A program made the position numbers and the translations under genes. A DNA stretch of 64,000 nucleotides from Dysgonomonadaceae bacterium PH5-43 (GTDB lineage Bacteria; Bacteroidota; Bacteroidia; Bacteroidales; Azobacteroidaceae), in assembly GCA_029916745.1 (NCBI GenBank), contig JARXWK010000011.1:1-64000 (forward strand), given 5' to 3'. Positions 1 to 64,000 of this stretch are shown one piece after another; the stretch's first letter is position 1, and every line of letters begins with the position of its first letter. The notes under the pieces are model-generated. The model was not told the DNA's origin. It did no database searches and saw only the letters and a list, made by a program, of their open reading frames with translations.

Positions 1-234
1 TTAATTGTTTGTAATTCAGTACCATAAATATAATCAATCTTTAGCTGTTATGCTAATTTTTTATCGAATTTCTTATATCGAACTCACGTTAATTATTAAC
101 ATTTTGCATCAATGTCTTTGTGTGGAGTGTTAAAAGTATTCTTGCGTCTAATCGTGAAATAGTAAATAAATGCTTGTTTTTGTGTTTAATTACAAATAAA
201 CATTATTTAATACATAATTATTTGCTTTTTTCTT
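1..234. other. Left-edge intergenic DNA, no gene seen
   Basis: Very A/T-rich sequence with no supported gene. The one short open frame here (from position 120) starts at a TTG/GTG-type codon, has low-complexity hydrophobic content and runs through the promoter of the next gene, so I treat it as chance. Confidence 0.6.
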
Positions 235-264
235 TTTGTTATAAAAATATTATTAGTATATTTG
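235..264 (+). promoter_or_regulatory. Bacteroidetes-type promoter for the first QxW protein
   Basis: TTTG at 235-238 and TATATTTG at 257-264 are separated by 18 nt, matching the Bacteroidetes housekeeping sigma consensus (-33 TTTG, -7 TAnnTTTG). Transcription would start near 270 and give a leader of about 80 nt before the ATG at 350. Confidence 0.65.
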
Positions 265-349
265 CCACCGATATGCGCATTATTGGTGCGTGTGTCCAAA
301 CAACAATATAGCAGATAAAAACTTTATTATTAATTAAAAATTTCAGTAC

Positions 350-2536
350 ATGAAAAAAATTAGTTTACTTTTATTAAGCATTTTCCTACTTGGATTAGGA
401 AATGTTGGGGCTCAAACAACAAAGCCGGTTATTTCTACCGACGATAGCGGCCCTTGGTATTACATTTTGGTGAGAGGTAATCTTCAAGTAACAGACCCTC
501 GTTCAAACCGTGTGTTAACTGGTTGTGAAAACACAGGTTACCAAGATTCTCTTTCTTTATTACGTCCTTTTAACCAACTTTCGGTTGCAGGTACGTTTGC
601 TCAAGATTCGATTAACTCAACAACAGGTTTTGACAGACAAATGTGGAGAGTAGAACAAGCAGCTGATGGTCAGTACAAATTGATCAACAAATTCTACAAA
701 AAAGCTATCGGTACCTACTATTGGGACAATACCGACCATTGGAAAAACAAAATAGATCCTGACACAGGTGAAATGCTTGAAACAATTAGTGGTGAAAAAG
801 ACAAAGTGCTTCCTGTTTTAATGGACGACCCTAACACTACATGGGGATTAATTAATCACCCATCTTACCCAGGTTACGTTAGACTTAAAGCAAACACAGA
901 AATTCAGATGCCAGAGAATACAAATAAATTCATCTACATGCACCAAGGTAATGCAAGATGGAAATATCGTCAAATTATGGAGCATGAAGGTTGGGCTGGA
1001 GATAACTCTGCATACCAATTTGTTGAACCAGAAAACTTACACATCAAGGTATTGCCAGAATCTATTGATTTAGGTGTATTGTTTGAAGGTGAAGAAGCTA
1101 CTGAAATTAAAGATACAGTACTTATTACTGTGTATCAAAACTTAACATCTAACCTTGATTTATTCAGCAATTCAGATCCAGAAGATATGTTCTATGGTAC
1201 TGGAATAAATGTTGGTTCAAATGTTTGGGATGATAAAAAAGGTGGATTTGCTGAAATTTACTATTACGACCAAAGTGGTTATGGAGAAGGTAAGTATGAT
1301 GGTAAGCTTTATATAGAAGCTAACATTGGAGATAGAAAAGTTTCTGTGCCTCTTGGTGTGAAATTTGAAATAATTGGAAAAACTCCAGTGAAACCAAGTA
1401 CTGATACTGAAACTAACTGGTATTATGTAGTGTATGACAAGAGAAAAGGTTTATTCTTAACAGATACAGGTGCTGATCAGCCTTTGGAAGGTTTAGACCT
1501 TGAAGATGGTAACGATGGTCAACTTTGGAAATTTATTGAATCTGACGTAGAAGATGAATTTATCATTGTTAGCAAAACAGGTAATTATATAGATTTCGGA
1601 ACTGTAACAAGTGTAGCTGCTGATGGTACTGAAACTGAAGTTGAGCGTTTCATCTCTGTAGCTGAAGATAAAGAAAATACTTTCTCTTTTGACTTCCGTG
1701 GCAAAGCAGATAGAGGATGGCAGATTAAATGGAATCAATATACTTATATTGATGAAGATACTCAAGAAGAAGTTACATCTTTTACTTACTTAAACAAAAC
1801 TAATACAGACGACCAAATTTGTGCATATTCTTATATGCCAGATGCTGGTAGTGCTGTAGCTTTCTTTGCAGAAGGTAAATTAGATTTAGGTAAACCTACT
1901 TTCAGTGTTGAAAATAAAGAAGTTTGGTATTATCTTCAGTTTAACAGACAAGCTAAAAACAATAAAGTAATAGTAGAAACAACAGATGCGCTTGCTGAAG
2001 ATGCTGCTCCTAACATTACTCAAGCTGCTAAAATTGACGGAGACTATACTCAACAATGGAAACTTGAAGGTGATGAAACCGAATTTGCTATTATAAACCG
2101 TGAATCAGGAAATGCATTTAAATTAGCAACTACATCTTTAGGTAAAAGAATTGTAGCTGCAGATGAAGCTCATATGTTCCAATTAGATAAAGGTACAGAA
2201 TTCAAATTGTGGTCATTGAAAAATGCTGACGAATACGATGGTGAAGAAAATAAAATTTATTTGAATGACTTTGGAGGTTCAGGTACTTACATCGGACAAT
2301 GGAGCCTTGATGCAGGAGGTAACATTAACTTCATTCCTGCTGATCCAAGTAGTATCGATGATATCGTAGTAGATACAGAAGATTCTGTTAACGATCCTAT
2401 TATCGCTACTTCTTACTATACTATTGAAGGTATTTCTGTAGGTGCTACAGCTCCTAAAGCTCAAGGTATTTATATCAGAAAAGCTCTTCATAAATCAGGT
2501 AAAGTTACAGCTACTAAAATTTTAGTAACTAAATAA
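350..2536 (+). CDS. Secreted protein with ricin-like QxW repeats and T9SS-type C-terminus
   Basis: 728 aa. Residues 1-21 form a Sec signal peptide (MKK, a hydrophobic run, cleavage near GAQ). Three modules each open with a WYY strand and carry a QxW motif followed by an aromatic/LIN or IIV strand: QMW near 97, QLW near 390 and QQW near 568. QxW repeats are the hallmark of ricin-type beta-trefoil carbohydrate-binding domains. The last 45 residues (YYTIEG ... GIYI ... TATKILVTK) resemble a type IX secretion sorting domain, so I infer export through PorU/PorV and surface anchoring or release. No catalytic domain is recognisable. It is a paralogue of the gene at 3436 and has its own promoter and terminator. 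The glycan target is unknown. Confidence 0.7.
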   Translation: MKKISLLLLSIFLLGLGNVGAQTTKPVISTDDSGPWYYILVRGNLQVTDPRSNRVLTGCENTGYQDSLSLLRPFNQLSVAGTFAQDSINSTTGFDRQMWRVEQAADGQYKLINKFYKKAIGTYYWDNTDHWKNKIDPDTGEMLETISGEKDKVLPVLMDDPNTTWGLINHPSYPGYVRLKANTEIQMPENTNKFIYMHQGNARWKYRQIMEHEGWAGDNSAYQFVEPENLHIKVLPESIDLGVLFEGEEATEIKDTVLITVYQNLTSNLDLFSNSDPEDMFYGTGINVGSNVWDDKKGGFAEIYYYDQSGYGEGKYDGKLYIEANIGDRKVSVPLGVKFEIIGKTPVKPSTDTETNWYYVVYDKRKGLFLTDTGADQPLEGLDLEDGNDGQLWKFIESDVEDEFIIVSKTGNYIDFGTVTSVAADGTETEVERFISVAEDKENTFSFDFRGKADRGWQIKWNQYTYIDEDTQEEVTSFTYLNKTNTDDQICAYSYMPDAGSAVAFFAEGKLDLGKPTFSVENKEVWYYLQFNRQAKNNKVIVETTDALAEDAAPNITQAAKIDGDYTQQWKLEGDETEFAIINRESGNAFKLATTSLGKRIVAADEAHMFQLDKGTEFKLWSLKNADEYDGEENKIYLNDFGGSGTYIGQWSLDAGGNINFIPADPSSIDDIVVDTEDSVNDPIIATSYYTIEGISVGATAPKAQGIYIRKALHKSGKVTATKILVTK

Positions 2537-2561
2537 ATTCTTCATAAGTTTATGAAACGAT

Positions 2562-2593
2562 AAAGGGTGTGCCTATTTGGCACACCCTTTTTT
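2562..2593 (+). terminator. Rho-independent terminator
   Basis: A perfect 12-bp stem (AAAGGGTGTGCC / GGCACACCCTTT) with a TATTT loop is followed by more T residues. It ends the QxW protein transcript 25 nt after the stop codon. Confidence 0.85.
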
Positions 2594-2758
2594 AGTCGTC
2601 AGTCTCTTTGTAACTTGTGTGTACACACTCTCTATGTAGTAATAAATTTAAATATATTTTGCATTTCATCAAATAGCCAAACAGTTACAATGACTCCAGA
2701 TACTTATTTTTGGAATAAGTAAAATGCGTTTTTAATCTATTAAAACAACAGATAAACT

Positions 2759-2801
2759 AAGTAGTCCTAATTAAATCAATAAAGGTTTATTAGGACTACT
2801 T
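2759..2801. terminator. Hairpin, possible terminator of the minus-strand lipoprotein gene
   Basis: A 13-bp stem (AAGTAGTCCTAAT / ATTAGGACTACTT) with a 17-nt loop lies 20 nt past the stop of the minus-strand gene at 2821. The flanking T-tracts are weak in both directions, so termination is less certain than for neighbouring hairpins. Confidence 0.5.
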
Positions 2802-2820
2802 GCTTTTATAATGTATATTC

Positions 2821-3195
2821 TTAATTGTTTACTTTTAATCTTACTGTAAAATCTCCGAAATACGAATCTCCCTCCATTAGCGATCCAGCAATAGTTATTT
2901 TCCAAGTGCCACTTTCGTCTATGTCATATTCGAGCTCTTGACTAAAAGGACCATCAGATTTACCTGTTGGACTTGTTATTTGATTTATCCTTATGTTCCC
3001 AGTTTTGGGAGTAATTAGTTGGGCGATAACTTTATCTCCTTTCTTGGCATTAAAAGTTATCTCTTGTTTGTCGTCTAATCCATTAAGATAACCCTTAACT
3101 TCTTTAGGAATGCTTCCGCAAGTATAAAAAAGAATTAAACTAAAAGAAAGAAAAATTATTTTCTCTAAAGCAGAATGATGCAATAAATGTTTCAT
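2821..3195 (-). CDS. Small putative lipoprotein with a PPC-like beta domain
   Basis: 124 aa. A hydrophobic segment at residues 12-25 ends in FYTCGS. Cys-26 could be lipidated, but the residues before it are a poor lipobox, so a plain signal anchor is the alternative. The rest is beta-rich. The end (DESGTWKITIAG ... GDFTVRLKV) resembles the strands of bacterial pre-peptidase C-terminal (PPC) or P-domain-like folds, which are accessory and non-catalytic. It stands alone on the minus strand between the two QxW paralogues. I do not recognise a named family and assign no function. Confidence 0.6.
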   Translation of the reverse strand: MKHLLHHSALEKIIFLSFSLILFYTCGSIPKEVKGYLNGLDDKQEITFNAKKGDKVIAQLITPKTGNIRINQITSPTGKSDGPFSQELEYDIDESGTWKITIAGSLMEGDSYFGDFTVRLKVNN

Positions 3196-3306
3196 AATGA
3201 TATATTGTTGTTATCCTTATAACAAATAAAGATATTTAATGTTTAGGGCGTATGAGCACTTAAGAAAATGGCGTTAAAATATTTTTATCTTCAATAAATT
3301 ATTAAG

Positions 3307-3314
3307 TATCTTTG
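3307..3314 (+). promoter_or_regulatory. -7 element for the second QxW protein
   Basis: TATCTTTG fits the -7 consensus and lies about 120 nt before the ATG at 3436. No clear TTTG is seen at the expected -33 position. Confidence 0.5.
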
Positions 3315-3435
3315 GACTGCGATATTTGAACGTTTCGATTTTGTATTGTCGTGTTAAACGTTTGAAGAATAAAAAGATTTATTTTTAATTTATATAAGGT
3401 ATTTAATTTATCAATTTTATTAACAATTATTCATC

Positions 3436-5583
3436 ATGAAAAAGATTACTCTTTTATTATTGAGTGTTTTCCTTTTAGGATTGGGAAATGTTGATGCACA
3501 GCGTCCATTCCCAGAGTTATCAACGGACGATAGCGGTCCTTGGTATTATATTCAAGTGTTAAGTCAGTCTAATTCTACAAGTAAAGACCCACGAGCTGAT
3601 AGAGTTTTAGCTGGAGTAGAAAAAGTGGCGAATGGCGAAGACCAAGTTGTTGTGTATGGTCAGTATGTAAAAGAGGCGGCAACGGAAGAAGCGATAGATA
3701 AACAACTTTGGCGTGTTGTTGATAAGGGTAATGGAGAATATACTCTTGTTAATAAATTTTGGTCAGATAGAGAACTTGATTACTTAGTTTGGAAAGATTA
3801 TCCAAGACAGGTGCAAGACAGTGAAACATCAACATGGGGACCGGGGATAGAAGAAAAAGGAGCGGTTTGTTTAGTCGAAGCAACTCCTACTACAAATTGG
3901 AAAATCGAAGCTGGTAAAACTACTGGTTATTGGGAGATTTCGGCAGCTAAAACTCCAGTGGGGTACGAAAAATTTCCTTATATTCATCAAGGAAACGCTG
4001 TTTGGTATTTTGGAATTATAATGGAAATAGAGCAATGGGGACACAGTTTAGAATCTCAATATTCGTTTGTTCCTCAAGATGATATGATTATGACTGTATT
4101 GCCAAGAGAGATAAGTTTTGGCACAGTGTTAGAGGGTTCTCTTGAAACAGCAACAATTGAAACAGTGGCTGAGGTAAGTGTTTTTGCTAATTTAACTGAA
4201 GATATAGAAATTACAATTGAACCAGCAGGAACAGCTTTTTATGCGGCAGATGGAGCAATTTGGAATCCACGTACTGGAGGTATTGTAACAATCTTTTGGT
4301 ATGAAGAAGATATGACTGAGTATGGATTGCAAGAAGCTGAGATTGTTTATAAGGCTAAAGTAGGCGATAAAGAAGTTGAGGCAAGAACTAAGCTTTCTAT
4401 TAATTATATTGCAAAATGCCCAGTTGTAGCAAGTCCTAAGGTTGAAAATTCAGACGAAGATAATTGGTTTTATATAGTTTATTCTCAAAGAGGAGGTTTG
4501 TTTATAACAGATCAAGGAGAAGGTGAATTGTTGGCAGGTTTAGCTTTTGATGAAACTAATGACGGACAGTTATGGAAATTCATAGATCTTGGCGATGAAA
4601 ACTATAAGTTAGTAAGCAAGACAGGTCGTCAGATAGATTGGGTTGACCCAGAAGATGATTCGGAAAATGGAAACTTATTTATTTCTACAGCTACTTCGGA
4701 AAATACATTTAAGTTTAAGTTGCGTGAAGATTACGATTGGCAACTTTGGTGGAATGAGTATATTGAAATAGACAATACAGGTGGAGTTGTTAAAGAGGGT
4801 ACTTATTTGAATAAAACATCAATAGGAAGTGGAAGTACTACTATCTGTGGATATTCAGTTCTTGGAGATGAGGGTAGTGCTTTGCGATTTATTAAAGCAA
4901 CTGAAACAATAGATTTAGGTTATCCTAAATTTAGCGATGCCGACAATAGTTATTGGTATTTCTTGCAGTTTGATAGACAAGCAAAGAATGGCAAGGTGTT
5001 TCAAGAGAATGCCGAAATAGACGAAGCAATACATTCAAATGTGTCTCAAGCGGCTTTGGTTAAAGATAACAAATCTCAACAATGGAAATTTGAAGGAGAT
5101 AAAGAAGAGTTTATTATTGTAAACAGAGAGTCGGGTAAGGCAATGGCTATAACTAAAGGAACAGATGACAATGGTGAAGGTTGGGATAGAATTATAACTA
5201 CTTCAGAAAATGCAAACTATTTTACTTTTGAACAGAGTACATTCAAGAAATATATGATTAAAAATATCACTGGTGAAGAAGGTGCGGGTAAGGATGCTTC
5301 TTATTTGTATCTGAATGATTTCTCGGGTACTGCAATTTGTCAGTATGTTGCAAGTGATTATGCTGGTAATAATATGACTTTTATACCAGTTGATAATGAA
5401 TCAAGTATAGATACTGTTATCGAAACTGATAATGCTGCCGATGTAGTAATAGCAACTACTTATTATACTTTGCAAGGTGTAACTGTGGGTTCTAAATTGC
5501 CAACAGCTGAAGGTATTTATATTGTTAAGAATCTTCATAAATCAGGTAATGTAACAGCAACCAAAGTAATGGTTGTTAAATAA
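3436..5583 (+). CDS. Secreted protein with ricin-like QxW repeats and T9SS-type C-terminus (paralogue 2)
   Basis: 715 aa, the same architecture as the gene at 350. The signal peptide is nearly identical (MKKITLLLLSVFLLGLGN). The mature protein again opens with STDDSGPWYYI. Three QxW modules follow: KQLWRV, GQLWKF and QQWKFEG, each leading into a VNK, VSK or VNR strand. The end reads YYTLQG ... GIYIVKNLHKSG ... KVMVVK, like a T9SS sorting domain. Between modules 1 and 2 there is a beta-rich segment with no QxW motif. A duplication with substantial divergence is likely. I infer a cell-surface glycan-binding role; the ligand is not known. Confidence 0.7.
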   Translation: MKKITLLLLSVFLLGLGNVDAQRPFPELSTDDSGPWYYIQVLSQSNSTSKDPRADRVLAGVEKVANGEDQVVVYGQYVKEAATEEAIDKQLWRVVDKGNGEYTLVNKFWSDRELDYLVWKDYPRQVQDSETSTWGPGIEEKGAVCLVEATPTTNWKIEAGKTTGYWEISAAKTPVGYEKFPYIHQGNAVWYFGIIMEIEQWGHSLESQYSFVPQDDMIMTVLPREISFGTVLEGSLETATIETVAEVSVFANLTEDIEITIEPAGTAFYAADGAIWNPRTGGIVTIFWYEEDMTEYGLQEAEIVYKAKVGDKEVEARTKLSINYIAKCPVVASPKVENSDEDNWFYIVYSQRGGLFITDQGEGELLAGLAFDETNDGQLWKFIDLGDENYKLVSKTGRQIDWVDPEDDSENGNLFISTATSENTFKFKLREDYDWQLWWNEYIEIDNTGGVVKEGTYLNKTSIGSGSTTICGYSVLGDEGSALRFIKATETIDLGYPKFSDADNSYWYFLQFDRQAKNGKVFQENAEIDEAIHSNVSQAALVKDNKSQQWKFEGDKEEFIIVNRESGKAMAITKGTDDNGEGWDRIITTSENANYFTFEQSTFKKYMIKNITGEEGAGKDASYLYLNDFSGTAICQYVASDYAGNNMTFIPVDNESSIDTVIETDNAADVVIATTYYTLQGVTVGSKLPTAEGIYIVKNLHKSGNVTATKVMVVK

Positions 5584-5629
5584 TGTTCTGTAAATGAATG
5601 CAGTTACTGCTTGACAAGGGTGTTTTTGG

Positions 5630-5637
5630 CATCTTTG
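5630..5637 (+). promoter_or_regulatory. -7-like element of a short transcription unit
   Basis: CATCTTTG, with TTGACAA upstream at 5611-5617. It would start a transcript near 5643 that ends at the terminator at 5656-5692. The same arrangement recurs at 29984-30068. Confidence 0.35.
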
Positions 5638-5642
5638 TATGA

Positions 5643-5692
5643 GCGAAACAGATAAGGCCGTCAAGAAGTTATTCTTGGCGGTCTTTTTTTTT
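5643..5692 (+). ncRNA. Candidate ~50-nt RNA, or the terminator of the QxW gene
   Basis: A short stretch (GAGCGAAACAGATAA) leads into a 12-bp stem at 5656-5667/5672-5683 and then nine T residues. It resembles the unit at 30020-30068 both in the unpaired lead (GC-AAA--GATAA) and in the stem, where bases change in pairs. On its own it reads as the transcription terminator of the upstream gene. The matching promoter-like sequence at both loci is what suggests a small RNA. Confidence 0.35.
5656..5692 (+). terminator. Rho-independent terminator
   Basis: A 12-bp stem (GGCCGTCAAGAA / TTCTTGGCGGTC, including two G-T pairs) with a GTTA loop and a run of nine T. It ends the transcript of the second QxW protein. 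Confidence 0.85.
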
Positions 5693-5834
5693 GAGCCTTT
5701 CGTAAGAGTGTAATTTTTTAGATACTGCTATTTGGTCAACCACTTTGTAGTCTTATTCTATGTTGTGCTTGTAACTTATTTATTTGTCTAAATGCTTATT
5801 TTACAATAATATCTTAAATAAATTGGAAAAACTG
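5693..5834. other. Intergenic DNA before the uronate operon
   Basis: A/T-rich sequence between the terminator and the kdu promoter. I see no gene or repeat in it. Confidence 0.5.
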
Positions 5835-5864
5835 TTGTTTGTAAGAAATCTTTTCATATATTTG
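5835..5864 (+). promoter_or_regulatory. Promoter of the kdu/kdg operon
   Basis: TTG at 5835-5837 and TATATTTG at 5857-5864 are spaced by 19 nt, as in the Bacteroidetes consensus. The predicted start is near 5871, giving a leader of about 100 nt. Confidence 0.65.
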
Positions 5865-5875
5865 CACGGTTAAAT

Positions 5876-5889
5876 ACTGGTTGACCAGT
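5876..5889. promoter_or_regulatory. GntR-type operator at the kdu/kdg operon start site
   Basis: ACTGGT-TG-ACCAGT is an inverted repeat centred about 12 nt downstream of the -7 element, on or just past the start site. TGGTNNACCA is the core bound by FadR-subfamily GntR repressors such as UxuR and ExuR of enterobacteria. A site here would block initiation until a uronate-derived inducer binds the repressor. The regulator gene is not in this window. Confidence 0.6.
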
Positions 5890-5973
5890 TTTATGTGATT
5901 AATAACATTGCGACTTTATGTTTGATGTTGAGATGTAAACTCGATTTTATAACATAGTTAAATGACAAATAAT

Positions 5974-6816
5974 ATGAAAACAACAATTGAAGAAAGATGG
6001 GGTACGCACCCTAATGATGTGAAATCTTATGATACGTGTCAGCTAAGAAAAGAATTTTTAGTAGAAAAGTTGTTCTCTGCCGATGAAGTATTGATGGTGT
6101 ATACTCATAATGATAGACTGATTATTGGAGGAGCATTGCCAGTAGCTGAAGATTTGACACTTGAAACTGTAGAGCTTATTCGTTCTGAGTATTTCTGCGA
6201 AAGAAGAGAAGTTGGTATTATTTGTATAGAAGGAGAAGGTGTTGTTTCTGTAGATGGTACTGATTATGAAATGACATATAAAGATGCTATTTATGTAGGA
6301 CGAGGCTCTAAAGAGGTTATCTTTAAGAGTAAGGATAAAACTAATCCTGCTAAATATTATTTTGCATCGGCTCCAGCGCACAAAGAGTATCCTACTGCTA
6401 AAATAACTTCAGAAATGAGACGTGTGCGTGATTTAGGTTCTATGGAAGAAAGTAATAAGAGAATATTAAATCAACTTATATTAAGTGAAATAGTACCTTG
6501 CTGTCAGTTGCAAATGGGATTGACAGAAATACAGCCAGGTAGTGTTTGGAATACTATGCCGCCTCATACACATTCACGAAGAATGGAGGCTTATTTTTAT
6601 TTCAAGGTTCCTGAAAAGCAAGCTGTTTGCCATTTTATGGGTGAGCCACAAGAAACTCGTCATATATTTATGGGTAATGAGCAAGCTGTAATATCTCCTT
6701 CGTGGTCGATACATAGTGCTGCCGGAACAAGTAATTATACTTTTATCTGGGCTATGTGCGGAGAGAATTTGAACTACGATGATATGGATACTTTTACTGC
6801 TGATAAATTAAGATAA
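5974..6816 (+). CDS. kduI: 5-dehydro-4-deoxy-D-glucuronate isomerase
   Basis: 280 aa from the ATG at 5974. An in-frame ATG at 5962 would add MTNN, but the family aligns best from MKTTIEERW. It isomerises 4-deoxy-L-threo-5-hexosulose uronate, the open form of unsaturated uronates released by pectin, alginate or glycosaminoglycan lyases, to 2,5-diketo-3-deoxygluconate in the cytoplasm. The C-terminal cupin carries the zinc ligands in HTHSRRMEAYFYF and the later His of SWSIHSAAG. PQETRH and NEQAVISPSWSIHS are typical KduI signatures. First gene of a five-gene operon, followed after 2 nt by the sugar kinase. Confidence 0.95.
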   Translation: MKTTIEERWGTHPNDVKSYDTCQLRKEFLVEKLFSADEVLMVYTHNDRLIIGGALPVAEDLTLETVELIRSEYFCERREVGIICIEGEGVVSVDGTDYEMTYKDAIYVGRGSKEVIFKSKDKTNPAKYYFASAPAHKEYPTAKITSEMRRVRDLGSMEESNKRILNQLILSEIVPCCQLQMGLTEIQPGSVWNTMPPHTHSRRMEAYFYFKVPEKQAVCHFMGEPQETRHIFMGNEQAVISPSWSIHSAAGTSNYTFIWAMCGENLNYDDMDTFTADKLR

Positions 6817-6818
6817 TA

Positions 6819-7859
6819 ATGAAAAAAGTAGTGTGCTTTGGAGAGGTAATGTTGCGCTTGGCAGCTCCCGATAATTTGCGTTTTGGTCAATGTACGTGCC
6901 TGAACTCAACTTTCGGAGGTGGAGAAGCTAATGTTGCTGTATCTTTAGCTAATTATGGAATGCGTTCGGAGTTTATTACTCGTTTACCAAATAACGAAAT
7001 CGCTGATTGGTGTATTTCGGAACTTCGTAAACATAATGTTGATACTAACAATATAGTTAGAGGAGGAGATAGAGTTGGTATTTATTTCTTAGAAACAGGA
7101 GCTGTAGCTCGTGCTTCTAAAGTTGTATATGATAGAGCCAACTCTTCGATAGCCGAAATTAAACCCGGAATGATTAATTGGCGAGAGATATTCAAAGATA
7201 CTCAATGGTTTCACTGGACAGGTATAACACCAGCTATCTCTCAGGGGGCTGCAGATGTTTGTCTTGAAGCTATAAAAATAGCAAACGAAATGGGCATTAC
7301 TGTTTCTTGCGATTTAAACTACAGAAAAAATCTTTGGAAATATGGTAAAACTGCATCACAAGTAATACCTGCTTTGGTAGAAGGTTGTGATGTAATATTA
7401 GGTAACGAAGAAGATGCGGAAAAGATATTCGGCATAAAACCAGAAGGCTTTGATGTTGCCAATACAGGCGGTGATGTTGACGCTTCTGAATTTGAGTCGG
7501 TATGTAAACAACTACAAACAAAATTCCCAAGAGCCACAAAGGTGATAATAACCTTACGTGGATCTATCAATGCTAATCATAATACTTGGGGAGGTTGCTT
7601 GTATTCCGATAAGAAACTATATCAATCATCAAGATACGATATTACACATATAGTAGATAGAGTAGGAGGAGGTGATTCTTTTATGGGCGGATTAATATAT
7701 GGTTTAATAAATTATCCACAAGATGACCAGAAAGCTCTCGACTTTGCAGTAGCGGCGTCGGCTCTAAAACATACTATATATGGAGATTTTAATCTTGTTA
7801 CGGTTAAAGAGGTTGAGCAATTAATGAACGGAGATGGTTCGGGACGTGTAGTTAGATAA
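6819..7859 (+). CDS. kdgK: 2-dehydro-3-deoxygluconokinase (PfkB family)
   Basis: 346 aa, usual for the family. It phosphorylates 2-keto-3-deoxygluconate (KDG) to KDPG with ATP. The PfkB N-terminal signature is GGGEANVAVSLA (near 33-45). The C-terminal one is VGGGDSFMGGL (near 286-296), with the catalytic Asp and the anion-hole glycines. Substrate is inferred from context: it sits between kduI and kduD and upstream of the KDPG aldolase, so KDG is the natural substrate. It starts 2 nt after kduI, which points to translational coupling. Confidence 0.92.
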   Translation: MKKVVCFGEVMLRLAAPDNLRFGQCTCLNSTFGGGEANVAVSLANYGMRSEFITRLPNNEIADWCISELRKHNVDTNNIVRGGDRVGIYFLETGAVARASKVVYDRANSSIAEIKPGMINWREIFKDTQWFHWTGITPAISQGAADVCLEAIKIANEMGITVSCDLNYRKNLWKYGKTASQVIPALVEGCDVILGNEEDAEKIFGIKPEGFDVANTGGDVDASEFESVCKQLQTKFPRATKVIITLRGSINANHNTWGGCLYSDKKLYQSSRYDITHIVDRVGGGDSFMGGLIYGLINYPQDDQKALDFAVAASALKHTIYGDFNLVTVKEVEQLMNGDGSGRVVR

Positions 7860-7875
7860 TAAAAATAAAAAAGAT

Positions 7876-8667
7876 ATGACAAATTTTTCATTAAAAGGTA
7901 AAATAGCTTTAGTTACAGGGGCTTCTTACGGTATAGGCTTTGCAATAGCTGAAGCTTTTGCAGAAGCAGGCGCAACTATAGTTTTTAACGATATAAAACA
8001 AGAACTTATAGACAGTGGTATAGCTGCGTATAAAGAAAAAGGTATAGCTGCTAAAGGTTATCTTTGCGATGTTACTAATGAAGAACAAGTGCAAAATATG
8101 GTAGCAACCATAGAAAAAGAAGTAGGAACTATAGATATATTGGTTAACAATGCAGGTATTATAAAAAGAATACCTATGCACGAAATGGCTGCTGCGGAGT
8201 TCCGTCAGGTGATAGATATAGATCTTAATGCTCCTTTTATTATGGCTAAGGCAGTATTGCCAGGAATGATGAAAAAGAATGCAGGTAAGATTATCAATAT
8301 CTGTTCTATGATGAGCGAACTTGGTAGAGAAACAGTGTCGGCTTATGCTGCTGCTAAAGGAGGTCTGAAAATGCTTACTAAAAATATAGCTTCAGAGTAT
8401 GGAGAATACAATATTCAGTGTAACGGTATAGGTCCTGGATATATAGCAACTCCTCAAACAGCTCCATTAAGAGAAAAGCAAGCAGACGGTAGTCGCCACC
8501 CATTCGATTCTTTTATTATTGCAAAAACTCCTGCTGCACGTTGGGGAACTCCAGAAGACTTAAAAGGTCCTGCTGTGTTCTTAGCATCTAATGCTTCCGA
8601 TTTTATTAACGGACATATCTTATATGTAGATGGCGGTATTTTAGCATATATTGGCAAACAACCATAA
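7876..8667 (+). CDS. kduD: 2-dehydro-3-deoxy-D-gluconate 5-dehydrogenase (SDR)
   Basis: 263 aa, a short-chain dehydrogenase/reductase. It has the NAD(P)-binding TGASYGIG (14-21), the NNAG motif near 92, and a catalytic Ser-Tyr-Lys set: Ser in ICSMMSE, then YAAAKGG near 157. It reduces 2,5-diketo-3-deoxygluconate, the KduI product, to KDG. Its position between the kinase and the aldolase of the same route supports kduD rather than gluconate 5-dehydrogenase, which has a very similar sequence. Confidence 0.9.
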
Positions 8668-8684
8668 ATATATACAATAATAAA

Positions 8685-9353
8685 ATGGCTCGATTTAATA
8701 AAATACAAGTTCTACAAACAATGTCGGAAACAGGCTTGGTTCCGGTCTTCTATAATGGCAACATAGATGTGGCTAAACAAGTCGTAAAAGCTTGTTACGA
8801 AGGAGGAATAAAAGCTTTCGAATTTACTAATCGTGGAGAATTTGCACATGAAGTATTTGGCGAGCTAAGCAAGTTTGTAGCAAAAGAATGTCCTGATATG
8901 ATACTTGGAGTTGGTTCGGTGGTTGATGCACCTACGGCTTCGTTGTATATTCAGTTGGGAGCAAACTTTATTGTAGGGCCTCTTTTTAATCCAGATGTAG
9001 CTAAGGTTGCCAATAGAAGACTAATCCCATACACACCAGGTTGTGGGTCGGTGTCGGAAGTTGGTTTTGCGCAAGAAATGGGTTGCGACCTTTGCAAGGT
9101 ATTCCCTGGAGATGTTTTAGGACCTAACTTCGTAAAAGGACTAAAAGCTCCTATGCCTTGGTCTTTGCTTATGGTAACGGGAGGCGTTAAGCCAGAAGAA
9201 AGTAATCTTAAATCGTGGTTTGATGCGGGTGTAACTTGCGTAGGAATGGCATCTAATTTATTTCCTAAAGAAGTAATAGCAGCTAAAAACTGGGGTGAGA
9301 TAACTGAATTGTGCAGTGATGCACTTAGTATAATTAAATCAATAAGAAAGTAA
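8685..9353 (+). CDS. eda: KDPG aldolase (2-dehydro-3-deoxy-6-phosphogluconate aldolase)
   Basis: 222 aa class I aldolase that splits KDPG into pyruvate and glyceraldehyde-3-phosphate. The Schiff-base lysine is in CKVFPGD (near 146). The general base Glu is in FEFTNRGE (near 45), and the phosphate loop is TGGVKPEE followed by GMASNLF. In many bacteria the enzyme also cleaves 4-hydroxy-2-oxoglutarate. It completes the uronate route encoded by the operon. Confidence 0.92.
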
Positions 9354-9368
9354 CGAAATAACAATACA

Positions 9369-10832
9369 ATGAAAACACAAACTCAGAAAATGACTAACTA
9401 CAGATGGTGGATATGCGCAATGTTATTTTTCGCAACTGCCATAAATTATCTCGACAGACAAGTTTTGTCGTTAACATTCGAAGAATTTATCAGACCTGAA
9501 TTTCATTGGAATGATACCCTTTACGGTCAAATTACAGCTTCATTCTCTATAATATATGCAGTGGCAATGTTGTTTGCCGGAAGATTTATCGATTGGATGG
9601 GAACCAGAAAAGGATATTTATGGTCGATAGGAGTTTGGTCGGTGGGTGCTTGTATTCATGCATTGTGTGGAGTATTTACTGAGCAATGGGTTGGATTAGA
9701 TTCAAAACTTGAACTTATAAAGGCAACAGGAGATGTTGCAGTTGTTATTGCTACCGTAAGTACTTATGCTTTTATTGCAGCTCGTGCAATATTAGCAATA
9801 GGAGAAGCTGGTAACTTTCCAGCAGCTATAAAAGTTACAGCAGAATATTTCCCTAAAAAAGACCGTGCTTTTGCAACCAGTATATTTAACTCAGGTGCTT
9901 CAATAGGAGCTTTGGTTGCCCCATTAACTATCCCTCCGATAGCAAAATTCTTTGGTTGGGAAATGGCATTTATTATAATAGGAGCTTTGGGTTTTGTGTG
10001 GATGGCGTTTTGGGTATTTATGTATAAAAAACCAGAAGAAAATCCAAGAGTAAACAAAGCTGAACTTGAATATATTTTATCTGATAAAGATTCAGGTAAA
10101 GTGGAAGACCAAATAGTAGAAGAAAAACAAGAAAAGAAAATCTCTTTTATCGACTGTTTCAAATATAAACAAACGTGGTCGTTTGCTTTTGGAAAGTTTA
10201 TGACTGATGGTGTTTGGTGGTTCTTCTTGTTTTGGACTCCTTCGTATCTGAAAACACAGTTCAATATTAATGCTTCGGAAGGACTTGGTATGGCATTGAT
10301 ATTTACACTGTATGCCATAGTTACTGTTTTGTCGATATATGGCGGAAAACTACCAACTATATTTATAAAACGTAGCGGACAAAATCCTTATGCTGCACGT
10401 ATGAAAGCAATGCTTATATTTGCATTCTTCCCTCTTGTAGTGTTGTTTGCTCAACCATTAGGAATGCAGTTTGCCGACTTAGGAAAGCATGCAGCTTGGA
10501 TTCCTGTAATTTTAATATCTATAGGATGTGCAGCTCACCAATCGTGGTCGGCTAACATCTTCTCAACCATAGGCGATATGTTCCCTAAATCATCAATAGC
10601 AACTATCACCGGTATCGGAGGTATGGCTGGAGGTTTAGGTTCTATGTTCCTTCAACTTGTAGCTGGAAACTTATTCGATTATGCAGGCGAAACGAATATG
10701 ACTTTCTTAGGCTTTGAAGGTAAACCAGCAGGGTATTTTGTTATTTTCTGCTTCTGTGCCGTAGCATACCTTATAGGTTGGGTAGTAATGAAAACGTTGG
10801 TTCCGAAATATAAACCAATCGTATTATCCTAA
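9369..10832 (+). CDS. MFS hexuronate transporter (ExuT-like)
   Basis: 487 aa major facilitator with about 12 membrane segments. The N-terminus (YRWWICAMLFFATAINYLDRQ) is typical of the anion:cation symporter family that includes ExuT and GudP. GRFIDWMGTRKGYLWS is the loop 2-3 signature. A charged loop near residues 225-265 separates the two halves. As the last gene of the operon it probably imports unsaturated or plain hexuronates across the inner membrane. No SusCD pair or polysaccharide lyase is present nearby, so upstream depolymerisation must be encoded elsewhere. Confidence 0.88.
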   Translation: MKTQTQKMTNYRWWICAMLFFATAINYLDRQVLSLTFEEFIRPEFHWNDTLYGQITASFSIIYAVAMLFAGRFIDWMGTRKGYLWSIGVWSVGACIHALCGVFTEQWVGLDSKLELIKATGDVAVVIATVSTYAFIAARAILAIGEAGNFPAAIKVTAEYFPKKDRAFATSIFNSGASIGALVAPLTIPPIAKFFGWEMAFIIIGALGFVWMAFWVFMYKKPEENPRVNKAELEYILSDKDSGKVEDQIVEEKQEKKISFIDCFKYKQTWSFAFGKFMTDGVWWFFLFWTPSYLKTQFNINASEGLGMALIFTLYAIVTVLSIYGGKLPTIFIKRSGQNPYAARMKAMLIFAFFPLVVLFAQPLGMQFADLGKHAAWIPVILISIGCAAHQSWSANIFSTIGDMFPKSSIATITGIGGMAGGLGSMFLQLVAGNLFDYAGETNMTFLGFEGKPAGYFVIFCFCAVAYLIGWVVMKTLVPKYKPIVLS

Positions 10833-10976
10833 ATTCAATTTATTTATCTGAAAAAACATGTTTGTTGTTTGTCGTGCCTGTTGCTTATTGTTAATCACTA
10901 TTTTGTGTTCGTATTATTAATTTAATACAGTGATGACAATAGCGAAAATGCTTCAGGCATAGACTGTGTTGAGGAA

Positions 10977-11031
10977 GAGGTTGAGGTATTGCTAAGTGAT
11001 TTAGCGAGCCTCAATGCTCCCTCTTTTTTTT
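10977..11031 (+). terminator. Branched terminator of the kdu/kdg operon
   Basis: Nested pairings GAGG/CCTC (10977-10980/11020-11023), TTGAGG/CCTCAA (10981-10986/11009-11014) and GCTAA/TTAGC (10991-10995/11001-11005) are followed by eight T. It sits between the convergent operon and the GSCFA gene. Confidence 0.7.
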
Positions 11032-11043
11032 ATGAAACACTTT

Positions 11044-11997
11044 TTATATTTTGTGATTTATAACTAAAGGATTCTTTTCTAAAAACAGTAACTCTGTTTC
11101 TTTTGCTTTTTCAATGAATTTTGTATACTCTTCCGATTCGGCATTGAAAGGTTTGTGGTTTAGAGCTTGCTGGATTTTCTCCCATTCTTTTATGGTGCTT
11201 TTCGTGTTGGAAGAGAAGTAGCTATCGCCAAACTTATCCCATATATAATTTATGGCTTGAGCGTTTGGGTGAAGCATATCTTCGGAGTAGAAACGATAAT
11301 CTCTTAAGTCATCAATCATAAACTCGTAAGAAGGGAAATAATATGTTTCGGTATTGCTATTCATTATTTCGTCTAACGCAACAAATAGAGTAGATTTACT
11401 TAATTGGTTTTCGTGAGATCCATCTTTCCAATGTCGGATAGGGCTTATGGTGAATATTATTCTTAAGTCGGGGTTAAGAGTGCGTAGTAATGTAATTAGC
11501 TCGTTCCACTTACAATGTATTTCATTTACACTTAATCGTTTGTTGGTAAATGTGCGTGCAGGTAATTTATGACAATTAGCAACCATCATACCATCTGTTT
11601 TGTAATAAACGCGAGCCGTACCAAAAGTAATAAACAGATATTTGGCTTGTTTTAGAAAATGAAAAGAGTGTTCAATTTTTTGGTTTATATTAAGAAGTAC
11701 ACTTTCTTTATCTACTCCCGAAAACTTTCCGTGATGCGCAAAACTATGAAAAATACCTTGATGCTCGAACAAATCGTTTTCGGTATATTCTCTTTTATTA
11801 ATAATGTCGGATAATGTAGAGTGTATAGATAAGGGGTTATACATTATTCCGAAAGGATTAACATCAATGTCGAAGCCTGCTCTTAGCAACTTTATTGAAA
11901 TGTTTTCAACAAAACAAGACCCTATCATAATTGTTTTATCGCCATAAGAGATATTGAAATTTGATTGAGGAGCCGATATTTCTGTTCTGAACTTCAT
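11044..11997 (-). CDS. GSCFA domain protein
   Basis: 317 aa. The N-terminal IMIGSCFVENIS (near 25-36) is the signature that names the GSCFA family (SGNH-hydrolase-like). VNPFGIMYNPLSI and LHPNAQAINYIW match the downstream conserved blocks; the DMLHPN segment resembles the SGNH block with a catalytic His. There is no signal peptide, so the protein is probably cytoplasmic. An esterase or acyl-hydrolase activity is plausible from the fold but the substrate is unknown. It is transcribed divergently from dxs, with promoter elements about 30 bp apart. Confidence 0.85.
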   Translation of the reverse strand: MKFRTEISAPQSNFNISYGDKTIMIGSCFVENISIKLLRAGFDIDVNPFGIMYNPLSIHSTLSDIINKREYTENDLFEHQGIFHSFAHHGKFSGVDKESVLLNINQKIEHSFHFLKQAKYLFITFGTARVYYKTDGMMVANCHKLPARTFTNKRLSVNEIHCKWNELITLLRTLNPDLRIIFTISPIRHWKDGSHENQLSKSTLFVALDEIMNSNTETYYFPSYEFMIDDLRDYRFYSEDMLHPNAQAINYIWDKFGDSYFSSNTKSTIKEWEKIQQALNHKPFNAESEEYTKFIEKAKETELLFLEKNPLVINHKI

Positions 11998-12022
11998 AAG
12001 TATAACTGTTAGTTTTCTTGAA

Positions 12023-12030
12023 CAAAGTTA
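12023..12030 (-). promoter_or_regulatory. -7 element for the GSCFA gene
   Basis: Read on the minus strand this is TAACTTTG, 26 nt before the start codon, back to back with the dxs promoter. Confidence 0.5.
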
Positions 12031-12051
12031 CGAGATATAGCTTAAAGTTAC

Positions 12052-12059
12052 TACCTTTG
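12052..12059 (+). promoter_or_regulatory. -7 element of the dxs operon
   Basis: TACCTTTG fits the consensus. The predicted start near 12066 leaves a leader of only about 11 nt before the ATG at 12077 and rules out the upstream GTG at 12059, which overlaps this element. Confidence 0.55.
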
Positions 12060-12076
12060 TGCACAATTTTTTGCTT

Positions 12077-13972
12077 ATGACTAAGGCTGCGAACTACAAA
12101 TTATTATCCGGAATTAACTCTCCACAAGATTTGCGAGAGCTAAAAATAGAACAACTTGAACAGGTAAGTCAGGAATTGCGACAATACATAATAGAGGTAT
12201 TGGCAGATAATCCAGGGCATTTCGGTTCGAGCTTAGGAAGTGTGGAGTTAACTGTAGCGCTTCACTATGTATTTAATACTCCGTACGATAAGATTGTATG
12301 GGACGTTGGGCATCAGGCTTACGGACACAAAGTGCTTACGGGTAGAAGAGAGCAGTTTAAGACTCTTCGTAAATACAAGGGAATAAGTGGTTTTCCTAAT
12401 CCTAACGAAAGCGAATACGATTCGTTTATTGCAGGGCACGCCTCAAACTCTATATCTGCAGCTTTGGGTATGGCGGTAGCATCTAAGCTGAAAAAAGAAA
12501 ACAGAAAGGTTGTTGCGGTTATTGGAGATGGCTCGATGACTGGAGGTTTGGCTTTTGAAGGATTAAATAATGTTTCGTCAGACCCTAACGACCTGATAAT
12601 TATATTGAATGATAATAATATGGCTATCGATCGTCCAGTTGGAGGTGTAAGCCAGCATTTAGTAAATATAACAACTTCTCAAACGTATAATAAAATACGA
12701 TTTAAGATATATAACTTATTTAAGCGTTGCGGTTTAATAAAAGAAGAAGGAAAGGGTTTTATTCTTCGTTTTAATAATAGCTTAAAGGCATTGCTTACAA
12801 AACAACATAATGTATTTGAAGGCTTCAATATAAGATATTTAGGTCCGATAGATGGACACGATGTAGAAGGGCTTATAAGAGTTTTAAATGACATAAAAGA
12901 AATGAAAGGCCCTAAGTTATTACACATAATGACTAAGAAGGGCAAAGGATTTCAACCTGCCGAAGAAGATGCTACTGTATGGCACGCTCCAGGTAAGTTT
13001 AATAAAGATACAGGTGAAAGAATAATACACAAAAAAGAAGGCGAGCCGCAACTTTATCAAGATATATTCGGACATACTCTTGTTGAGTTGGCAAAACAGA
13101 ATGAGAATATTGTAGGGATTACTCCTGCTATGCCTACCGGCTGTTCGTTAAGCTTTTTAATGAAAGAAATGCCAGAAAGAACTTTCGATGTTGGCATAGC
13201 TGAAGGGCACGCAGTTACTTTTTCTGCTGGTTTAGCAAAAGAAGGTATGTTGCCTTTCTGTAACATATACTCGTCGTTTGCCCAACGAGCTTTCGACAAT
13301 ATAATACACGATGCAGCTCTTCAAAATTTAAATATGGTGTTATGTCTTGATAGGGCAGGATTAGTAGGAGAAGACGGTGCTACACATCACGGAGCTTTAG
13401 ACCTTGCATACCTTAACTGCATACCAAATGTAACAATAGCATCTCCGTATAACGAATTAGATTTACGTAATCTTATGTACACGGCTACTCAGCCCAATAA
13501 AGGAGTGTTTGTTATACGTTATCCACGAGGAAAGGGCGAGCTTAAAGATTGGCAAAGGCCTTTAGAAATACTTCCTGTTGGTAAGGGGCGTAAACTTAAA
13601 GACGGTAAGAATGTTGTAGTTATAAGTATAGGTCCTATAGGGAATATTGCGGCTAAAGCTATCGAAATGGCAAAAGAAGAAGGCGTAGATGCAGCTCATT
13701 ACGATATTATTTACCTAAAGCCTATTGATGAAGATTTGTTGCACGAAGTGGGTAAGAATTATCAGCAAATCATAACTGTTGAAAACGGAACAATAACTGG
13801 AGGCTTAGGCTCTGTTGTTGCAGATTTTATGATGAAGTATGGATATACTCCTACCATTAATAAAATAGGTATACCTGATAGTTTTATTACTCATGGAACA
13901 ATTCCGGAACTATACGAACTTTGTGGAATGGATGCCAAAAGTATTAAAAAGGTTATTACCGATATAGCATAA
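12077..13972 (+). CDS. dxs: 1-deoxy-D-xylulose-5-phosphate synthase
   Basis: 631 aa from the ATG at 12077; a GTG at 12059 lies inside the promoter -7 element and is rejected. It condenses pyruvate and glyceraldehyde-3-phosphate with thiamine diphosphate, the first step of the MEP isoprenoid pathway. It has the ThDP site [16 protein letters not shown], the conserved His in [11 protein letters not shown] and [11 protein letters not shown], and the transketolase-like C-terminal half with [12 protein letters not shown] and RYPRG. The stop is 3 nt before trkA, so dxs, trkA and trkH appear to be one operon. Confidence 0.97.
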
Positions 13973-13975
13973 ATT

Positions 13976-15310
13976 ATGAAGATTATAATTGCCGGGGCAG
14001 GGGAAGTTGGAACTCACCTTGCTAAGTTGTTGTCGAAAGAAAATCAAGATATTGTTTTGCTCGACCAAAGCGATGAAAAACTTAATTTTCCGAGTAGTTA
14101 TGAAATACTTACTATTCAAGGTAATCCTACTTCTATACACGACCTTAAAGCTGCTGGAATAGAAGATGCGGCTATGTTTATTGCTGTTACTCCCGAAGAA
14201 TCAACTAATATGACTGCCTGTATGCTTGCTAACCACCTTAAGGCAGAAAAAACAGTGGCTCGAGTCGATAATGAAGAATATCTATTAACGGAAAACAAAG
14301 AATTGTTTGCTAATCTTGGCGTAGATTCTCTTATCTGCCCGGAAACATTAGCGGCAAGAGAAATAATAAGTGCTCTTAATCAGCCTTGGACTCGCCAATG
14401 GTGGGATATATCAGGCGGTAAATTAATTCTTCTTGGGGCAAAGATAAGAGATAATGCTCCATTGGTAAATAAATATCTTTACGAATTAGGAGATGAAGAC
14501 CGTATTTACCATATTGTTGCAATAAATAGAAATCACGATACTATAATACCAAGCGGTTCAGACCAGATACTACCTGGCGATTTAGTTTATTTTATGTCGA
14601 CTCCCGAACATATAGATACTGTTAAGTCTTTAGCTGGCAAGCAAGATTTTGATATACAAAGAGTATTAATTATGGGGGGAAGTTTGATAGCTCTTCGTGT
14701 TTGCGAAAGAATGCCGAAAAATATTAAGGTTAAACTAATAGAAATAGATAAAGCAAAAAGCTACAAGATAGCAGAGAAAGTAGGTAGTAACGTTTTAGTC
14801 GTAAATGGAGACGGACGTAATACAGACTTGCTTATAGAAGAAAATATAAAAAGTACCGATGCTTTTATCGCTCTTACGGATAGTTCTGAAGCTAATATAT
14901 TAGCCTGCGTGGCAGCAAAGAACTTCGGGGTACGTAAAACTATTGCCGAAATAGAAAACTTAGACTATATACGAATGGCTGAAAAGCTCGACATAGGTTC
15001 TATTATTAATAAAAAACTAATAGCTTCGAGTCATATATACCAGTTGTTGCTCAAAGCTGATGTGTCTACAGTTAAATGTTTGGCTTTTGCTAATGCTGAA
15101 GTAGCAGAGCTTGTTGCTCGCGAAGGTTCTAAAATAACCCGAAAAGCAGTTAAAGATTTACGACTCCCTAAAGATATGACACTCGGAGGACTTATAAGAG
15201 AAAATAAAGCAGAAATAATTACGGGAGAAACAAAAATACAACCAGGCGATTATGTGGTTGCTTTCTGTACAAATACTTCTATGAGAAAGTTAGAAGAATA
15301 TTTTAACTGA
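13976..15310 (+). CDS. trkA: Trk potassium uptake system regulatory subunit TrkA
   Basis: 444 aa with two tandem RCK modules. The first Rossmann motif is IIAGAGEVGTHLAKLL (3-18). The second (VLIMGGSLIALRV, near 229-241) has a degenerate glycine pattern. It binds NAD(H)/ATP on the cytoplasmic face and gates the TrkH channel, whose gene follows after 8 nt. Length and domain duplication match bacterial TrkA. Confidence 0.95.
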   Translation: MKIIIAGAGEVGTHLAKLLSKENQDIVLLDQSDEKLNFPSSYEILTIQGNPTSIHDLKAAGIEDAAMFIAVTPEESTNMTACMLANHLKAEKTVARVDNEEYLLTENKELFANLGVDSLICPETLAAREIISALNQPWTRQWWDISGGKLILLGAKIRDNAPLVNKYLYELGDEDRIYHIVAINRNHDTIIPSGSDQILPGDLVYFMSTPEHIDTVKSLAGKQDFDIQRVLIMGGSLIALRVCERMPKNIKVKLIEIDKAKSYKIAEKVGSNVLVVNGDGRNTDLLIEENIKSTDAFIALTDSSEANILACVAAKNFGVRKTIAEIENLDYIRMAEKLDIGSIINKKLIASSHIYQLLLKADVSTVKCLAFANAEVAELVAREGSKITRKAVKDLRLPKDMTLGGLIRENKAEIITGETKIQPGDYVVAFCTNTSMRKLEEYFN

Positions 15311-15318
15311 TAAAGATT

Positions 15319-16785
15319 ATGTCTAAATCAAGTTTTAATCATAAGTTTATAGCTAAGGTAATTGGTTTTATCTTAATACTCGAATCGTTGTTTATGTTTG
15401 TTACAGCGGCAGTAAGCAAGGCTTTTGAGGGAAGTGATATGAAAGCGTTCCTAATCTCAGGAGTGATAACTCTGTTTTGTGGAGTTGTGATAGTAGCTCC
15501 CACTGGAATTAAAAATCGAACAAAGATAATAGGTAAGCGAGAGAGTTATCTTAGCGTAGCATTTAGTTGGCTTTTGTTTGCAGTATTCGGAGCTTTACCC
15601 TTTGTTATTAGTGGTAGCATACCTAATTATACCGACGCTTTCTTCGAGGCAATGTCGGGAATAACTACTACAGGAGGCAGTGTTTTAACTAATATCGACT
15701 CTATGCCTCACGGGATTCTCTTTTGGAGAAGTTTGTTACAGTGGCTTGGAGGTATGGGGATAATAGTATTCTCTTTAGCCCTTTTGCCGCTATTGGGAGG
15801 AGAGGCTGCTCAGTTGTTCGATGCCGAAGCTTCGGGACTTACACACGATAAGTTTCGCCCGCGGGTAACACAAATGGCGAAGCGACTTTGGGGTATATAC
15901 GTGGCATTTACTATTATAACTGTTTTGTTGCTTTGGTTAGGTCCGATGAATACTTTCGATGCTATATGTCATGGCTTTACTGCAATATCAACCGGAGGAT
16001 TCTCTACTAAACAAGAAAGTATAGCATTCTGGAACTCTTCATATGTCGAGATAGTTTTAATAGTAGCTATGCTTGTAGGAGCAATAAACTTTCCATTACT
16101 TTATTTCTTATTTCAAGGCAAGATAAAGAAGTTTGCTAAAGACGAAGAACTGCGTTGGTTCATATCTATAGTTTTGGTGGTTACGCTTATAGTAAGCATC
16201 TGTCTGATTATAGATAATCGTTACGGATATTTCGAGTCGATACGTTATGCGGCTTTTCAGGTAATAGCAACCATAACAACAACAGGATATTCTACTGCCG
16301 ATTTCTCTTCTTGGGGTTCGTTTCATCTTATAGTATTTACCTTTTTAATGGTAGTTTGTGGCTGTGCAGGCTCTACCAGTGGAGGACTTAAAACTGTACG
16401 TGCAGTAGTGTTAGCAAAAAATACTCTTAGCGAATTTGAACGTTTAATACACCCACGAGCTATTATTCCTGTAAGATTAAACGACAATGCTATCTCGTTT
16501 GGAGTAGTTCAACGCTTGTTAGCATTTGCCTTCCTATATATTTGTATAATATTTGTCAGTTGGGGAGTGTTAACTTTATCGGGAATCTCTTTTGTAGATT
16601 CTTTTGGGGCTTCTGTTTCTGCAATCGGAAATGTTGGTCCTGGCTTTGGAGTTTTAGGTCCTGCGGGTTCTTATGCCGATATTCCCACCTTTACAAAATG
16701 GTATCTGTCGTTTCTTATGATAGTAGGCAGATTAGAAATATTTACTATCCTTATCTTGTTTACTCCAAAGTTCTGGAAAGAATAA
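15319..16785 (+). CDS. trkH: Trk potassium transporter membrane subunit TrkH
   Basis: 488 aa polytopic inner-membrane protein of the Trk/Ktr superfamily. The four pore-loop selectivity segments are visible: TTTGGSVL, ISTGGFS, TTTGYST and GNVGPGFG. It forms the K+ channel gated by TrkA. The ORF ends at 16785, immediately before a long inverted repeat that could end the transcript. Confidence 0.95.
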   Translation: MSKSSFNHKFIAKVIGFILILESLFMFVTAAVSKAFEGSDMKAFLISGVITLFCGVVIVAPTGIKNRTKIIGKRESYLSVAFSWLLFAVFGALPFVISGSIPNYTDAFFEAMSGITTTGGSVLTNIDSMPHGILFWRSLLQWLGGMGIIVFSLALLPLLGGEAAQLFDAEASGLTHDKFRPRVTQMAKRLWGIYVAFTIITVLLLWLGPMNTFDAICHGFTAISTGGFSTKQESIAFWNSSYVEIVLIVAMLVGAINFPLLYFLFQGKIKKFAKDEELRWFISIVLVVTLIVSICLIIDNRYGYFESIRYAAFQVIATITTTGYSTADFSSWGSFHLIVFTFLMVVCGCAGSTSGGLKTVRAVVLAKNTLSEFERLIHPRAIIPVRLNDNAISFGVVQRLLAFAFLYICIIFVSWGVLTLSGISFVDSFGASVSAIGNVGPGFGVLGPAGSYADIPTFTKWYLSFLMIVGRLEIFTILILFTPKFWKE

Positions 16786-16789
16786 AAAA

Positions 16790-16882
16790 GTTAAAAACTA
16801 AAAACTAAAAGATAAAAGTTGGCGCGAAGCGTATTAGAGTCGCTTCGCGCCAACTTTTAGTTTTTAACTTTTAGTTTTTAAC
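16790..16882. repeat. Dispersed inverted-repeat element (copy 1)
   Basis: The core is a perfect 18-bp stem (AAAAGTTGGCGCGAAGCG at 16814-16831 with its complement at 16841-16858) and a 9-nt loop. The flanking AAAACTA/TTTTAGT heptamer runs extend the complementarity imperfectly over the whole interval. It is followed by TTGTGCGAAGCACATAAC and TCTTAGTTC runs. Related copies lie at 19076-19200, 37470-37613, 57448-57509 and 57667-57799. It may double as the trkH terminator. Confidence 0.75.
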
Positions 16883-16915
16883 TTGTGCGAAGCACATAAC
16901 TCTTAGTTCTTAGTT

Positions 16916-16940
16916 CCCCAAAGGCTGAAAGCCTTTGGGG
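16916..16940. repeat. Hairpin joining the inverted repeat to array A
   Basis: CCCCAAAGGCT-GAA-AGCCTTTGGGG is an 11-bp perfect stem with a GAA triloop directly abutting the first array unit. The same joint with A/T ends (AAAAAGGCT-GAA-AGCCTTTTT) precedes array B at 57489-57509. Confidence 0.75.
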
Positions 16941-17096
16941 TTTCATACTTAGAAATAATTTGTTTCACAATTTTAAACGACTCGTTTCTCACATTGACAT
17001 AATTCGTTTTACGGTTTGAAATAACTTGTTTCATATAGGTGAAACACTTTGTTTCATACTGTAGAAACAACCTGTTTCACACTGATGAAACAAAAT
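16940..17096. repeat. Array A: seven 22-23 bp tandem units
   Basis: Units begin at 16940, 16962, 16984, 17006, 17028, 17051 and 17074 (lengths 22,22,22,22,23,23,23). Each starts with GTTTC or GTTTT; most carry GAAA or GAAAC about 13 nt later, giving a small dyad, and then ACCTT/ATTTC-like ends. Units differ at several bases, so the array is old or constrained. It matches array B unit for unit. There are no cas genes and no repeat/spacer alternation of CRISPR size. Confidence 0.85.
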
Positions 17097-17431
17097 AGGC
17101 TCTGTGTGTTAACGTTTTTAGTTGGCTGTTATTGGCGTTCTGATACTACCCTTTGAGTATTGATAGCTCGAATGGGACTATGTAAACGGATTTATTGAAG
17201 TTATTTAACAGTTTAGAATGAAAGTTTTAACACTTTTGACGTATAATTGCCTATGGAAAGAGAAATCAAAGGATAAGGTTGATTTTATATTAAAATAAAA
17301 ATGTAACGGCAAAGTAAATAAGAAAAGTCAACAACTCAACAATTAAGAGCTTTAAAAATACTTAAATCCTGAAATTTGAAGTTTGCTTTTAAATACAGCT
17401 CACGAAAATAGAGCCTTATATAAATTCTTCT
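17097..17431. other. Intergenic DNA between array A and the RNA candidate
   Basis: 335 bp, A/T-rich, with no open frame, hairpin or promoter I can support. Confidence 0.5.
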
Positions 17432-17439
17432 TATCTTTG
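17432..17439 (+). promoter_or_regulatory. -7 element of the small-protein cassette
   Basis: TATCTTTG followed by C, a consensus -7 element. The predicted start (about 17445) coincides with the first base of the outer stem of the RNA candidate. Confidence 0.55.
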
Positions 17440-17443
17440 CATC

Positions 17444-17697
17444 GTCTCAATCAATGGGACATACATAATTAGGAAGCGTTTAGCTTATTCTTCATTGATG
17501 AATCTGGACAATTTATCTACACCGAAGAATAAATGATAAGATGCTCTCCTTTGGTTTGTATATACATGTTTCAAAACATTATACGACCAAAGGCGTGAGC
17601 TGTTTTCATTTTTCGGTGCAGGGTCGTCCAGAACCTATCAATGGAATTTGTTAACAGTCTTGCGCCTTCCTCATTTATAAAATTCTTCTTCGAGACT
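17444..17697 (+). ncRNA. Candidate structured RNA or long structured 5' leader
   Basis: About 255 nt lie between a consensus -7 element and a 65-aa gene. GTCTC (17444-17448) can pair with GAGAC (17692-17696) and close a multi-branched fold. Inside are TTATTCTTC/GAAGAATAA (17485-17493/17524-17532). Next is a 46-nt hairpin with CCTTTGGT/ACCAAAGG (17548-17555/17586-17593), GTATA/TATAC and ATGTTT/AAACAT stacked. A third domain is closed by GGCG/CGCC and CTGTT/AACAG (17592-17604 with 17653-17666). There is no T-tract at the end, so it is either a leader controlling the next gene or is processed. It does not match tmRNA, RNase P, 6S or any riboswitch I know. Confidence 0.45.
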
Positions 17698-17725
17698 GGG
17701 AAGAAACAAAAATCAAATTATTATT

Positions 17726-17923
17726 ATGGCAGTAACTTATCTTGTGACTTCAAAAATTAATGCAGGTCATGTGAAGCAAGGAATGAGTGTTCTAATTGAA
17801 ATGCCTTCTCGGAAAGAACCGGGTGCAAATGAAATTACTAAAGCTTTCAAAGAACAAAAAGGGATTAGTGGCACGACGGCAACGCATAATCCTAAAAACT
17901 TCACTATTACGGAAGTAAAATAG
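17726..17923 (+). CDS. Small protein of unknown function (65 aa)
   Basis: 65 aa, basic, no signal peptide or membrane segment. Notable blocks are HVKQGMSVLIEM (near 15-26), ITKAFKEQKGI and a beta-like tail FTITEVK. The pattern G-M-x-V followed by x-A-F-x-x-x-x-G-I recalls short Bacteroidetes proteins of unknown function, but I cannot name a family with confidence. It has the long structured leader upstream and a strong hairpin immediately downstream (17927-17987), then a GIY-YIG gene. A nucleic-acid-binding or regulatory role is only a guess. Confidence 0.6.
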   Translation: MAVTYLVTSKINAGHVKQGMSVLIEMPSRKEPGANEITKAFKEQKGISGTTATHNPKNFTITEVK

Positions 17924-17926
17924 TAA

Positions 17927-17987
17927 TTCAATCTGAACTGTGTCGATTTTTGATATTAAGAATTAAACTTTGACACAGTTCATTGAA
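17927..17987. other. Long hairpin between the 65-aa gene and the GIY-YIG gene
   Basis: TTCAAT-CT-GAACTGTGTC (17927-17944) pairs with GACACAGTTC-ATTGAA (17972-17987): 16 base pairs with a 2-nt bulge and a 27-nt A/T-rich loop. It is not followed by a T-tract, so it looks less like a terminator than an operator, mRNA-stability element or processing site separating the two genes. Confidence 0.6.
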
Positions 17988-18005
17988 TTAAAATAAGAAA
18001 AAGCC

Positions 18006-18743
18006 ATGAGTGGATTTTCTCAAAAAACAATTGAAGGACTAAACTATTACGTTTATGTATTAGTAGACCCTCGAGATAATAAAATATTCTATGTTGGTAA
18101 AGGAATTGGTAATCGTGTTTTCGCACACGTTTACTGTTCTTTAGATGAAACTTTAGAGAGTGACAAATTAAATATCATTCGAGAAATTACACAAGAGGGA
18201 TATTCTGTAAAGCATTTCATTGTGCGACATGGCTTAAATGAAAGTGAAGCCTTTTTAGTTGAATCTGTTTTGATTGATTTCTTGAGTTATTCTGATTTCT
18301 TCTCAATTCGTAGTATTTCAAATATACAAGCAGGTCATCAACAGTGGTTCAAAGGAATTAAAACCGTTGAAGAATTAGAAATATTATATGCTTGTAAACC
18401 TCTCAATGTTGAAGATGTACAACATAATTTGATAACCATCAACATAAATAAAACGTATAAACTTAAAAGTGATTATCACCCTAATATTTATGAAGCAACT
18501 AGGAAAAGTTGGAAAATCAATGAAAAACGATTACAACAAATAGAATATGTGCTTAGTGAATATAGAGGAATAGTAAGAGCTATATTCAAACCTGAAAAGT
18601 GGATAAAAGAAGGAGACCGCTGGATGTTTGAAGGTGTGGAAGTTACAGATAAAGAAATTATCGATTTATACTTAAACAAATCTCTTCCAGAGAAAAAGAA
18701 AGGAGAAGCTAATCCGATTAAATACTTTACAAAATACGAATAA
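18006..18743 (+). CDS. GIY-YIG nuclease-like protein (LEM-3 type)
   Basis: 245 aa. The N-terminal GIY-YIG core reads YYVYVLVDP (14-22), then FYVGKGIGNRVFAHV (28-42) with a likely catalytic Arg-37. NESEAFLVESVLIDFL (79-94) supplies the catalytic-type Glu. This FYVGKG form is typical of LEM-3-like GIY-YIG domains rather than UvrC. The C-terminal 100 residues (near 160-205, EATRKSWKIN ... YRGIVRAIFKPEKW) form a second conserved block seen in that group. A DNA- or RNA-cleaving role is plausible but unproven. The gene is followed after 3 nt by a small membrane protein and lies in a repeat-bounded accessory island. Confidence 0.75.
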   Translation: MSGFSQKTIEGLNYYVYVLVDPRDNKIFYVGKGIGNRVFAHVYCSLDETLESDKLNIIREITQEGYSVKHFIVRHGLNESEAFLVESVLIDFLSYSDFFSIRSISNIQAGHQQWFKGIKTVEELEILYACKPLNVEDVQHNLITININKTYKLKSDYHPNIYEATRKSWKINEKRLQQIEYVLSEYRGIVRAIFKPEKWIKEGDRWMFEGVEVTDKEIIDLYLNKSLPEKKKGEANPIKYFTKYE

Positions 18744-18746
18744 GAT

Positions 18747-19067
18747 ATGGGCTGTATAACTTTGTTTTTATTACTATGCAATATAGCAGTAATTGTAGGA
18801 ATTGATGTTTTGTTGTGGACGCATTCTGCCACTATGGGATTAATAGGTTTGGGTGGACTTGGAGCATTCCTTATTGGTTATGCTCTTAGTGTAGAGATAA
18901 GTATTGCACCTCGTGATTTTTGGTGGAATTCTGAATTTGGTATTTTTATAAAGAAATTGACATTTGCAAACTCTGCAGCTTTATTCGTATTGGGGATTTC
19001 AATTTTTATTGCCTACTCTTGTGATAATGAATCTGTAATAGAATTTATTAATTGGATTTACAATTAG
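18747..19067 (+). CDS. Small membrane protein
   Basis: 106 aa with three predicted transmembrane segments (about 4-24, 28-50 and 74-92) joined by a loop containing APRDFWWNSEFG. It starts 3 nt after the GIY-YIG gene, so the two are probably co-transcribed. I recognise no family. A nuclease plus a small membrane protein is a layout seen in some defence and toxin loci, but nothing here proves that role. Confidence 0.55.
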   Translation: MGCITLFLLLCNIAVIVGIDVLLWTHSATMGLIGLGGLGAFLIGYALSVEISIAPRDFWWNSEFGIFIKKLTFANSAALFVLGISIFIAYSCDNESVIEFINWIYN

Positions 19068-19075
19068 TCTTTAGG

Positions 19076-19200
19076 ACTAAAATTAAAAGCTAAAAGTTAG
19101 CGCGAAATATTGTCTATGGCTGTTGAAATATACAGCTGCTTTGCGCCAACTTTTAGCTTTTATCTTTTAGTTTTTATCTTTTAACTTGTGCGAAGCACAT
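19076..19200. repeat. Dispersed inverted-repeat element (copy 2)
   Basis: AAAAGCTAAAAGTTAGCGC (19085-19103) pairs with GCGCCAACTTTTAGCTTTT (19143-19161) with one mismatch and a 39-nt loop. It is followed by TTTTAGTTTTTATCTTTTAA runs and TTGTGCGAAGCACATAA, as in copy 1. No tandem array is attached. It lies directly between the membrane-protein gene and the convergent sigma-factor gene. Confidence 0.7.
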
Positions 19201-19202
19201 AA

Positions 19203-19706
19203 TTATCTATGATCTTTTAGCACTTTCTGTAATTCTTGTCGTGCGAAATATATTCTACTCTTAACAGTACCTAAAGGAAGGTCTAAATTCTCTGCAATTT
19301 CGTTATATTTATAACCTGCAATAAACATAGAGAAAGGATTTCTTAAATCGTTATTCAAGTTATTGATAGCTTTATTAATCTCTTTAACGGTGTAGGCTCC
19401 ATCTGGGGTTTCAAACCCTGAATCTTGAGGAAGATTTAGGTGATATAAATCTTCGGTTTGATCTATCACTGTTTGACTTCTCACCACCTTGCGATAATTA
19501 TTAATAAAGATATTTCGCATAATAGTTAATACCCAGCCTTTGAAATTTACATTGTCGACAAACTTATCCTGATTGTTCAATGCTTTCAAAGTTGTGTCTT
19601 GTACTAAATCGTTAGCATCTTCTCTGTTACCTGTTAGCATCATAGCGAAGTTAAACATATTGCTTTGTAATGCTAAAATCTGATTTTGAAATTGAATTGC
19701 ACTCAT
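19203..19706 (-). CDS. ECF-type RNA polymerase sigma factor
   Basis: 167 aa. Region 2 spans about residues 10-80 (DANDLVQDTTLKAL, then FKGWVLTIMRNIFINNYRK). Region 4 spans about 110-160, with the helix-turn-helix YNEIAENLDLPLGTVKSRIYFARQEL. No anti-sigma factor gene is next to it, which is common for stand-alone ECF factors in Bacteroidales. Its regulon cannot be read from the window. The last bases of the gene are close to repeat copy 2. Confidence 0.93.
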   Translation of the reverse strand: MSAIQFQNQILALQSNMFNFAMMLTGNREDANDLVQDTTLKALNNQDKFVDNVNFKGWVLTIMRNIFINNYRKVVRSQTVIDQTEDLYHLNLPQDSGFETPDGAYTVKEINKAINNLNNDLRNPFSMFIAGYKYNEIAENLDLPLGTVKSRIYFARQELQKVLKDHR

Positions 19707-19746
19707 GATATTTTGTTTTTATATTTAATATTTCCTTTTGTTTACA

Positions 19747-19754
19747 CAAATGTA
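19747..19754 (-). promoter_or_regulatory. -7 element of the ECF sigma gene
   Basis: On the minus strand this reads TACATTTG, about 41 nt before the start codon. Confidence 0.4.
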
Positions 19755-19953
19755 AGCCCCTTTTTATAGCCCCAAAAACTTATCAGGAAAGAAATAGAGG
19801 GTGTAATTAAATCTTAATTGTGTTGTAATTCGCTTAATATGCTTGTAACAAAAATGTCAATTTGAGAATAACAAAAAGGTGTTATATTGATAGTTGTAGA
19901 TTGCAGATGCTATTATTGATATTTATTAACCTTGTTGTTTAGGCTTTTTGTTT

Positions 19954-19961
19954 TATCTTTG
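19954..19961 (+). promoter_or_regulatory. -7 element of the M23-dxr-rseP-mscS operon
   Basis: TATCTTTG; the predicted start near 19968 is about 14 nt before the TTG start codon at 19982. Confidence 0.55.
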
Positions 19962-19981
19962 TGTCTTTGAAATAAAAATAA

Positions 19982-20842
19982 TTGAAGAAAAACTCAGGAC
20001 TATCGTTTTGGAAAAAGATAAAGTTTAAGTATAAACTATCTTTTTTGAATGAAAATACACTCGAAGAGGTATTCTCGTTTAGGTTGTCTGTGTTGTCAAC
20101 TACATTAACGGTGTTTGCTTTTGTGATATTATTAATAAGTTTAACTTCGATAGTAATTATAAATACACCTATCCGTAACTACTTGCCGGGATACTTAGAT
20201 TCGGAGATTCGACAAAGTATGATGGAAAATGCTCTTAAAACAGATTCGTTGGAGCAGAAGTTGGATATGCAAACACGATACTTACAAAATGTTATGTCGA
20301 TATTTCGAGGTGACTCTATTGCCGATGTAACACACGAACTTAATACGGATACTGTGAACGTAGATTTAGAAAGTCTTGATAAATCTGACGAGCTAACCGA
20401 TTTTATAAAACGCTTTGAAGAAGAAGAAAAGTATAATCTTAATTCTCTAACTTCACCTACCGCATTACCCGAAAATCTTATTTTTTACAGACCGGTAAGA
20501 GGTGTAATATCAAGTCATTTTGATGTTAAAGAGAAACATTATGGTGTAGATATTGCAGCAGCTCCACGAGAAAGTATTTTGGCAACAATGAACGGTACGG
20601 TTATCTTTGCCGGTTTCGATGCTAATGCAGGGTATGTTATACATCTTCAGCACCCTAATGGAATAATGTCGGTATATAAACATAATGCTATATTATTAAA
20701 GAAACAAGGCGACGAGGTTATATCGGGCGAAGCTATTGCAATAGTAGGCAATACAGGTAGTTTGTCGAGTGGCAATCATCTGCATTTCGAATTGTGGTAT
20801 AAAGGAAAGCCTGTCGATCCTGAAGAATTTATTGTATTCTAA
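19982..20842 (+). CDS. M23 family murein endopeptidase (LytM-like)
   Basis: 286 aa starting at TTG (19982). The codon before it is a stop and the next in-frame ATG falls near residue 80, after the membrane anchor, so the TTG start is forced. A basic N-terminus is followed by one transmembrane helix (about 34-62), a periplasmic coiled-coil-like linker, and a LytM domain from about residue 165. Zinc ligands are visible in HYGVDIAA and in GNHLHFELWY. It is expected to cut peptidoglycan cross-links during growth or division. First gene of an operon with dxr. Confidence 0.9.
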   Translation: MKKNSGLSFWKKIKFKYKLSFLNENTLEEVFSFRLSVLSTTLTVFAFVILLISLTSIVIINTPIRNYLPGYLDSEIRQSMMENALKTDSLEQKLDMQTRYLQNVMSIFRGDSIADVTHELNTDTVNVDLESLDKSDELTDFIKRFEEEEKYNLNSLTSPTALPENLIFYRPVRGVISSHFDVKEKHYGVDIAAAPRESILATMNGTVIFAGFDANAGYVIHLQHPNGIMSVYKHNAILLKKQGDEVISGEAIAIVGNTGSLSSGNHLHFELWYKGKPVDPEEFIVF

Positions 20843-20846
20843 AATT

Positions 20847-22007
20847 ATGAACAAAAGACAAATAGCAATACTTGGGTCAACGGGTTCTATAGGAACTCAG
20901 GCTTTAGATATTATTCGTCAACACCCTGATAAGTTTGAAGTGTATGCTCTTACCGCAAATAATCAGGTAGACTTACTTATAAAACAGGCGCGCGAGTTTA
21001 TGCCTGATACGGTTGTTATTGCAAACGAAGAGAAGTACGAACAGTTAAGGGATAGTCTTAAAGATTTACCAATAAAAGTGTGGGCAGGCTCAGATGCTAT
21101 TGCCGATGTGGTAGAGGCTCAACCTATTGATATTGTGCTTACTGCTATGGTTGGTTATTCTGGTTTGAAGCCTACAATACACGCCATTAAAGCAGGTAAG
21201 GCTATCGCATTAGCAAATAAAGAAACCTTAGTAATAGCTGGCGAGATAATAATAAACTTAGCGGCTAAACATAAAACTCCTATATTGCCAGTTGATTCCG
21301 AACATTCGGCTATCTTTCAGTGTTTGGCAGGAGAACAAAATAATAAAATAGACAAGATATTACTTACAGCTTCGGGTGGTCCTTTCAGAAACTTTTCTTT
21401 AGAACAACTAAAGACAGTAACTAAGAAAGAAGCCTTAAAGCACCCCAACTGGAATATGGGGGCGAAAGTAACTATCGACTCGGCAAGCCTTATGAATAAA
21501 GGATTCGAGATGATAGAGGCTAAGTGGTTGTTTGGTGTAACTCCCGAACAAATTAAAGTGTTGGTACACCCTCAATCTATTATTCATTCAATGGTTCAGT
21601 TCGAAGATATGTCGATAAAAGCACAATTAGGTTTGCCTGATATGCGTTTGCCGATACAATATGCTTTGGGCTATCCCAACAGAATGAAGTCGGACTTCAA
21701 AGAAACAGATTTTAATATCTTTAATACTTTAACTTTTGAAGAACCCGATACCTCAAAATTCAGAAACTTAACGTTTGCTTTTGAAGCCATTAAGCAAGGT
21801 GGTAATATGCCTTGTATATTAAATGCAGCAAATGAAATAGTTGTAGCGGCTTTCTTGAACGAACAAATAGGTTTCCTTGAAATGAGTGATGTAATAGAAA
21901 AGACAATGCAAACAGTAGAATTTATAAAAACACCTTCATACGAAGATTTAGTACAAACAGATAAAATAGCGAGAGCAAAAGCAATAGAAATATGGAAACA
22001 ATCTTAA
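20847..22007 (+). CDS. dxr: 1-deoxy-D-xylulose 5-phosphate reductoisomerase
   Basis: 386 aa from the ATG at 20847, 4 nt after the M23 gene. It converts DXP to MEP with NADPH and a divalent metal, the second step of the MEP pathway. It has the NADPH motif GSTGSIGTQAL (8-18), LANKETLV, PVDSEHSAIFQ (metal/substrate) and the ASGGPFR and MGAKVTIDSASLMNKG blocks. It is the target of fosmidomycin. The end overlaps rseP by 16 nt. Confidence 0.97.
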   Translation: MNKRQIAILGSTGSIGTQALDIIRQHPDKFEVYALTANNQVDLLIKQAREFMPDTVVIANEEKYEQLRDSLKDLPIKVWAGSDAIADVVEAQPIDIVLTAMVGYSGLKPTIHAIKAGKAIALANKETLVIAGEIIINLAAKHKTPILPVDSEHSAIFQCLAGEQNNKIDKILLTASGGPFRNFSLEQLKTVTKKEALKHPNWNMGAKVTIDSASLMNKGFEMIEAKWLFGVTPEQIKVLVHPQSIIHSMVQFEDMSIKAQLGLPDMRLPIQYALGYPNRMKSDFKETDFNIFNTLTFEEPDTSKFRNLTFAFEAIKQGGNMPCILNAANEIVVAAFLNEQIGFLEMSDVIEKTMQTVEFIKTPSYEDLVQTDKIARAKAIEIWKQS

Positions 22008-23308
22008 TAAAAGCATTTCAATTAATTTTAAGTTTATCAATCTTGGTTATCGTCCACGAGTTAGGACATTTTTTGTTTGCCAAGTTGTTCAAAGTAAGAG
22101 TAGAGAAGTTCTATCTTTTCTTCAATCCTTGGTTTACTCTATTTAAGTTTAAACCTAAAGGAAGTGAAACAGAGTATGGTATAGGCTGGCTACCTTTAGG
22201 CGGTTACGTTAAAATATCAGGAATGATAGACGAAAGTATGGATAAAGAAGCTATGGCTGAACCTCCAAAGCCTTGGGAGTTTAGAACTAAGCCAGCTTGG
22301 CAACGTTTACTTATTATGGTAGGTGGTGTGTTGATGAATTTTATTTTAGCATTCGTTATATATGCAATGATAGTTTTTACTTGGGGAGAAGAACACCTTC
22401 CTTTGCGTAATGTAACAATGGGACTTTCATATAATCAGGCAACTCTTGATGTTGGGTTTCAAAACGGAGATATTCCTGTTAGTGCTGATGGAAAACAATT
22501 AGAAGAATTAAATATGGATGTTCTTTACTCTGTATTTGAAGCTAAAGAAGTTGAAGTTTTGCGTAACGGTGAAATTGTAAAAATAACTTTACCCGAAGGT
22601 TTTAAGAAAGTATTATTAGATAAAGAACCTAACTTTGTGCTTCGCTATCCATTTGTTATCGATCAGGTGTTGAATGGTTCGCCGGCTCAAGATGCGGGAT
22701 TAAAAGAAGGAGATGATATTGTAGGTGTTTATGGCGAGGATATGGTTGCTGATCAGCTTCGAGCTACATTTGCCGATAACAAAGAAACGGAAATTACTAT
22801 AAACGTAAAAAGGGGAGGAGAAACAATAGAGCTGAACATTACTCCTGATGAGTCTGGTAAGATAGGCGTAATGCCTCGTCATCCTTATAGTATATACGAA
22901 ACAGTAAAAACTAAATATAACTTCTTTGCATCATTTCCTGCAGGTATACGTATTGGTATTCAACAAATAAAAGATTACTTAGGGCAATTCAAATATATAT
23001 TTACAAAAGAAGGAGCTCAAAGTTTAGGCGGTTTTGGTGCAATAGGTAACTTATTCCCAGAGAAATGGAACTGGGGATTGTTTTGGGAACGAACAGCTTT
23101 CCTTTCAATAATATTAGGAGTTATGAACTTACTACCTATCCCAGCTTTAGATGGCGGACACGTTATGTTTTTACTTTATGAAGTAATTTCGGGACGTAAA
23201 CCTAACGATAAGTTTATGGAATATGCGCAAATGGTAGGAATGTTTTTGTTGTTTGCGTTGCTTATATATGCTAATGGTATGGATATAGTCAGGGCTTTCT
23301 TTAAATAA
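21992..23308 (+). CDS. rseP: RIP metalloprotease RseP (site-2 protease)
   Basis: 438 aa inner-membrane zinc protease. HELGH is at 22-26 in the first membrane helix. LLPIPALDGGHV near 378-390 supplies the Asp ligand, and a PDZ domain lies between (about 205-285). It cleaves transmembrane anti-sigma factors and remnant signal peptides. The dxr-rseP pairing is common in Bacteroidetes and other bacteria. The nearby ECF factor has no visible anti-sigma partner, so I do not claim a link. Confidence 0.95.
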   Translation: METILIKAFQLILSLSILVIVHELGHFLFAKLFKVRVEKFYLFFNPWFTLFKFKPKGSETEYGIGWLPLGGYVKISGMIDESMDKEAMAEPPKPWEFRTKPAWQRLLIMVGGVLMNFILAFVIYAMIVFTWGEEHLPLRNVTMGLSYNQATLDVGFQNGDIPVSADGKQLEELNMDVLYSVFEAKEVEVLRNGEIVKITLPEGFKKVLLDKEPNFVLRYPFVIDQVLNGSPAQDAGLKEGDDIVGVYGEDMVADQLRATFADNKETEITINVKRGGETIELNITPDESGKIGVMPRHPYSIYETVKTKYNFFASFPAGIRIGIQQIKDYLGQFKYIFTKEGAQSLGGFGAIGNLFPEKWNWGLFWERTAFLSIILGVMNLLPIPALDGGHVMFLLYEVISGRKPNDKFMEYAQMVGMFLLFALLIYANGMDIVRAFFK

Positions 23309-23330
23309 CTTATAAATAAAAAGGTAAAAG

Positions 23331-24620
23331 ATGAAGGATAACGTACAATTAAAAGAGTTTGCGTTTACAATAAACGAAGGTTTTTCTGAGTTTGTCTCAA
23401 AGTTTGGTTTGTCTGAAAGTGCTACATCGGTTGTTAGTATGATGATATTACTTTTCTTAGCCGTATTAATCATATACATAGTGTTTACTATTACGGAGAG
23501 AATAATTCATTTAATATCTCGCAATATATCAAAGTTTGATAGTCTTAAGTTCTTCAAATTCTTAAATAAGAATAAGTTCCCTATGCTATCAGGACTTTTG
23601 ATTCCTTATATCTTTATGAAGATATTCATACCTATTGTTTTTTATAATTATTCAGTGTTAACAAATCTAAGTTATATTTTTGTTGAGGTATGGCTTATAT
23701 TTGTAATTATTAATATAATTGTATCCATTGTGCGTTCGGCTTGTGATGTGTTGGCTCTTCGACCAGCTTTTAGAGATAAACCTATGACAAGCTACATACA
23801 AGTTCTTCAAATTATACTATATATATTAGGAATAGTGCTTGCATTCTCTGTTATTACAGATAAGTCGCCAATGGTATTCTTTACAGCTATGGGTGCGGCG
23901 TCGGCTATTATGTTATTAATCTTTCAAGATTCTATTAAAGGATTTGTAGCAAGTATACAAGTAACTACTAACGATATGGTAAGGCTGGGCGATTGGGTTA
24001 CCGTTTCAAAATATGGTGCCGATGGAGATGTTACTGAAATAAATCTTACGACCGTTAAGGTTCAGAATTTCGATAAAACCATTACTACTTTGCCAACGTA
24101 TGCCTTAATATCAGACTCTTTCCAAAACTGGAGAGGAATGAAAGATGCCGAAGGGCGAAGAATAAAAAGGTCTTTAAGCATAAAGCAATCAAGCATACGG
24201 TTTATTGCAGATGATGAACTTGCAAGATTTAAGAAGATACAAGGAATATCTAAATATATAGATGAAAAGCAAGCAGAGATAAAAGCTCATAACGAAGCAA
24301 TAGGAGCTGATAGAAGTTTGCCAGTAAATGGACGTAATCTAACTAATGCAGGCTTGTTCCGTCAGTATGCGCAATGGTATTTGAAAACTCACCCAGGTAC
24401 TAAAGATGAATATACAATGATGGTTCGTCATCTCGCTCCAACAGAAACAGGTATACCTTTTGAAGTTTATGCTTTTACAAATACAACTAACTGGATACAA
24501 TACGAAGCCATAATGTCGGATATTTTCGATCATCTTATCGCGACAGTTAAATACTTTGATTTAGAAATCTTCGAGTTAGAGGCAGGAGGCGATAAAAAGA
24601 ATATAGAAATACGTAATTAG
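23331..24620 (+). CDS. MscS-family mechanosensitive channel (YbdG-like)
   Basis: 429 aa. Several membrane helices occupy about residues 35-205. The last, pore-lining helix region is rich in Gly/Ala (FFTAMGAASAIMLLIFQDSIKGFVASI) and leads into the cytoplasmic beta domain (LGDWVTVSKYGADGDVTEINLTTVKVQN). The long C-terminal domain is like that of the E. coli YbdG/MscM type. It protects against osmotic downshock. The gene is 22 nt after rseP, and its stop overlaps the end of the convergent DUF4296 gene by 4 nt. Confidence 0.9.
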   Translation: MKDNVQLKEFAFTINEGFSEFVSKFGLSESATSVVSMMILLFLAVLIIYIVFTITERIIHLISRNISKFDSLKFFKFLNKNKFPMLSGLLIPYIFMKIFIPIVFYNYSVLTNLSYIFVEVWLIFVIINIIVSIVRSACDVLALRPAFRDKPMTSYIQVLQIILYILGIVLAFSVITDKSPMVFFTAMGAASAIMLLIFQDSIKGFVASIQVTTNDMVRLGDWVTVSKYGADGDVTEINLTTVKVQNFDKTITTLPTYALISDSFQNWRGMKDAEGRRIKRSLSIKQSSIRFIADDELARFKKIQGISKYIDEKQAEIKAHNEAIGADRSLPVNGRNLTNAGLFRQYAQWYLKTHPGTKDEYTMMVRHLAPTETGIPFEVYAFTNTTNWIQYEAIMSDIFDHLIATVKYFDLEIFELEAGGDKKNIEIRN

Positions 24621-25390
24621 TTATTATAAATCCTTGTTTCTTTTTGTTGAGAAATAGAGAACCCATTAATAAGGATAGGGTTTTTAGTAGTGTCAGGTAA
24701 GGAAATGTTTCCGTAAATAGAGACAACTCTTTCTCTTCCTGCGCTACGAACAAGGTTAAACCAACCGTTGCTTTTGATTGTGTCGGTGTAAACAAAGGTA
24801 GTGTCAGCACATTCTATGTTTAAAGAGAGTATAGGATATGCAGGTTCTTTCACTCCGATAGATAAAAAGTCTATAAAATACCGTTTGCTTTTGTTTAGCT
24901 GCGTTCTATCATCAACCATAAAAGAAAGAGAGTCGCCTTGCAATGCAGAGCCAAGTATGTAGTGTTGCGTTAAATGCAAAAAGGTTGTATCAACTCTTTT
25001 GCTATTAGCTTTTATTTGTTCGTGTAATTGAGTCGCTTCTGCAATGTCTAAAGCATACCTTTCGGTAAGTTTATCATTAATCTTCAAAAAAACATCTAAG
25101 TTGGCATTGTACCAAACCAGAGAAGAATCGAATTCAGCTTCAGTGGTGTTGTGTTTGTTGAATATCGATTGCAGAAACTCAACCTTAAGAAGAGTGTCGG
25201 CTGTAAAGATAGAATGGTTACTTTTAATGGTAGACTCGGCAATATAAATATCGTATAATATATCTTCCATTTGCTGTTCCGATAAAACATCAAACGGGCG
25301 ACTGTTGCAGGCAGATACTATGCACGCAACAATAAGTAGTAATATTATGTGTATATTAGTTTTCAATTTCTTGAATTTCTTTCTTTTCAA
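24617..25390 (-). CDS. DUF4296 lipoprotein
   Basis: 257 aa. A lipoprotein signal is at residues 12-28 (VACIVSAC, Cys-28 to be acylated). The domain MEDILYDIYIAEST is the DUF4296 signature. It follows lspA, as in many Bacteroidales genomes, and its start overlaps the end of lspA by 35 nt. The function is unknown; it is expected in the periplasm, lipid-anchored. Confidence 0.85.
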   Translation of the reverse strand: MKRKKFKKLKTNIHIILLLIVACIVSACNSRPFDVLSEQQMEDILYDIYIAESTIKSNHSIFTADTLLKVEFLQSIFNKHNTTEAEFDSSLVWYNANLDVFLKINDKLTERYALDIAEATQLHEQIKANSKRVDTTFLHLTQHYILGSALQGDSLSFMVDDRTQLNKSKRYFIDFLSIGVKEPAYPILSLNIECADTTFVYTDTIKSNGWFNLVRSAGRERVVSIYGNISLPDTTKNPILINGFSISQQKETRIYNN

Positions 25391-25991
25391 AACTTTTAGT
25401 AAAGTCTTTCCAATAAAAAAGAAGTAGAGTTACCATTCCTACACTGATGCAAGCGTCGGCAAAATTAAATATGTAGCGGAAAAACTCAAACTGACTTCCT
25501 CCTATAAAAGGAATCCAATCTGGCCAAGTAAATTCAAATAGTGGGAAATAAAACATATCAACAACTTTACCGTGCATTAAAGTTCCGTAACCTCCGTCGG
25601 CTGGGAATAAAGTAGCAACAGTAAAAGGAGTGCTCTCACTAAAGATAACCCCATAGAATACACTATCAATGATATTGCCAACAGCTCCTGCGAAGATTAA
25701 AGATACACAAAGAATATATCCAAGTCGAAATCCTTTTTTGATTAAAGTCCACAGATAATAGATGATGGCGAAAGATGCTATTATTCTAAAAATAGATAGA
25801 AATAGTTTTCCACCTATTTCTATTCCCATAGCCATACCAGGGTTTTCTACAAAACGAATCAAGAACCAATCGGCGATGTGTATGTCTTCATACAATGCCA
25901 TATTGGTTTTGACATATATTTTGATAGCTTGATCTATTACGAGCAGTAGCAGAATAACTGCTACTGCCCATAATCCTTTTGATAATTTCAT
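25356..25991 (-). CDS. lspA: Lipoprotein signal peptidase (signal peptidase II)
   Basis: 211 aa with four membrane helices. The catalytic aspartates lie in GAVGNIIDSVFYG (near 108) and in the FNFADACISVG block (near 175). It removes signal peptides from prolipoproteins after lipidation. The segment between the catalytic blocks is longer than in E. coli LspA, as usual in Bacteroidetes. It overlaps the DksA-like gene by 4 nt and DUF4296 by 35 nt. Confidence 0.95.
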   Translation of the reverse strand: MKLSKGLWAVAVILLLLVIDQAIKIYVKTNMALYEDIHIADWFLIRFVENPGMAMGIEIGGKLFLSIFRIIASFAIIYYLWTLIKKGFRLGYILCVSLIFAGAVGNIIDSVFYGVIFSESTPFTVATLFPADGGYGTLMHGKVVDMFYFPLFEFTWPDWIPFIGGSQFEFFRYIFNFADACISVGMVTLLLFYWKDFTKSFEKKEIQEIEN

Positions 25992-26368
25992 CTGCCTTGC
26001 GCTTGTTTTGCTTCTATACTTAAAGTTGCGTGAGGCACAGCGCGAAGTCTTTCCTTAGGGATAAGCTTACCTGTTTCTCTACATATACCATAAGTCTTAT
26101 TTTCAATGCGTATTAAGGCAGCTTGTAGATTCTGAATAAACTTCATCTGACGTTGAGCTAAACGTCCAGCCTCTTCCTTTGAAAGAGTAGATGCGCCTTC
26201 CTCTAATACTTTGAAAGTAGGAGACGTGTCGGTAACATCATTGCCATCGGCATTCATCATAGTCTCTTTGTGAAGTTCATAATCTGTTTTTGCTTTCTCA
26301 AGTTTTTCGTTAATTATAGCACGAAACTCTTCTAATTCAGCATCTGAGTATCTTGTCTTTTCGTTCAT
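25988..26368 (-). CDS. TraR/DksA-family protein lacking most zinc ligands
   Basis: 126 aa. A helical N-terminal half (coiled-coil hairpin, residues about 10-85) is followed by the DksA-type segment YGICRETGKLIPKERL ... ATLSIEAK. Canonical DksA has C-x2-C and C-x2-C; here only the first Cys remains. Such zinc-less forms are known in Bacteroidetes. It probably binds the RNA polymerase secondary channel and modulates transcription. Encoded between ileS and lspA. Confidence 0.88.
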   Translation of the reverse strand: MNEKTRYSDAELEEFRAIINEKLEKAKTDYELHKETMMNADGNDVTDTSPTFKVLEEGASTLSKEEAGRLAQRQMKFIQNLQAALIRIENKTYGICRETGKLIPKERLRAVPHATLSIEAKQAQGR

Positions 26369-26425
26369 GGCTATATAATTTAAATTAATAAGTTCAAATA
26401 TAGGTGTTTTATTTTAATAAACAAA

Positions 26426-29400
26426 CTAAACTCTTACAACATTTACTAACAAACGTAAGTCATCTAATTCGAGTTCTATACCATCGGTAATATTTCCTAT
26501 CTCTACACTGTTTGCAAGAACCTGATTAGCAATATATTGTTTGTATTCTTCTACTGCTTCATCGGTTAAAGAATTACTTTGAATAGTTACGTTTATCTTA
26601 TCAACAATTTCGTAACCGTTAGACTTACGTATGTTCTGAATACGATTAACTAATTCGCGAGCTATTCCTTCTTTCTTCAACTCTTCGGTAATAGTAACAT
26701 CTAAAGCTACTGTTAAGTTTCCTTCATTAGCTACTAACCAGCCTGGAATATCTTCTGAAATAATTTCAACGTCGTCTAAAGTTATTTCTGCCGATTGATC
26801 TGCAATCTGTATAATAAACTTACCGTCTTTTTCGAACTGAATAATGTTTTCTTGCGACATACTTGCTATGCCTGCTGCAAGATCTTTCATTATCTTTCCG
26901 TAACGGGGACCTAACTTCTTGAAGTCTGGTTTTATCTTCTTTACTAAGATTCCTGCTGCGTTATCAACATATTTAATCTCTTTTACATTTACTTCGTTAA
27001 GTATAAGAGATTGAATAGCCTCTATTGCATTTTTTTGATTATCGTCTAATACTGGAACCATAATAGAAGAAAGAGGTTGGCGAACTTTTATGTTCACTTT
27101 TCTTCTTAAAGCCAATACCATAGACGATATTCTTTGAGCAATTTCCATTCTTTCTTCCAACGCTTTGTCGATTAAAGCTTCATTAGAGACAGGGAAATCA
27201 GATAAATGTATCGATTCTACAGTTTCTCTGCCTGTAACCTTAATAAGATCTGTAAATAATTGGTCTGAGTAGAAAGGAGATATTGGCGACATTAACTTAG
27301 CTATAGTTTCCAAACAGGTATAAAGCGTTTGATAAGCCGATAGTTTATCTTCATTCATTTCGCCTCCCCAGAAACGTTTACGGTTTAGACGAACGTACCA
27401 GTTACTTAAGTTGTCATTTACAAAATCATTTATTGCACGTCCAGCCTTTGTTGGTTCGTAAGCTTCTAAGTATCCGTCTACTTCTTTTATCAATGAGTTC
27501 AACAAAGAAATTATCCAACGGTCAATCTCTGGTCTTTCGGCAAACGGTATGTCTGCTTCTTTATATTCAAAGTTATCTACATTAGCGTATAGTGCAAAGA
27601 ACGAATAAGTGTTGTATAATGTTCCGAAGAATTTGCGACGAACTTCTTCCACTCCTTCTGGGTCGAACTTTAAGTTATCCCAAGGAGATGCGTTAGTAAT
27701 CATATACCAACGTAGAGGATCTGAGCCGAATTTAGATATTGCGTCGAAAGGATCAACACCGTTACCTAAACGTTTCGACATTTTGTTTCCGTTTTTGTCT
27801 AATACTAATCCGTTAGATATAACAGTTTTGAAAGAAATATTGTCGAATATCATTGTTGCTATGGCGTGAAGAGTAAAGAACCAACCACGAGTTTGGTCTA
27901 CACCTTCTGCTATAAAGTCGGCAGGGAACACGTCTCCAGAGTCGAAAGTTTCCTTATTTTCGAAAGGATAATGTATTTGTGCGTATGGCATAGCACCCGA
28001 ATCGAACCAGACATCTATTAAGTCTGTTTCCCTCTTCATTGGTTTGTCAGAGTCAGACACAAGAATTATTCTATCAACGTAAGGACGGTGAAGATCTAAT
28101 CCGTTTTCAACAGAGTAATTCTCAGCAGAATAATCTCCGGGAGTTACGTTCTTGAAAGGATTCTCGGTCATAACACCCGCTGCAACAGCTTTATTTATTT
28201 CTTCTATTAATTCGGCAACCGAACCAATACATTTTTCTTCAGTTCCATCTTCGGTTCTCCAGATAGGAAGAGGAGTACCCCAGTAACGAGAACGAGATAA
28301 GTTCCAGTCTTGAAGGTTTTCCAACCATTTACCAAAACGTCCCGAGCCTGTAGATTGAGGTTTCCAGTTGATAGTATTGTTTAGTTCTATCATTCTCTCC
28401 TTAACTGCAGTAGTGCGGATAAACCAACTATCTAAAGGATAGTAAAGAACGGGCTTATCGGTTCTCCAACAATGAGGATAGTTGTGAGTATGTTTCTCTA
28501 TTTTGAATGCTCTGTTTTGTTGTTTCAGCATAACACAAATGTCGATGTCTAATGTAGCATCAGCATCAGTAAGTTTACTGTCGAAAGCATTCTTAACAAA
28601 TCGTCCAGCAAACTCAGAATATAGTGCAACATTTACCGACTCTTCTATAAACTTATCGTCTAAATCTTCTAAGTTGAAAAATTTACCAGTCTGGTCTACC
28701 ATAGGTCTTGTGTTTCCCTCTTTGTCTACCATCATTAAAGGAGGAATACCGCTTGCTTTAGCAACTCTATCATCGTCAGCACCAAAGGTAGGAGCAATGT
28801 GAACGATACCAGTTCCGTCTTCGGTAGTAACATAATCGCCTGTAATAACACGGAATGCGCCATTGCCAGGATTAACCCAAGGGATTAATTGTTCGTATTC
28901 AAGACCTGCAAGTTCTGTTCCTTTCCAAGAAGCTACAATTTTATAAGGAATAAGTTTGTCTCCTTCTTTATAATCATCAAGAGCTATGTCGGCAGCTTTT
29001 TCGTTAAACAACGAAGAAACTAAGTTCTTAGCCACAACAACAGTAATAGGTTGAGAAGTGTAAGGATTGTATGTTTGAACAGCAACATATTCTATATTAG
29101 GACCAACAGCAAGAGCCGTATTAGAAGGTAAAGTCCAAGGAGTTGTAGTCCAAGCGAGGAAGAAAGCTTCTCCGAATTGCGACATCTCGGTTAGAGGATT
29201 TACCATCTTGAACTGAGCCACACAGGTAGTGTCTTTTACATCGCGATAACAACCAGGTTGATTAAGTTCGTGAGTACTTAAACCTGTTCCAGCTGCGGGC
29301 GAGTAAGGTTGAATTGTGTAACCTTTGTATAATAACCCTTTGTTGTATAATTCTTTAAGTAACCACCATAGAGTTTCTATGTAGCGATTGTCGTAAGTAA

Positions 29401-29851
29401 TGTAAGGGTCGTCCATATCTACCCAATAACCCATTTTATTGGTAAGGTCTTCCCATTCTTTAGTGTACTTCATTACGTCTTTACGACAGGCTGCATTATA
29501 CTCTTCAACAGTAATCTTTTTACCAATATCTTCTTTAGTTATACCTAAAGCCTTTTCAACTCCAAGCTCTACTGGTAAACCGTGAGTGTCCCAGCCTGCT
29601 TTACGCTGAACTTGAAAGCCTTTCATTGTTTTGTAACGACAGAAAATGTCTTTAATGCTTCGAGCTATAACGTGGTGAATCCCTGGCATTCCGTTAGCGG
29701 AAGGGGGACCTTCATAAAACACAAACGAAGGAGCATCTTCTCTTATTTTCAGACTCTTTCTGAAAACGTCTCCTTCTTCCCATCGTTTCAATATCTCCTG
29801 ATTGACTTTCGATAAGTCAAGCTTGTTATATTCTGCGAATTTATTGCTCAT
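26426..29851 (-). CDS. ileS: Isoleucine--tRNA ligase
   Basis: 1141 aa from the ATG ending at 29851 (an ATG two codons upstream also exists). Class I synthetase: the HIGH-equivalent is GMPGIHHVIARS after GPPSANG, and the second signature is KMSKRLGN. The large editing domain lies between, and an anticodon-binding C-terminal region follows. The KMSKR form and the length near 1140 aa resemble the eukaryote-like (type 2) IleRS group, many of which tolerate mupirocin; resistance here is only an inference. It leads the ileS-dksA-lspA-DUF4296 operon. Confidence 0.97.
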   Translation of the reverse strand: MSNKFAEYNKLDLSKVNQEILKRWEEGDVFRKSLKIREDAPSFVFYEGPPSANGMPGIHHVIARSIKDIFCRYKTMKGFQVQRKAGWDTHGLPVELGVEKALGITKEDIGKKITVEEYNAACRKDVMKYTKEWEDLTNKMGYWVDMDDPYITYDNRYIETLWWLLKELYNKGLLYKGYTIQPYSPAAGTGLSTHELNQPGCYRDVKDTTCVAQFKMVNPLTEMSQFGEAFFLAWTTTPWTLPSNTALAVGPNIEYVAVQTYNPYTSQPITVVVAKNLVSSLFNEKAADIALDDYKEGDKLIPYKIVASWKGTELAGLEYEQLIPWVNPGNGAFRVITGDYVTTEDGTGIVHIAPTFGADDDRVAKASGIPPLMMVDKEGNTRPMVDQTGKFFNLEDLDDKFIEESVNVALYSEFAGRFVKNAFDSKLTDADATLDIDICVMLKQQNRAFKIEKHTHNYPHCWRTDKPVLYYPLDSWFIRTTAVKERMIELNNTINWKPQSTGSGRFGKWLENLQDWNLSRSRYWGTPLPIWRTEDGTEEKCIGSVAELIEEINKAVAAGVMTENPFKNVTPGDYSAENYSVENGLDLHRPYVDRIILVSDSDKPMKRETDLIDVWFDSGAMPYAQIHYPFENKETFDSGDVFPADFIAEGVDQTRGWFFTLHAIATMIFDNISFKTVISNGLVLDKNGNKMSKRLGNGVDPFDAISKFGSDPLRWYMITNASPWDNLKFDPEGVEEVRRKFFGTLYNTYSFFALYANVDNFEYKEADIPFAERPEIDRWIISLLNSLIKEVDGYLEAYEPTKAGRAINDFVNDNLSNWYVRLNRKRFWGGEMNEDKLSAYQTLYTCLETIAKLMSPISPFYSDQLFTDLIKVTGRETVESIHLSDFPVSNEALIDKALEERMEIAQRISSMVLALRRKVNIKVRQPLSSIMVPVLDDNQKNAIEAIQSLILNEVNVKEIKYVDNAAGILVKKIKPDFKKLGPRYGKIMKDLAAGIASMSQENIIQFEKDGKFIIQIADQSAEITLDDVEIISEDIPGWLVANEGNLTVALDVTITEELKKEGIARELVNRIQNIRKSNGYEIVDKINVTIQSNSLTDEAVEEYKQYIANQVLANSVEIGNITDGIELELDDLRLLVNVVRV

Positions 29852-29888
29852 AAACACTAAAATTTACTACGTTTCAAAAAATAAGGCA

Positions 29889-29896
29889 CAAAGATA
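29889..29896 (-). promoter_or_regulatory. -7 element of the ileS operon
   Basis: On the minus strand this is TATCTTTG, about 38 nt before the start codon. No T-box-like leader fits in that short space. Confidence 0.55.
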
Positions 29897-29983
29897 ATGA
29901 AATTAATTAAGAATGAGTAATTAATTACTATTAGCCAACAAAGTTTTCACCTATAAGATAAGTGAATGAATGTTAACCAACAC
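29897..29983. other. Intergenic DNA upstream of ileS
   Basis: A/T-rich sequence between the ileS promoter and the short RNA unit. No gene seen. Confidence 0.5.
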
Positions 29984-30014
29984 TTGACAAACGCCTTTTA
30001 ATTTTGTATCTTTG
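29984..30014 (+). promoter_or_regulatory. Promoter of a short transcription unit
   Basis: TTGACAA at 29984-29990 and TATCTTTG at 30007-30014; the TTG is 20 nt from the -7 element. No gene follows before the terminator 19 nt further on. Confidence 0.55.
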
Positions 30015-30019
30015 CGTAA

Positions 30020-30068
30020 GCAAAATGGATAATGCCGCTAAGAGATAGTTCTTAGCGGCATTTTTTTT
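30020..30068 (+). ncRNA. Candidate ~50-nt RNA ending in a terminator hairpin
   Basis: The unit comprises a consensus promoter, a lead of about 13 nt (AGCAAAATGGATAA), an 11-bp hairpin (TGCCGCTAAGA at 30033-30043 with TCTTAGCGGCA at 30050-30060) and eight T. No gene on the plus strand feeds into this terminator: ileS is divergent and upstream. A terminator with its own promoter therefore suggests a short RNA. It resembles the unit at 5643-5692, with paired base changes in the stem. Confidence 0.45.
30033..30068 (+). terminator. Rho-independent terminator of the short unit
   Basis: An 11-bp perfect stem with a 6-nt loop (GATAGT) followed by eight T. It has no protein-coding gene upstream on this strand. 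Confidence 0.8.
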
Positions 30069-30086
30069 GTGTATTTAAGAATAAAC

Positions 30087-30240
30087 ACACTGAGTTTTAG
30101 GTGGAAATACACCGAGTTTAAAGGTAGAACACAGTGAGTTCCGATATGAAAGACACTGACATTTTTTTGAAACTCACTGTGTTTTTGCAAAAACTCTTTA
30201 TCTGTCTGAAAACACACATTTTGAGTGAGAAATCAAACGG
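30087..30240. repeat. Array C: seven degenerate 22-bp units
   Basis: Units of 22 bp from 30087, 30109, 30131, 30153, 30175, 30197 and 30219. The first four begin ACAC/ACAG and share TGAGTTT followed by a GAAA block; the last three are more decayed. The GTTT-(8 or 9 nt)-GAAA-x-ACAC pattern recalls arrays A and B, so it may be a diverged member of the same family. It fills much of the gap between the short RNA unit and the res promoter. Confidence 0.6.
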
Positions 30241-30368
30241 TTAAAGATAGTGAAGTAGAGTTAAATTTTTAATGAATTGCTTATTTTTATTCTTAATACT
30301 ATTGTTGACTTCTATGGAATACTTATGAAATAGATACTGTAAAAGACTAATTTTTAGAAAAGAAAAAG

Positions 30369-30376
30369 TAACTTTG
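30369..30376 (+). promoter_or_regulatory. -7 element of the type III restriction-modification operon
   Basis: TAACTTTG lies 25 nt before the res ATG; the predicted leader is about 18 nt. Confidence 0.5.
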
Positions 30377-30400
30377 CCAATTAGTAAATATAACTAATAA

Positions 30401-33319
30401 ATGGATACGCAAAAAGAAACAAGACAGTTTCAGTATGAAATACAAAGCTATCAGGAGGAGTGCGTTGCAAATATTATTGCTCTTTTTGAAAGCCTTCGTC
30501 AAAATTTGAATTTTAAAGAGGTGTTTACTGCTCACCATCAAAAGAATAAATACAACTTTCCAGTTCAAGATACCAAAAATATAGATATAATGATGGAAAC
30601 GGGAACGGGTAAAACGTTCACGTTTATAAAAACTATTTTTGAGCTAAGTAAATATTTTGGTTATAATAAGTTTATTATTCTAATTCCTACTGTTCCGATT
30701 CGAGAGGGAACAAAAACAAACTTAGAGGATACAAAGGAGTACTTTAAAAGCTTTTATGCTAATGAGAAAGAAAAAGAAATCGAAACATTTGTTTACGAGG
30801 GAGGAAATATTTCTGCTGTTAGACAATTTATAGCTACATCGCATTTGTCGGTATTGGTGATGACCCCCAGCTCGTTTAATAGTAAAGATAATATTCTCAA
30901 CAGACCTTTAGAAAGGGATATGTACACGCCAGAGCTATTTGAAAACAATCAGTTACCGCCAAAGTCGTATTTAGAATGCTTGAAACGATTAAATCCTATT
31001 GTAATAATGGATGAACCTCATCGCTTTGAGGGTAATGCCTTTAAAACGTATTTTGATGGTTTTGATAATTATTACTTACGTTTTGGCGCAACATTTCCAC
31101 AGAAAAAAAATAGTTTGCCTTTATCTAATGTGGCGTATGTATTGGATAGTATTTCTTCTTTCAGACAAAGTTTGGTTAAGAAAATTGTAGTTTACACACA
31201 AGACGTAGTAGAAAACAAAGATGTGCTTATTGGAATTGAAACTGAAGGAAAGGTAAAAAAAGCAATAGTAAACACTTTAACTAATGGAATTATAGCCAGA
31301 CTAAAATTAAGTGTTGGTTCTACTTTTAACGGTAAAAGCATAAAGAAAATCAATAAAGACAACATTGTTTTAGTAGACGATACTATTGAGAAAGTTAATT
31401 ATTCTTTGTCTGACGAATCATTAAAAGCAATGATTAAGGAAACAATTAAAATTCATTTCGAAAAAGAAAAAAGATTATTCGAGCAAGGAATAAAGGCTCT
31501 TACATTGTTTTTTATTGAAAGCGATACAAGTTTGTTTCGAGGCAATAATCCTAAAATAAAAAACTTTTTTGAGGAGGAGTACAAAAAACAATATAGCGAA
31601 AATATAAACAAACTTGACTCTACAAGCGCTTATTATAAATACTTGCAAAAAGACTTTGATGTAAATAATCAGCTACAGGTTCATAAAGGCTATTTTTCGG
31701 GAGATAAAGGAAATGCAGATGAAAAGGTAAAGGCTGGAGTTAATGAAATTTTGACAGATAAAAAGAAGTTACTTTCGTTTGAAAGTCAAACTCGTTTCAT
31801 TTTTTCCATCTGGGCATTGCAAGAGGGGTGGGATAATCCAAATGTATTTACAATATGTAAGCTATCTAATCAGGGAAGCGAAATCTCAAAACTGCAACAA
31901 ATAGGAAGGGGATTGCGTATTTGTGTAAATCAAAATTTACAACGCAATACTCTTAAAAAACTTAATGAAGATCAAGAAGCTTTCTGGAAAATAAATAACC
32001 TTGATGTGGTTGTGTCAAGTAAAGAAAATGGTTTTGTAGAGGCTATTCAAAATGAGATTTTAACCAACTCTTATCTTCTTGCAGAAGTATTTACGGAGCA
32101 AGAACTTAAAATAATGCTAAAAGAAAAATGTGGTTTTGACGATTTGACTGTGCGTAAGATTTATCTAATAATGGAAAATAGTGAAATGATTATTTACAAA
32201 GCGACAGTTAATGGTATTTATGTGTTTGAGAAATCTCCTAAGTTTTTATCTATTCTTAAAGAGCAAAACTTGTTAGAAGAGCAAGTTAATGCTATTGAAA
32301 ACTTGTTTGCAACAGACGCGAACGTATATATACAGAAAGCAGAGCAGAAAAAAGAGAAAAAGAAAGTTTTTATAAAGTCTACACACTTAAAAGAGTTTCA
32401 AAACTTATGGAATGCTATAAATAAAAATGCTTTTTACGTTTTAGAAACATTGGATAAAGAACAGAAAAAACAACTGCTGCAAAATATAAAAACGCAAATA
32501 GAAGCTTTGGACATAGAGGAGATTCTATTACAAACTATTCGTTCAGAACTAAACGTGAACAAGATTGGAGCGCAAGGGGCAATTTCGGAAAAACTAACTA
32601 GTGCAGTTTCTTACAAAAGTAAAGTGGATTATTTGAAGTTGGTACAAGATTTATCTAACAAAACAAAAACGCCCATTACCTTTGTTGTTGAAATTTTCAA
32701 TACTTTAAGTAATGAGTTCAAAACGAAAATACTTTGTAATAATCCCGAACAAGCACAAAGAGAAATAGCTAAAATAATAAGCAACAACTTAGTTGCTATG
32801 ATAAAAGCAAATGTTAAGTATGATGGAATTAATGGAGTAGGCTTGCCAAACGTATTTAAGACTGAAAAAGAAAAAACTTATTTAGACATAGGAAGCGTTG
32901 GAAAATTTCAAAAAGATATAACTGGCGATTTTAATTTGAAAAATAAATGGGTGTTTGAAGAAGTGATTGAGTATGATAGCGATTTTGAATTGGAAATTGT
33001 GGAACAAGACCCAGATATTGACAGCATTGAGATATTCGGAAAGTTACCACGCCTAAAAATTAAAACGCCTTTAGGTGATTATACTCCCGACTTCTGCTAT
33101 GCGGTTAAAAGCTCTAAAGGAAATAATATATTCCTTGTTGTAGAAGCGAAGGGCTATAAAACGCAAACCGCAATACCCGAAGATGAAAAAGCAAAAATTT
33201 ACTTTGCCGACAAGTATTTCGAGGCACTGAAAGAATACTATAAAGATTCAAATATAGAAGTTTCATTTAAGAAACGAATCAATACAATGGAATTGTCGAC
33301 ATTGATAAATAACTTATAA
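30401..33319 (+). CDS. Type III restriction enzyme, Res subunit
   Basis: 972 aa. SF2 helicase core: Walker A METGTGKTFT (65-74) and DEAH-like MDEPHRF (near 204). The later helicase block is WALQEGWDNPNVF with QQIGRGLRI (near 470-506). The C-terminal PD-(D/E)xK nuclease is visible as TPDFCYA (near 895) and VVEAKGY (near 913). Res works only in complex with Mod: it uses ATP to communicate between two recognition sites and cuts about 25 bp away. Here res comes first and mod follows after 4 nt, the reverse of the classical mod-res order. All key motifs appear intact. Confidence 0.93.
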   Translation: MDTQKETRQFQYEIQSYQEECVANIIALFESLRQNLNFKEVFTAHHQKNKYNFPVQDTKNIDIMMETGTGKTFTFIKTIFELSKYFGYNKFIILIPTVPIREGTKTNLEDTKEYFKSFYANEKEKEIETFVYEGGNISAVRQFIATSHLSVLVMTPSSFNSKDNILNRPLERDMYTPELFENNQLPPKSYLECLKRLNPIVIMDEPHRFEGNAFKTYFDGFDNYYLRFGATFPQKKNSLPLSNVAYVLDSISSFRQSLVKKIVVYTQDVVENKDVLIGIETEGKVKKAIVNTLTNGIIARLKLSVGSTFNGKSIKKINKDNIVLVDDTIEKVNYSLSDESLKAMIKETIKIHFEKEKRLFEQGIKALTLFFIESDTSLFRGNNPKIKNFFEEEYKKQYSENINKLDSTSAYYKYLQKDFDVNNQLQVHKGYFSGDKGNADEKVKAGVNEILTDKKKLLSFESQTRFIFSIWALQEGWDNPNVFTICKLSNQGSEISKLQQIGRGLRICVNQNLQRNTLKKLNEDQEAFWKINNLDVVVSSKENGFVEAIQNEILTNSYLLAEVFTEQELKIMLKEKCGFDDLTVRKIYLIMENSEMIIYKATVNGIYVFEKSPKFLSILKEQNLLEEQVNAIENLFATDANVYIQKAEQKKEKKKVFIKSTHLKEFQNLWNAINKNAFYVLETLDKEQKKQLLQNIKTQIEALDIEEILLQTIRSELNVNKIGAQGAISEKLTSAVSYKSKVDYLKLVQDLSNKTKTPITFVVEIFNTLSNEFKTKILCNNPEQAQREIAKIISNNLVAMIKANVKYDGINGVGLPNVFKTEKEKTYLDIGSVGKFQKDITGDFNLKNKWVFEEVIEYDSDFELEIVEQDPDIDSIEIFGKLPRLKIKTPLGDYTPDFCYAVKSSKGNNIFLVVEAKGYKTQTAIPEDEKAKIYFADKYFEALKEYYKDSNIEVSFKKRINTMELSTLINNL

Positions 33320-33323
33320 GAAA

Positions 33324-35243
33324 ATGATAAAGCAAAATTTTATAGAAGCAGGGTTTACTGTTGCAGACACAGAAAACAACGAAAATAAACTGTTGAGTTT
33401 CCTAAAAGAAAATTATCCAAGTATAATCAAAGATAATGAAATTGACTTGCAAGAACTTAAAGCTCTTACAGGTTTACCTATAGACGAAAAGGTAAATGGT
33501 TATGGTTTGAGTTTTATAGGAAGAAACTTTGCAAGAGCTAAATATGCTCAAAAAACAGAAAGAGAATTATGCTTAAATACTAAACTAAGTAAGGATATTG
33601 ATACCACTAAAAACTTAGTATTAAAAGGTGATAACTTAGATAGTCTTAAGATTCTTAAAAACCATTATAGCGGTAAGATAAAGTGTATTTATATAGACCC
33701 TCCTTATAATACAACAAGTGATGAATTTATATATCCCGACAAGTTCGACAAAGAAGAGGCTGAAGTGTTGGGTTTAACAAACTTAAGCGAAAACGATTTT
33801 GCAAGAATGGACTTTAGTTTCAAAACTAAAAAGAGCCACAATGGTTGGTTAGCGTTTATGTATCCTCGTTTGTTATTGGCAAGAGATTTATTAACTCAAG
33901 ATGGAGTTATATTTATTAGCATTGATGATAACGAACAAGCAAACTTAAAACTGCTTTGTGATGATGTGTTTGGAGAAGAGAATTTTGTGGCGAAATTTGA
34001 TTGGCGTAAAAAAACCGGAGCCAATGATGCTAAAGATATTGCAGTTGTAACAGAAAGTATTTTACTATATGCGAAAAATAAAAGTTGCACAATTGAAGAA
34101 GATATTTGGGGACGTGATGAAACTTCCATAAATCAAAAACGATATAAGTTATCCGATGAATTTATAGAGGAGCGAGGGAGTTACTATTTGGATACACTAG
34201 ATAGGGGAGGTTTGCAATATTCGGATTCTATGAATTTTGGAATTGAAACACCTGATGGAGGTGTTATTTTTCCTAATGGTCGTTCTGAGTTTGAAAATGA
34301 TGGTTGGACATGGAAATGGAGTAAAGATAAAGTAAAATGGGGTATTGAAAATAATTTTTTGGAATTTGTTAAATCGGATAAGAGTAAAGGTTCGGATTAT
34401 ACGATAAAATACAAAGTGTATAAGAAGGTAGATAATGAAGGGTTGCCTCGTAAAAAATCAGGCCGGGCATTTTCTAATCTGATTACAGACCCAATTAATC
34501 AGCAGGGCAATGAAGATTTCTCGAATCTATTTGAAGGTAATGCATTTTTTACAAATCCTAAGCCTCTTGGGTTAATTCAATATTTCCTTAGAATAATAAA
34601 TAGTGATACATTTATTGTCCTTGATTTCTTTGCTGGTTCGGGAACGACAGGTCAGGCAGTAATGCAACTCAATGCAGAAGATGGAGGCGATAGAAAATTT
34701 ATTTTGTGTCAAATAGATGAGCCTATACAAGAAGATAAGCCTGCTTATAAGTTTTGTGAAGAAAATAATTTACCTCCCGTAATATCAAGTATAACTATTG
34801 AGCGATTGAAGCGTGCTGGCGAAAAAATAGCAAGAGAAATAGAAGCAGCTAATAGCACAACGGGATTGTTTGAAGAAAATAAAAAGCAAATTCCTGATAT
34901 AGGATTTAAGGTATTTGATAGCGTTGAGGCTCCAAACTTAAAAGTTGATGACGAAGGGCAGATTTCAATATTTGGAGCTAACACAAACACAGACGCTTTA
35001 AGCCGTGTTTATAATATGATTTTCAAAGTTGGCTTAGATGAACCAACACAAACTCCTGAAGAAGTGGTAAAAGATTGCATTTACAGAATTGGCAACAACT
35101 ATTACATCACAAATGGAGAAAAGGTTAATAGTGAGGATTTTGTAAATGCAGTTAAACAAGGGAAAGTATATATTGACGGTTGGACTGCAAGCTTAAACGG
35201 AACTTTGCAAAGCTATAAAGATGACGTGAGTATTGTGTTGTAA
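33324..35243 (+). CDS. Type III DNA methyltransferase, Mod subunit
   Basis: 639 aa, beta-class N6-adenine methyltransferase: the catalytic DPPYNTT is near 124-130 and the SAM-binding LDFFAGSGTTGQA near 433-445. The long segment between them (about 225-400) is the target recognition domain. It modifies one strand of a short non-palindromic site and gives the Res complex its specificity. No simple-sequence repeat that would make it phase-variable is visible. A 12-bp bidirectional terminator follows. Confidence 0.93.
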   Translation: MIKQNFIEAGFTVADTENNENKLLSFLKENYPSIIKDNEIDLQELKALTGLPIDEKVNGYGLSFIGRNFARAKYAQKTERELCLNTKLSKDIDTTKNLVLKGDNLDSLKILKNHYSGKIKCIYIDPPYNTTSDEFIYPDKFDKEEAEVLGLTNLSENDFARMDFSFKTKKSHNGWLAFMYPRLLLARDLLTQDGVIFISIDDNEQANLKLLCDDVFGEENFVAKFDWRKKTGANDAKDIAVVTESILLYAKNKSCTIEEDIWGRDETSINQKRYKLSDEFIEERGSYYLDTLDRGGLQYSDSMNFGIETPDGGVIFPNGRSEFENDGWTWKWSKDKVKWGIENNFLEFVKSDKSKGSDYTIKYKVYKKVDNEGLPRKKSGRAFSNLITDPINQQGNEDFSNLFEGNAFFTNPKPLGLIQYFLRIINSDTFIVLDFFAGSGTTGQAVMQLNAEDGGDRKFILCQIDEPIQEDKPAYKFCEENNLPPVISSITIERLKRAGEKIAREIEAANSTTGLFEENKKQIPDIGFKVFDSVEAPNLKVDDEGQISIFGANTNTDALSRVYNMIFKVGLDEPTQTPEEVVKDCIYRIGNNYYITNGEKVNSEDFVNAVKQGKVYIDGWTASLNGTLQSYKDDVSIVL

Positions 35244-35267
35244 AATACAAAAAGACACTTAGATATA

Positions 35268-35300
35268 CAGCCGTAATATCAATTTAGAATATTACGGCTG
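35268..35300. terminator. Bidirectional terminator
   Basis: A perfect 12-bp stem (CAGCCGTAATAT / ATATTACGGCTG) with a 9-nt loop between the convergent mod and TonB-receptor genes. T-rich flanks are weak on both sides. Confidence 0.7.
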
Positions 35301-35330
35301 ATTTTATAAAACACAGTAAAAGATTATCTG

Positions 35331-37382
35331 TTATTTATTACTAATTGTGTAAGATAATCCTCCAAGCACCCAAATGCCCGGCTGAGGGATATTTCCTAAA
35401 TCATAATACGAAACATCGAAAAGATTATTAGCAGAAACATAAATGTTGAGGTTTTTATATGCTTGCCACTTTATCTTTAAGTCTAAAATGCAGAACGATT
35501 GGTATGGAGTTTCGTAGGCTGCTACATAATTCTCGTACTTCGTGTAAGTGCCCTGACGGTCTTGCCAACGAAATTGCCAATCGGCAGATATGTTTTTGTA
35601 TATGGGGTGATTAAGACCTACCGTTATTTTGTGTTTAAGATAATCTAAAACATAATTAGAAATCAACTCTCCAGCTTCTTTGTCTTGATTTAAGAATGTG
35701 TAGCCAATGCGCAATTCTGAGTAAGGTAGGGTAGGGATAAGCTTTTCTAATGAAAATGCAGCATTTAACTCAATCCCTATTTTGTCTAAAGTGGTGAGGT
35801 TGCGAGATTCCCAAAGGTCTTCGGGGTTTTCTTTTACCCAGTCGATAAGATTGTCTCCTTTCATAAAGAATCCCGTTAGGTAAATATCGGCAAAATGATT
35901 CACAAAGCGAGTTCCGAGTTCAAACGATTTCGATGTTTCGGGTTTGACATCGGAATTGCCTTTGTGTGTTTTCCCCTTATAATATAAGTCGGTAAAAGTA
36001 GGCATACGAGTTGCACTATTCCACGAGGCAAAGATTTTATAGTTGTCGTTAATCCAATATCCTGCATTTATGTTAGGATAAAAACCGAAATCGTTGTCAA
36101 ATGCTGTATTGTGATTAGCTAAAACACCTAAGCCGAGAGTGAATCCATTGTGCATATAAGTATGTTCTACAAAGTAACTTATGTTTGTGCGATTGTCTGA
36201 ATAAGTGTATTTGCCTTCGGGAACTGTTAATGGCTTACCAAGCACAGAGCTAAAGATGCCTTCGTTGCGAAGTTCTCCCCCAATGTTAGTAGTACCGAGT
36301 TTCCATTTGTAACTGCTATTAAGACTAAACCCAAACACATCGGTGCGATGATAATTCGGAGCTTTATACCAATTAGGTATATTTGGAGTCCCTTCTTTGT
36401 AAAGATGGAAAGTGTCGTATTGCCTATTCCAATATATTTGAGGAACAAGTTTTAGTCGAGTAGTGGTTTCTCCTTTTATTGCTGCGAAAATAGAACGAGT
36501 TTCGTCGTATTGATTAGGATATTCGGCAGAAAAGAATGTGTTTGCACCATATTCTTTGTCGTTAAATCCTAATTGGAGATTAACTTTAGCGTCTTCAAAA
36601 TTGAAGTTGCTTTGATAAAGAGCATTAAAAAGTTTGTAGTCGCTATTGTTTATATATCCCGATGATGAGTTATACCCTGCCGAAATGCTATGAGAAGACG
36701 ACTTAGTTTTCAGAGAGCCTCGCACTTCTCCATTAAAAAGGTTGTGCATACCGCCTTCGGCTTTAAGATAAACTCCAGTGTCGGAATCTTTTTTAGTGAT
36801 AATGTTTATACCTCCCGAGAACGCACCAGCTCCATAGTATAAAGAGTTTGGACCTTGAATAATTTCTATTTGTTCTATATCTGAAAGATTGATGGGGAGA
36901 GAAAGGCTGTAGTGAGCTGTTTGTGGGTTAGAAATATTAGCTCCGTTGAGAAGAATGGCTGTTTGTTCGAAAGTGCCGCCTCGCACCGAGATGCCTGATA
37001 AAACTCCGTTGCTTCCTCGTTGGCGGACATCAAGACCAACGACATTCTTTAATAAATCTTGTACACTGTTAACGGGTTGTTGCGCAATCTCTTTGCTTGA
37101 AATTACAGTAACCATCTTGGCAGTCTGGTTAGTTGTTAGTCCTGCCTTAGTAGACGTGATAACAACTTCTTCTAATTCGTGTTCTTCATCAGCAAAAGAT
37201 TCTTGAACAATAGTTTCTTGACTCTGAGCATTACTCTGTGTAAGCCCTGAGAAAGTAAGCATACAACCAGAGAGTACTCCGATATTCACTACCTTACGCA
37301 TACTATTGTAAGCTGCATAAGCTTTTCTGGCAAACCTCTTAAAGCGATAGCTTGCCGCATTCTGAAAAATTTTCTTTTTCAT
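35331..37382 (-). CDS. TonB-dependent outer-membrane receptor (BtuB-like)
   Basis: 683 aa. The N-terminus is unusual: a basic, aromatic stretch (YRFKRFARKAYAAYNSMRKV, 12-31) precedes a hydrophobic signal segment ending near SNAQ (about 52). Next come the plug domain (about 70-195; VITSTKAGL, SVQDLLKNVVGLDVRQRG, IEQIEIIQGPNSLYYGAGAFSGGINI) and a 22-strand-type barrel ending in an aromatic-rich strand. The length is in the vitamin B12/siderophore receptor range, not the longer SusC type. The substrate is not determined: there is no riboswitch-sized leader, SusD or ABC transporter nearby. I recall similar N-terminal extensions in other Bacteroidales receptors of this size. Confidence 0.88.
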   Translation of the reverse strand: MKKKIFQNAASYRFKRFARKAYAAYNSMRKVVNIGVLSGCMLTFSGLTQSNAQSQETIVQESFADEEHELEEVVITSTKAGLTTNQTAKMVTVISSKEIAQQPVNSVQDLLKNVVGLDVRQRGSNGVLSGISVRGGTFEQTAILLNGANISNPQTAHYSLSLPINLSDIEQIEIIQGPNSLYYGAGAFSGGINIITKKDSDTGVYLKAEGGMHNLFNGEVRGSLKTKSSSHSISAGYNSSSGYINNSDYKLFNALYQSNFNFEDAKVNLQLGFNDKEYGANTFFSAEYPNQYDETRSIFAAIKGETTTRLKLVPQIYWNRQYDTFHLYKEGTPNIPNWYKAPNYHRTDVFGFSLNSSYKWKLGTTNIGGELRNEGIFSSVLGKPLTVPEGKYTYSDNRTNISYFVEHTYMHNGFTLGLGVLANHNTAFDNDFGFYPNINAGYWINDNYKIFASWNSATRMPTFTDLYYKGKTHKGNSDVKPETSKSFELGTRFVNHFADIYLTGFFMKGDNLIDWVKENPEDLWESRNLTTLDKIGIELNAAFSLEKLIPTLPYSELRIGYTFLNQDKEAGELISNYVLDYLKHKITVGLNHPIYKNISADWQFRWQDRQGTYTKYENYVAAYETPYQSFCILDLKIKWQAYKNLNIYVSANNLFDVSYYDLGNIPQPGIWVLGGLSYTISNK

Positions 37383-37410
37383 TTTGAAATAATTTATTTG
37401 TTAATACTAC

Positions 37411-37430
37411 TGTAGATGTTTGTATCTACA
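37411..37430 (-). promoter_or_regulatory. 5'-terminal hairpin of the receptor mRNA
   Basis: TGTAGAT-(6 nt)-ATCTACA forms a 7-bp hairpin at the very start of the predicted transcript (start near 37432). A 5' hairpin can stabilise an mRNA or serve as an operator; which applies here cannot be read from the sequence. Confidence 0.4.
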
Positions 37431-37438
37431 TTTGGGTG

Positions 37439-37446
37439 CAAAGTTA
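37439..37446 (-). promoter_or_regulatory. -7 element of the TonB receptor gene
   Basis: On the minus strand this is TAACTTTG preceding GCACCC; the leader to the ATG is about 50 nt. Confidence 0.55.
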
Positions 37447-37469
37447 GGTAAAAAGGAGAGATAGTCTGT

Positions 37470-37613
37470 CGCTTTGCATTAACTTTTATCTTTTAACTTT
37501 TACTGTCCCCGTAGGCAACGCTTCGCTCGCCGTACGGCTATGGAATTTTTACCCTTGGGGTAATACCAACTTTTATCTTTTAGTTTTTAGTTTTTAACTT
37601 GTGAAACACAAAG
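37470..37613. repeat. Dispersed A/T inverted-repeat element (copy 3) before array D
   Basis: Runs of TAACTTTTATCTTTTAACTTTTA and CCAACTTTTATC/TTTTAGTTTTTAGTTTTTAACTTGTG match the arms of copies 1 and 2. An imperfect central dyad lies around GCAACGCTTCGCTCGCCG and CGTACGG. The element passes without a gap into array D. Confidence 0.55.
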
Positions 37614-37863
37614 CTTCACTTAGGGTCGCCTCTCTTAGTAGAGACCCTTTGCCTCTCTTAGTAGATAGGCGAGGTGTCTCTACTAAGAACGACGGGGTGG
37701 TTCTACTAAGAGAGATTAGGCGGTTCTATAAAGAGCGGCATCGGGTCTCTACTAAGAAGCAACCCTCCTCTCTACTAACAACGGCAAGGGGTATCTAGTA
37801 AGAAGCAGCTCGCTTATCTAGTAACAACGATAAGGTAGTTCTTATAAGATAGGCAAGGCAAGT
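37614..37863. repeat. Array D: ten 23-bp tandem units
   Basis: A 20-nt lead-in (CTTCACTTAGGG...) is followed by ten exact 23-bp units starting at 37634, 37657, 37680, 37703, 37726, 37749, 37772, 37795, 37818 and 37841. Most units share a conserved left part, CTA(C/G)TAAGAA, and a variable right part of about 13 nt that is often G-rich (GACGGGGTGGTT). It lies upstream of the TonB-receptor promoter and downstream of the GT2 gene. It is homologous to array E; unit 4 is identical in both. Confidence 0.88.
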
Positions 37864-37916
37864 TGTACTAACTAACTTTTCTTCTTTTACTAAGATTGTT
37901 TTACTGGATAGCAATA

Positions 37917-38825
37917 TTAAGAAAACAACAAACCCTTTGTAACGTTAAATCTAAATTGTACGAGTTTTTTGCCTTTGGGGTATTCCATTTTGAAAAGGTA
38001 AAGGAAGAACAATACTATTGTACCGCCCCATTTTATGGTTTCGGCAAAAAGTCGTTTCATGTATTCCTTTTTAGAGATGTTAAGAGTGCGTATTTTTTCT
38101 GTTTTACCTATTGAGAAAGTAAGCTTATTAAAGTACTCTTCGGTTAGTTTAGAGGCTGGTATGTGGTGATAGATTTTAGCTTCTGGAACGTAGTAACAAT
38201 CTATATTGTTATTCATAAGTCGAAGGAAGAAGTCTTTGTCTTCTCCACCCATTAAAGAACCTGCTTTGCGACCTAAGTTAGTCTTAAAACCGCCATACTT
38301 TAAGAATAATTCTCTTTTAAAGGTAGCATGTCCTGTTCCGGGATATTCGCTTTTGTTTACAATCTTTATTTTGGTTCCTTTATTGTATGCTCCTGTTACT
38401 AAAGCGGTAGTGTAAGGCGAAAGCCATTCGGGTTCTTTAGTTTCATAAACAGGAACAACAGGTTCGCTGATTAATTCAGCTTGAGGATAAATGTTTAAGA
38501 AGTCTGACAGTTTTTCTAAGAAGTTAGAGTCGATAGTTTCATCGTCATCTATAAAAACTATGTAATCGTTTATTGCCTTGCTTACTCCAAGATTGCGAGC
38601 GTGAGATATGCCTTGATTAATTTCTTTGTAGTAGTGAAGGTTTATATCATCGGAAGTATTCTCTTTAATGTTGGAAAATACTTCCGATGTATTGTCTGTA
38701 CTGTTATTATCTACAACAATTATCTCAAAATTATTAGGTGAGATGCTTTGCGTTAACACGCTATGCAAAGTTTTAGAAAGGTACTTCGCACGATTGTAAG
38801 TGCAGATAACAACAGAGAAAGTCAT
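37917..38825 (-). CDS. Family 2 glycosyltransferase
   Basis: 302 aa GT-A fold. VVICTYNRAKYLSKTL (4-19) opens the nucleotide-sugar site, VVDNNSTDNT (about 36-45) follows, and FIDDDET (near 91) holds the metal-binding Asp residues. GGEDKDFFLRL (near 193) matches the acceptor/catalytic ED. The C-terminal 40 residues include one hydrophobic segment (TIVLFFLYLF), so it is probably membrane-associated. It is the third gene of an operon after the coiled-coil protein and the M60 peptidase. The acceptor is unknown. Confidence 0.88.
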   Translation of the reverse strand: MTFSVVICTYNRAKYLSKTLHSVLTQSISPNNFEIIVVDNNSTDNTSEVFSNIKENTSDDINLHYYKEINQGISHARNLGVSKAINDYIVFIDDDETIDSNFLEKLSDFLNIYPQAELISEPVVPVYETKEPEWLSPYTTALVTGAYNKGTKIKIVNKSEYPGTGHATFKRELFLKYGGFKTNLGRKAGSLMGGEDKDFFLRLMNNNIDCYYVPEAKIYHHIPASKLTEEYFNKLTFSIGKTEKIRTLNISKKEYMKRLFAETIKWGGTIVLFFLYLFKMEYPKGKKLVQFRFNVTKGLLFS

Positions 38826-38835
38826 TTGTACTTGT

Positions 38836-40665
38836 TTATTTTAATACAGTGTAACGTTTGCCATTCCATTGAACTGCATCTACACGAGTCGTTCCTTTGG
38901 GGCAACGTACTAAAGTTGTTTTGTTATCTTTAGAACCTGCACCAGCAAAAGCTATTTTTACTAACTTGTCGCCTTTGTAAGTTTCAAAAGCCACAACGTT
39001 TTGCCAAGCGTTATTGTCTATAATCAAAGAACCGTCTTCTTGTTTAGTAAATCCTTCATTTGTTTTGCCTTTTACTGCAAGTTTATTTTTGTAATAATTT
39101 TCACTATTAGCAGTAATATAGTGCATAACAGGTGTTGAAGGCTTTTTGTATTTAGATGCGTATTTCTTAACTTCTTCTATGTCTTTACTTTTTATAACCA
39201 TCTGAGCACAAGTGTAATCGTCTACCCATTTGTTTATCTTTTGTAACATACCCGAATGAGCAAAGAAATCAGTAAGGTCTGTTTTTGTAACATCGCAAGC
39301 TGTTTTAATAAATTCAAGTTGAGCTTCGCCGTCGTTTTTAGGTAAGTCTTCTCTTTCTATAGCTTTATTAAATATGTCAGCATATAAGTCTGTGCCGTAC
39401 CACAAAAGAAGTTGCCAGAAAGGAACAAGTTTAACGAAGTGGTCGCCACCCCAATCTCTTGGACGAAGTCTGTCCCATCGGTCGTTGCCTGCTTGTGTAA
39501 GCCATTCTTGATTTTTAATGAAAGCACTTTCCATATAAGCAGTTATTCTACCTCCAGGTATGCGTCCGTCGTAATCTTTTAATACTTCTCTTTCTAATTT
39601 AGGGTTCTCAGGGTCGAATATGTGTTGCGACCAGATAGAGTAGATATTGTTTGTAACTTCTGTTGTTCCTACCCATTTCATCCAAGGGCGCACTTGATTA
39701 ACGTGTCCGAACTCGTGAGCAATTCCCCATAAACTTGTAGGTATTTTGTCGGGATTAGCTACCTCTTTCATTGTGTTGTCGTGAAAAGCAGCACCTATAC
39801 CATCGGCGTGCATAAAACCTTGCCAAATAACTCTTCCGAAAATATGATTTTTAGGAACTTTGTTGTATTTGTTTAGTCCCATAATTTCGTGCTGCATAGA
39901 GATTATACTATCGTATAAGAATACTAATCGTTCGCCATCGGCAGCATATTCTTTAAGAGAGTTAATGCTATAGCATAGTTGAACTCTTTCTCCAAGTATA
40001 TCCATTGTTTCAGCAACTGCATTGTTAAGTAGGTTAGCCCAGTCGGCATTGGTATGTTTGCTTCTGTCGAAGTATCCGTTTACTTTGCCGCCCATAATGT
40101 GAGCTTTAACTGTTTTCCCTTCGTCGTCTTTGTTTTCGGTGAAGTATTGAATATAGCCAGTTCCGTTGTTCTCAGGAATTATGTAGTTAAAACCGGGTCT
40201 TAAACTATAAGTAGAGTTTCCTCCTTCTTTACCGAAATTAGTTATTCTTAAATTGATATTATCGTCCATATCAAATCTGTCCATAATAACTATAGTGGTA
40301 TCTCCTTTAGTAAAATATATTCCTGTAGGGTTTTCAAACTGAGAGTATGCGCCTGTCTTTTGTTGTTTTGCAATTACGTTAGGGTGAAGATAGCATTTGT
40401 AATCTTGTACTCTGAACTCGGTAGGATAATTCCCATTAAGCATATCAGTAAGTAAACTTGCTATTACGGGTTGAGATACTCTTTCTAATATTTTAATGTC
40501 GAAATCTTCGGAGGGACTGCCATAAACATTATCAGCAAACAATGCTCTGTGTTGATAAAATTCTCTTTCGAGAGATGGTTTACGTATTTCTCTTCTTTGT
40601 TGTGCATTTGTTGAAAAAGCAAACGCCAAGAGTAAGCAGGTAGTTAAAATTAATCGTGTTTTCAT
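38836..40665 (-). CDS. Secreted M60-family (enhancin-like) metallopeptidase
   Basis: 609 aa with signal peptide (residues 1-21, ending TNAQ). The zinc site HEFGHVNQ is near 313-320, with the downstream Glu in VGTTEVTNN, matching the M60 pattern HExxH-x(8-28)-E. Related M60 peptidases of gut bacteria cleave mucin-type O-glycoproteins, and viral enhancins attack insect mucin. Export to the periplasm or surface is expected. No T9SS-type C-terminal domain is obvious. Confidence 0.88.
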   Translation of the reverse strand: MKTRLILTTCLLLAFAFSTNAQQRREIRKPSLEREFYQHRALFADNVYGSPSEDFDIKILERVSQPVIASLLTDMLNGNYPTEFRVQDYKCYLHPNVIAKQQKTGAYSQFENPTGIYFTKGDTTIVIMDRFDMDDNINLRITNFGKEGGNSTYSLRPGFNYIIPENNGTGYIQYFTENKDDEGKTVKAHIMGGKVNGYFDRSKHTNADWANLLNNAVAETMDILGERVQLCYSINSLKEYAADGERLVFLYDSIISMQHEIMGLNKYNKVPKNHIFGRVIWQGFMHADGIGAAFHDNTMKEVANPDKIPTSLWGIAHEFGHVNQVRPWMKWVGTTEVTNNIYSIWSQHIFDPENPKLEREVLKDYDGRIPGGRITAYMESAFIKNQEWLTQAGNDRWDRLRPRDWGGDHFVKLVPFWQLLLWYGTDLYADIFNKAIEREDLPKNDGEAQLEFIKTACDVTKTDLTDFFAHSGMLQKINKWVDDYTCAQMVIKSKDIEEVKKYASKYKKPSTPVMHYITANSENYYKNKLAVKGKTNEGFTKQEDGSLIIDNNAWQNVVAFETYKGDKLVKIAFAGAGSKDNKTTLVRCPKGTTRVDAVQWNGKRYTVLK

Positions 40666-40671
40666 TTTCAG

Positions 40672-41547
40672 TTATTTATCTAATTTAAATTCTTTTCGTC
40701 CAATAAGATTACCGTCTGCAAATATGTCTACTCGGTAAGTTCCGGGAAGTAGAAATTCTTCTATTTTCCAATATATGCTCATACGAAGTTCCTCTCCGGT
40801 ATATTCTATAGTTCTTTTAGCTGAGTAGTTTATGTTTTTACCCTCAAATTCAAAAGTATTGCTCGGGCTTTTAACGAGAACGTCATCGTCGGGTTTTTGT
40901 ATTCTGATATATAAATCTTTATTGCCGGGCTCGGCAGTAATGTTCTTATTGACAGTAAACTGAACTTCTATCTGATCCATATTTTTAATCTTAGAAGTTG
41001 TTTTGTTTTTGTTAGTGATACCTTGTACAACTATATTGCTTGCGTCGAGTTTCGATGCTATCTGTACAGTTTCGGTAAGTTTATTCTTTTCTTGGGTTAG
41101 CTGAGAAACTGTTTGAGAAGCTTTTTGATATTTTTCAGTAACTTGGTTTTTCTCTGCTATTAATTGTTGATTAATTCTATTGAGGGAGTCTATTTGCACA
41201 ACGTAGCCGCGCATTATTGTGCGAAGGGTTTCTAATTCTTTCTTTAATTCATTAATGCGCTTTGCATCAGTGGCCTTAACGGTACGAAGTTCTTCTTGTA
41301 AGCGTTGAACTTTAATTTGTTCCGATTCTAATTGAGCAACTAAAGAGTCGTTGCTTAATTGCATCTTGAACCCTTCGTATTGTATGGATAAGTCGTTGTA
41401 TTCGTCTTCTAATTCTTCTTTGAATAGTTCGGATTGTAACACCAATTCGTTGTATTCTCCTTTTTGTTTGATTATATAAATTATTGATACCGTTAGTATG
41501 ATTGCTAATGCTAATATGGTAACGATTGCTATGATTTTTTTATTCAT
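40672..41547 (-). CDS. Membrane-anchored coiled-coil protein of unknown function
   Basis: 291 aa. A single transmembrane helix (about 5-26) is followed by a long coiled coil (about 30-165, rich in Leu, Glu, Lys and Gln heptads) and a beta-rich C-terminal domain (about 185-291; QIEVQFTVNKN ... YRVDIFADGNLIGRKEF). Orientation with the bulk in the periplasm is likely. I recognise no named family. It is 6 nt upstream of the M60 peptidase gene, suggesting co-expression. Confidence 0.65.
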   Translation of the reverse strand: MNKKIIAIVTILALAIILTVSIIYIIKQKGEYNELVLQSELFKEELEDEYNDLSIQYEGFKMQLSNDSLVAQLESEQIKVQRLQEELRTVKATDAKRINELKKELETLRTIMRGYVVQIDSLNRINQQLIAEKNQVTEKYQKASQTVSQLTQEKNKLTETVQIASKLDASNIVVQGITNKNKTTSKIKNMDQIEVQFTVNKNITAEPGNKDLYIRIQKPDDDVLVKSPSNTFEFEGKNINYSAKRTIEYTGEELRMSIYWKIEEFLLPGTYRVDIFADGNLIGRKEFKLDK

Positions 41548-41572
41548 TTCTCTTTTTAGTAATAATCAGATG

Positions 41573-41580
41573 CAAAGGTA
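41573..41580 (-). promoter_or_regulatory. -7 element of the coiled-coil/M60/GT2 operon
   Basis: On the minus strand TACCTTTG, about 26 nt before the start codon. Confidence 0.5.
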
Positions 41581-41612
41581 GCTTTATTTTACTAAAAAGC
41601 TAAATGCTATAA

Positions 41613-41643
41613 CAAAAAAAGAGCAGGTTTTAGCCTGCTCTTT
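41613..41643 (-). terminator. Terminator of rpmE2
   Basis: A 10-bp stem (AAAGAGCAGG / CCTGCTCTTT) with a TTTTAG loop; read on the minus strand it is followed by a run of T. Confidence 0.85.
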
Positions 41644-41668
41644 ATTCTATTGTATGTACTTTAGAAAC

Positions 41669-41923
41669 TTACTTTTTGCTTCTATTTCCGTAACGGTTCA
41701 TAAATTTATCAACACGTCCTGCTGTATCCACAAGTTTTTGTTTTCCTGTGTAGAAAGGGTGAGATGTACTTGAGATTTCTATTTTAACTAATGGATAAGT
41801 AACTCCATCGATTTCAATAGTTTCTTTAGCGTTGATAGTAGAACGAGTGATGAATGTATCATCATTCGATAAGTCTTTAAATACTACCGGGCGGTAATTT
41901 TCTGGGTGAATTCCTGCTTTCAT
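41669..41923 (-). CDS. rpmE2: Type B 50S ribosomal protein L31
   Basis: 84 aa. [17 protein letters not shown] and [24 protein letters not shown] are the L31 signatures. The CxxC zinc ligands of the type A protein are absent, which defines the zinc-independent type B paralogue. In organisms with both types it replaces the zinc form under zinc limitation; here it may be the only copy. Confidence 0.96.
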
Positions 41924-41972
41924 ATCTTTTATTGTTTTTATTATTTAATCGATTTCCAAACGATTTGAGCGG

Positions 41973-41980
41973 CAAAAGTA
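41973..41980 (-). promoter_or_regulatory. -7 element of rpmE2
   Basis: On the minus strand TACTTTTG, a near-consensus -7 sequence about 50 nt before the start codon. Confidence 0.45.
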
Positions 41981-42015
41981 CATAAAATTATTATAATGGC
42001 AAAGTTTTGTAGTTT

Positions 42016-43179
42016 TTATTTTACTGTTGATGTTGTTTTGCCTTCGTAATATATTGTTTCTATAACATCTCCTTCTTTAATGTCTTTTGCAGATTTTACA
42101 GCTTTTCCATCTTTTAGGGTTATAGAAAATCCCTTTTTCAATATGTAAGAAGGAGAAGATAACTTCAGAAACGATTCTATCGACTTTAGTTCATTCTTAT
42201 TTCTTTCTATAAGCATATTGGAGAATACAGGAATGTATTGAATGTAGTCGTTAAGATGTTTTTTCTCATCATACATTCTTCTGTTTACTAATTCGATTAT
42301 GTTAGACTGACAGTTGAGTAATCTATTGTACGATTCGTTTAAGATATTTATTAAGTATTCGGCAACGGCAGTTGGGGTCTTTGCTCGGTAATAAGCTATT
42401 AGGTCTAATACAGTGTCGTCTCTTTCGTGTCCTATCCCAGTGATGATTGGGAGAGGGAACTGAGCGCAATTTACAGCTAACTCATAGCTATCGAAAGATG
42501 CTAAATCGGAAGAGGCTCCTCCTCCTCTAATAATTATTACAACGTCGAATTTATCTTGATGATTATATATCTTGTTTAATGCTGAAATTACAGATGCTTC
42601 TGTTTTGTCTCCTTGCATTATAGCCGGAAACAAATGAGTGTAGAATACAAATCCTTGTTTGTTATTTGAGAGTTGATTGATAAAATCTTCGTATCCTGCT
42701 GCTGTAGGAGATGATATTATTGCTATTCTCTTTGGTGGAGTAGGGAGGCTGAGTTCTTTGTTAAGAGTAAATACACCGTCCTCTTTTAGTTGGGATATTA
42801 TCTCTTGTCTTTTTTGTTGCATATCGCCAACTGTATAGTTTGGGTCTATGTCTAATATGTTTAGCCCATATCCATACAAGGGGTGAAAGTCGATAGATAC
42901 TTTAACGAGTACTTTTAATCCAGAAGAAAAGCATTGTCCTGTTTTTTGTTCAAAGCCGGGTTTTAATAATGCGAAAATTGAAGACCAGATGTAAGCCCTT
43001 GCTTTAGCAGTTGTTGTATTGGTCTTTGAGTTTTTTTCAATCAGCTCTAAATAACAATGACCGTTACTGTTTTGTCGCACATCGCTTGTTTCTGCTATTA
43101 TCCAATAAGTGTCGGGGAAGGCATTCTTTACCTCATTACTTACTAATTGGTTTAATTGCGAAAGAGTAATGTGTTTCAT
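42016..43179 (-). CDS. xseA: Exodeoxyribonuclease VII large subunit
   Basis: 387 aa. An N-terminal OB-fold (about 1-100) precedes the catalytic domain with RIAIISSPTAAGYEDF, VVIIIRGGGASSDLASFDS (near 213-231) and ITGIGHERDDTVLDLIA (near 244-260). It degrades single-stranded DNA into oligonucleotides, in complex with several XseB copies. No xseB-like frame follows it, so the small subunit must be encoded elsewhere. Last gene of the porU-porV-ispF-xseA run. Confidence 0.95.
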   Translation of the reverse strand: MKHITLSQLNQLVSNEVKNAFPDTYWIIAETSDVRQNSNGHCYLELIEKNSKTNTTTAKARAYIWSSIFALLKPGFEQKTGQCFSSGLKVLVKVSIDFHPLYGYGLNILDIDPNYTVGDMQQKRQEIISQLKEDGVFTLNKELSLPTPPKRIAIISSPTAAGYEDFINQLSNNKQGFVFYTHLFPAIMQGDKTEASVISALNKIYNHQDKFDVVIIIRGGGASSDLASFDSYELAVNCAQFPLPIITGIGHERDDTVLDLIAYYRAKTPTAVAEYLINILNESYNRLLNCQSNIIELVNRRMYDEKKHLNDYIQYIPVFSNMLIERNKNELKSIESFLKLSSPSYILKKGFSITLKDGKAVKSAKDIKEGDVIETIYYEGKTTSTVK

Positions 43180-43187
43180 TATAATCT

Positions 43188-43670
43188 TTACGATTTGTAG
43201 ATTAAAGCAACAGCGTGAACGGCTATTCCTTCTTCTCTTCCAACAAATCCCATTTTTTCGGAAGTTGTGGCTTTTATCGAAATGTCATCTTCTTCTACTT
43301 GCATAACTTTACTTAAGCATTCTTTCATTGCTTGAATGTGTGGATTTATTTTTGGTTGTTCTGCACAGACTGTAATGTCGGCATTGCCTAATTCATAATC
43401 TTTACTGCGAATAAGTTTCATAGTGTCAGCAAGTAGTATCTTACTGTCGATATTTTTATATTCGCTTGCAGTGTCGGGGAAATGAAAACCAATGTCTCTG
43501 AGGTTTGCAGCTCCAAGAAGGGCGTCGCACAGAGCGTGAATCAGAACATCTGCATCGGAATGTCCTTTTAGTCCTTTGTTATGTTCTAACTTGATGCCAC
43601 CTAACCATAATTCGCGATTGTCTGCAAACTGGTGAACATCGTATCCGAAGCCAACTCTTATCTTTTTCAT
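43188..43670 (-). CDS. ispF: 2-C-methyl-D-erythritol 2,4-cyclodiphosphate synthase
   Basis: 160 aa. GFGYDVHQF (7-15) carries the metal-binding Asp and His. GHSDADVLIHALCDALLG and IGFHFPDT supply the third ligand and the active-site loop; TTSEKMGFVGREEGIAV is the C-terminal signature. It cyclises CDP-ME-2-phosphate in the MEP pathway. The start overlaps the end of porV by one base. The porU-porV-ispF order is also known from Porphyromonas gingivalis. Confidence 0.96.
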   Translation of the reverse strand: MKKIRVGFGYDVHQFADNRELWLGGIKLEHNKGLKGHSDADVLIHALCDALLGAANLRDIGFHFPDTASEYKNIDSKILLADTMKLIRSKDYELGNADITVCAEQPKINPHIQAMKECLSKVMQVEEDDISIKATTSEKMGFVGREEGIAVHAVALIYKS

Positions 43671-44830
43671 TAGTTCATCAGATTTTTCAATCCGTCTAAG
43701 TCGAAACTTAGAGAAAAGCGAAGTGTTTGATCTAACGGATTAGAAGGAACTGTTGATATTAGGTAAGATACATCTAATTGGAAGGCTGTTAATTTGAAGC
43801 CTGCTCCAAGAGAAAAGAATTGTCTGTTACCTTTCGATTGACTTTCGTGGAAATAACCTCCACGCACGAAGAATCTATTATCATAGGCATACTCTGCTCC
43901 TAACGACCAACTTACTTCTTCTAATTCTTCTTTAAACCCACCAGGAGCATCAGCGAAAGATTTAAATATCCCCGAGATTGGAGATTGAGAAGTGTATTCG
44001 TCCCAAGCTTCTCCGTCTTCGTAGTCTGCTTTTGGTGTTGGAACTAATAGTTTATTAACATCAGCATTTACTGAAAGAGTGTTATAGTCGTCTAAAGGGA
44101 ATAGAAGAGAACCTCCAAGTCGTAGGTTTGTAGGTAAGAAAGAGTGGGTGTTGCCATCGTCGTAAGAAACTTTATTTCCTATGTTTGATACGTTAAAACC
44201 TAAACCTAATAAACATTCGTTACTTCCCATCATAACGTAATTGTTGTAATAACCAGCTATGTCGGCTGCTACAGAGGTAGCGGGACTCATTTCTTCGCTA
44301 ACACCTCCACCTAAGTCGGAGTAGATAAATCTTAAAGCTCCAGCTATAGAGAATGTTTCTGTCGCCTTAAGAGAGTAACTAACGTCAACTGCCATTTCGT
44401 AAGGGTTTGTTCTTCCTAATTCGGAATTATTACCTGGTCCTGTAAGTATAACTTCACCTAAAGAGAAGTATCTTAACGAGGCTCCTATTGCGTGTCTGTC
44501 GCTATCTCCTAGTTTGTAATATCCAGAAAGGTATGCTAAGAAAATGTCGTCGACAAGTTTTTGTAACCAAGGAGTGTATGTGAAACCAACACCAGCTTTG
44601 CTGTATGCAAAAGCATATTTAGCAGGATTCCAAAATTGAGAATTAACATCTGGTTCAGTTGCGGCTCCTATATCTCCCATACCTCCACCTCTTGCATCAG
44701 GCGCTATAGATAAAGAAGGGACTCCCGTTCTTAGAGGGTTGAAGCTTTCATTTTTTATATCATCGGCAGCGAATATAGAAGTAGAAACTGCTATAGCCAA
44801 TAGTGATAGGATAAATTTGTATTTGTTCAT
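43670..44830 (-). CDS. porV: Type IX secretion outer-membrane shuttle protein PorV (LptO)
   Basis: 386 aa, signal peptide (1-21, ending IFAA), then a FadL-like barrel. SIAPDARGGGMGDIGAAT near the N-terminus followed by FWNPAKYAF is the PorV signature. PorV carries cargo from the translocon to PorU. It is 51 nt downstream of porU. Confidence 0.94.
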   Translation of the reverse strand: MNKYKFILSLLAIAVSTSIFAADDIKNESFNPLRTGVPSLSIAPDARGGGMGDIGAATEPDVNSQFWNPAKYAFAYSKAGVGFTYTPWLQKLVDDIFLAYLSGYYKLGDSDRHAIGASLRYFSLGEVILTGPGNNSELGRTNPYEMAVDVSYSLKATETFSIAGALRFIYSDLGGGVSEEMSPATSVAADIAGYYNNYVMMGSNECLLGLGFNVSNIGNKVSYDDGNTHSFLPTNLRLGGSLLFPLDDYNTLSVNADVNKLLVPTPKADYEDGEAWDEYTSQSPISGIFKSFADAPGGFKEELEEVSWSLGAEYAYDNRFFVRGGYFHESQSKGNRQFFSLGAGFKLTAFQLDVSYLISTVPSNPLDQTLRFSLSFDLDGLKNLMN

Positions 44831-44881
44831 CTTTTAATTATTAGTCTATTATACAATCTAATAAACTTACTTAAAGCCGTT

Positions 44882-47800
44882 TTATTGTTTTGTTACTATT
44901 ATTTTTTTAGATTTGGTAGCCTCTTTACTTCCATTGGTGCTTATGAATGCTTGGTAAATGTAAGTTCCAGCTTGAACTTTCTGACCTACGCCATTTTCGA
45001 GTTCCCAATCTATTTCGTATAGGTTGTTGCCCGATTGTTGAGTAGTCCAAACGGTTCGTCCAGTCAAATCAAATACTTTTATTTCTATATCAACAACAGT
45101 TTCTGGACGGTCGTGAGTTAGTCTAAATGTTGTTTTATCGCTTGCAGGATTAGGATAGGCTGTGAGATCGTAAATTTTAGGTTTATGTCCAGATGAAATG
45201 TTGAATGTAAGTGTGTCTGTTGTAGAATTGTTTAATATATCCCACACTCTGAAGACTAATTTGTGTTCGCCTTCGGGAAGTTCAGGGATAGAGAAACCTA
45301 TCCAACCGTTAGAAACTCCGTTTGTTTTGTAATAGTTGTTTAGATTATAAGTATAGTTTGGATTGTTGTCGATACATATAGTAATATTGTGTCCGATTGC
45401 CGATCCAGCCATATTTATACCTTCTTCGGAGTGTATGGCGGCATAAAAATAAGGAGTTTCGTTAACCGAATCACCATCTTTGAAGTTTGCAGAGTTTAGA
45501 TACATATTTTCGATAACGGGTCCTTCGCCATCTATATCATTATCTTCATTACTGCCAGAAAGAGTGTAATTAAGATAATGTCCTACGGCGTCGTTATTCA
45601 TTTCAGAGTTGTAAGCATACAGATTAATCTTTCCTGTGTTAGATGCATCGTAAGAGATGTCTAAAGGAACTCTGAATGTGAAATTGAACTCACCATTTTC
45701 TACATTACTATTATTTACATATATCTTATTCTGGAAGTTGGTAAAACTCCAAGGTGAACCGCTGCTTGGTAGCGTTTCTGCACTTATCGTTTGTTTGCCA
45801 TCGAAAATAGTTGTAATAACTTCTCCGTTGAAATCCGTATTTATAGCACCTTTGCTGTCTGTTATTGTGCCCGATAACTCAACTTTGTCTAAGGCTCTGA
45901 AATTTATTCGTTTGCTCATATCAACCTCTTCGTTGTTTACCAATATTTTATTTAGAGTAACTTTATCTTTAGGGTAATTTAAAGACAAAGCAGGGTCTCC
46001 TAATAAGATAAAGTTAAGCTTATTAGATGAAGTTCCGATAGCATTTTTTGCATTCTTTAGAGCATCTCCTAATGTTGGAAATTTATCTCCATAAGCGGGG
46101 AATAGGTATTCTATTATTTTCTTGTTTAAGATTGAGTTATCGCTCGAGTAAACAACCCTACTTGTAGTGTATAAGGCTATGCCTCCACTTTTTTTGTTTA
46201 GAAATATAGCTTCTCCAGCCGAAGTAGCAACTCCATCAAACCAACCGAAATCGCAAGTGGCTGTTATCCACAAAGGAAGATTTTCGAAAGTCATTTCAGA
46301 TATGTCGTTTATCTTAAGCATATCTTCAGCCGAAATACTAACCGAACTACCGTGTCCTGTATAGTTTACAAGCAAACAACCATCTTTAAGAGTGTTTAAT
46401 AGTTTGTTTTTAGCATCAGGATAAGTTTTCTGTCCATTGTTGTAAGTTGGTTTATATGCGTCCATATAAGATCTTTCTACAATGAACTCAGGTCGGGTAC
46501 TTTCCATATATACTGCTAATTCGTTTGCTTGCTTAGCGTGTACGCAATAAGAATCATCGCCAGTGTCGTCGGCAGTAAATATTAAGGTGTTTCTCCAGTT
46601 ATCGTAATTGCTTTGCTCCATATAGTAGGTAATCTTTTCAAGAGCATTTTTTGCTTGCGTTACAGAGCTAACAGGGAGTCTACCTATAGCTATATCTAAT
46701 GTGGCAGAACTCAAAGATGCACCCTCGCTGTCGTCTAAAAAGCCAAAATAGTCATCGGTGCCATATGAATGTCTTTCGTCTGTTGAGTTTGCAAATTGAT
46801 ATGACAGTAAATAATTCTCAGGTTTTAGACCTTTAACTTCGGGCGAAAGATGTCTGTTGTCGAAGACACAATCTCCATATAAAAGTAAATATTTAGGAGC
46901 GTTACCTTTGTATTCAAGGCGAGCTCTGTCATAAAACATTTTCATAAATCTACGATAAGCAGTAGCGTCTCTCGTGCCTGACGAAAACTCGTTGTATATC
47001 CATTCGGGTTGAACTACTTTTACATTTAATCCTTGTAGCTCTTCGTGCTTTTGAGCTAATTGTTCGGCATAGCTGAAATAAAGTTTAGGAGCGATAATTA
47101 TCATATCAACTTGCTCAAAGCCGTGAAGATTTCTGTTCTCAACAACTTCAACAAACTCTGGAGTTGGGAATGCTTTGCTCGTGTTTACAATATTATATTC
47201 CGAGATATAGCTATTGGCTTTAGCACCAAAGCTCATTTGATTTCCATTTCTCTTAGCATTAACAATCTTGGTGTTTGTAGGGTCTGAAACATTCCAGATG
47301 TAACAATTACTATTAGTATTGTCGATAATGTACTTCAACGCTTTGTTTCTGTTTGCTACATTTCTGAATCTTGTGTTAGGGAACTCTTCATAATTCTTTA
47401 ATTGTCTTGTGTAGTTTAAGGTGAAAAAGTTTAAGTGAGCAACTCCACGAGAGCCAGAGTAACTAATATTTACAGATACTCGTTCGCTGCTTTTATTGCC
47501 GGGCCAAACTGCTATAGTGTCGGCAAGGTCTGCTTTTTTGTAAGTTTCCTTACATACATTTACCTTTTTGTTTAATAGTACGTTATTGTTTATTGAGAGC
47601 GAAACCGTTTCGGTTTGAGTGGGAGCGGCAGCGAAAGATATATGTACTTTACCTTCGTCATTTGTTATTCCGGGTATGCTATAGTTATATGTATAGGAAT
47701 TATAACCGATGAAACTTTCTCCAAATAACTCACGTCCCGAATTAAGAAACGCAATATTATCTACTTCGTGCACTGTAAAGTCTTGGAATGTTGTAACCTC

Positions 47801-48298
47801 AGTATTCGCATTATCGTAACTCTCTTCGGTTTCCATAACTTTGGGTCCATCTTCACCTTCTGTTAGGAAGTAATATCCGTAAGAATCGTAAGGGTTGTTT
47901 TGATGTTTGAATAAACCTTTAGAAGTGTCGTAGGTAACTTTAACGGTGCCTCTGTTGTGAAACAATATATAATCGCCCGGTTTAAGCTCTCCGTCTGTGC
48001 TTTTCCAAACAGCAACTTCGGGTAGATCGTCGATAAAAGGATTGCTGAATACTTCATCTAAAATCAAGCCGCCATAACCATATACTTTTACTTTAGCCGG
48101 ATTTTCTATACCCATCTTCTTTATATCTTCGTATGTGAGTTTATATACATCGTGGTCTTTTTGAACTCTTATTTTTATCCATTTGCCTTGGCTTAAAACC
48201 GATTCGTAAGTGTAACGAACGGTCTGAGCTTTTGCAGAGTGAAAGCCTACGAAGCAGAAGATTATTAAGATTAAAACTCTATAACTTAAGTTTCTCAT
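44882..48298 (-). CDS. porU: Type IX secretion system sortase PorU (C25 peptidase family)
   Basis: 1138 aa, signal peptide 1-24. The gingipain-like peptidase C25 domain (about 390-760) has the catalytic His in LVNYTGHGSSV (near 648) and the catalytic Cys in ITATCDFGWFDG (near 681). Beta-sandwich domains follow. The C-terminal 75 residues form a sorting-type domain (YPNPASDKTTF ... VFDLTGRTVW ... GTYIYQAF). PorU removes the C-terminal signal of T9SS cargo and attaches A-LPS. The FAH-family gene lies just upstream and porV downstream. Confidence 0.95.
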   Translation of the reverse strand: MRNLSYRVLILIIFCFVGFHSAKAQTVRYTYESVLSQGKWIKIRVQKDHDVYKLTYEDIKKMGIENPAKVKVYGYGGLILDEVFSNPFIDDLPEVAVWKSTDGELKPGDYILFHNRGTVKVTYDTSKGLFKHQNNPYDSYGYYFLTEGEDGPKVMETEESYDNANTEVTTFQDFTVHEVDNIAFLNSGRELFGESFIGYNSYTYNYSIPGITNDEGKVHISFAAAPTQTETVSLSINNNVLLNKKVNVCKETYKKADLADTIAVWPGNKSSERVSVNISYSGSRGVAHLNFFTLNYTRQLKNYEEFPNTRFRNVANRNKALKYIIDNTNSNCYIWNVSDPTNTKIVNAKRNGNQMSFGAKANSYISEYNIVNTSKAFPTPEFVEVVENRNLHGFEQVDMIIIAPKLYFSYAEQLAQKHEELQGLNVKVVQPEWIYNEFSSGTRDATAYRRFMKMFYDRARLEYKGNAPKYLLLYGDCVFDNRHLSPEVKGLKPENYLLSYQFANSTDERHSYGTDDYFGFLDDSEGASLSSATLDIAIGRLPVSSVTQAKNALEKITYYMEQSNYDNWRNTLIFTADDTGDDSYCVHAKQANELAVYMESTRPEFIVERSYMDAYKPTYNNGQKTYPDAKNKLLNTLKDGCLLVNYTGHGSSVSISAEDMLKINDISEMTFENLPLWITATCDFGWFDGVATSAGEAIFLNKKSGGIALYTTSRVVYSSDNSILNKKIIEYLFPAYGDKFPTLGDALKNAKNAIGTSSNKLNFILLGDPALSLNYPKDKVTLNKILVNNEEVDMSKRINFRALDKVELSGTITDSKGAINTDFNGEVITTIFDGKQTISAETLPSSGSPWSFTNFQNKIYVNNSNVENGEFNFTFRVPLDISYDASNTGKINLYAYNSEMNNDAVGHYLNYTLSGSNEDNDIDGEGPVIENMYLNSANFKDGDSVNETPYFYAAIHSEEGINMAGSAIGHNITICIDNNPNYTYNLNNYYKTNGVSNGWIGFSIPELPEGEHKLVFRVWDILNNSTTDTLTFNISSGHKPKIYDLTAYPNPASDKTTFRLTHDRPETVVDIEIKVFDLTGRTVWTTQQSGNNLYEIDWELENGVGQKVQAGTYIYQAFISTNGSKEATKSKKIIVTKQ

Positions 48299-48299
48299 T

Positions 48300-48917
48300 T
48301 TATTTAATATAAAGGTCTAAAAGTTTATTGTTGTTTATAAAACCTTGCAGATTATTGCCTATTGCAACATTGCCAACACCTGCTGGTGTACCTGTGAATA
48401 TTAGATCTCCAATCTTTAGGGTAACGAACTTGCTTACGTATTCTATTATTTCATCTACTTTGTAAACCATACTCGAAGAGTTGCCTGCTTGTACGGTTTG
48501 TCCGTCTATATCTAAATGAAAATCTAAATTATTAATGTCGCTTTTTAAGTCTTCTAACTTAATAAAGTCGCCAATAATAGCCGAGTTGTCAAACGACTTC
48601 GACAGCTCCCAAGGTAAACCTAATTTTCGTAAGTCTCGTTGTAAATCACGAGCGGTCATATCAATACCCACAGTAACCTCTTCGTAATAACGATGAGCAA
48701 ATCGCTTAGCAATATTCTTTCCTAATCGATTAATCTTCACTACAATTTCGGTCTCGTATTCCATCTCCGACGAAAAGTCGGGGATATAAAACGGTTTACC
48801 ATCTTTTAATAATGAAGTGTCTGGCTTCATAAAAATTATGAGTTCCTTAGTCTTTAACGAATTATCAAACTCTTTATTGTGAGATTTATAATTTAAGCCT
48901 ACGCAGATGATTTTCAT
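48300..48917 (-). CDS. Fumarylacetoacetate hydrolase family protein
   Basis: 205 aa, single FAH domain. SSEMEYETEIVVKINRLGK carries the metal-binding ExE, and GIDMTARDLQ and DLIFTGTPAGVG are family blocks. Such short members act on small oxo-acids (for example fumarylpyruvate hydrolase or oxaloacetate tautomerase/decarboxylase); the substrate here cannot be told. It has a consensus promoter and its stop is 1 nt before porU, so it leads the porU operon in Bacteroidales style. Confidence 0.88.
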   Translation of the reverse strand: MKIICVGLNYKSHNKEFDNSLKTKELIIFMKPDTSLLKDGKPFYIPDFSSEMEYETEIVVKINRLGKNIAKRFAHRYYEEVTVGIDMTARDLQRDLRKLGLPWELSKSFDNSAIIGDFIKLEDLKSDINNLDFHLDIDGQTVQAGNSSSMVYKVDEIIEYVSKFVTLKIGDLIFTGTPAGVGNVAIGNNLQGFINNNKLLDLYIK

Positions 48918-48939
48918 AGCGATATAATAAATTTACATA

Positions 48940-48947
48940 CAAAGATA
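48940..48947 (-). promoter_or_regulatory. -7 element of the FAH-porU-porV-ispF-xseA operon
   Basis: On the minus strand TATCTTTG, about 23 nt before the FAH start codon. Confidence 0.55.
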
Positions 48948-49001
48948 GTAAAGTCTTGCAGTATAGAGTATTGTTTAAGAATATTTATATTTTTGCAGAT
49001 C

Positions 49002-49913
49002 TTAGAATATGCCTTCTGATATGAAATACCAAGCCGTAAGAGTTATAAAGCTTGCAATTATTCCGAAGCCCACAACTAATGAACAAAATCGAGGATTCAT
49101 ATTATACTGAGTGGCTAATAAGCTTGCTGTGATATGCGAAGACATACCTGCTTCAAATACGCTTATCTTAGCTAAGTTGCCTTCCGAACCTAATAGAAGG
49201 GCAAGTATAAGTACTAACGTTGGAGCTAATATTAATTTGTATAATAAGCCAGCAGATATTAAACGCCATTCTCTTTTGAAATCGCCAAGCTTGAGTTGTA
49301 ACCCTATAGAGAATAAAGCTATCGGCGACATAGTAGCGACTAATTTATCTAACAACGGATTTATTGGCGATATATCCATAAAGGTAGGAAGTATAAGAGC
49401 TAATAAACAGGCAATGAAAGGAGGAAACTTAAATACCTTCTTAACTATATAGCCAACGTCGACTTGGTTTGACTTTTCGGCTGAAGCTTTCAGTACGGTA
49501 ATTACAGCTACGGTAGCAAATAATACGAACGTAATCTGATCGAATACAACAGCGTGTTGAATTTCAGACTCTCCATAATAAGCCGAAATCATAGGATAGC
49601 CAATAAAAGCAGTGTTGCCCAAGCCGCAAGTAATAAGCAAAGCCGTGCGTGATGCTACCGATAATCTCTTTTTCCTGTCGTAGATATTAACGAATAGCCA
49701 AGCTCCAAACCAAATAACTAAAGGTCCTAAAACGGATAGTAGTAAATGAAGTCCCCATTCTATTTCGGGTACGAAACGTAGCGATAGCGCCGGTAGAGCT
49801 ATGTACAATATCCATGCATTCAGACTTTTGTGTGCGTCGGTGGGGAGTATGCGCAACTTCGACATTATCATTCCTGCCGAAATGCATACAAATATAAGGA
49901 TAAAACTTATCAT
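49002..49913 (-). CDS. AEC family transporter
   Basis: 303 aa with about ten membrane helices in two repeats (N-terminal FILIFVCISAGMIMSK; middle LGNTAFIGYPMISAYYG; C-terminal FEAGMSSHITASLLATQYN). Members of the auxin-efflux-carrier family export small organic anions or weak acids. Substrate unknown. It starts 6 nt after the GHL10 hydrolase gene, so the two are likely co-transcribed. Confidence 0.88.
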   Translation of the reverse strand: MISFILIFVCISAGMIMSKLRILPTDAHKSLNAWILYIALPALSLRFVPEIEWGLHLLLSVLGPLVIWFGAWLFVNIYDRKKRLSVASRTALLITCGLGNTAFIGYPMISAYYGESEIQHAVVFDQITFVLFATVAVITVLKASAEKSNQVDVGYIVKKVFKFPPFIACLLALILPTFMDISPINPLLDKLVATMSPIALFSIGLQLKLGDFKREWRLISAGLLYKLILAPTLVLILALLLGSEGNLAKISVFEAGMSSHITASLLATQYNMNPRFCSLVVGFGIIASFITLTAWYFISEGIF

Positions 49914-49919
49914 TGCCTT

Positions 49920-51356
49920 TTATTGAGATGTTTTGAAGTAAACAGCTGGCGATGCCACGCTTTCGTTGTGGTATCTGTTGTAGGTAGTAACAACATAGTA
50001 GCACCCTATTTCAGTGAAAATGTCGATAGGTAGAAATGCCATACTTCCACTTACGTGAGTTTTTACCAAGTTCTCTGCCTTAGTGATGTCGACAGGTAGA
50101 CTTCTTGACCTATATATATTGTAAAAAACCTCTTCGTTGCCCTTGGGTTGAACGGTCTCGTCCCAACTTAACACCATAAACACACCAGCTTTTTTAGCTT
50201 TCAGATTAAGGGGATATACAGGTTGTCTATCGTCTAACCAAGTTAGAGGAGGAAGCGTTGCCGGGAACTGATAAAAGTTAGACCTTATTTCGTTCATCAC
50301 GTTCTTCTTGTTGGTCATAAGATGGCGAGTTCTAAAGAACGCATTCCCCTCAGCGTTATGTTCTCTGCTGAGTTTTATTTGTTCGTTTATCTTGTTTACA
50401 GTCCAATTCTCTTCCTTTTCATCTAAGTTGTATACGGCAAGTCCGGGTATAACCAGGCGTCCATAACTTCTTTTTTGCCAGTCTTTAAGGAAAGGGAGAA
50501 ATAAATCGTCTTTATAATACATCATAGGAACAACAAAGTCTACTATTCCGTCTTTTAGCCATTTGTCGGGGTCTTGATGAACCGACTCTAAAGCCGTCCA
50601 ATGTTTTCTCGTAACACTTGGCAGGTGAGAGTACATACCAACAGTTGCGGTACTAACCTGCACCCAAGGTTTTTGTTTCTTAACCTTATCGTACACCTTA
50701 GACACAAAGTTGGTTATATTGTCGCATCGCCATTTTGCTTTAGTTTTACCTTTGCCATATAACTTATAAGTGTTGTCGTCGGCAAAAGTGCTTGCATTTT
50801 CAGGATAGCGAATATAATCGAAGTGTATGCCGTCTATATCATACTTGCTTACAATCTCGTCAACAATAGATAGAAGGTGGGTGTCTGTTTTAGGGTTGCC
50901 CGGGTCTAAATAATATAAGTCTTTATGCTTTATGGAGTTTGTTTTATCCTTTGGATTAGCTCCCATATTATAAGTAACAATCCAAGCGTGACATTCCAAA
51001 CCTCGCTTATGACACTCTTCTATAGCGAACTTAAGTGGGTCGTATTTCGACCAAGTGTTCTTTACGCTCTGAATAAACGGACTAACAGGCTCTATCGAAG
51101 AGTTGTAGATAACATGACCTCTTATGCGTGTTTGAAGGAATACCATATTAAAGTTAGCCTCAACCAATTTATCGAGTATATCAATCAGTTCGTCTTGATG
51201 GTTGTTAATCTCGTTAGAGTTTTTGTAAGGCTTCGATGGCCAATCTAAATTAGCATAGCTTGTAAGCCATACGGCACGTATCTCTTGCTTAGGCACTTGA
51301 GCCTTAATGCTTAATAGAGTAGATGCGATGATTAGTGTAAGAATAATACGTTTCAT
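49920..51356 (-). CDS. Secreted family-10-like glycosylhydrolase (GHL10/DUF187)
   Basis: 478 aa, signal peptide 1-19. REIRAVWLTSY-type start (EIRAVWLTSYANLDWP, near 24) and TIM-barrel blocks FNMVFLQTRIRGHVIY, LECHAWIVTYN, IDGIHFDYIRYP and DFVVPMMYY identify the GHL10 group. A fibronectin-like domain follows (about 385-470). The activity is glycoside hydrolysis, perhaps of peptidoglycan or glycosaminoglycan; the substrate is not fixed by sequence. Divergent from dnaG. Confidence 0.88.
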   Translation of the reverse strand: MKRIILTLIIASTLLSIKAQVPKQEIRAVWLTSYANLDWPSKPYKNSNEINNHQDELIDILDKLVEANFNMVFLQTRIRGHVIYNSSIEPVSPFIQSVKNTWSKYDPLKFAIEECHKRGLECHAWIVTYNMGANPKDKTNSIKHKDLYYLDPGNPKTDTHLLSIVDEIVSKYDIDGIHFDYIRYPENASTFADDNTYKLYGKGKTKAKWRCDNITNFVSKVYDKVKKQKPWVQVSTATVGMYSHLPSVTRKHWTALESVHQDPDKWLKDGIVDFVVPMMYYKDDLFLPFLKDWQKRSYGRLVIPGLAVYNLDEKEENWTVNKINEQIKLSREHNAEGNAFFRTRHLMTNKKNVMNEIRSNFYQFPATLPPLTWLDDRQPVYPLNLKAKKAGVFMVLSWDETVQPKGNEEVFYNIYRSRSLPVDITKAENLVKTHVSGSMAFLPIDIFTEIGCYYVVTTYNRYHNESVASPAVYFKTSQ

Positions 51357-51363
51357 AAGCCGA

Positions 51364-51371
51364 CAAAATTA
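51364..51371 (-). promoter_or_regulatory. -7 element of the GHL10/AEC operon
   Basis: On the minus strand TAATTTTG, 8 nt before the start codon, so the transcript would be nearly leaderless if this element is used. It lies back to back with the dnaG promoter. Confidence 0.35.
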
Positions 51372-51403
51372 GAGCAAATAAGTGGTTAAAGCAAATAAAG
51401 TTT

Positions 51404-51411
51404 TATCTTTG
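51404..51411 (+). promoter_or_regulatory. -7 element of dnaG
   Basis: TATCTTTG lies 8 nt before the ATG at 51420 or its neighbouring start; the leader is very short. Confidence 0.5.
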
Positions 51412-51418
51412 TGCTGCA

Positions 51419-53452
51419 ATGATAGATAATTTAACCATAGAAAGAATACAGTCGGCTGCACAGATTTACGATGTGGTATCAGACTTTATTACGCTGCGTA
51501 AAAGAGGAGTTAATTACGTGGGGCTTTGTCCTTTTCACGAAGATAAGACTCCTTCTTTTTATGTGTCTCCGGCGAAGAATATTTGTAAGTGTTTTGCTTG
51601 CGGCGAGGGAGGAACTCCCATTCATTTTATAATGAAGCACGAGCAACTGTCGTATGTTGAGGCTTTGAAACACTTAGCTAAGAAATACGGAATAGAAGTA
51701 AAAGAAACCGAACTCTCTGACGAACAAAAGCAAGCGCAAGGCGATAGGGAAGCAATGTTTATTCTTAACGGTTTCGCCCAAAAGACATTCACTAACAACC
51801 TGTTCGATACAAAGGAGGGTAGAGATATAGCTCTCTCTTATTTCGAAGAACGAGGTTTTCGGGAAGATATCATCAAGAAGTTTCAGTTAGGGTATTGCCT
51901 CGACCAGAAAGATAGCTTTACGCAACAAGCAATTAAGTCGGGATATAAGCAAGAATACTTAGAGAAAACAGGGCTTACCTTCTTTGGCGAAAACAACTAT
52001 CAAGCCGACCGCTTTAGAGGGCGAGTAATGTTTCCGGTGCATACAATATCGGGCAAGGTTATTGCTTTCGGAGGGCGTACATTAAAGAAAGACGATAAAG
52101 CCAAATACGTAAACTCTCCCGAGAGCGAAATATACCACAAGAGCAACGAACTGTATGGTATATATTTTGCCCGTCAATCTATGGTTAAGTACGATAAATG
52201 TTTCTTGGTAGAAGGCTATACCGATGTTATATCTATGCATCAGGCAGGTATCGAAAACGTAGTAGCCTCGTCGGGTACGGCGCTCACGCTCGGGCAAATT
52301 CGTCTTATTCATCGCTTTACAGCCAACGTTACCGTTTTATACGATGGCGACTCGGCAGGTATTAAGGCAGCCGTTAGAGGTATCGACTTGCTTTTAGAGG
52401 CTGGGCTGAATATCAAAATAGTGCTTCTGCCCGAAGGCGAAGACCCCGACTCGTTTTCTAAAAAGCAATCGGCATCGTCGTTTATTGAATATATAAAGAC
52501 TAACGAGGTCGACTTCGTGCAGTTTAAGGCAGACCTACTTATAAAAGATGCCGGTAACGACCCCGTTAAGAAAGCTAATATTATAACAGAGGTAGTAAAC
52601 ACCATAGCTCTTATACCGGAAGAGATAATTCGTTCGCTTTACGTTAAAGAATGCTCTCGCTTGTTGGGGGTAGACGAGCGACTTCTGGTTCATAACATAG
52701 CCAAGAAGCGTCAGGAGATTTTAGTTCAGAAGAAGAAGACAATATATCCCGACCCCGAAAACCCCGACAATGTAGTTGGAGCTACCGAAACCATACCCAC
52801 AACGCCTATTCGTACTGATAAGGATATTGCAATATCTTCGTTTCCGCTCGACAAATACGAAAGGGAAATATTAGAATACGTAATAAAGTACGGCACGCAA
52901 ACTATGACTTACAAAGACCCCGAAACGCAAGAAGCTATCTCTTTCAGGGTAATAGACTTTATTGTTTCCGACCTGGTAGACGACGAGCTGGCATTCGAGA
53001 ACCCTAAATACAAACGAATACTCGACGAGGCATACGAATACTCTAAACAAGAAAACCCGAACTTAAGCTTAGAGCAATATCTGCTTAACCACATCGATAC
53101 CGAAATAAGCCAATTGGTTATCGACATCTCTACCGAACGATACATATTAGGCAAGAGATACACGCAAACCGTAGAGAGAATAAATTCGGAGGAAGACAAA
53201 GCGGAACTCGAAAAAGAAAAGGCAGCCAAGTTTAACCAAATGCTGTTAGATAAAGTGCCTTATCTGATGTTTAACTACAAAGATGCCATAATAAAGCAAA
53301 AGGAGAAAGATATAAACGAAAAGATAATGGCATCTATTAAAGACAACAATATATCGCAACAGTTAGAGCTTGTGAAAGAGCTATTGGTGTTACAAGACTT
53401 TAAGAAAACTATAGCTCGCCAGCTGGGAGAGCGAATAGTGGTAAGAATGTAA
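51419..53452 (+). CDS. dnaG: DNA primase
   Basis: 677 aa. An N-terminal CHC2 zinc ribbon has Cys-37, His-40, Cys-58 and Cys-61. The catalytic TOPRIM domain is at about 255-345, with FLVEGYTDVISMHQAG (Glu) and VLYDGDSAGIKA (DxD). The C-terminal helicase-interaction domain (about 480-677) is less conserved. It makes RNA primers for replication with DnaB. The coding sequence starts with GTG/ATG-adjacent codons at 51419-51420; the family start MIDNLTIERIQ is used. Confidence 0.96.
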   Translation: MIDNLTIERIQSAAQIYDVVSDFITLRKRGVNYVGLCPFHEDKTPSFYVSPAKNICKCFACGEGGTPIHFIMKHEQLSYVEALKHLAKKYGIEVKETELSDEQKQAQGDREAMFILNGFAQKTFTNNLFDTKEGRDIALSYFEERGFREDIIKKFQLGYCLDQKDSFTQQAIKSGYKQEYLEKTGLTFFGENNYQADRFRGRVMFPVHTISGKVIAFGGRTLKKDDKAKYVNSPESEIYHKSNELYGIYFARQSMVKYDKCFLVEGYTDVISMHQAGIENVVASSGTALTLGQIRLIHRFTANVTVLYDGDSAGIKAAVRGIDLLLEAGLNIKIVLLPEGEDPDSFSKKQSASSFIEYIKTNEVDFVQFKADLLIKDAGNDPVKKANIITEVVNTIALIPEEIIRSLYVKECSRLLGVDERLLVHNIAKKRQEILVQKKKTIYPDPENPDNVVGATETIPTTPIRTDKDIAISSFPLDKYEREILEYVIKYGTQTMTYKDPETQEAISFRVIDFIVSDLVDDELAFENPKYKRILDEAYEYSKQENPNLSLEQYLLNHIDTEISQLVIDISTERYILGKRYTQTVERINSEEDKAELEKEKAAKFNQMLLDKVPYLMFNYKDAIIKQKEKDINEKIMASIKDNNISQQLELVKELLVLQDFKKTIARQLGERIVVRM

Positions 53453-53521
53453 CCACCACAGCCGCCTATTAGTTAATACAAGAAGAAAATCGGAAATTCC
53501 GATTTATTAATAATCTTTCAC
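53453..53521. other. Short gap after dnaG
   Basis: No terminator or gene seen before the next promoter. Confidence 0.5.
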
Positions 53522-53529
53522 TATCTTTG
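53522..53529 (+). promoter_or_regulatory. -7 element of the LRR gene pair
   Basis: TATCTTTG followed by C. The first good start codon with a signal peptide is at 53795, so the leader would be about 260 nt, much longer than others in this window. Confidence 0.55.
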
Positions 53530-53534
53530 CACGC

Positions 53535-53794
53535 ATACAACAACAAAGTCAATAACAGTATGGCGTACTCTTTCAATAATAAATCGAGGTTAAACATTAT
53601 TAACAGTAAGCTGTTGGTAGTGTCGGTTAATTTATTAGAGAGAGACTCATCGCCCCTATACCTTTTAAATAACGCGCCTGCCTGCGCGCGTAATACAACA
53701 ACCTTTATACCCCTATAGTAATCAACGTTAAAGGGTCAGTACGAAAACTCGGTTGCAAACAACAGAATTATTAATTACTAAATATATAAAAGTT
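53535..53794 (+). promoter_or_regulatory. Long 5' leader of the LRR operon, function unknown
   Basis: About 260 nt. It contains a GC-rich hairpin (ACGCGC at 53672-53677 with GCGCGT at 53686-53691) in otherwise A/T-rich sequence, and a possible 52-codon frame from the ATG at 53560 to 53718 ending PACARNTTTFIPL. It may be a regulatory leader, a leader peptide or simply spacer. The sequence just before the ATG (ATATATAAAAGTT) is repeated in front of the second LRR gene. Confidence 0.4.
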
Positions 53795-55951
53795 ATGAAA
53801 ACAAAATTACTTACATTGTTAATGTGCTTAGCGGTTGCCGTAAGCTCTTTTGCTCAAAGTGGCACAACAGGCAATCTTACTTGGACGTTTAATGAAGAGA
53901 CAGGAGAGTTGAAGATTGAAGGAAAAGGAAAAATGCCAAATTATGATTATTATGATGATCAAAATCAAACACCATGGCATGATTATCTATCTTCAATTAA
54001 ATCCATAAGTATTGGTGATGAGATAACAACAATTGGAGGATTTGCTTTTTATTACTGTCAGTCTTTGCAAAGCATCTCTATACCTAATTCAGTAACCTCC
54101 ATTGGGTTTGATGCTTTTTCTTACTGTGAGTCTTTGACAAGCATCTCTATTCCTAATTCGGTAACAACTATTGGTAATTATGCTTTTTACAAGTGCAGTT
54201 CTCTAAAAGAGGTGAAAGTGTTCTGGGCTACTCCTTTAGATATAACAGAAGATGTATTTGTTTTAACATTCAGCCCCTGTGCGCTGTTGATTCCCGCAGG
54301 CACAAAGTCTCTGTACGAGAAAGCAGTAGGTTGGAAAGAGTTCGGCGCTATCGTAGAAAGTGGCACAACAGGCAATCTAACTTGGACGCTTAATTGGACA
54401 ACAGGCGAGCTTAAGATTGAAGGAAAAGGAGAAATGCCAGATTATGATGATGGATCTCCCTGGTCTGATTACAGATCTTCAATTAAATCCATAAGTATTG
54501 GTAATGGGATAACAACAATTGGCGATAATGCTTTTAGTAAATGTCTTGCCTTGTCAAGTATTACTATCCCTAATTCGGTAACCACAATTGGAGCAAGTGC
54601 TTTTTTGACCTGTGTTGCCTTGTCAAGTATCACTCTTCCTAATTCAGTAACTTCCATTGGAGAGAATGCTTTTTTGACCTGTCTATCTTTGAAAAGCATA
54701 ACTATCCCTAATTCCGTAACTTCCATTGGAGGAAGTGCTTTTCGTAGCTGTAGTTCTTTGAAAGGCATCACTCTTCCTAATTCGGTAACCTCTATTGGAG
54801 TAAGTGCTTTTGAAGGCTGTAGGTCTTTAGCAAACATCACTCTTCCTGATTCCTTGATCTCAATTGGAGGAGGTGCTTTTTCTGGTTGTGAGTCTTTGAC
54901 AAGCATCACTATCCCTAATTCAGTAACAACTATTGGAGTAAGTGCTTTTTATCGTTGTAGTTCTTTGGAAAGTATCACTCTTCCTAATTCGGTAACCACA
55001 ATTGGAGAGAATACTTTTTTTTACTGTGGGTCTTTGGCGAATATAACCCTTCCAAATTCCGTAACATCCATTGGATGGGGTGCTTTTTATGGCTGTAGCT
55101 CTTTGAAAGGCATTACTCTTCCTGATTCGGTAACAACTATTGGCGATTATGCTTTTTCGAGATGTGCGTCTTTAGCAGCTATAGATGTAAAAGAGGGTAA
55201 TGCTAAATATTCATCAACCGATGGTATCTTATTTAATAAAGATAAAACAGAGTTGGTGCGTTATCCTGCAGGAAAATCGGCAACGTCATACGCCATTCCC
55301 TCTACAGTAATAAGTATAGCGGATGATGCTTTTGGGAATTGCGAGAAATTAAACTCTATTCAAGTGTCCGATAATGTAGTCCGTATTGGTAATAATGCTT
55401 TTTCTTACTGTGATTCCTTGACAAATATCATTCTTCCTAATTCGGTAACCACAATTGGAGTAAAAGCTTTTCTTAGCTGTAACTCTTTATTAAGTATTAC
55501 TCTGCCTGCAAATGTAACAAGTATAGGCGATTATGCTTTTACCGAGTGCAATTCTCTAAAAGAGATGAAAGTGTTCTGGGCTACTCCTTTAGATGTGAAA
55601 GAAGAAGTATTTGGTTTCCCATTCGAAGACTGTACGCTGTCGGTTCCCGCAGGTACTAAGTCTCTGTACGAGAATGCAGATGTGTGGAAAAACTTTGGTA
55701 CCATCGTAGAGCGTGATGAAACAAACATCGACAATCTCGAAACATCTAACAATATCTACATCTCAGGCAACACCTTATATATATGTACTCCCGTATCGGA
55801 GACTATCACTGTCTATTCCGTAACAGGCGAGTTGCTATATACTTTCGCTAAGCCAGCAGGCGAGGTATCGTTCATTCTTAATAACACAAAGCATCAGATG
55901 CTGATAGTGAGAACAGAGTCGGGAGTAACAAAGAAATTAATTAATATATAA
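53795..55951 (+). CDS. BspA-type leucine-rich repeat surface protein (copy 1)
   Basis: 718 aa from the ATG at 53795, which gives a clean signal peptide (MKTKLLTLLMCLAVAVSSFA). About 20 LRR_5 repeats of 23 residues follow (IPNSVTSIG-xxAFxxCxSLxS). Two repeat blocks are each opened by GTTGNLTWT, and one non-repeat insert (GNAKYSSTDGILFNKDK) is typical of BspA proteins. The last 75 residues (IYISGNTLYI ... ITVYSVTGELLYTF ... MLIVRTESG) look like a T9SS sorting domain. BspA proteins bind fibronectin, fibrinogen or other bacteria; the ligand here is unknown. Confidence 0.85.
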   Translation: MKTKLLTLLMCLAVAVSSFAQSGTTGNLTWTFNEETGELKIEGKGKMPNYDYYDDQNQTPWHDYLSSIKSISIGDEITTIGGFAFYYCQSLQSISIPNSVTSIGFDAFSYCESLTSISIPNSVTTIGNYAFYKCSSLKEVKVFWATPLDITEDVFVLTFSPCALLIPAGTKSLYEKAVGWKEFGAIVESGTTGNLTWTLNWTTGELKIEGKGEMPDYDDGSPWSDYRSSIKSISIGNGITTIGDNAFSKCLALSSITIPNSVTTIGASAFLTCVALSSITLPNSVTSIGENAFLTCLSLKSITIPNSVTSIGGSAFRSCSSLKGITLPNSVTSIGVSAFEGCRSLANITLPDSLISIGGGAFSGCESLTSITIPNSVTTIGVSAFYRCSSLESITLPNSVTTIGENTFFYCGSLANITLPNSVTSIGWGAFYGCSSLKGITLPDSVTTIGDYAFSRCASLAAIDVKEGNAKYSSTDGILFNKDKTELVRYPAGKSATSYAIPSTVISIADDAFGNCEKLNSIQVSDNVVRIGNNAFSYCDSLTNIILPNSVTTIGVKAFLSCNSLLSITLPANVTSIGDYAFTECNSLKEMKVFWATPLDVKEEVFGFPFEDCTLSVPAGTKSLYENADVWKNFGTIVERDETNIDNLETSNNIYISGNTLYICTPVSETITVYSVTGELLYTFAKPAGEVSFILNNTKHQMLIVRTESGVTKKLINI

Positions 55952-55956
55952 AAGTT

Positions 55957-57393
55957 ATGAAAACAAGATTACTTACAGTGTTAATGTGCCTAATGGTTGC
56001 CATAAGCTCTTTTGCTCAAAGTGGCACAACGGGCAATCTTACTTGGACGTTTAATGAGACAATGGGCGAGCTTAAGATTGAAGGAAAAGGAGAAATGCCA
56101 GATTATGGTGTTCTTTATGGTCAAATACCATGGTATGATTACCGAACTTCAATTAAATCCATAAGTATTAGTGATGGTATAACAAGTATTGGTAGTCAGG
56201 CTTTTTCTGGCTGCGAGTCCCTAACTGACATTGCTATTCCTAATTCGGTAGCAACTATTGATTATAGAGCTTTTTATGAATGTACTGCCTTGGTGAGTAT
56301 TATTATTCCTAATTCGGTAACAACTATTGGTGATAATGCTTTTGAAGACTGTACTGCCTTAGTAAATATTACTATTCCTAATTCGGTAACAACTATTGAT
56401 AATTATGCTTTTTCTAACTGTACTGCCTTGGTGAATATTACTATTCCTAATTCGGTAACAACTATTGGTGATAATGCTTTTGAAGACTGTACTGCCTTGG
56501 AAAATGTTGCTATCTCTAATTCGGTAACAACTATTGGCAATTATGCTTTTTCTAGGTGTGAGTCCCTGACCAGTATCGCTATTCCTAATTCGGTAACAGC
56601 TCTTGGCTATTATGCTTTTTCTAACTGTACTGCCTTGGAAAATGTTGCTATCTCTAATTCGGTAACAACTATTGGTGTTTATACTTTTTATAAGTGTAAG
56701 TCCCTGACCAGTATCGCTATCCCTAATTCAGTAACCCATATTAGCGATTATGCTTTTTCTAACTGTACTGCCTTGGTAAATATTTCTCTCCCTAATTCAG
56801 TAACAACTATTGGAGAGAGTGCTTTTTCCAGCTGTGAGTCTTTGGATAGCATCACTCTTCCTAATTCAGTAACAACAATTGGAGAGAGTGCATTTTGGGG
56901 TTGTAGTTCTATGACAAGCATCATTCTTCCTAATTCGGTAACAAGTATAGGTAACGAAGCTTTTGTTAGGTGCGATTCTTTAAAAGAGATTAAAGTGTTT
57001 TGGTCTACCCCTTTGGATATAACAGAAGAGCTATTTGTATTAAAGGAATACAACTATAATTTCCCATTCGACGACTGTACGCTTTATGTTCCCGCAGGCA
57101 CTAAGTCTCTATACAAGAAAGCAGAAGTTTGGCAACAATTCGGCACAATATTAGAGCACGGCGAAACCAACATCGACAATATTGAAACATCTAACAATAT
57201 CTACATCTCTGGCAACACCTTATATATATGTACTCCTATATCGGAGACTATCACAGTCTATTCCGTAACAGGCGAGTTGCTATATACTTTCGCTAAGCCA
57301 GCAGGCGAGGCATCGTTCACTCTTAATAACACAAAGCATCAGGTGATGATAGTGAGAACAGAGTCGGGAGAGATAAAGAAGATACTAGACTAA
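55957..57393 (+). CDS. BspA-type leucine-rich repeat surface protein (copy 2)
   Basis: 478 aa, 5 nt after copy 1. Signal peptide MKTRLLTVLMCLMVAISSFA, then one LRR block of about 13 repeats and the same C-terminal sorting-type domain, almost identical in nucleotide sequence to copy 1 over the last 200 bp. It lacks the second GTTGNLTWT block and the BspA insert. It arose by tandem duplication. The 69-bp DNA repeats inside both genes invite slippage or gene conversion, so copy length may vary between strains. Confidence 0.85.
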   Translation: MKTRLLTVLMCLMVAISSFAQSGTTGNLTWTFNETMGELKIEGKGEMPDYGVLYGQIPWYDYRTSIKSISISDGITSIGSQAFSGCESLTDIAIPNSVATIDYRAFYECTALVSIIIPNSVTTIGDNAFEDCTALVNITIPNSVTTIDNYAFSNCTALVNITIPNSVTTIGDNAFEDCTALENVAISNSVTTIGNYAFSRCESLTSIAIPNSVTALGYYAFSNCTALENVAISNSVTTIGVYTFYKCKSLTSIAIPNSVTHISDYAFSNCTALVNISLPNSVTTIGESAFSSCESLDSITLPNSVTTIGESAFWGCSSMTSIILPNSVTSIGNEAFVRCDSLKEIKVFWSTPLDITEELFVLKEYNYNFPFDDCTLYVPAGTKSLYKKAEVWQQFGTILEHGETNIDNIETSNNIYISGNTLYICTPISETITVYSVTGELLYTFAKPAGEASFTLNNTKHQVMIVRTESGEIKKILD

Positions 57394-57413
57394 ATAATCA
57401 CAATAAACCAGAG

Positions 57414-57447
57414 CGAGCGGATTCAGTCGAGTCCGCTCGATTTGTTT
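57414..57447 (+). terminator. Terminator of the LRR operon
   Basis: An 11-bp stem (CGAGCGGATTC / GAGTCCGCTCG, one T-G pair) with an AGTC loop, followed by ATTTGTTTTG. Confidence 0.8.
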
Positions 57448-57509
57448 TGTCGCTTCGCGCCAGTTCTTAGTTCTTCACTCTTAGTTCAAAAAAGGCTGAA
57501 AGCCTTTTT
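57448..57509. repeat. Dispersed element (copy 4) and hairpin before array B
   Basis: CGCTTCGCGCCAGTTCTTAG and TTCACTCTTAGTTC runs resemble the right half of copy 1. The AAAAAGGCT-GAA-AGCCTTTTT hairpin at 57489-57509 then abuts array B, as at 16916-16940. Confidence 0.65.
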
Positions 57510-57666
57510 GTTTCATACATAGACATAATCCATTTCATACTTTGAAACGATCCGTTTCTCGGTTTGATATAATTCGTTTCTCGGTTTGAAAACACTTGTT
57601 TCATATAGGTGAAACACTTTGTTTTATACTAATGAAACAACCTGTTTCATACGGGTGAAACGACAG
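57510..57666. repeat. Array B: seven 22-23 bp tandem units
   Basis: Units start at 57510, 57532, 57554, 57576, 57598, 57621 and 57644 with lengths 22,22,22,22,23,23,23, exactly as in array A. Each unit is GTTTC-like at the start with a GAAA block further in; unit 5 begins GTTTCATATAGGTGAAACAC in both arrays and is identical throughout. The order and lengths match array A although single bases differ. Confidence 0.88.
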
Positions 57667-57799
57667 ACAAGCAAGATAAAAGATAAAAACTGGTGTGCTT
57701 CGCACAAGTTAAAAACTAAAAACTAAGAACTAAAAGTTGGCGCAAAGCGAAGCACATAACTCTTAGTTCTTCACTCTTAGTTCTTAGTTCAGAAAAAAG
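57667..57799. repeat. Dispersed element (copy 5) between arrays B and E
   Basis: AGATAAAAGATAAAAACTGG, TGTGCTTCGCACAAG, the AAAACTA-heptamer run, AAGTTGGCGCAAAGCGAAGC and TTCTTAGTTC runs. Its left part is roughly an inverted copy of the sequence before array B, so array B is flanked by inverted repeats like the inside of a MITE. The right part leads into array E. Confidence 0.65.
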
Positions 57800-58049
57800 C
57801 TTCACTTAGGGCCTTCTCTCTACTAAGAGACCCCTCGTGTCTCTACTAAGAGAGGCGATGTCTCTCTACTAAGAAAGACGGGGTGGTTCTACTAAGAGAG
57901 ATTAGGCGGTTCTCTAAAGAGCGACATCGGGTATCTAGTAAGAACGACGAGGGGTATCTAGTAAGAACGGCAGGGGGTATCTAGTAAGAAACAATTCCCC
58001 TCTCTTATAACAACAACGAGGGTGTTATAATAACAAAGACAAGGGGTTT
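57800..58049. repeat. Array E: ten 23-bp tandem units
   Basis: The same 20-nt lead-in as array D (CTTCACTTAGGG...) is followed by ten 23-bp units starting at 57820, 57843, 57866, 57889, 57912, 57935, 57958, 57981, 58004 and 58027. Left parts are mostly CTA(C/G)TAAGAA; right parts vary. Unit 4 is identical to unit 4 of array D and units 3 and 5 differ by a few bases. It lies between the convergent LRR and tricorn-like genes, so it is not in a promoter. Confidence 0.88.
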
Positions 58050-58102
58050 ATAGTAACCTCCTTGCCTTTGTTGTGAAGATTGTTTTATTAAGCTTTTGCG
58101 TT

Positions 58103-61100
58103 TTACTTGTTCCAAACTCTTGGGGCAGGAACAGGTTTTAGAGGTTTGCGATTCTTTAAGTCTTTCATCACTTCCTCTATGGCGCGGTTTAACTGTTGGT
58201 CTTCGCCGCTAAACTCTAATATAGGATTGTTGTCAATCTCAATATCTGGGTCTACTCCGTGGTTTTCGATAATCCATTCGCCAGTTTTAGGGTCGTAACT
58301 TGTGTAGAAAGGAACACGTATATCAGTTCCGTCGATGAATGGAAGTGAAGATGTGATACCTACGATACCTCCCCAAGTGCGAGTTCCTATTAGTTTGCCG
58401 ATGCCTAAAGCACGGAAGCCCCAAGGGAATAAGTCGCCATCAGATGCTGAGTATTTATTAATCAAACACACTTTAGGTCCAACTTGTACGGCGTCGGGTA
58501 TTGTTCCTATTTGGTTAGAACCTCTGTGCATAGTTAAACGATAAGGTTCGCGAGCTAAGCGTTCCAAAATCATAGGCGAAACGTTACCTCCTCCGTTGGC
58601 ACGGTCGTCTATAATAAGTCCTTCTTTATCTAACTGAGGATAGAAGTAACGAGAGAACTCGTTAAGTCCGTCAACTCCCATATCAGGAATGTATATATAA
58701 CCAATCTTTCCGTTAGAAGCTTCGTCTACCTTGCGAATGTTTTCTTGTATCCAGTTATAATGATAAAGAGAATATTCTTCGCTTATCGGACTGATAATAA
58801 CTTTGCGAGCACCGTTTAAGCTTGCTTTGCTGTTTAATGACAATTCAACAGGAATGTTGGCTTTGCCTACAAGAAGAGAGTACATATCTTTAACCGAATT
58901 GGTTGCAACTCCGTCTATCGCAACAATAAAATCTCCTACGTTGGCATCAATTCCAGCTTCGGTAAGCGGAGAGCGAAGTTTTGCACTCCAAGATGCTCCG
59001 GGTATTATCTTCTCGATACGGAAAAAGCCCGACTTGTCTCTGCTTATTTCAGCTCCTAATAATCCCATATTAATACGAGAGGCTCTGTTAGCTTCGCCTA
59101 CCGAAACGTAAGCGTGTCCGCAATTAAGTTCGCCTATCATTTCTCCTATTATGTAGTTTAGGTCTATTCTGTTTTTCACAAAAGGAAGAAGCACTTCGTA
59201 TTTCTTCTTCATAGCTTTCCAGTTTACTCCGTGCATATTCTTTACATAAAATCCATCACGGAAAGCACGCCAAGCTTCGTCGAATATTTGTGCCCACTCT
59301 TGAGGGTAGTCGGTTGTAATCTTCATATTGCTGAAGTCTACAGGCTTGTCAAGATTAGCTCTTCCGTAAGGTATGTTAGTAACATATATATTATTTCCTT
59401 TCGCAAATAAAGCTTTTTTATCTCCGCTTGAAATAGCTATTTGAGCATCAGCAATGTCGGTAACTTTCTTGTTTGTTAAGTCGTAAAACTTAGAATTGTT
59501 TCCTGTGTTGTAATATACTTTATTATCGTTGGCATAAGCAATGTTGAAGTTTCCTGTTCCTATAGGTATTCTAATAATACGGTCGGAGATGCCTTCTTCG
59601 TCGAAATTAACTAACGATTTGTCGTTGGTTTTGCTTTCTTCCTTTTTCGACTTATCTTCCTTTTTAGGTTTCTCGTCTTTCTTCTCTTCTGCCTTTTTCT
59701 CTTCGTGAGTTATAGCCACAACAGGGTCTTTCTCTAAGAAAGGAGACGGAGTGTTTTTAGAAAGTATTGCCATATACATTCCGTTCATATTGTTGTATGT
59801 ATGGTTCCATTCTAAAGAGCCGTAAGTAGGATTGAAGTCGCGAGCCGAATTGAAGAAAAGATATTTTCCGTCTTCGCTAAATATAGGAGATGAAGAATTA
59901 TACCAACGGTCGGTAACAGCATATTCTTTTTTAGATGCTATATTATATAGGTGTATAATTCGGTAGTTGTTTGATGCTATGCGAGAGTAAGCAAGCCATT
60001 TACTGTCGGGAGAGAAAACAACATCGTAAAATTCGCCGGCAGGCTCTTGAGCTGCTACGCTAACGCTTTTAGAGGCTACGTTTAGAAGGTTGATACGATT
60101 CTCTCTGTCGGTATAAACTATAGTTTTACTGTCGGGGCTCCATTTGTGGCTACGTATGTAAGTGTCGTTGTTTTTAGTTAATTGAATATTGTCTCCGCCC
60201 TCAGAAGGTTGAATATATAATTCAGTTTCTCCTGTAATGTCGGAGATGAAGCTTATGTATCGACCATCAGGAGAGTATTGTGCATTACGTTCGTGTGCGC
60301 CTGGAGTTCGAGTTATATTCTTTGTTACGCCTTTCTCTACAGGAACGCTAAACACTTCGCCTCTTGTAGTAACAACTAAGCGATTGCCATCTGCCGAGAC
60401 ATTTATATTTGTCCAATGATGAACGCCATTCTTTATCTCGCTACGAGCATATATATTATCAGAAGATAAAGATATTTTCACCTTTTGAGGAGTGCGAGAT
60501 GTTGCATCTAATTTGTAGATATATCCGCCGTTTTCAAACACTATAGTATTGCCATTAGCCGAAGGGAACTTTATATCGTATTCGGTGAAGTTTGTTACCT
60601 TTTCTGTTTGTTTGGTTTTAGTGTTATAAACAAACATATTCATAGTGCGGTCTCTGTCCGAAATATAGAATATGTTATCGCCTATCCACATAGGTATAAT
60701 ATCTTGAGCATTGTTGTTGCTGATATTGTCTACCGATTGCTTGTCGGGATTATAAATCCAAATATCATCAGCCATACCACCTTTGTAGTATTTCCAAGTA
60801 CGGAACTCGCGCATTACTTTGTTGTAAGCAAGTTGTTTGCCGTCGGCAGAATAACTACAAAAGCTACCTTCTCTTAAAGGAATCATTTCCGATAATCCGC
60901 CTTCTTTGTCTACTGTATAAAGCTGACCGATAAAGCCTCCGCCTTTTTTATTTCTATAGATAATGCTTTTGCCGTTGGGAGTCCAACCCATAACAATATT
61001 ATTAGGACCCATACGGTCGCTAACATCATCTCTTTGGTTTGTAGGAGTGTAAGTTATACGAAGAGGTTCTCCTCCATTAGAAGGGATAGTATAAACTTCG

Positions 61101-61366
61101 GTGTTGCCATCGTACTGACCCGTAAAAGCAATTGTTTTACCATCGGGCGAGAATTTAGGAAACATTTCATAACCAATATGAGAGGTTAAGCGAGTTGCTT
61201 GTCCTCCATTGATAGAAACTTTGTAAAGATCGCCAGCATAAGAGAAAGCAATCTCAGAACCATTAGTTGTGGGGAAGCGCAATAGTCGTGCTTCTTCCGA
61301 GTTTTGAGCAACAGAGCCTAAGAAAAACACTGTTGAGCAAATTAAAAGTGATAAAACTCTTTTCAT
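58103..61366 (-). CDS. Tricorn-protease-like S41 peptidase
   Basis: 1087 aa with signal peptide (1-20). The N-terminal half holds TolB/WD-like beta-propeller repeats (FSPDGKTIAFTG, YSPDGRYISFIS, WSPDSKTIVYTD, FSPDSKWLAYS). A charged Lys/Glu linker follows (about 570-600). The C-terminal part has a tricorn C1 domain, a PDZ domain (about 790-870) and the S41 core, with the nucleophile in NKYSASDGDLFPWGF (near 985) and DDRANGGGNVSPM. It is a large periplasmic or surface protease/peptidase. Function in vivo is unknown; archaeal tricorn trims proteasome products. Confidence 0.93.
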   Translation of the reverse strand: MKRVLSLLICSTVFFLGSVAQNSEEARLLRFPTTNGSEIAFSYAGDLYKVSINGGQATRLTSHIGYEMFPKFSPDGKTIAFTGQYDGNTEVYTIPSNGGEPLRITYTPTNQRDDVSDRMGPNNIVMGWTPNGKSIIYRNKKGGGFIGQLYTVDKEGGLSEMIPLREGSFCSYSADGKQLAYNKVMREFRTWKYYKGGMADDIWIYNPDKQSVDNISNNNAQDIIPMWIGDNIFYISDRDRTMNMFVYNTKTKQTEKVTNFTEYDIKFPSANGNTIVFENGGYIYKLDATSRTPQKVKISLSSDNIYARSEIKNGVHHWTNINVSADGNRLVVTTRGEVFSVPVEKGVTKNITRTPGAHERNAQYSPDGRYISFISDITGETELYIQPSEGGDNIQLTKNNDTYIRSHKWSPDSKTIVYTDRENRINLLNVASKSVSVAAQEPAGEFYDVVFSPDSKWLAYSRIASNNYRIIHLYNIASKKEYAVTDRWYNSSSPIFSEDGKYLFFNSARDFNPTYGSLEWNHTYNNMNGMYMAILSKNTPSPFLEKDPVVAITHEEKKAEEKKDEKPKKEDKSKKEESKTNDKSLVNFDEEGISDRIIRIPIGTGNFNIAYANDNKVYYNTGNNSKFYDLTNKKVTDIADAQIAISSGDKKALFAKGNNIYVTNIPYGRANLDKPVDFSNMKITTDYPQEWAQIFDEAWRAFRDGFYVKNMHGVNWKAMKKKYEVLLPFVKNRIDLNYIIGEMIGELNCGHAYVSVGEANRASRINMGLLGAEISRDKSGFFRIEKIIPGASWSAKLRSPLTEAGIDANVGDFIVAIDGVATNSVKDMYSLLVGKANIPVELSLNSKASLNGARKVIISPISEEYSLYHYNWIQENIRKVDEASNGKIGYIYIPDMGVDGLNEFSRYFYPQLDKEGLIIDDRANGGGNVSPMILERLAREPYRLTMHRGSNQIGTIPDAVQVGPKVCLINKYSASDGDLFPWGFRALGIGKLIGTRTWGGIVGITSSLPFIDGTDIRVPFYTSYDPKTGEWIIENHGVDPDIEIDNNPILEFSGEDQQLNRAIEEVMKDLKNRKPLKPVPAPRVWNK

Positions 61367-61412
61367 TGTATTATAATAATTAATTTAGTAAGTCGTAAGT
61401 GTATTGTTAAGT

Positions 61413-61940
61413 TTAACGGATAGGTATAATCACTTCCTTTTGAGTATTGTGAAACCGTTGATAAACCTCTTCGTCTAAACTGTTAGGATAAGTAAGTAGC
61501 CACAAATCAACACGGTCTAATCCTTTATGATAGGGTGGGTGCCAGTGCCTGATGTTGCTATCTACAAAGTTTAATCTGTGGTAAAAGTTTTGTCGGCGAA
61601 GAGTTATTTCGTCTTCTACGGGTTCTATCTCTAACAAAACTTGTTTGTTGTTGGTGCGCAGCCATTCTTTTAAGAATTTGCTACCATAACCCTCAGAGCG
61701 ATAGTCGATGTTGATAGCATAATGTTCAACGTATCTTAGGTCGTCTAAATCCCACCAGCCGATAAATCCAAGAATGGTGTCGTCTTTTACCCAAGCTTCG
61801 AGATGGTAATTGTTTAAGTTGAAAATGCGTTGTTGGTCTTCAAGCGACCTCCGTTCGCACAAAGGGAACGAGTATTCGTATATTTCCCAAAAAGAAGCAA
61901 ATAGTTTATCGTTGTCTGTCGTTATCTTTATTCTGTACAT
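61413..61940 (-). CDS. GNAT family N-acetyltransferase
   Basis: 175 aa. A GNAT fold with a likely acetyl-CoA loop YRSEGYGSKFLKEWL (near 80-94) and the preceding beta-strands (ILGFIGWWDLDDLRYVEHYAI). The C-terminal part (about 130-175) is polar and contains HPPYHKGLDRVDLWLL. The substrate is not known. It has its own -7 element upstream and stands alone between the tricorn-like gene and the divergent patatin gene. Confidence 0.85.
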   Translation of the reverse strand: MYRIKITTDNDKLFASFWEIYEYSFPLCERRSLEDQQRIFNLNNYHLEAWVKDDTILGFIGWWDLDDLRYVEHYAINIDYRSEGYGSKFLKEWLRTNNKQVLLEIEPVEDEITLRRQNFYHRLNFVDSNIRHWHPPYHKGLDRVDLWLLTYPNSLDEEVYQRFHNTQKEVIIPIR

Positions 61941-61986
61941 AAGCTAAATAATCATACTGTTTTGTATGTGAATTTTCAAAACAACA

Positions 61987-61994
61987 CAAAGGTA
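61987..61994 (-). promoter_or_regulatory. -7 element of the GNAT gene
   Basis: On the minus strand TACCTTTG, about 47 nt before the start codon. Confidence 0.5.
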
Positions 61995-62082
61995 ATGCTT
62001 TTCGGTGTAAGGAGGAATTGAAATGAGGAAAACGTTACGAGTTTAAGAAAATATATCTACCTTTATCCCTGTAATTGATTAT

Positions 62083-62856
62083 ATGATGAGCTTGTCAAAG
62101 AAAAAGAAATATAATTTGGGTTTGGCATTAAGTGGAGGCGGTGCGAGAGGCTTTGCTCACCCAGGGGCAATAAAAGCTATAGAAAACGCAGGACTAAAGC
62201 CCGACTTGATAGTAGGTACAAGTGCAGGTGCATTGGCAGGGGTTCTTTATGCCGATGGATATACTCCCGAAGAAATAATAAATCTGTTTAGCGGTTTGGA
62301 ATTTAAGAAGTTCGCAGAGATACATTTGCCTAAAGCTGGGCTGTTTAGTACGGTAGGGTTTAGAAGATTCTTGAAAAAACATCTTCACGCTAAAGAGTTC
62401 GAAGACTTGGCTATACCGCTTAAAGTAGTAGCGACAAATCTTGATGCAGGCAAAGTGGCTGTGTTTGAACAAGGCGATTTAATAGAGGCTGTTATAGCTT
62501 CTTGTAGTATCCCGATAGTGTTTGAACCTGTAGAAATAAAAGGTGCTAATTATGTTGATGGAGGTATATTTAAGAACTTTCCAGTGTCGGTAATTAGAGA
62601 AGACTGTAATAAGATAATAGGAGTAAACGTTAGTCCGTTGGTTCCAACTAAATATAACAAAACGATATTGCAGATAGCGGAACGCTCTTATCATTTTATG
62701 TCGAAAAACAATACCTTGCAAGATAGAAAGCTTTGCGATGTGTTGATTGAAATAGAAGAATTAATAACTTATAAAACTTTCGATATCGAAAGTGCAAACA
62801 AAATATTTAACATAGGTTACGAATATGGCAAAAAAGCATTGTCGGGTAAAGAATGA
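62083..62856 (+). CDS. Patatin-like phospholipase
   Basis: 257 aa from either of two adjacent ATG codons (62083 or 62086). The oxyanion hole is LSGGGARGFAHPGAI (near 17-31), the nucleophile elbow GTSAGALAG (near 45) and the catalytic Asp in YVDGGIFKNFPVSVIRED (near 163). No signal peptide, so it is cytoplasmic or membrane-associated. It is expected to hydrolyse phospholipids or other lipid esters. The start of the next gene overlaps its end by 32 nt. Confidence 0.9.
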   Translation: MMSLSKKKKYNLGLALSGGGARGFAHPGAIKAIENAGLKPDLIVGTSAGALAGVLYADGYTPEEIINLFSGLEFKKFAEIHLPKAGLFSTVGFRRFLKKHLHAKEFEDLAIPLKVVATNLDAGKVAVFEQGDLIEAVIASCSIPIVFEPVEIKGANYVDGGIFKNFPVSVIREDCNKIIGVNVSPLVPTKYNKTILQIAERSYHFMSKNNTLQDRKLCDVLIEIEELITYKTFDIESANKIFNIGYEYGKKALSGKE

Positions 62857-64000
62857 AAAAATAATTATATATCAAGTCTTACCTCGTTTGTTTGGGAACG
62901 ATACTACTCATCTTGTAAATAATGGAAGTATAGAAGAAAATGGTTGTGGAAAACTCTCGTCTTTTACCAAAGAAGCTTTGGCCGAAATAAAGCGAATGGG
63001 TTTTAATCATATTTGGTATACAGGTATAATTGAGCACGCAACGCAAACCGATTACTCATCTTACGGAATACGCAAAGATTGCCCTGCTGTAGTGAAAGGG
63101 AAAGCAGGTTCTCCATATGCAATAAAGGATTATTACGATATTGACCCTGATTTGGCAGATAGTGTTCCCGACCGAATGAAAGAGTTTGATGCTCTTATTG
63201 AAAGGAGTCATAAGGCAGGATTAAAGGTTATTACCGATTTTGTGCCTAATCACGTGGCACGACAATACTTCTCTGATGCAAAACCAGATAATATTGAGGA
63301 TTTAGGTATTGGGGATAATCAAAATGAAGCTTTTAGTGCGAATAATAACTTCTATTATATGCCGGGGCAAGAGTTCGCTCCTCAGTTTTCGTTATCTGTA
63401 GACGGAGATGAGTATCGAGAATTTCCTGCTAAAGCTACAGGTAACGACTGCTTTACTCCCTGTCCGTCGGTAAACGATTGGTACGAAACTGTAAAGCTGA
63501 ATTATGGCGTAGACTATATGTATGGGCGTCAACCGCATTTCTCTCCAATTCCTAAAACTTGGGAAAAGATGTTGGATATATTGCTGTTTTGGGCAAGTAA
63601 AAACATTGACGGCTTTAGGTGTGATATGGCTGAAATGGTTCCTGCTGAGTTTTGGAATTGGGCAATCTCAAAGGTTAAAGAGCGGTATCCTAATGTTATC
63701 TTTATAGCAGAAGTTTATAATCCTAACGAATATAGGCATTATTTGTATTTAGGTAAATTCGATTACCTGTATGATAAGGTTGGCTTGTATGATACTCTGA
63801 AAGATATTGTAGTAAACAATCACCCAGCTCAGAATATCACCCAGTGTTGGCAGTCGGTAGATGATATTAAACTTAGTATGCTTAACTTTCTTGAAAATCA
63901 CGATGAACAACGTATCGCCTCTGATTTTTTTGCAAAAGACCCATTAAAGGCTTTGCCAGCATTTGTAGTTTCTGCTACTATGAACAAAAATCCTTTTATG
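62825..64000 (+). CDS. GH13 alpha-amylase family enzyme, partial (3' end outside window)
   Basis: At least 392 codons from the ATG at 62825; the frame is open to the window edge. There is no signal peptide, so it is probably cytoplasmic. GH13 regions: I DFVPNHVARQ, II GFRCDMAEMV (nucleophile Asp), III FIAEVYNPN (acid/base Glu) and IV LENHDEQRI (transition-state Asp). All three catalytic residues are present. It likely hydrolyses alpha-1,4-glucan oligosaccharides, with the specificity not decided by the visible part. The ATG lies inside the 3' end of the patatin gene (32-nt overlap), so the two may be translationally coupled. Confidence 0.88.
   Translation, partial: MAKKHCRVKNEKIIIYQVLPRLFGNDTTHLVNNGSIEENGCGKLSSFTKEALAEIKRMGFNHIWYTGIIEHATQTDYSSYGIRKDCPAVVKGKAGSPYAIKDYYDIDPDLADSVPDRMKEFDALIERSHKAGLKVITDFVPNHVARQYFSDAKPDNIEDLGIGDNQNEAFSANNNFYYMPGQEFAPQFSLSVDGDEYREFPAKATGNDCFTPCPSVNDWYETVKLNYGVDYMYGRQPHFSPIPKTWEKMLDILLFWASKNIDGFRCDMAEMVPAEFWNWAISKVKERYPNVIFIAEVYNPNEYRHYLYLGKFDYLYDKVGLYDTLKDIVVNNHPAQNITQCWQSVDDIKLSMLNFLENHDEQRIASDFFAKDPLKALPAFVVSATMNKNPFM

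Follow-up and report, generated by a model that had tools for sequence, protein, structure and literature searches.

Two ordered 23-nt repeat arrays of Dysgonomonadaceae bacterium PH5-43 belong to a dispersed minisatellite family, probably MITE-like and similar in plan to BrickBuilt

The two arrays of ten 23-nt units studied here, D and E, are two members of a dispersed family and no special pair. They lie in the 64,000-nt window that was analysed (contig JARXWK010000011.1, positions 1 to 64,000), and the genome carries at least 88 dispersed copies of this non-coding intergenic repeat. The lead-in CTTCACTTAGGG is exact in 80 of them and has one to three mismatches in eight, the total being a lower bound from profile scoring of 150 of 1455 candidates. 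By our rough estimate, the element may take up about 1% of the genome. The original prediction had proposed mapping all copies of the constant part of the units, and this proved to be the right check, since it showed the two arrays to be part of one well-defined, densely dispersed minisatellite element. D and E probably represent a MITE-like element, non-autonomous and without coding sequence, that is dispersed in the genome, carries a minisatellite and resembles BrickBuilt in plan; short length, lack of coding sequence and high copy number, all traits of MITEs, are present in the family.

Both arrays were confirmed where they had been placed, with 20-nt lead-ins starting at 37,614 and 57,800, followed by ten indel-free steps of 23 nt that end at 37,863 and 58,049. 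The description of the units as exact holds for the period but not for the unit sequence, since identity between D and E for units 1 to 10 is 0.65, 0.70, 0.96, 1.00, 0.87, 0.52, 0.87, 0.74, 0.70 and 0.61; as had been seen, unit 4 is the same throughout, while unit 3 differs by one base and unit 5 by three. Element D, on the plus strand, is flanked by two minus-strand genes, one for a glycosyltransferase and one for a TonB-dependent receptor, and sits about 230 nt ahead of the receptor's first codon. A T-rich heptamer block (TTTTATC/TTTTAGT/TTTTAAC; 37,560-37,613) that ends in TGTGAAACACAAAG, and whose type precedes 17 of the 80 copies, leads to the lead-in (37,614-37,633), composed of the family 12-mer CTTCACTTAGGG and 8 nt, and to the units (37,634-37,863), the first two of which carry an inverted core, TTAGTA in place of TACTAA. 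Its right end (37,864-37,916) is of the short class and closes with GTTTTACTGGATAGCAATA. Element E, also on the plus strand, is located between the convergent genes for a BspA-LRR protein and a tricorn-like protease. There, a different heptamer block (TTAGTTC/TTCACTC; 57,759-57,799), ending in AGTTCAGAAAAAAG and of a type found before 19 of the 80 copies, precedes the lead-in with the shared 12-mer (57,800-57,819), the ten units (57,820-58,049) and a right end that extends up to the tricorn stop codon (58,050-58,102). A clear IS-like terminus was not found in this right end (best match with six mismatches); a terminator-like hairpin lies at 58,043-58,060, where array and right end meet.

Genome-wide, the lead-in 12-mer occurs 81 times in 2.54 Mb, whereas the reversed-pattern control does not occur at all, and 80 of the 81 occurrences head a ladder or a ladder remnant, the exception at C2:23371 being followed by unrelated sequence. 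In a mechanical check, 78 of the 80 copies with the exact lead-in showed no overlapping ORF of 70 codons or more. The units keep their order across copies near the lead-in, and this order decays with distance from it. For units 1 to 3, units at the same position are 0.80-0.86 identical, compared with 0.52-0.64 between those positions, in 76 of the 80 copies; excluded were two copies cut by contig ends (C14:121 and C15:72) and two atypical ones (C8:40767 and C8:48376). The R1 model was based on 71 of the 80 copies. Order that is kept beside the lead-in and lost away from it suggests that finished arrays were copied around the genome, and argues against spacer acquisition. A profile of units 1 to 4 alone recovered at least 82 copies, 74 of 82 with the exact lead-in, and these lead-ins hold only 13 mismatches in 984 positions, a deviation about ten times lower than the 10-15% of units 1 to 3. 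The constant-plus-variable look of the units stems in part from small palindromic cores, which are present in either orientation, and from the growing divergence of units with distance from the lead-in. The resemblance of D to E arises because both belong to one subfamily. The original prediction, which judged neutral drift alone insufficient for two such sites, was right in that D and E are not products of independent local drift; its emphasis was wrong, however, in that the unit order shared by the two sites is family likeness within an element of at least 88 dispersed copies and does not tie a receptor promoter to a convergent gene pair.

The strict lead-in comprises 12-16 nt, and the left flanks beyond it are modular, with at least five modules. 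A conserved tail of about 230-240 nt closes 32 of the 80 copies, the short class being those in which the long tail was not recognised by pattern. In some copies, the right end resembles an end of a complete IS4-family element, which is present once in the genome (C26:4411-5819) and is itself flanked by a direct repeat of 9 bp; 17 of 18 bases agree at C2:81852 and 14 of 18 in element D. With up to three mismatches allowed, the end motif of this element was counted 40 times, compared with 10 in the control. Right ends are clear in part of the copies, left terminal repeats are degenerate at best or of other types, and no convincing target-site duplication was seen beside a terminal repeat among the 27 right-end rows tested. 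The putative plan of the element would start with a strict left end, AAAG-CTTCACTTAGGG, continue with head-to-tail 23-nt units, about 5 to 13 in number, that contain small palindromic cores, and close with one of two right-end types, either the long tail or none. Finished arrays may have reached new intergenic sites as duplicates made in trans, the most likely enzyme being an IS4-type DDE transposase that recognises the ends; the resident IS4-family element occurs just once, however, and may not have driven the spread. Slippage, as well as template switching at the small palindromes, would later have altered, within a given copy, how many units there are and which way the cores face, and effects on neighbouring genes, if any, would be secondary. 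A candidate empty site is found in a sister genome, where the orthologues of the genes around copy C17:4746 lie 103 nt apart without a ladder; this lone site could instead reflect a deletion in the sister genome.

The constant-plus-variable units and a leader-like lead-in at one end also recall a CRISPR-like memory, in which the constant part would be the repeat and the variable part an acquired spacer. This can be practically dismissed, as had been anticipated, because a given variable part returns at its unit position in tens of copies genome-wide, i.e., there are no unique spacers, and similarity among units is greatest beside the lead-in, the very place where newly acquired spacers should be most diverse; no Cas domain was detected among the eight window proteins scanned. 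Array D, the only query, had no match in 50,697 phage and 72,556 plasmid records, which counts against acquired spacers and against an origin from phages or plasmids. REP/BIME-type palindromic repeats dispersed by a RAYT (tyrosine) transposase, described in PMC3733652 as palindromic units that lie between genes, form mosaics with further motifs and belong to families differing between related species, share with the ladder the small palindromic cores, the intergenic location and the mosaics with other repeats. Yet the ladder forms ordered arrays of fixed 23-nt period rather than single or paired palindromes, and a search for Y1_Tnp genes gave no match in this genome, while the control search gave matches in 5 of 14 known genomes. 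The absence of a RAYT largely refutes this reading, and we hold it to be very improbable, allowing for a RAYT that was missed or lost.

More weight, though still on the unlikely side, is given to a cellular regulatory or nucleoid element, i.e., a mobile promoter, terminator or organiser whose lead-in and first units serve as binding sites or as a transcribed RNA structure selected at gene borders. The strong conservation of the lead-in relative to units 1 to 3 could equally mark a host binding site, array D folds well as RNA (z -5.9), and long-tail copies precede a downstream gene start in 18 of 30 cases compared with 11 of 39 for the rest (Fisher p 0.013, nominal, for one among the tables looked at). 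Segments of BrickBuilt, moreover, drive lacZ in E. coli (PMC4596501). Against this, array E folds weakly (z -2.3), no Rfam match was obtained, and covariation is nearly absent in both subfamilies (1 of 42 and 2 of 30 pairs; the second consensus fold took 38 of 39 copies, leaving out L086), for which reason the reading as a conserved RNA was put aside. Neither a promoter-like nor a terminator-like site was found in D, and E has one promoter-like site against 0.8 expected, with one of four terminator-like sites at the end of the array. A regulatory role of the ladder elements is possible but unsupported.

Returning to the MITE-like minisatellite, its closest known element appears to be BrickBuilt, a minisatellite-containing MITE of Porphyromonas gingivalis and P. 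gulae with 23-nt units (Klein et al. 2015, PMC4596501; also named in PMC5771137), judged by plan, period and intergenic habit and compared by description rather than by unit sequence. Both consist of 23-nt tandem units without spacers, partly conserved and partly less so, and occur as dispersed, non-identical intergenic copies (here 78 of 80 without overlap with an ORF of 70 codons or more) with predicted stem-loops; sequences common to the copies on both sides of the array, and copies missing at some sites in relatives, may be further points of agreement. They differ in copy number (at least 88 here, 19 there) and in architecture, BrickBuilt having one long leader where our family has a strict short lead-in with several left modules and two right-end classes. 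BrickBuilt further carries IS5-type terminal inverted repeats (GAGACCTTTGCA / TGCAAAGGTCTC), of which only TGCAAAG is shared, by eye, at the left end, whereas the right ends here resemble TTTTATCGGACAGTAATA of the IS4-family element. MITEPgRS/464 of P. gingivalis (PMC4596501) is also a MITE-like element with a tandem repeat but has 41-nt rather than 23-nt units, IS5-type ends and 10-20 copies. In the open-access literature searched, dispersed 23-nt ladders were found described from P. gingivalis and P. gulae alone, and our data add a Bacteroidales lineage other than Porphyromonas to those with this kind of element.

The sequence of the ladder is absent from all other genomes searched, and its lead-in is absent from the sister genome (G058/G024). 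The latter nevertheless has its own dispersed ladder family, for which no published report was found in the open-access literature; it shares the period (lag 23 at 27 of 30 loci), ordered units (20 of the 30 loci could be anchored), cores in both orientations and heptamer blocks, and looks different in sequence. One copy of that family directly follows the tricorn gene that also borders array E. Homology of the two ladders looked plausible by eye, but two tests gave no demonstrable sequence homology. Nine of 76 ORFs in the 30 sister loci match ORFs flanking copies of our family, where a rough guess would expect about three; one of the nine is the tricorn gene used to find the locus and one is a weak 35% match, so that positional conservation between the two genomes is weak. 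That two ladders without detectable homology share the period and each have a copy at the same gene raises a question open to testing: does a constraint act on the 23-nt spacing itself, or have homologues diverged beyond recognition? As a tentative and rather doubtful generalisation, dispersed period-23 ladders might form a bacterial repeat class in which sister species come to differ in sequence yet retain the period, the unit order, the inverted cores and even a site. The ladders would then be maintained in Bacteroidales by some machinery of DNA binding, replication or transposition that responds to spacing and hairpin geometry instead of sequence, and BrickBuilt would be a third, independently named case. 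A period-23 array in another relative (G051) proved local, and no other lag-23 array was found in 885 kb of relatives' stretches (G024 stretch left out, two stretches being runs of N), which indicates that ladders are not general in the genus. Finally, the intergenic region of element E is itself a mosaic, as it also contains a copy of a second repeat family with GTTTCAT units of about 22 nt (57,500-57,661, no strand assigned), of which further copies exist.

Arrays D (window positions 37614-37863) and E (57800-58049) were both present as claimed, each consisting of a 20-nt lead-in starting CTTCACTTAGGG followed by ten 23-nt steps without indels. The units had been described as exact in the original prediction, which holds for their period, whereas their sequences vary. 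Mapping across the 46-contig, 2.54-Mb genome of PH5-43 returned the lead-in 12-mer 81 times, against 0 for the reversed control, and by contig coordinates 80 of these 81 sites start a ladder or ladder remnant. The lead-in at position 23371 of contig C2 (C numbers denote PH5-43 contigs) heads no ladder and was rejected as a chance match. A profile of units 1-4, trained from sequence only on 71 copies with the lead-in excluded, and biased towards their kin since the training copies all carry the exact lead-in, scored at least 81 bits at 82 places, comprising 74 with the exact lead-in and eight with one to three lead-in mismatches. Including six exact copies that were lower-scoring or cut, the family totals at least 88 copies, and D and E are two members of this many-copy family.

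The left end of the element, AAAG-CTTCACTTAGGG, is strict, with 13 lead-in mismatches per 984 positions in a manual count, in contrast to units 1-3, which deviate from the majority base by 10-15%. Left of the lead-in, visual inspection distinguished at least five module types, including two kinds of heptamer block that precede 17/80 and 19/80 copies, respectively. In 32 copies the array is continued by a conserved tail of ~230-240 nt, while 41 lack a recognised tail and seven are cut by contig ends; the heptamer blocks are associated with the long tail (23/32 long-tail copies vs 12/41 others). Unit 4 carries GATTAG in 29 copies and is of another type in 39. The likeness between D and E is explained by both lacking the long tail and both having the GATTAG type in unit 4. 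Heptamer repeat blocks (TTTTAGT/TTTTAAC, TTAGTTC) lie beside the ladders and beside a second repeat family at 16792-16916, 37484-37598 and 57467-57790 of the window.

Comparing units by position in 76 copies, same-position identity was 0.81, 0.80 and 0.86 for units 1, 2 and 3, respectively, vs 0.52-0.64 between different positions among these units. By unit 4 same-position identity has dropped to 0.58, and by unit 8 to 0.42. Identity is high near the lead-in and decays outward, and the arrays therefore appear to have been copied whole, diverging away from the lead-in. Both core orientations occur at the same position (50 vs 21 copies for unit 1, 31 vs 40 for unit 2 and 70 vs 5 for unit 3), and in array D the core is inverted in units 1 and 2; such inversions may have arisen by template switching at small hairpins.

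The ladder element is most likely a non-autonomous, MITE-like minisatellite with a BrickBuilt-like plan. A complete, single-copy IS4-family element (C26:4411-5819) encodes a 404-aa transposase, has the ends TATTACTGTCCGATAAAA and is flanked, as judged by eye, by the 9-bp direct repeat GTTGAGAAT. Some ladders have a right end (GTTTTAYYGGAYAGCAATA) that matches the terminus of this element, agreeing in 17/18 bases at C2:81852 and 14/18 in D, and the IS4-type terminus also closes other small repeats, including the second family of ~22-nt GTTTCAT units. In PH5-43 the long-tail copy at C17:4746 lies between divergent genes ~956 nt apart. The sister genome G058 has orthologues of both (82% across 243 aa and 89% across 112 aa), likewise divergent, separated by 103 nt and with no ladder in between, which is likely an empty site. 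Two findings count against mobility: the left terminal repeat of the ladder element is degenerate, and none of the 27 right-end rows examined showed a target duplication beside a terminal repeat. No RAYT (Y1_Tnp transposase) gene was found in the PH5-43 genome. Compared with BrickBuilt in plan and ends (PMC4596501), the ladder element works alike and follows a similar plan, but it has different ends, and we do not class it as a BrickBuilt member. Background on REP sequences is given in PMC3733652 and on MITEs in general in PMC10969869.

The dispersed second family (GTTTCAT...ATGAAAC) was seen at 17017-17093 and 57500-57661 of the window and in six further extracted loci (L092, L093, L097 and L099-L101), several of its copies having the end GTTTTACCGGACAGCAATAA, as in element D. 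Two very short elements with two inverted IS4-type ends were also noted, one of ~54 bp (L102, ~1440-1520; C23:46640-46693) and one of ~139 bp (L135, 1066-1204; C3:125563-125701), the second being 74% like the resident IS end.

At an E-value of 0.001, array D had no match in 57 further genomes, including 33 from its own genus; the exact lead-in pattern was absent from a collection of 84,980 species, which may omit this genome or very near ones, and nothing matched in phage or plasmid records. The tricorn-like protease gene beside E was compared across genomes, and in the closest relative kept, MAG U_126897 (genome G058; 78% identical protein), a different 23-nt ladder directly follows it. In G058, which shares its first contig with genus member G024, this ladder is itself dispersed (61 matches; lag-23 signal in 27 of 30 loci taken) with ordered units (same-position identity 0.47-0.91, 20/30 loci anchorable), a core GCGAAGAGTAT with inverted counterparts, and heptamer blocks beside many copies. 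These sister-genome heptamers (CAGTAAA/CAGTGAA) take the same role as those of PH5-43 with another sequence. Neither a unit-profile permutation test (980/5000 reaching the observed value) nor nhmmer (best E-value 3.1, vs 0.31 for the best shuffled match) gave evidence of homology between the two ladders. Among 38 genus genomes, G058-type ladders occurred in G024 only, with one 30-bp match in G010. The 885 kb sampled from relatives held one lag-23 array (L306, 9594-9801, genome G051) of CTCACAATCTTGTCAATTTTTAT units, which has one further copy nearby and is local, not dispersed. The genus includes near-complete genomes of 1.0-1.2 Mb, which suggests a possible relation to Candidatus Azobacteroides.

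Hairpins in the ladder DNA or RNA are plausible from predicted folding: D folds well (z -5.9 as RNA, -4.2 as DNA), E folds weakly as RNA (z -2.3), and covariation is nearly absent from the consensus folds of the two subfamilies (1/42 and 2/30 pairs), giving little sign of a conserved RNA. No Rfam family exceeded threshold in the window and 11 loci with long-tail copies. Promoter- and terminator-like sites in D were no more frequent than chance, and around E there were four terminator-like sites vs 0.6 expected, one at the end of the array.

A mechanical check found no overlap with ORFs of at least 70 codons in 78/80 copies, flagging C8:48376 and C19:8351. Where a gene was scored on both sides (n = 67), the neighbouring genes were convergent for 22 copies, divergent for 15 and in tandem for 30. 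Long-tail copies more often lie ahead of the downstream gene's start, in 18/30 cases vs 11/39 for the others (Fisher p 0.013, uncorrected), and the upstream-gene counterpart of this comparison gave p 0.16. The lead-ins at C8:48227 and C8:48376 (L049, L050) diverge ~140 bp apart, the latter heading a remnant only, and long GATA tetranucleotide runs lie shortly past the copies at C7:8644 and C21:61243 (L003, L081). In the window, 53753-57393 holds two tandem BspA-type leucine-rich repeat ORFs with a 69-bp DNA period, the domain check covering the second (55957-57393) only.
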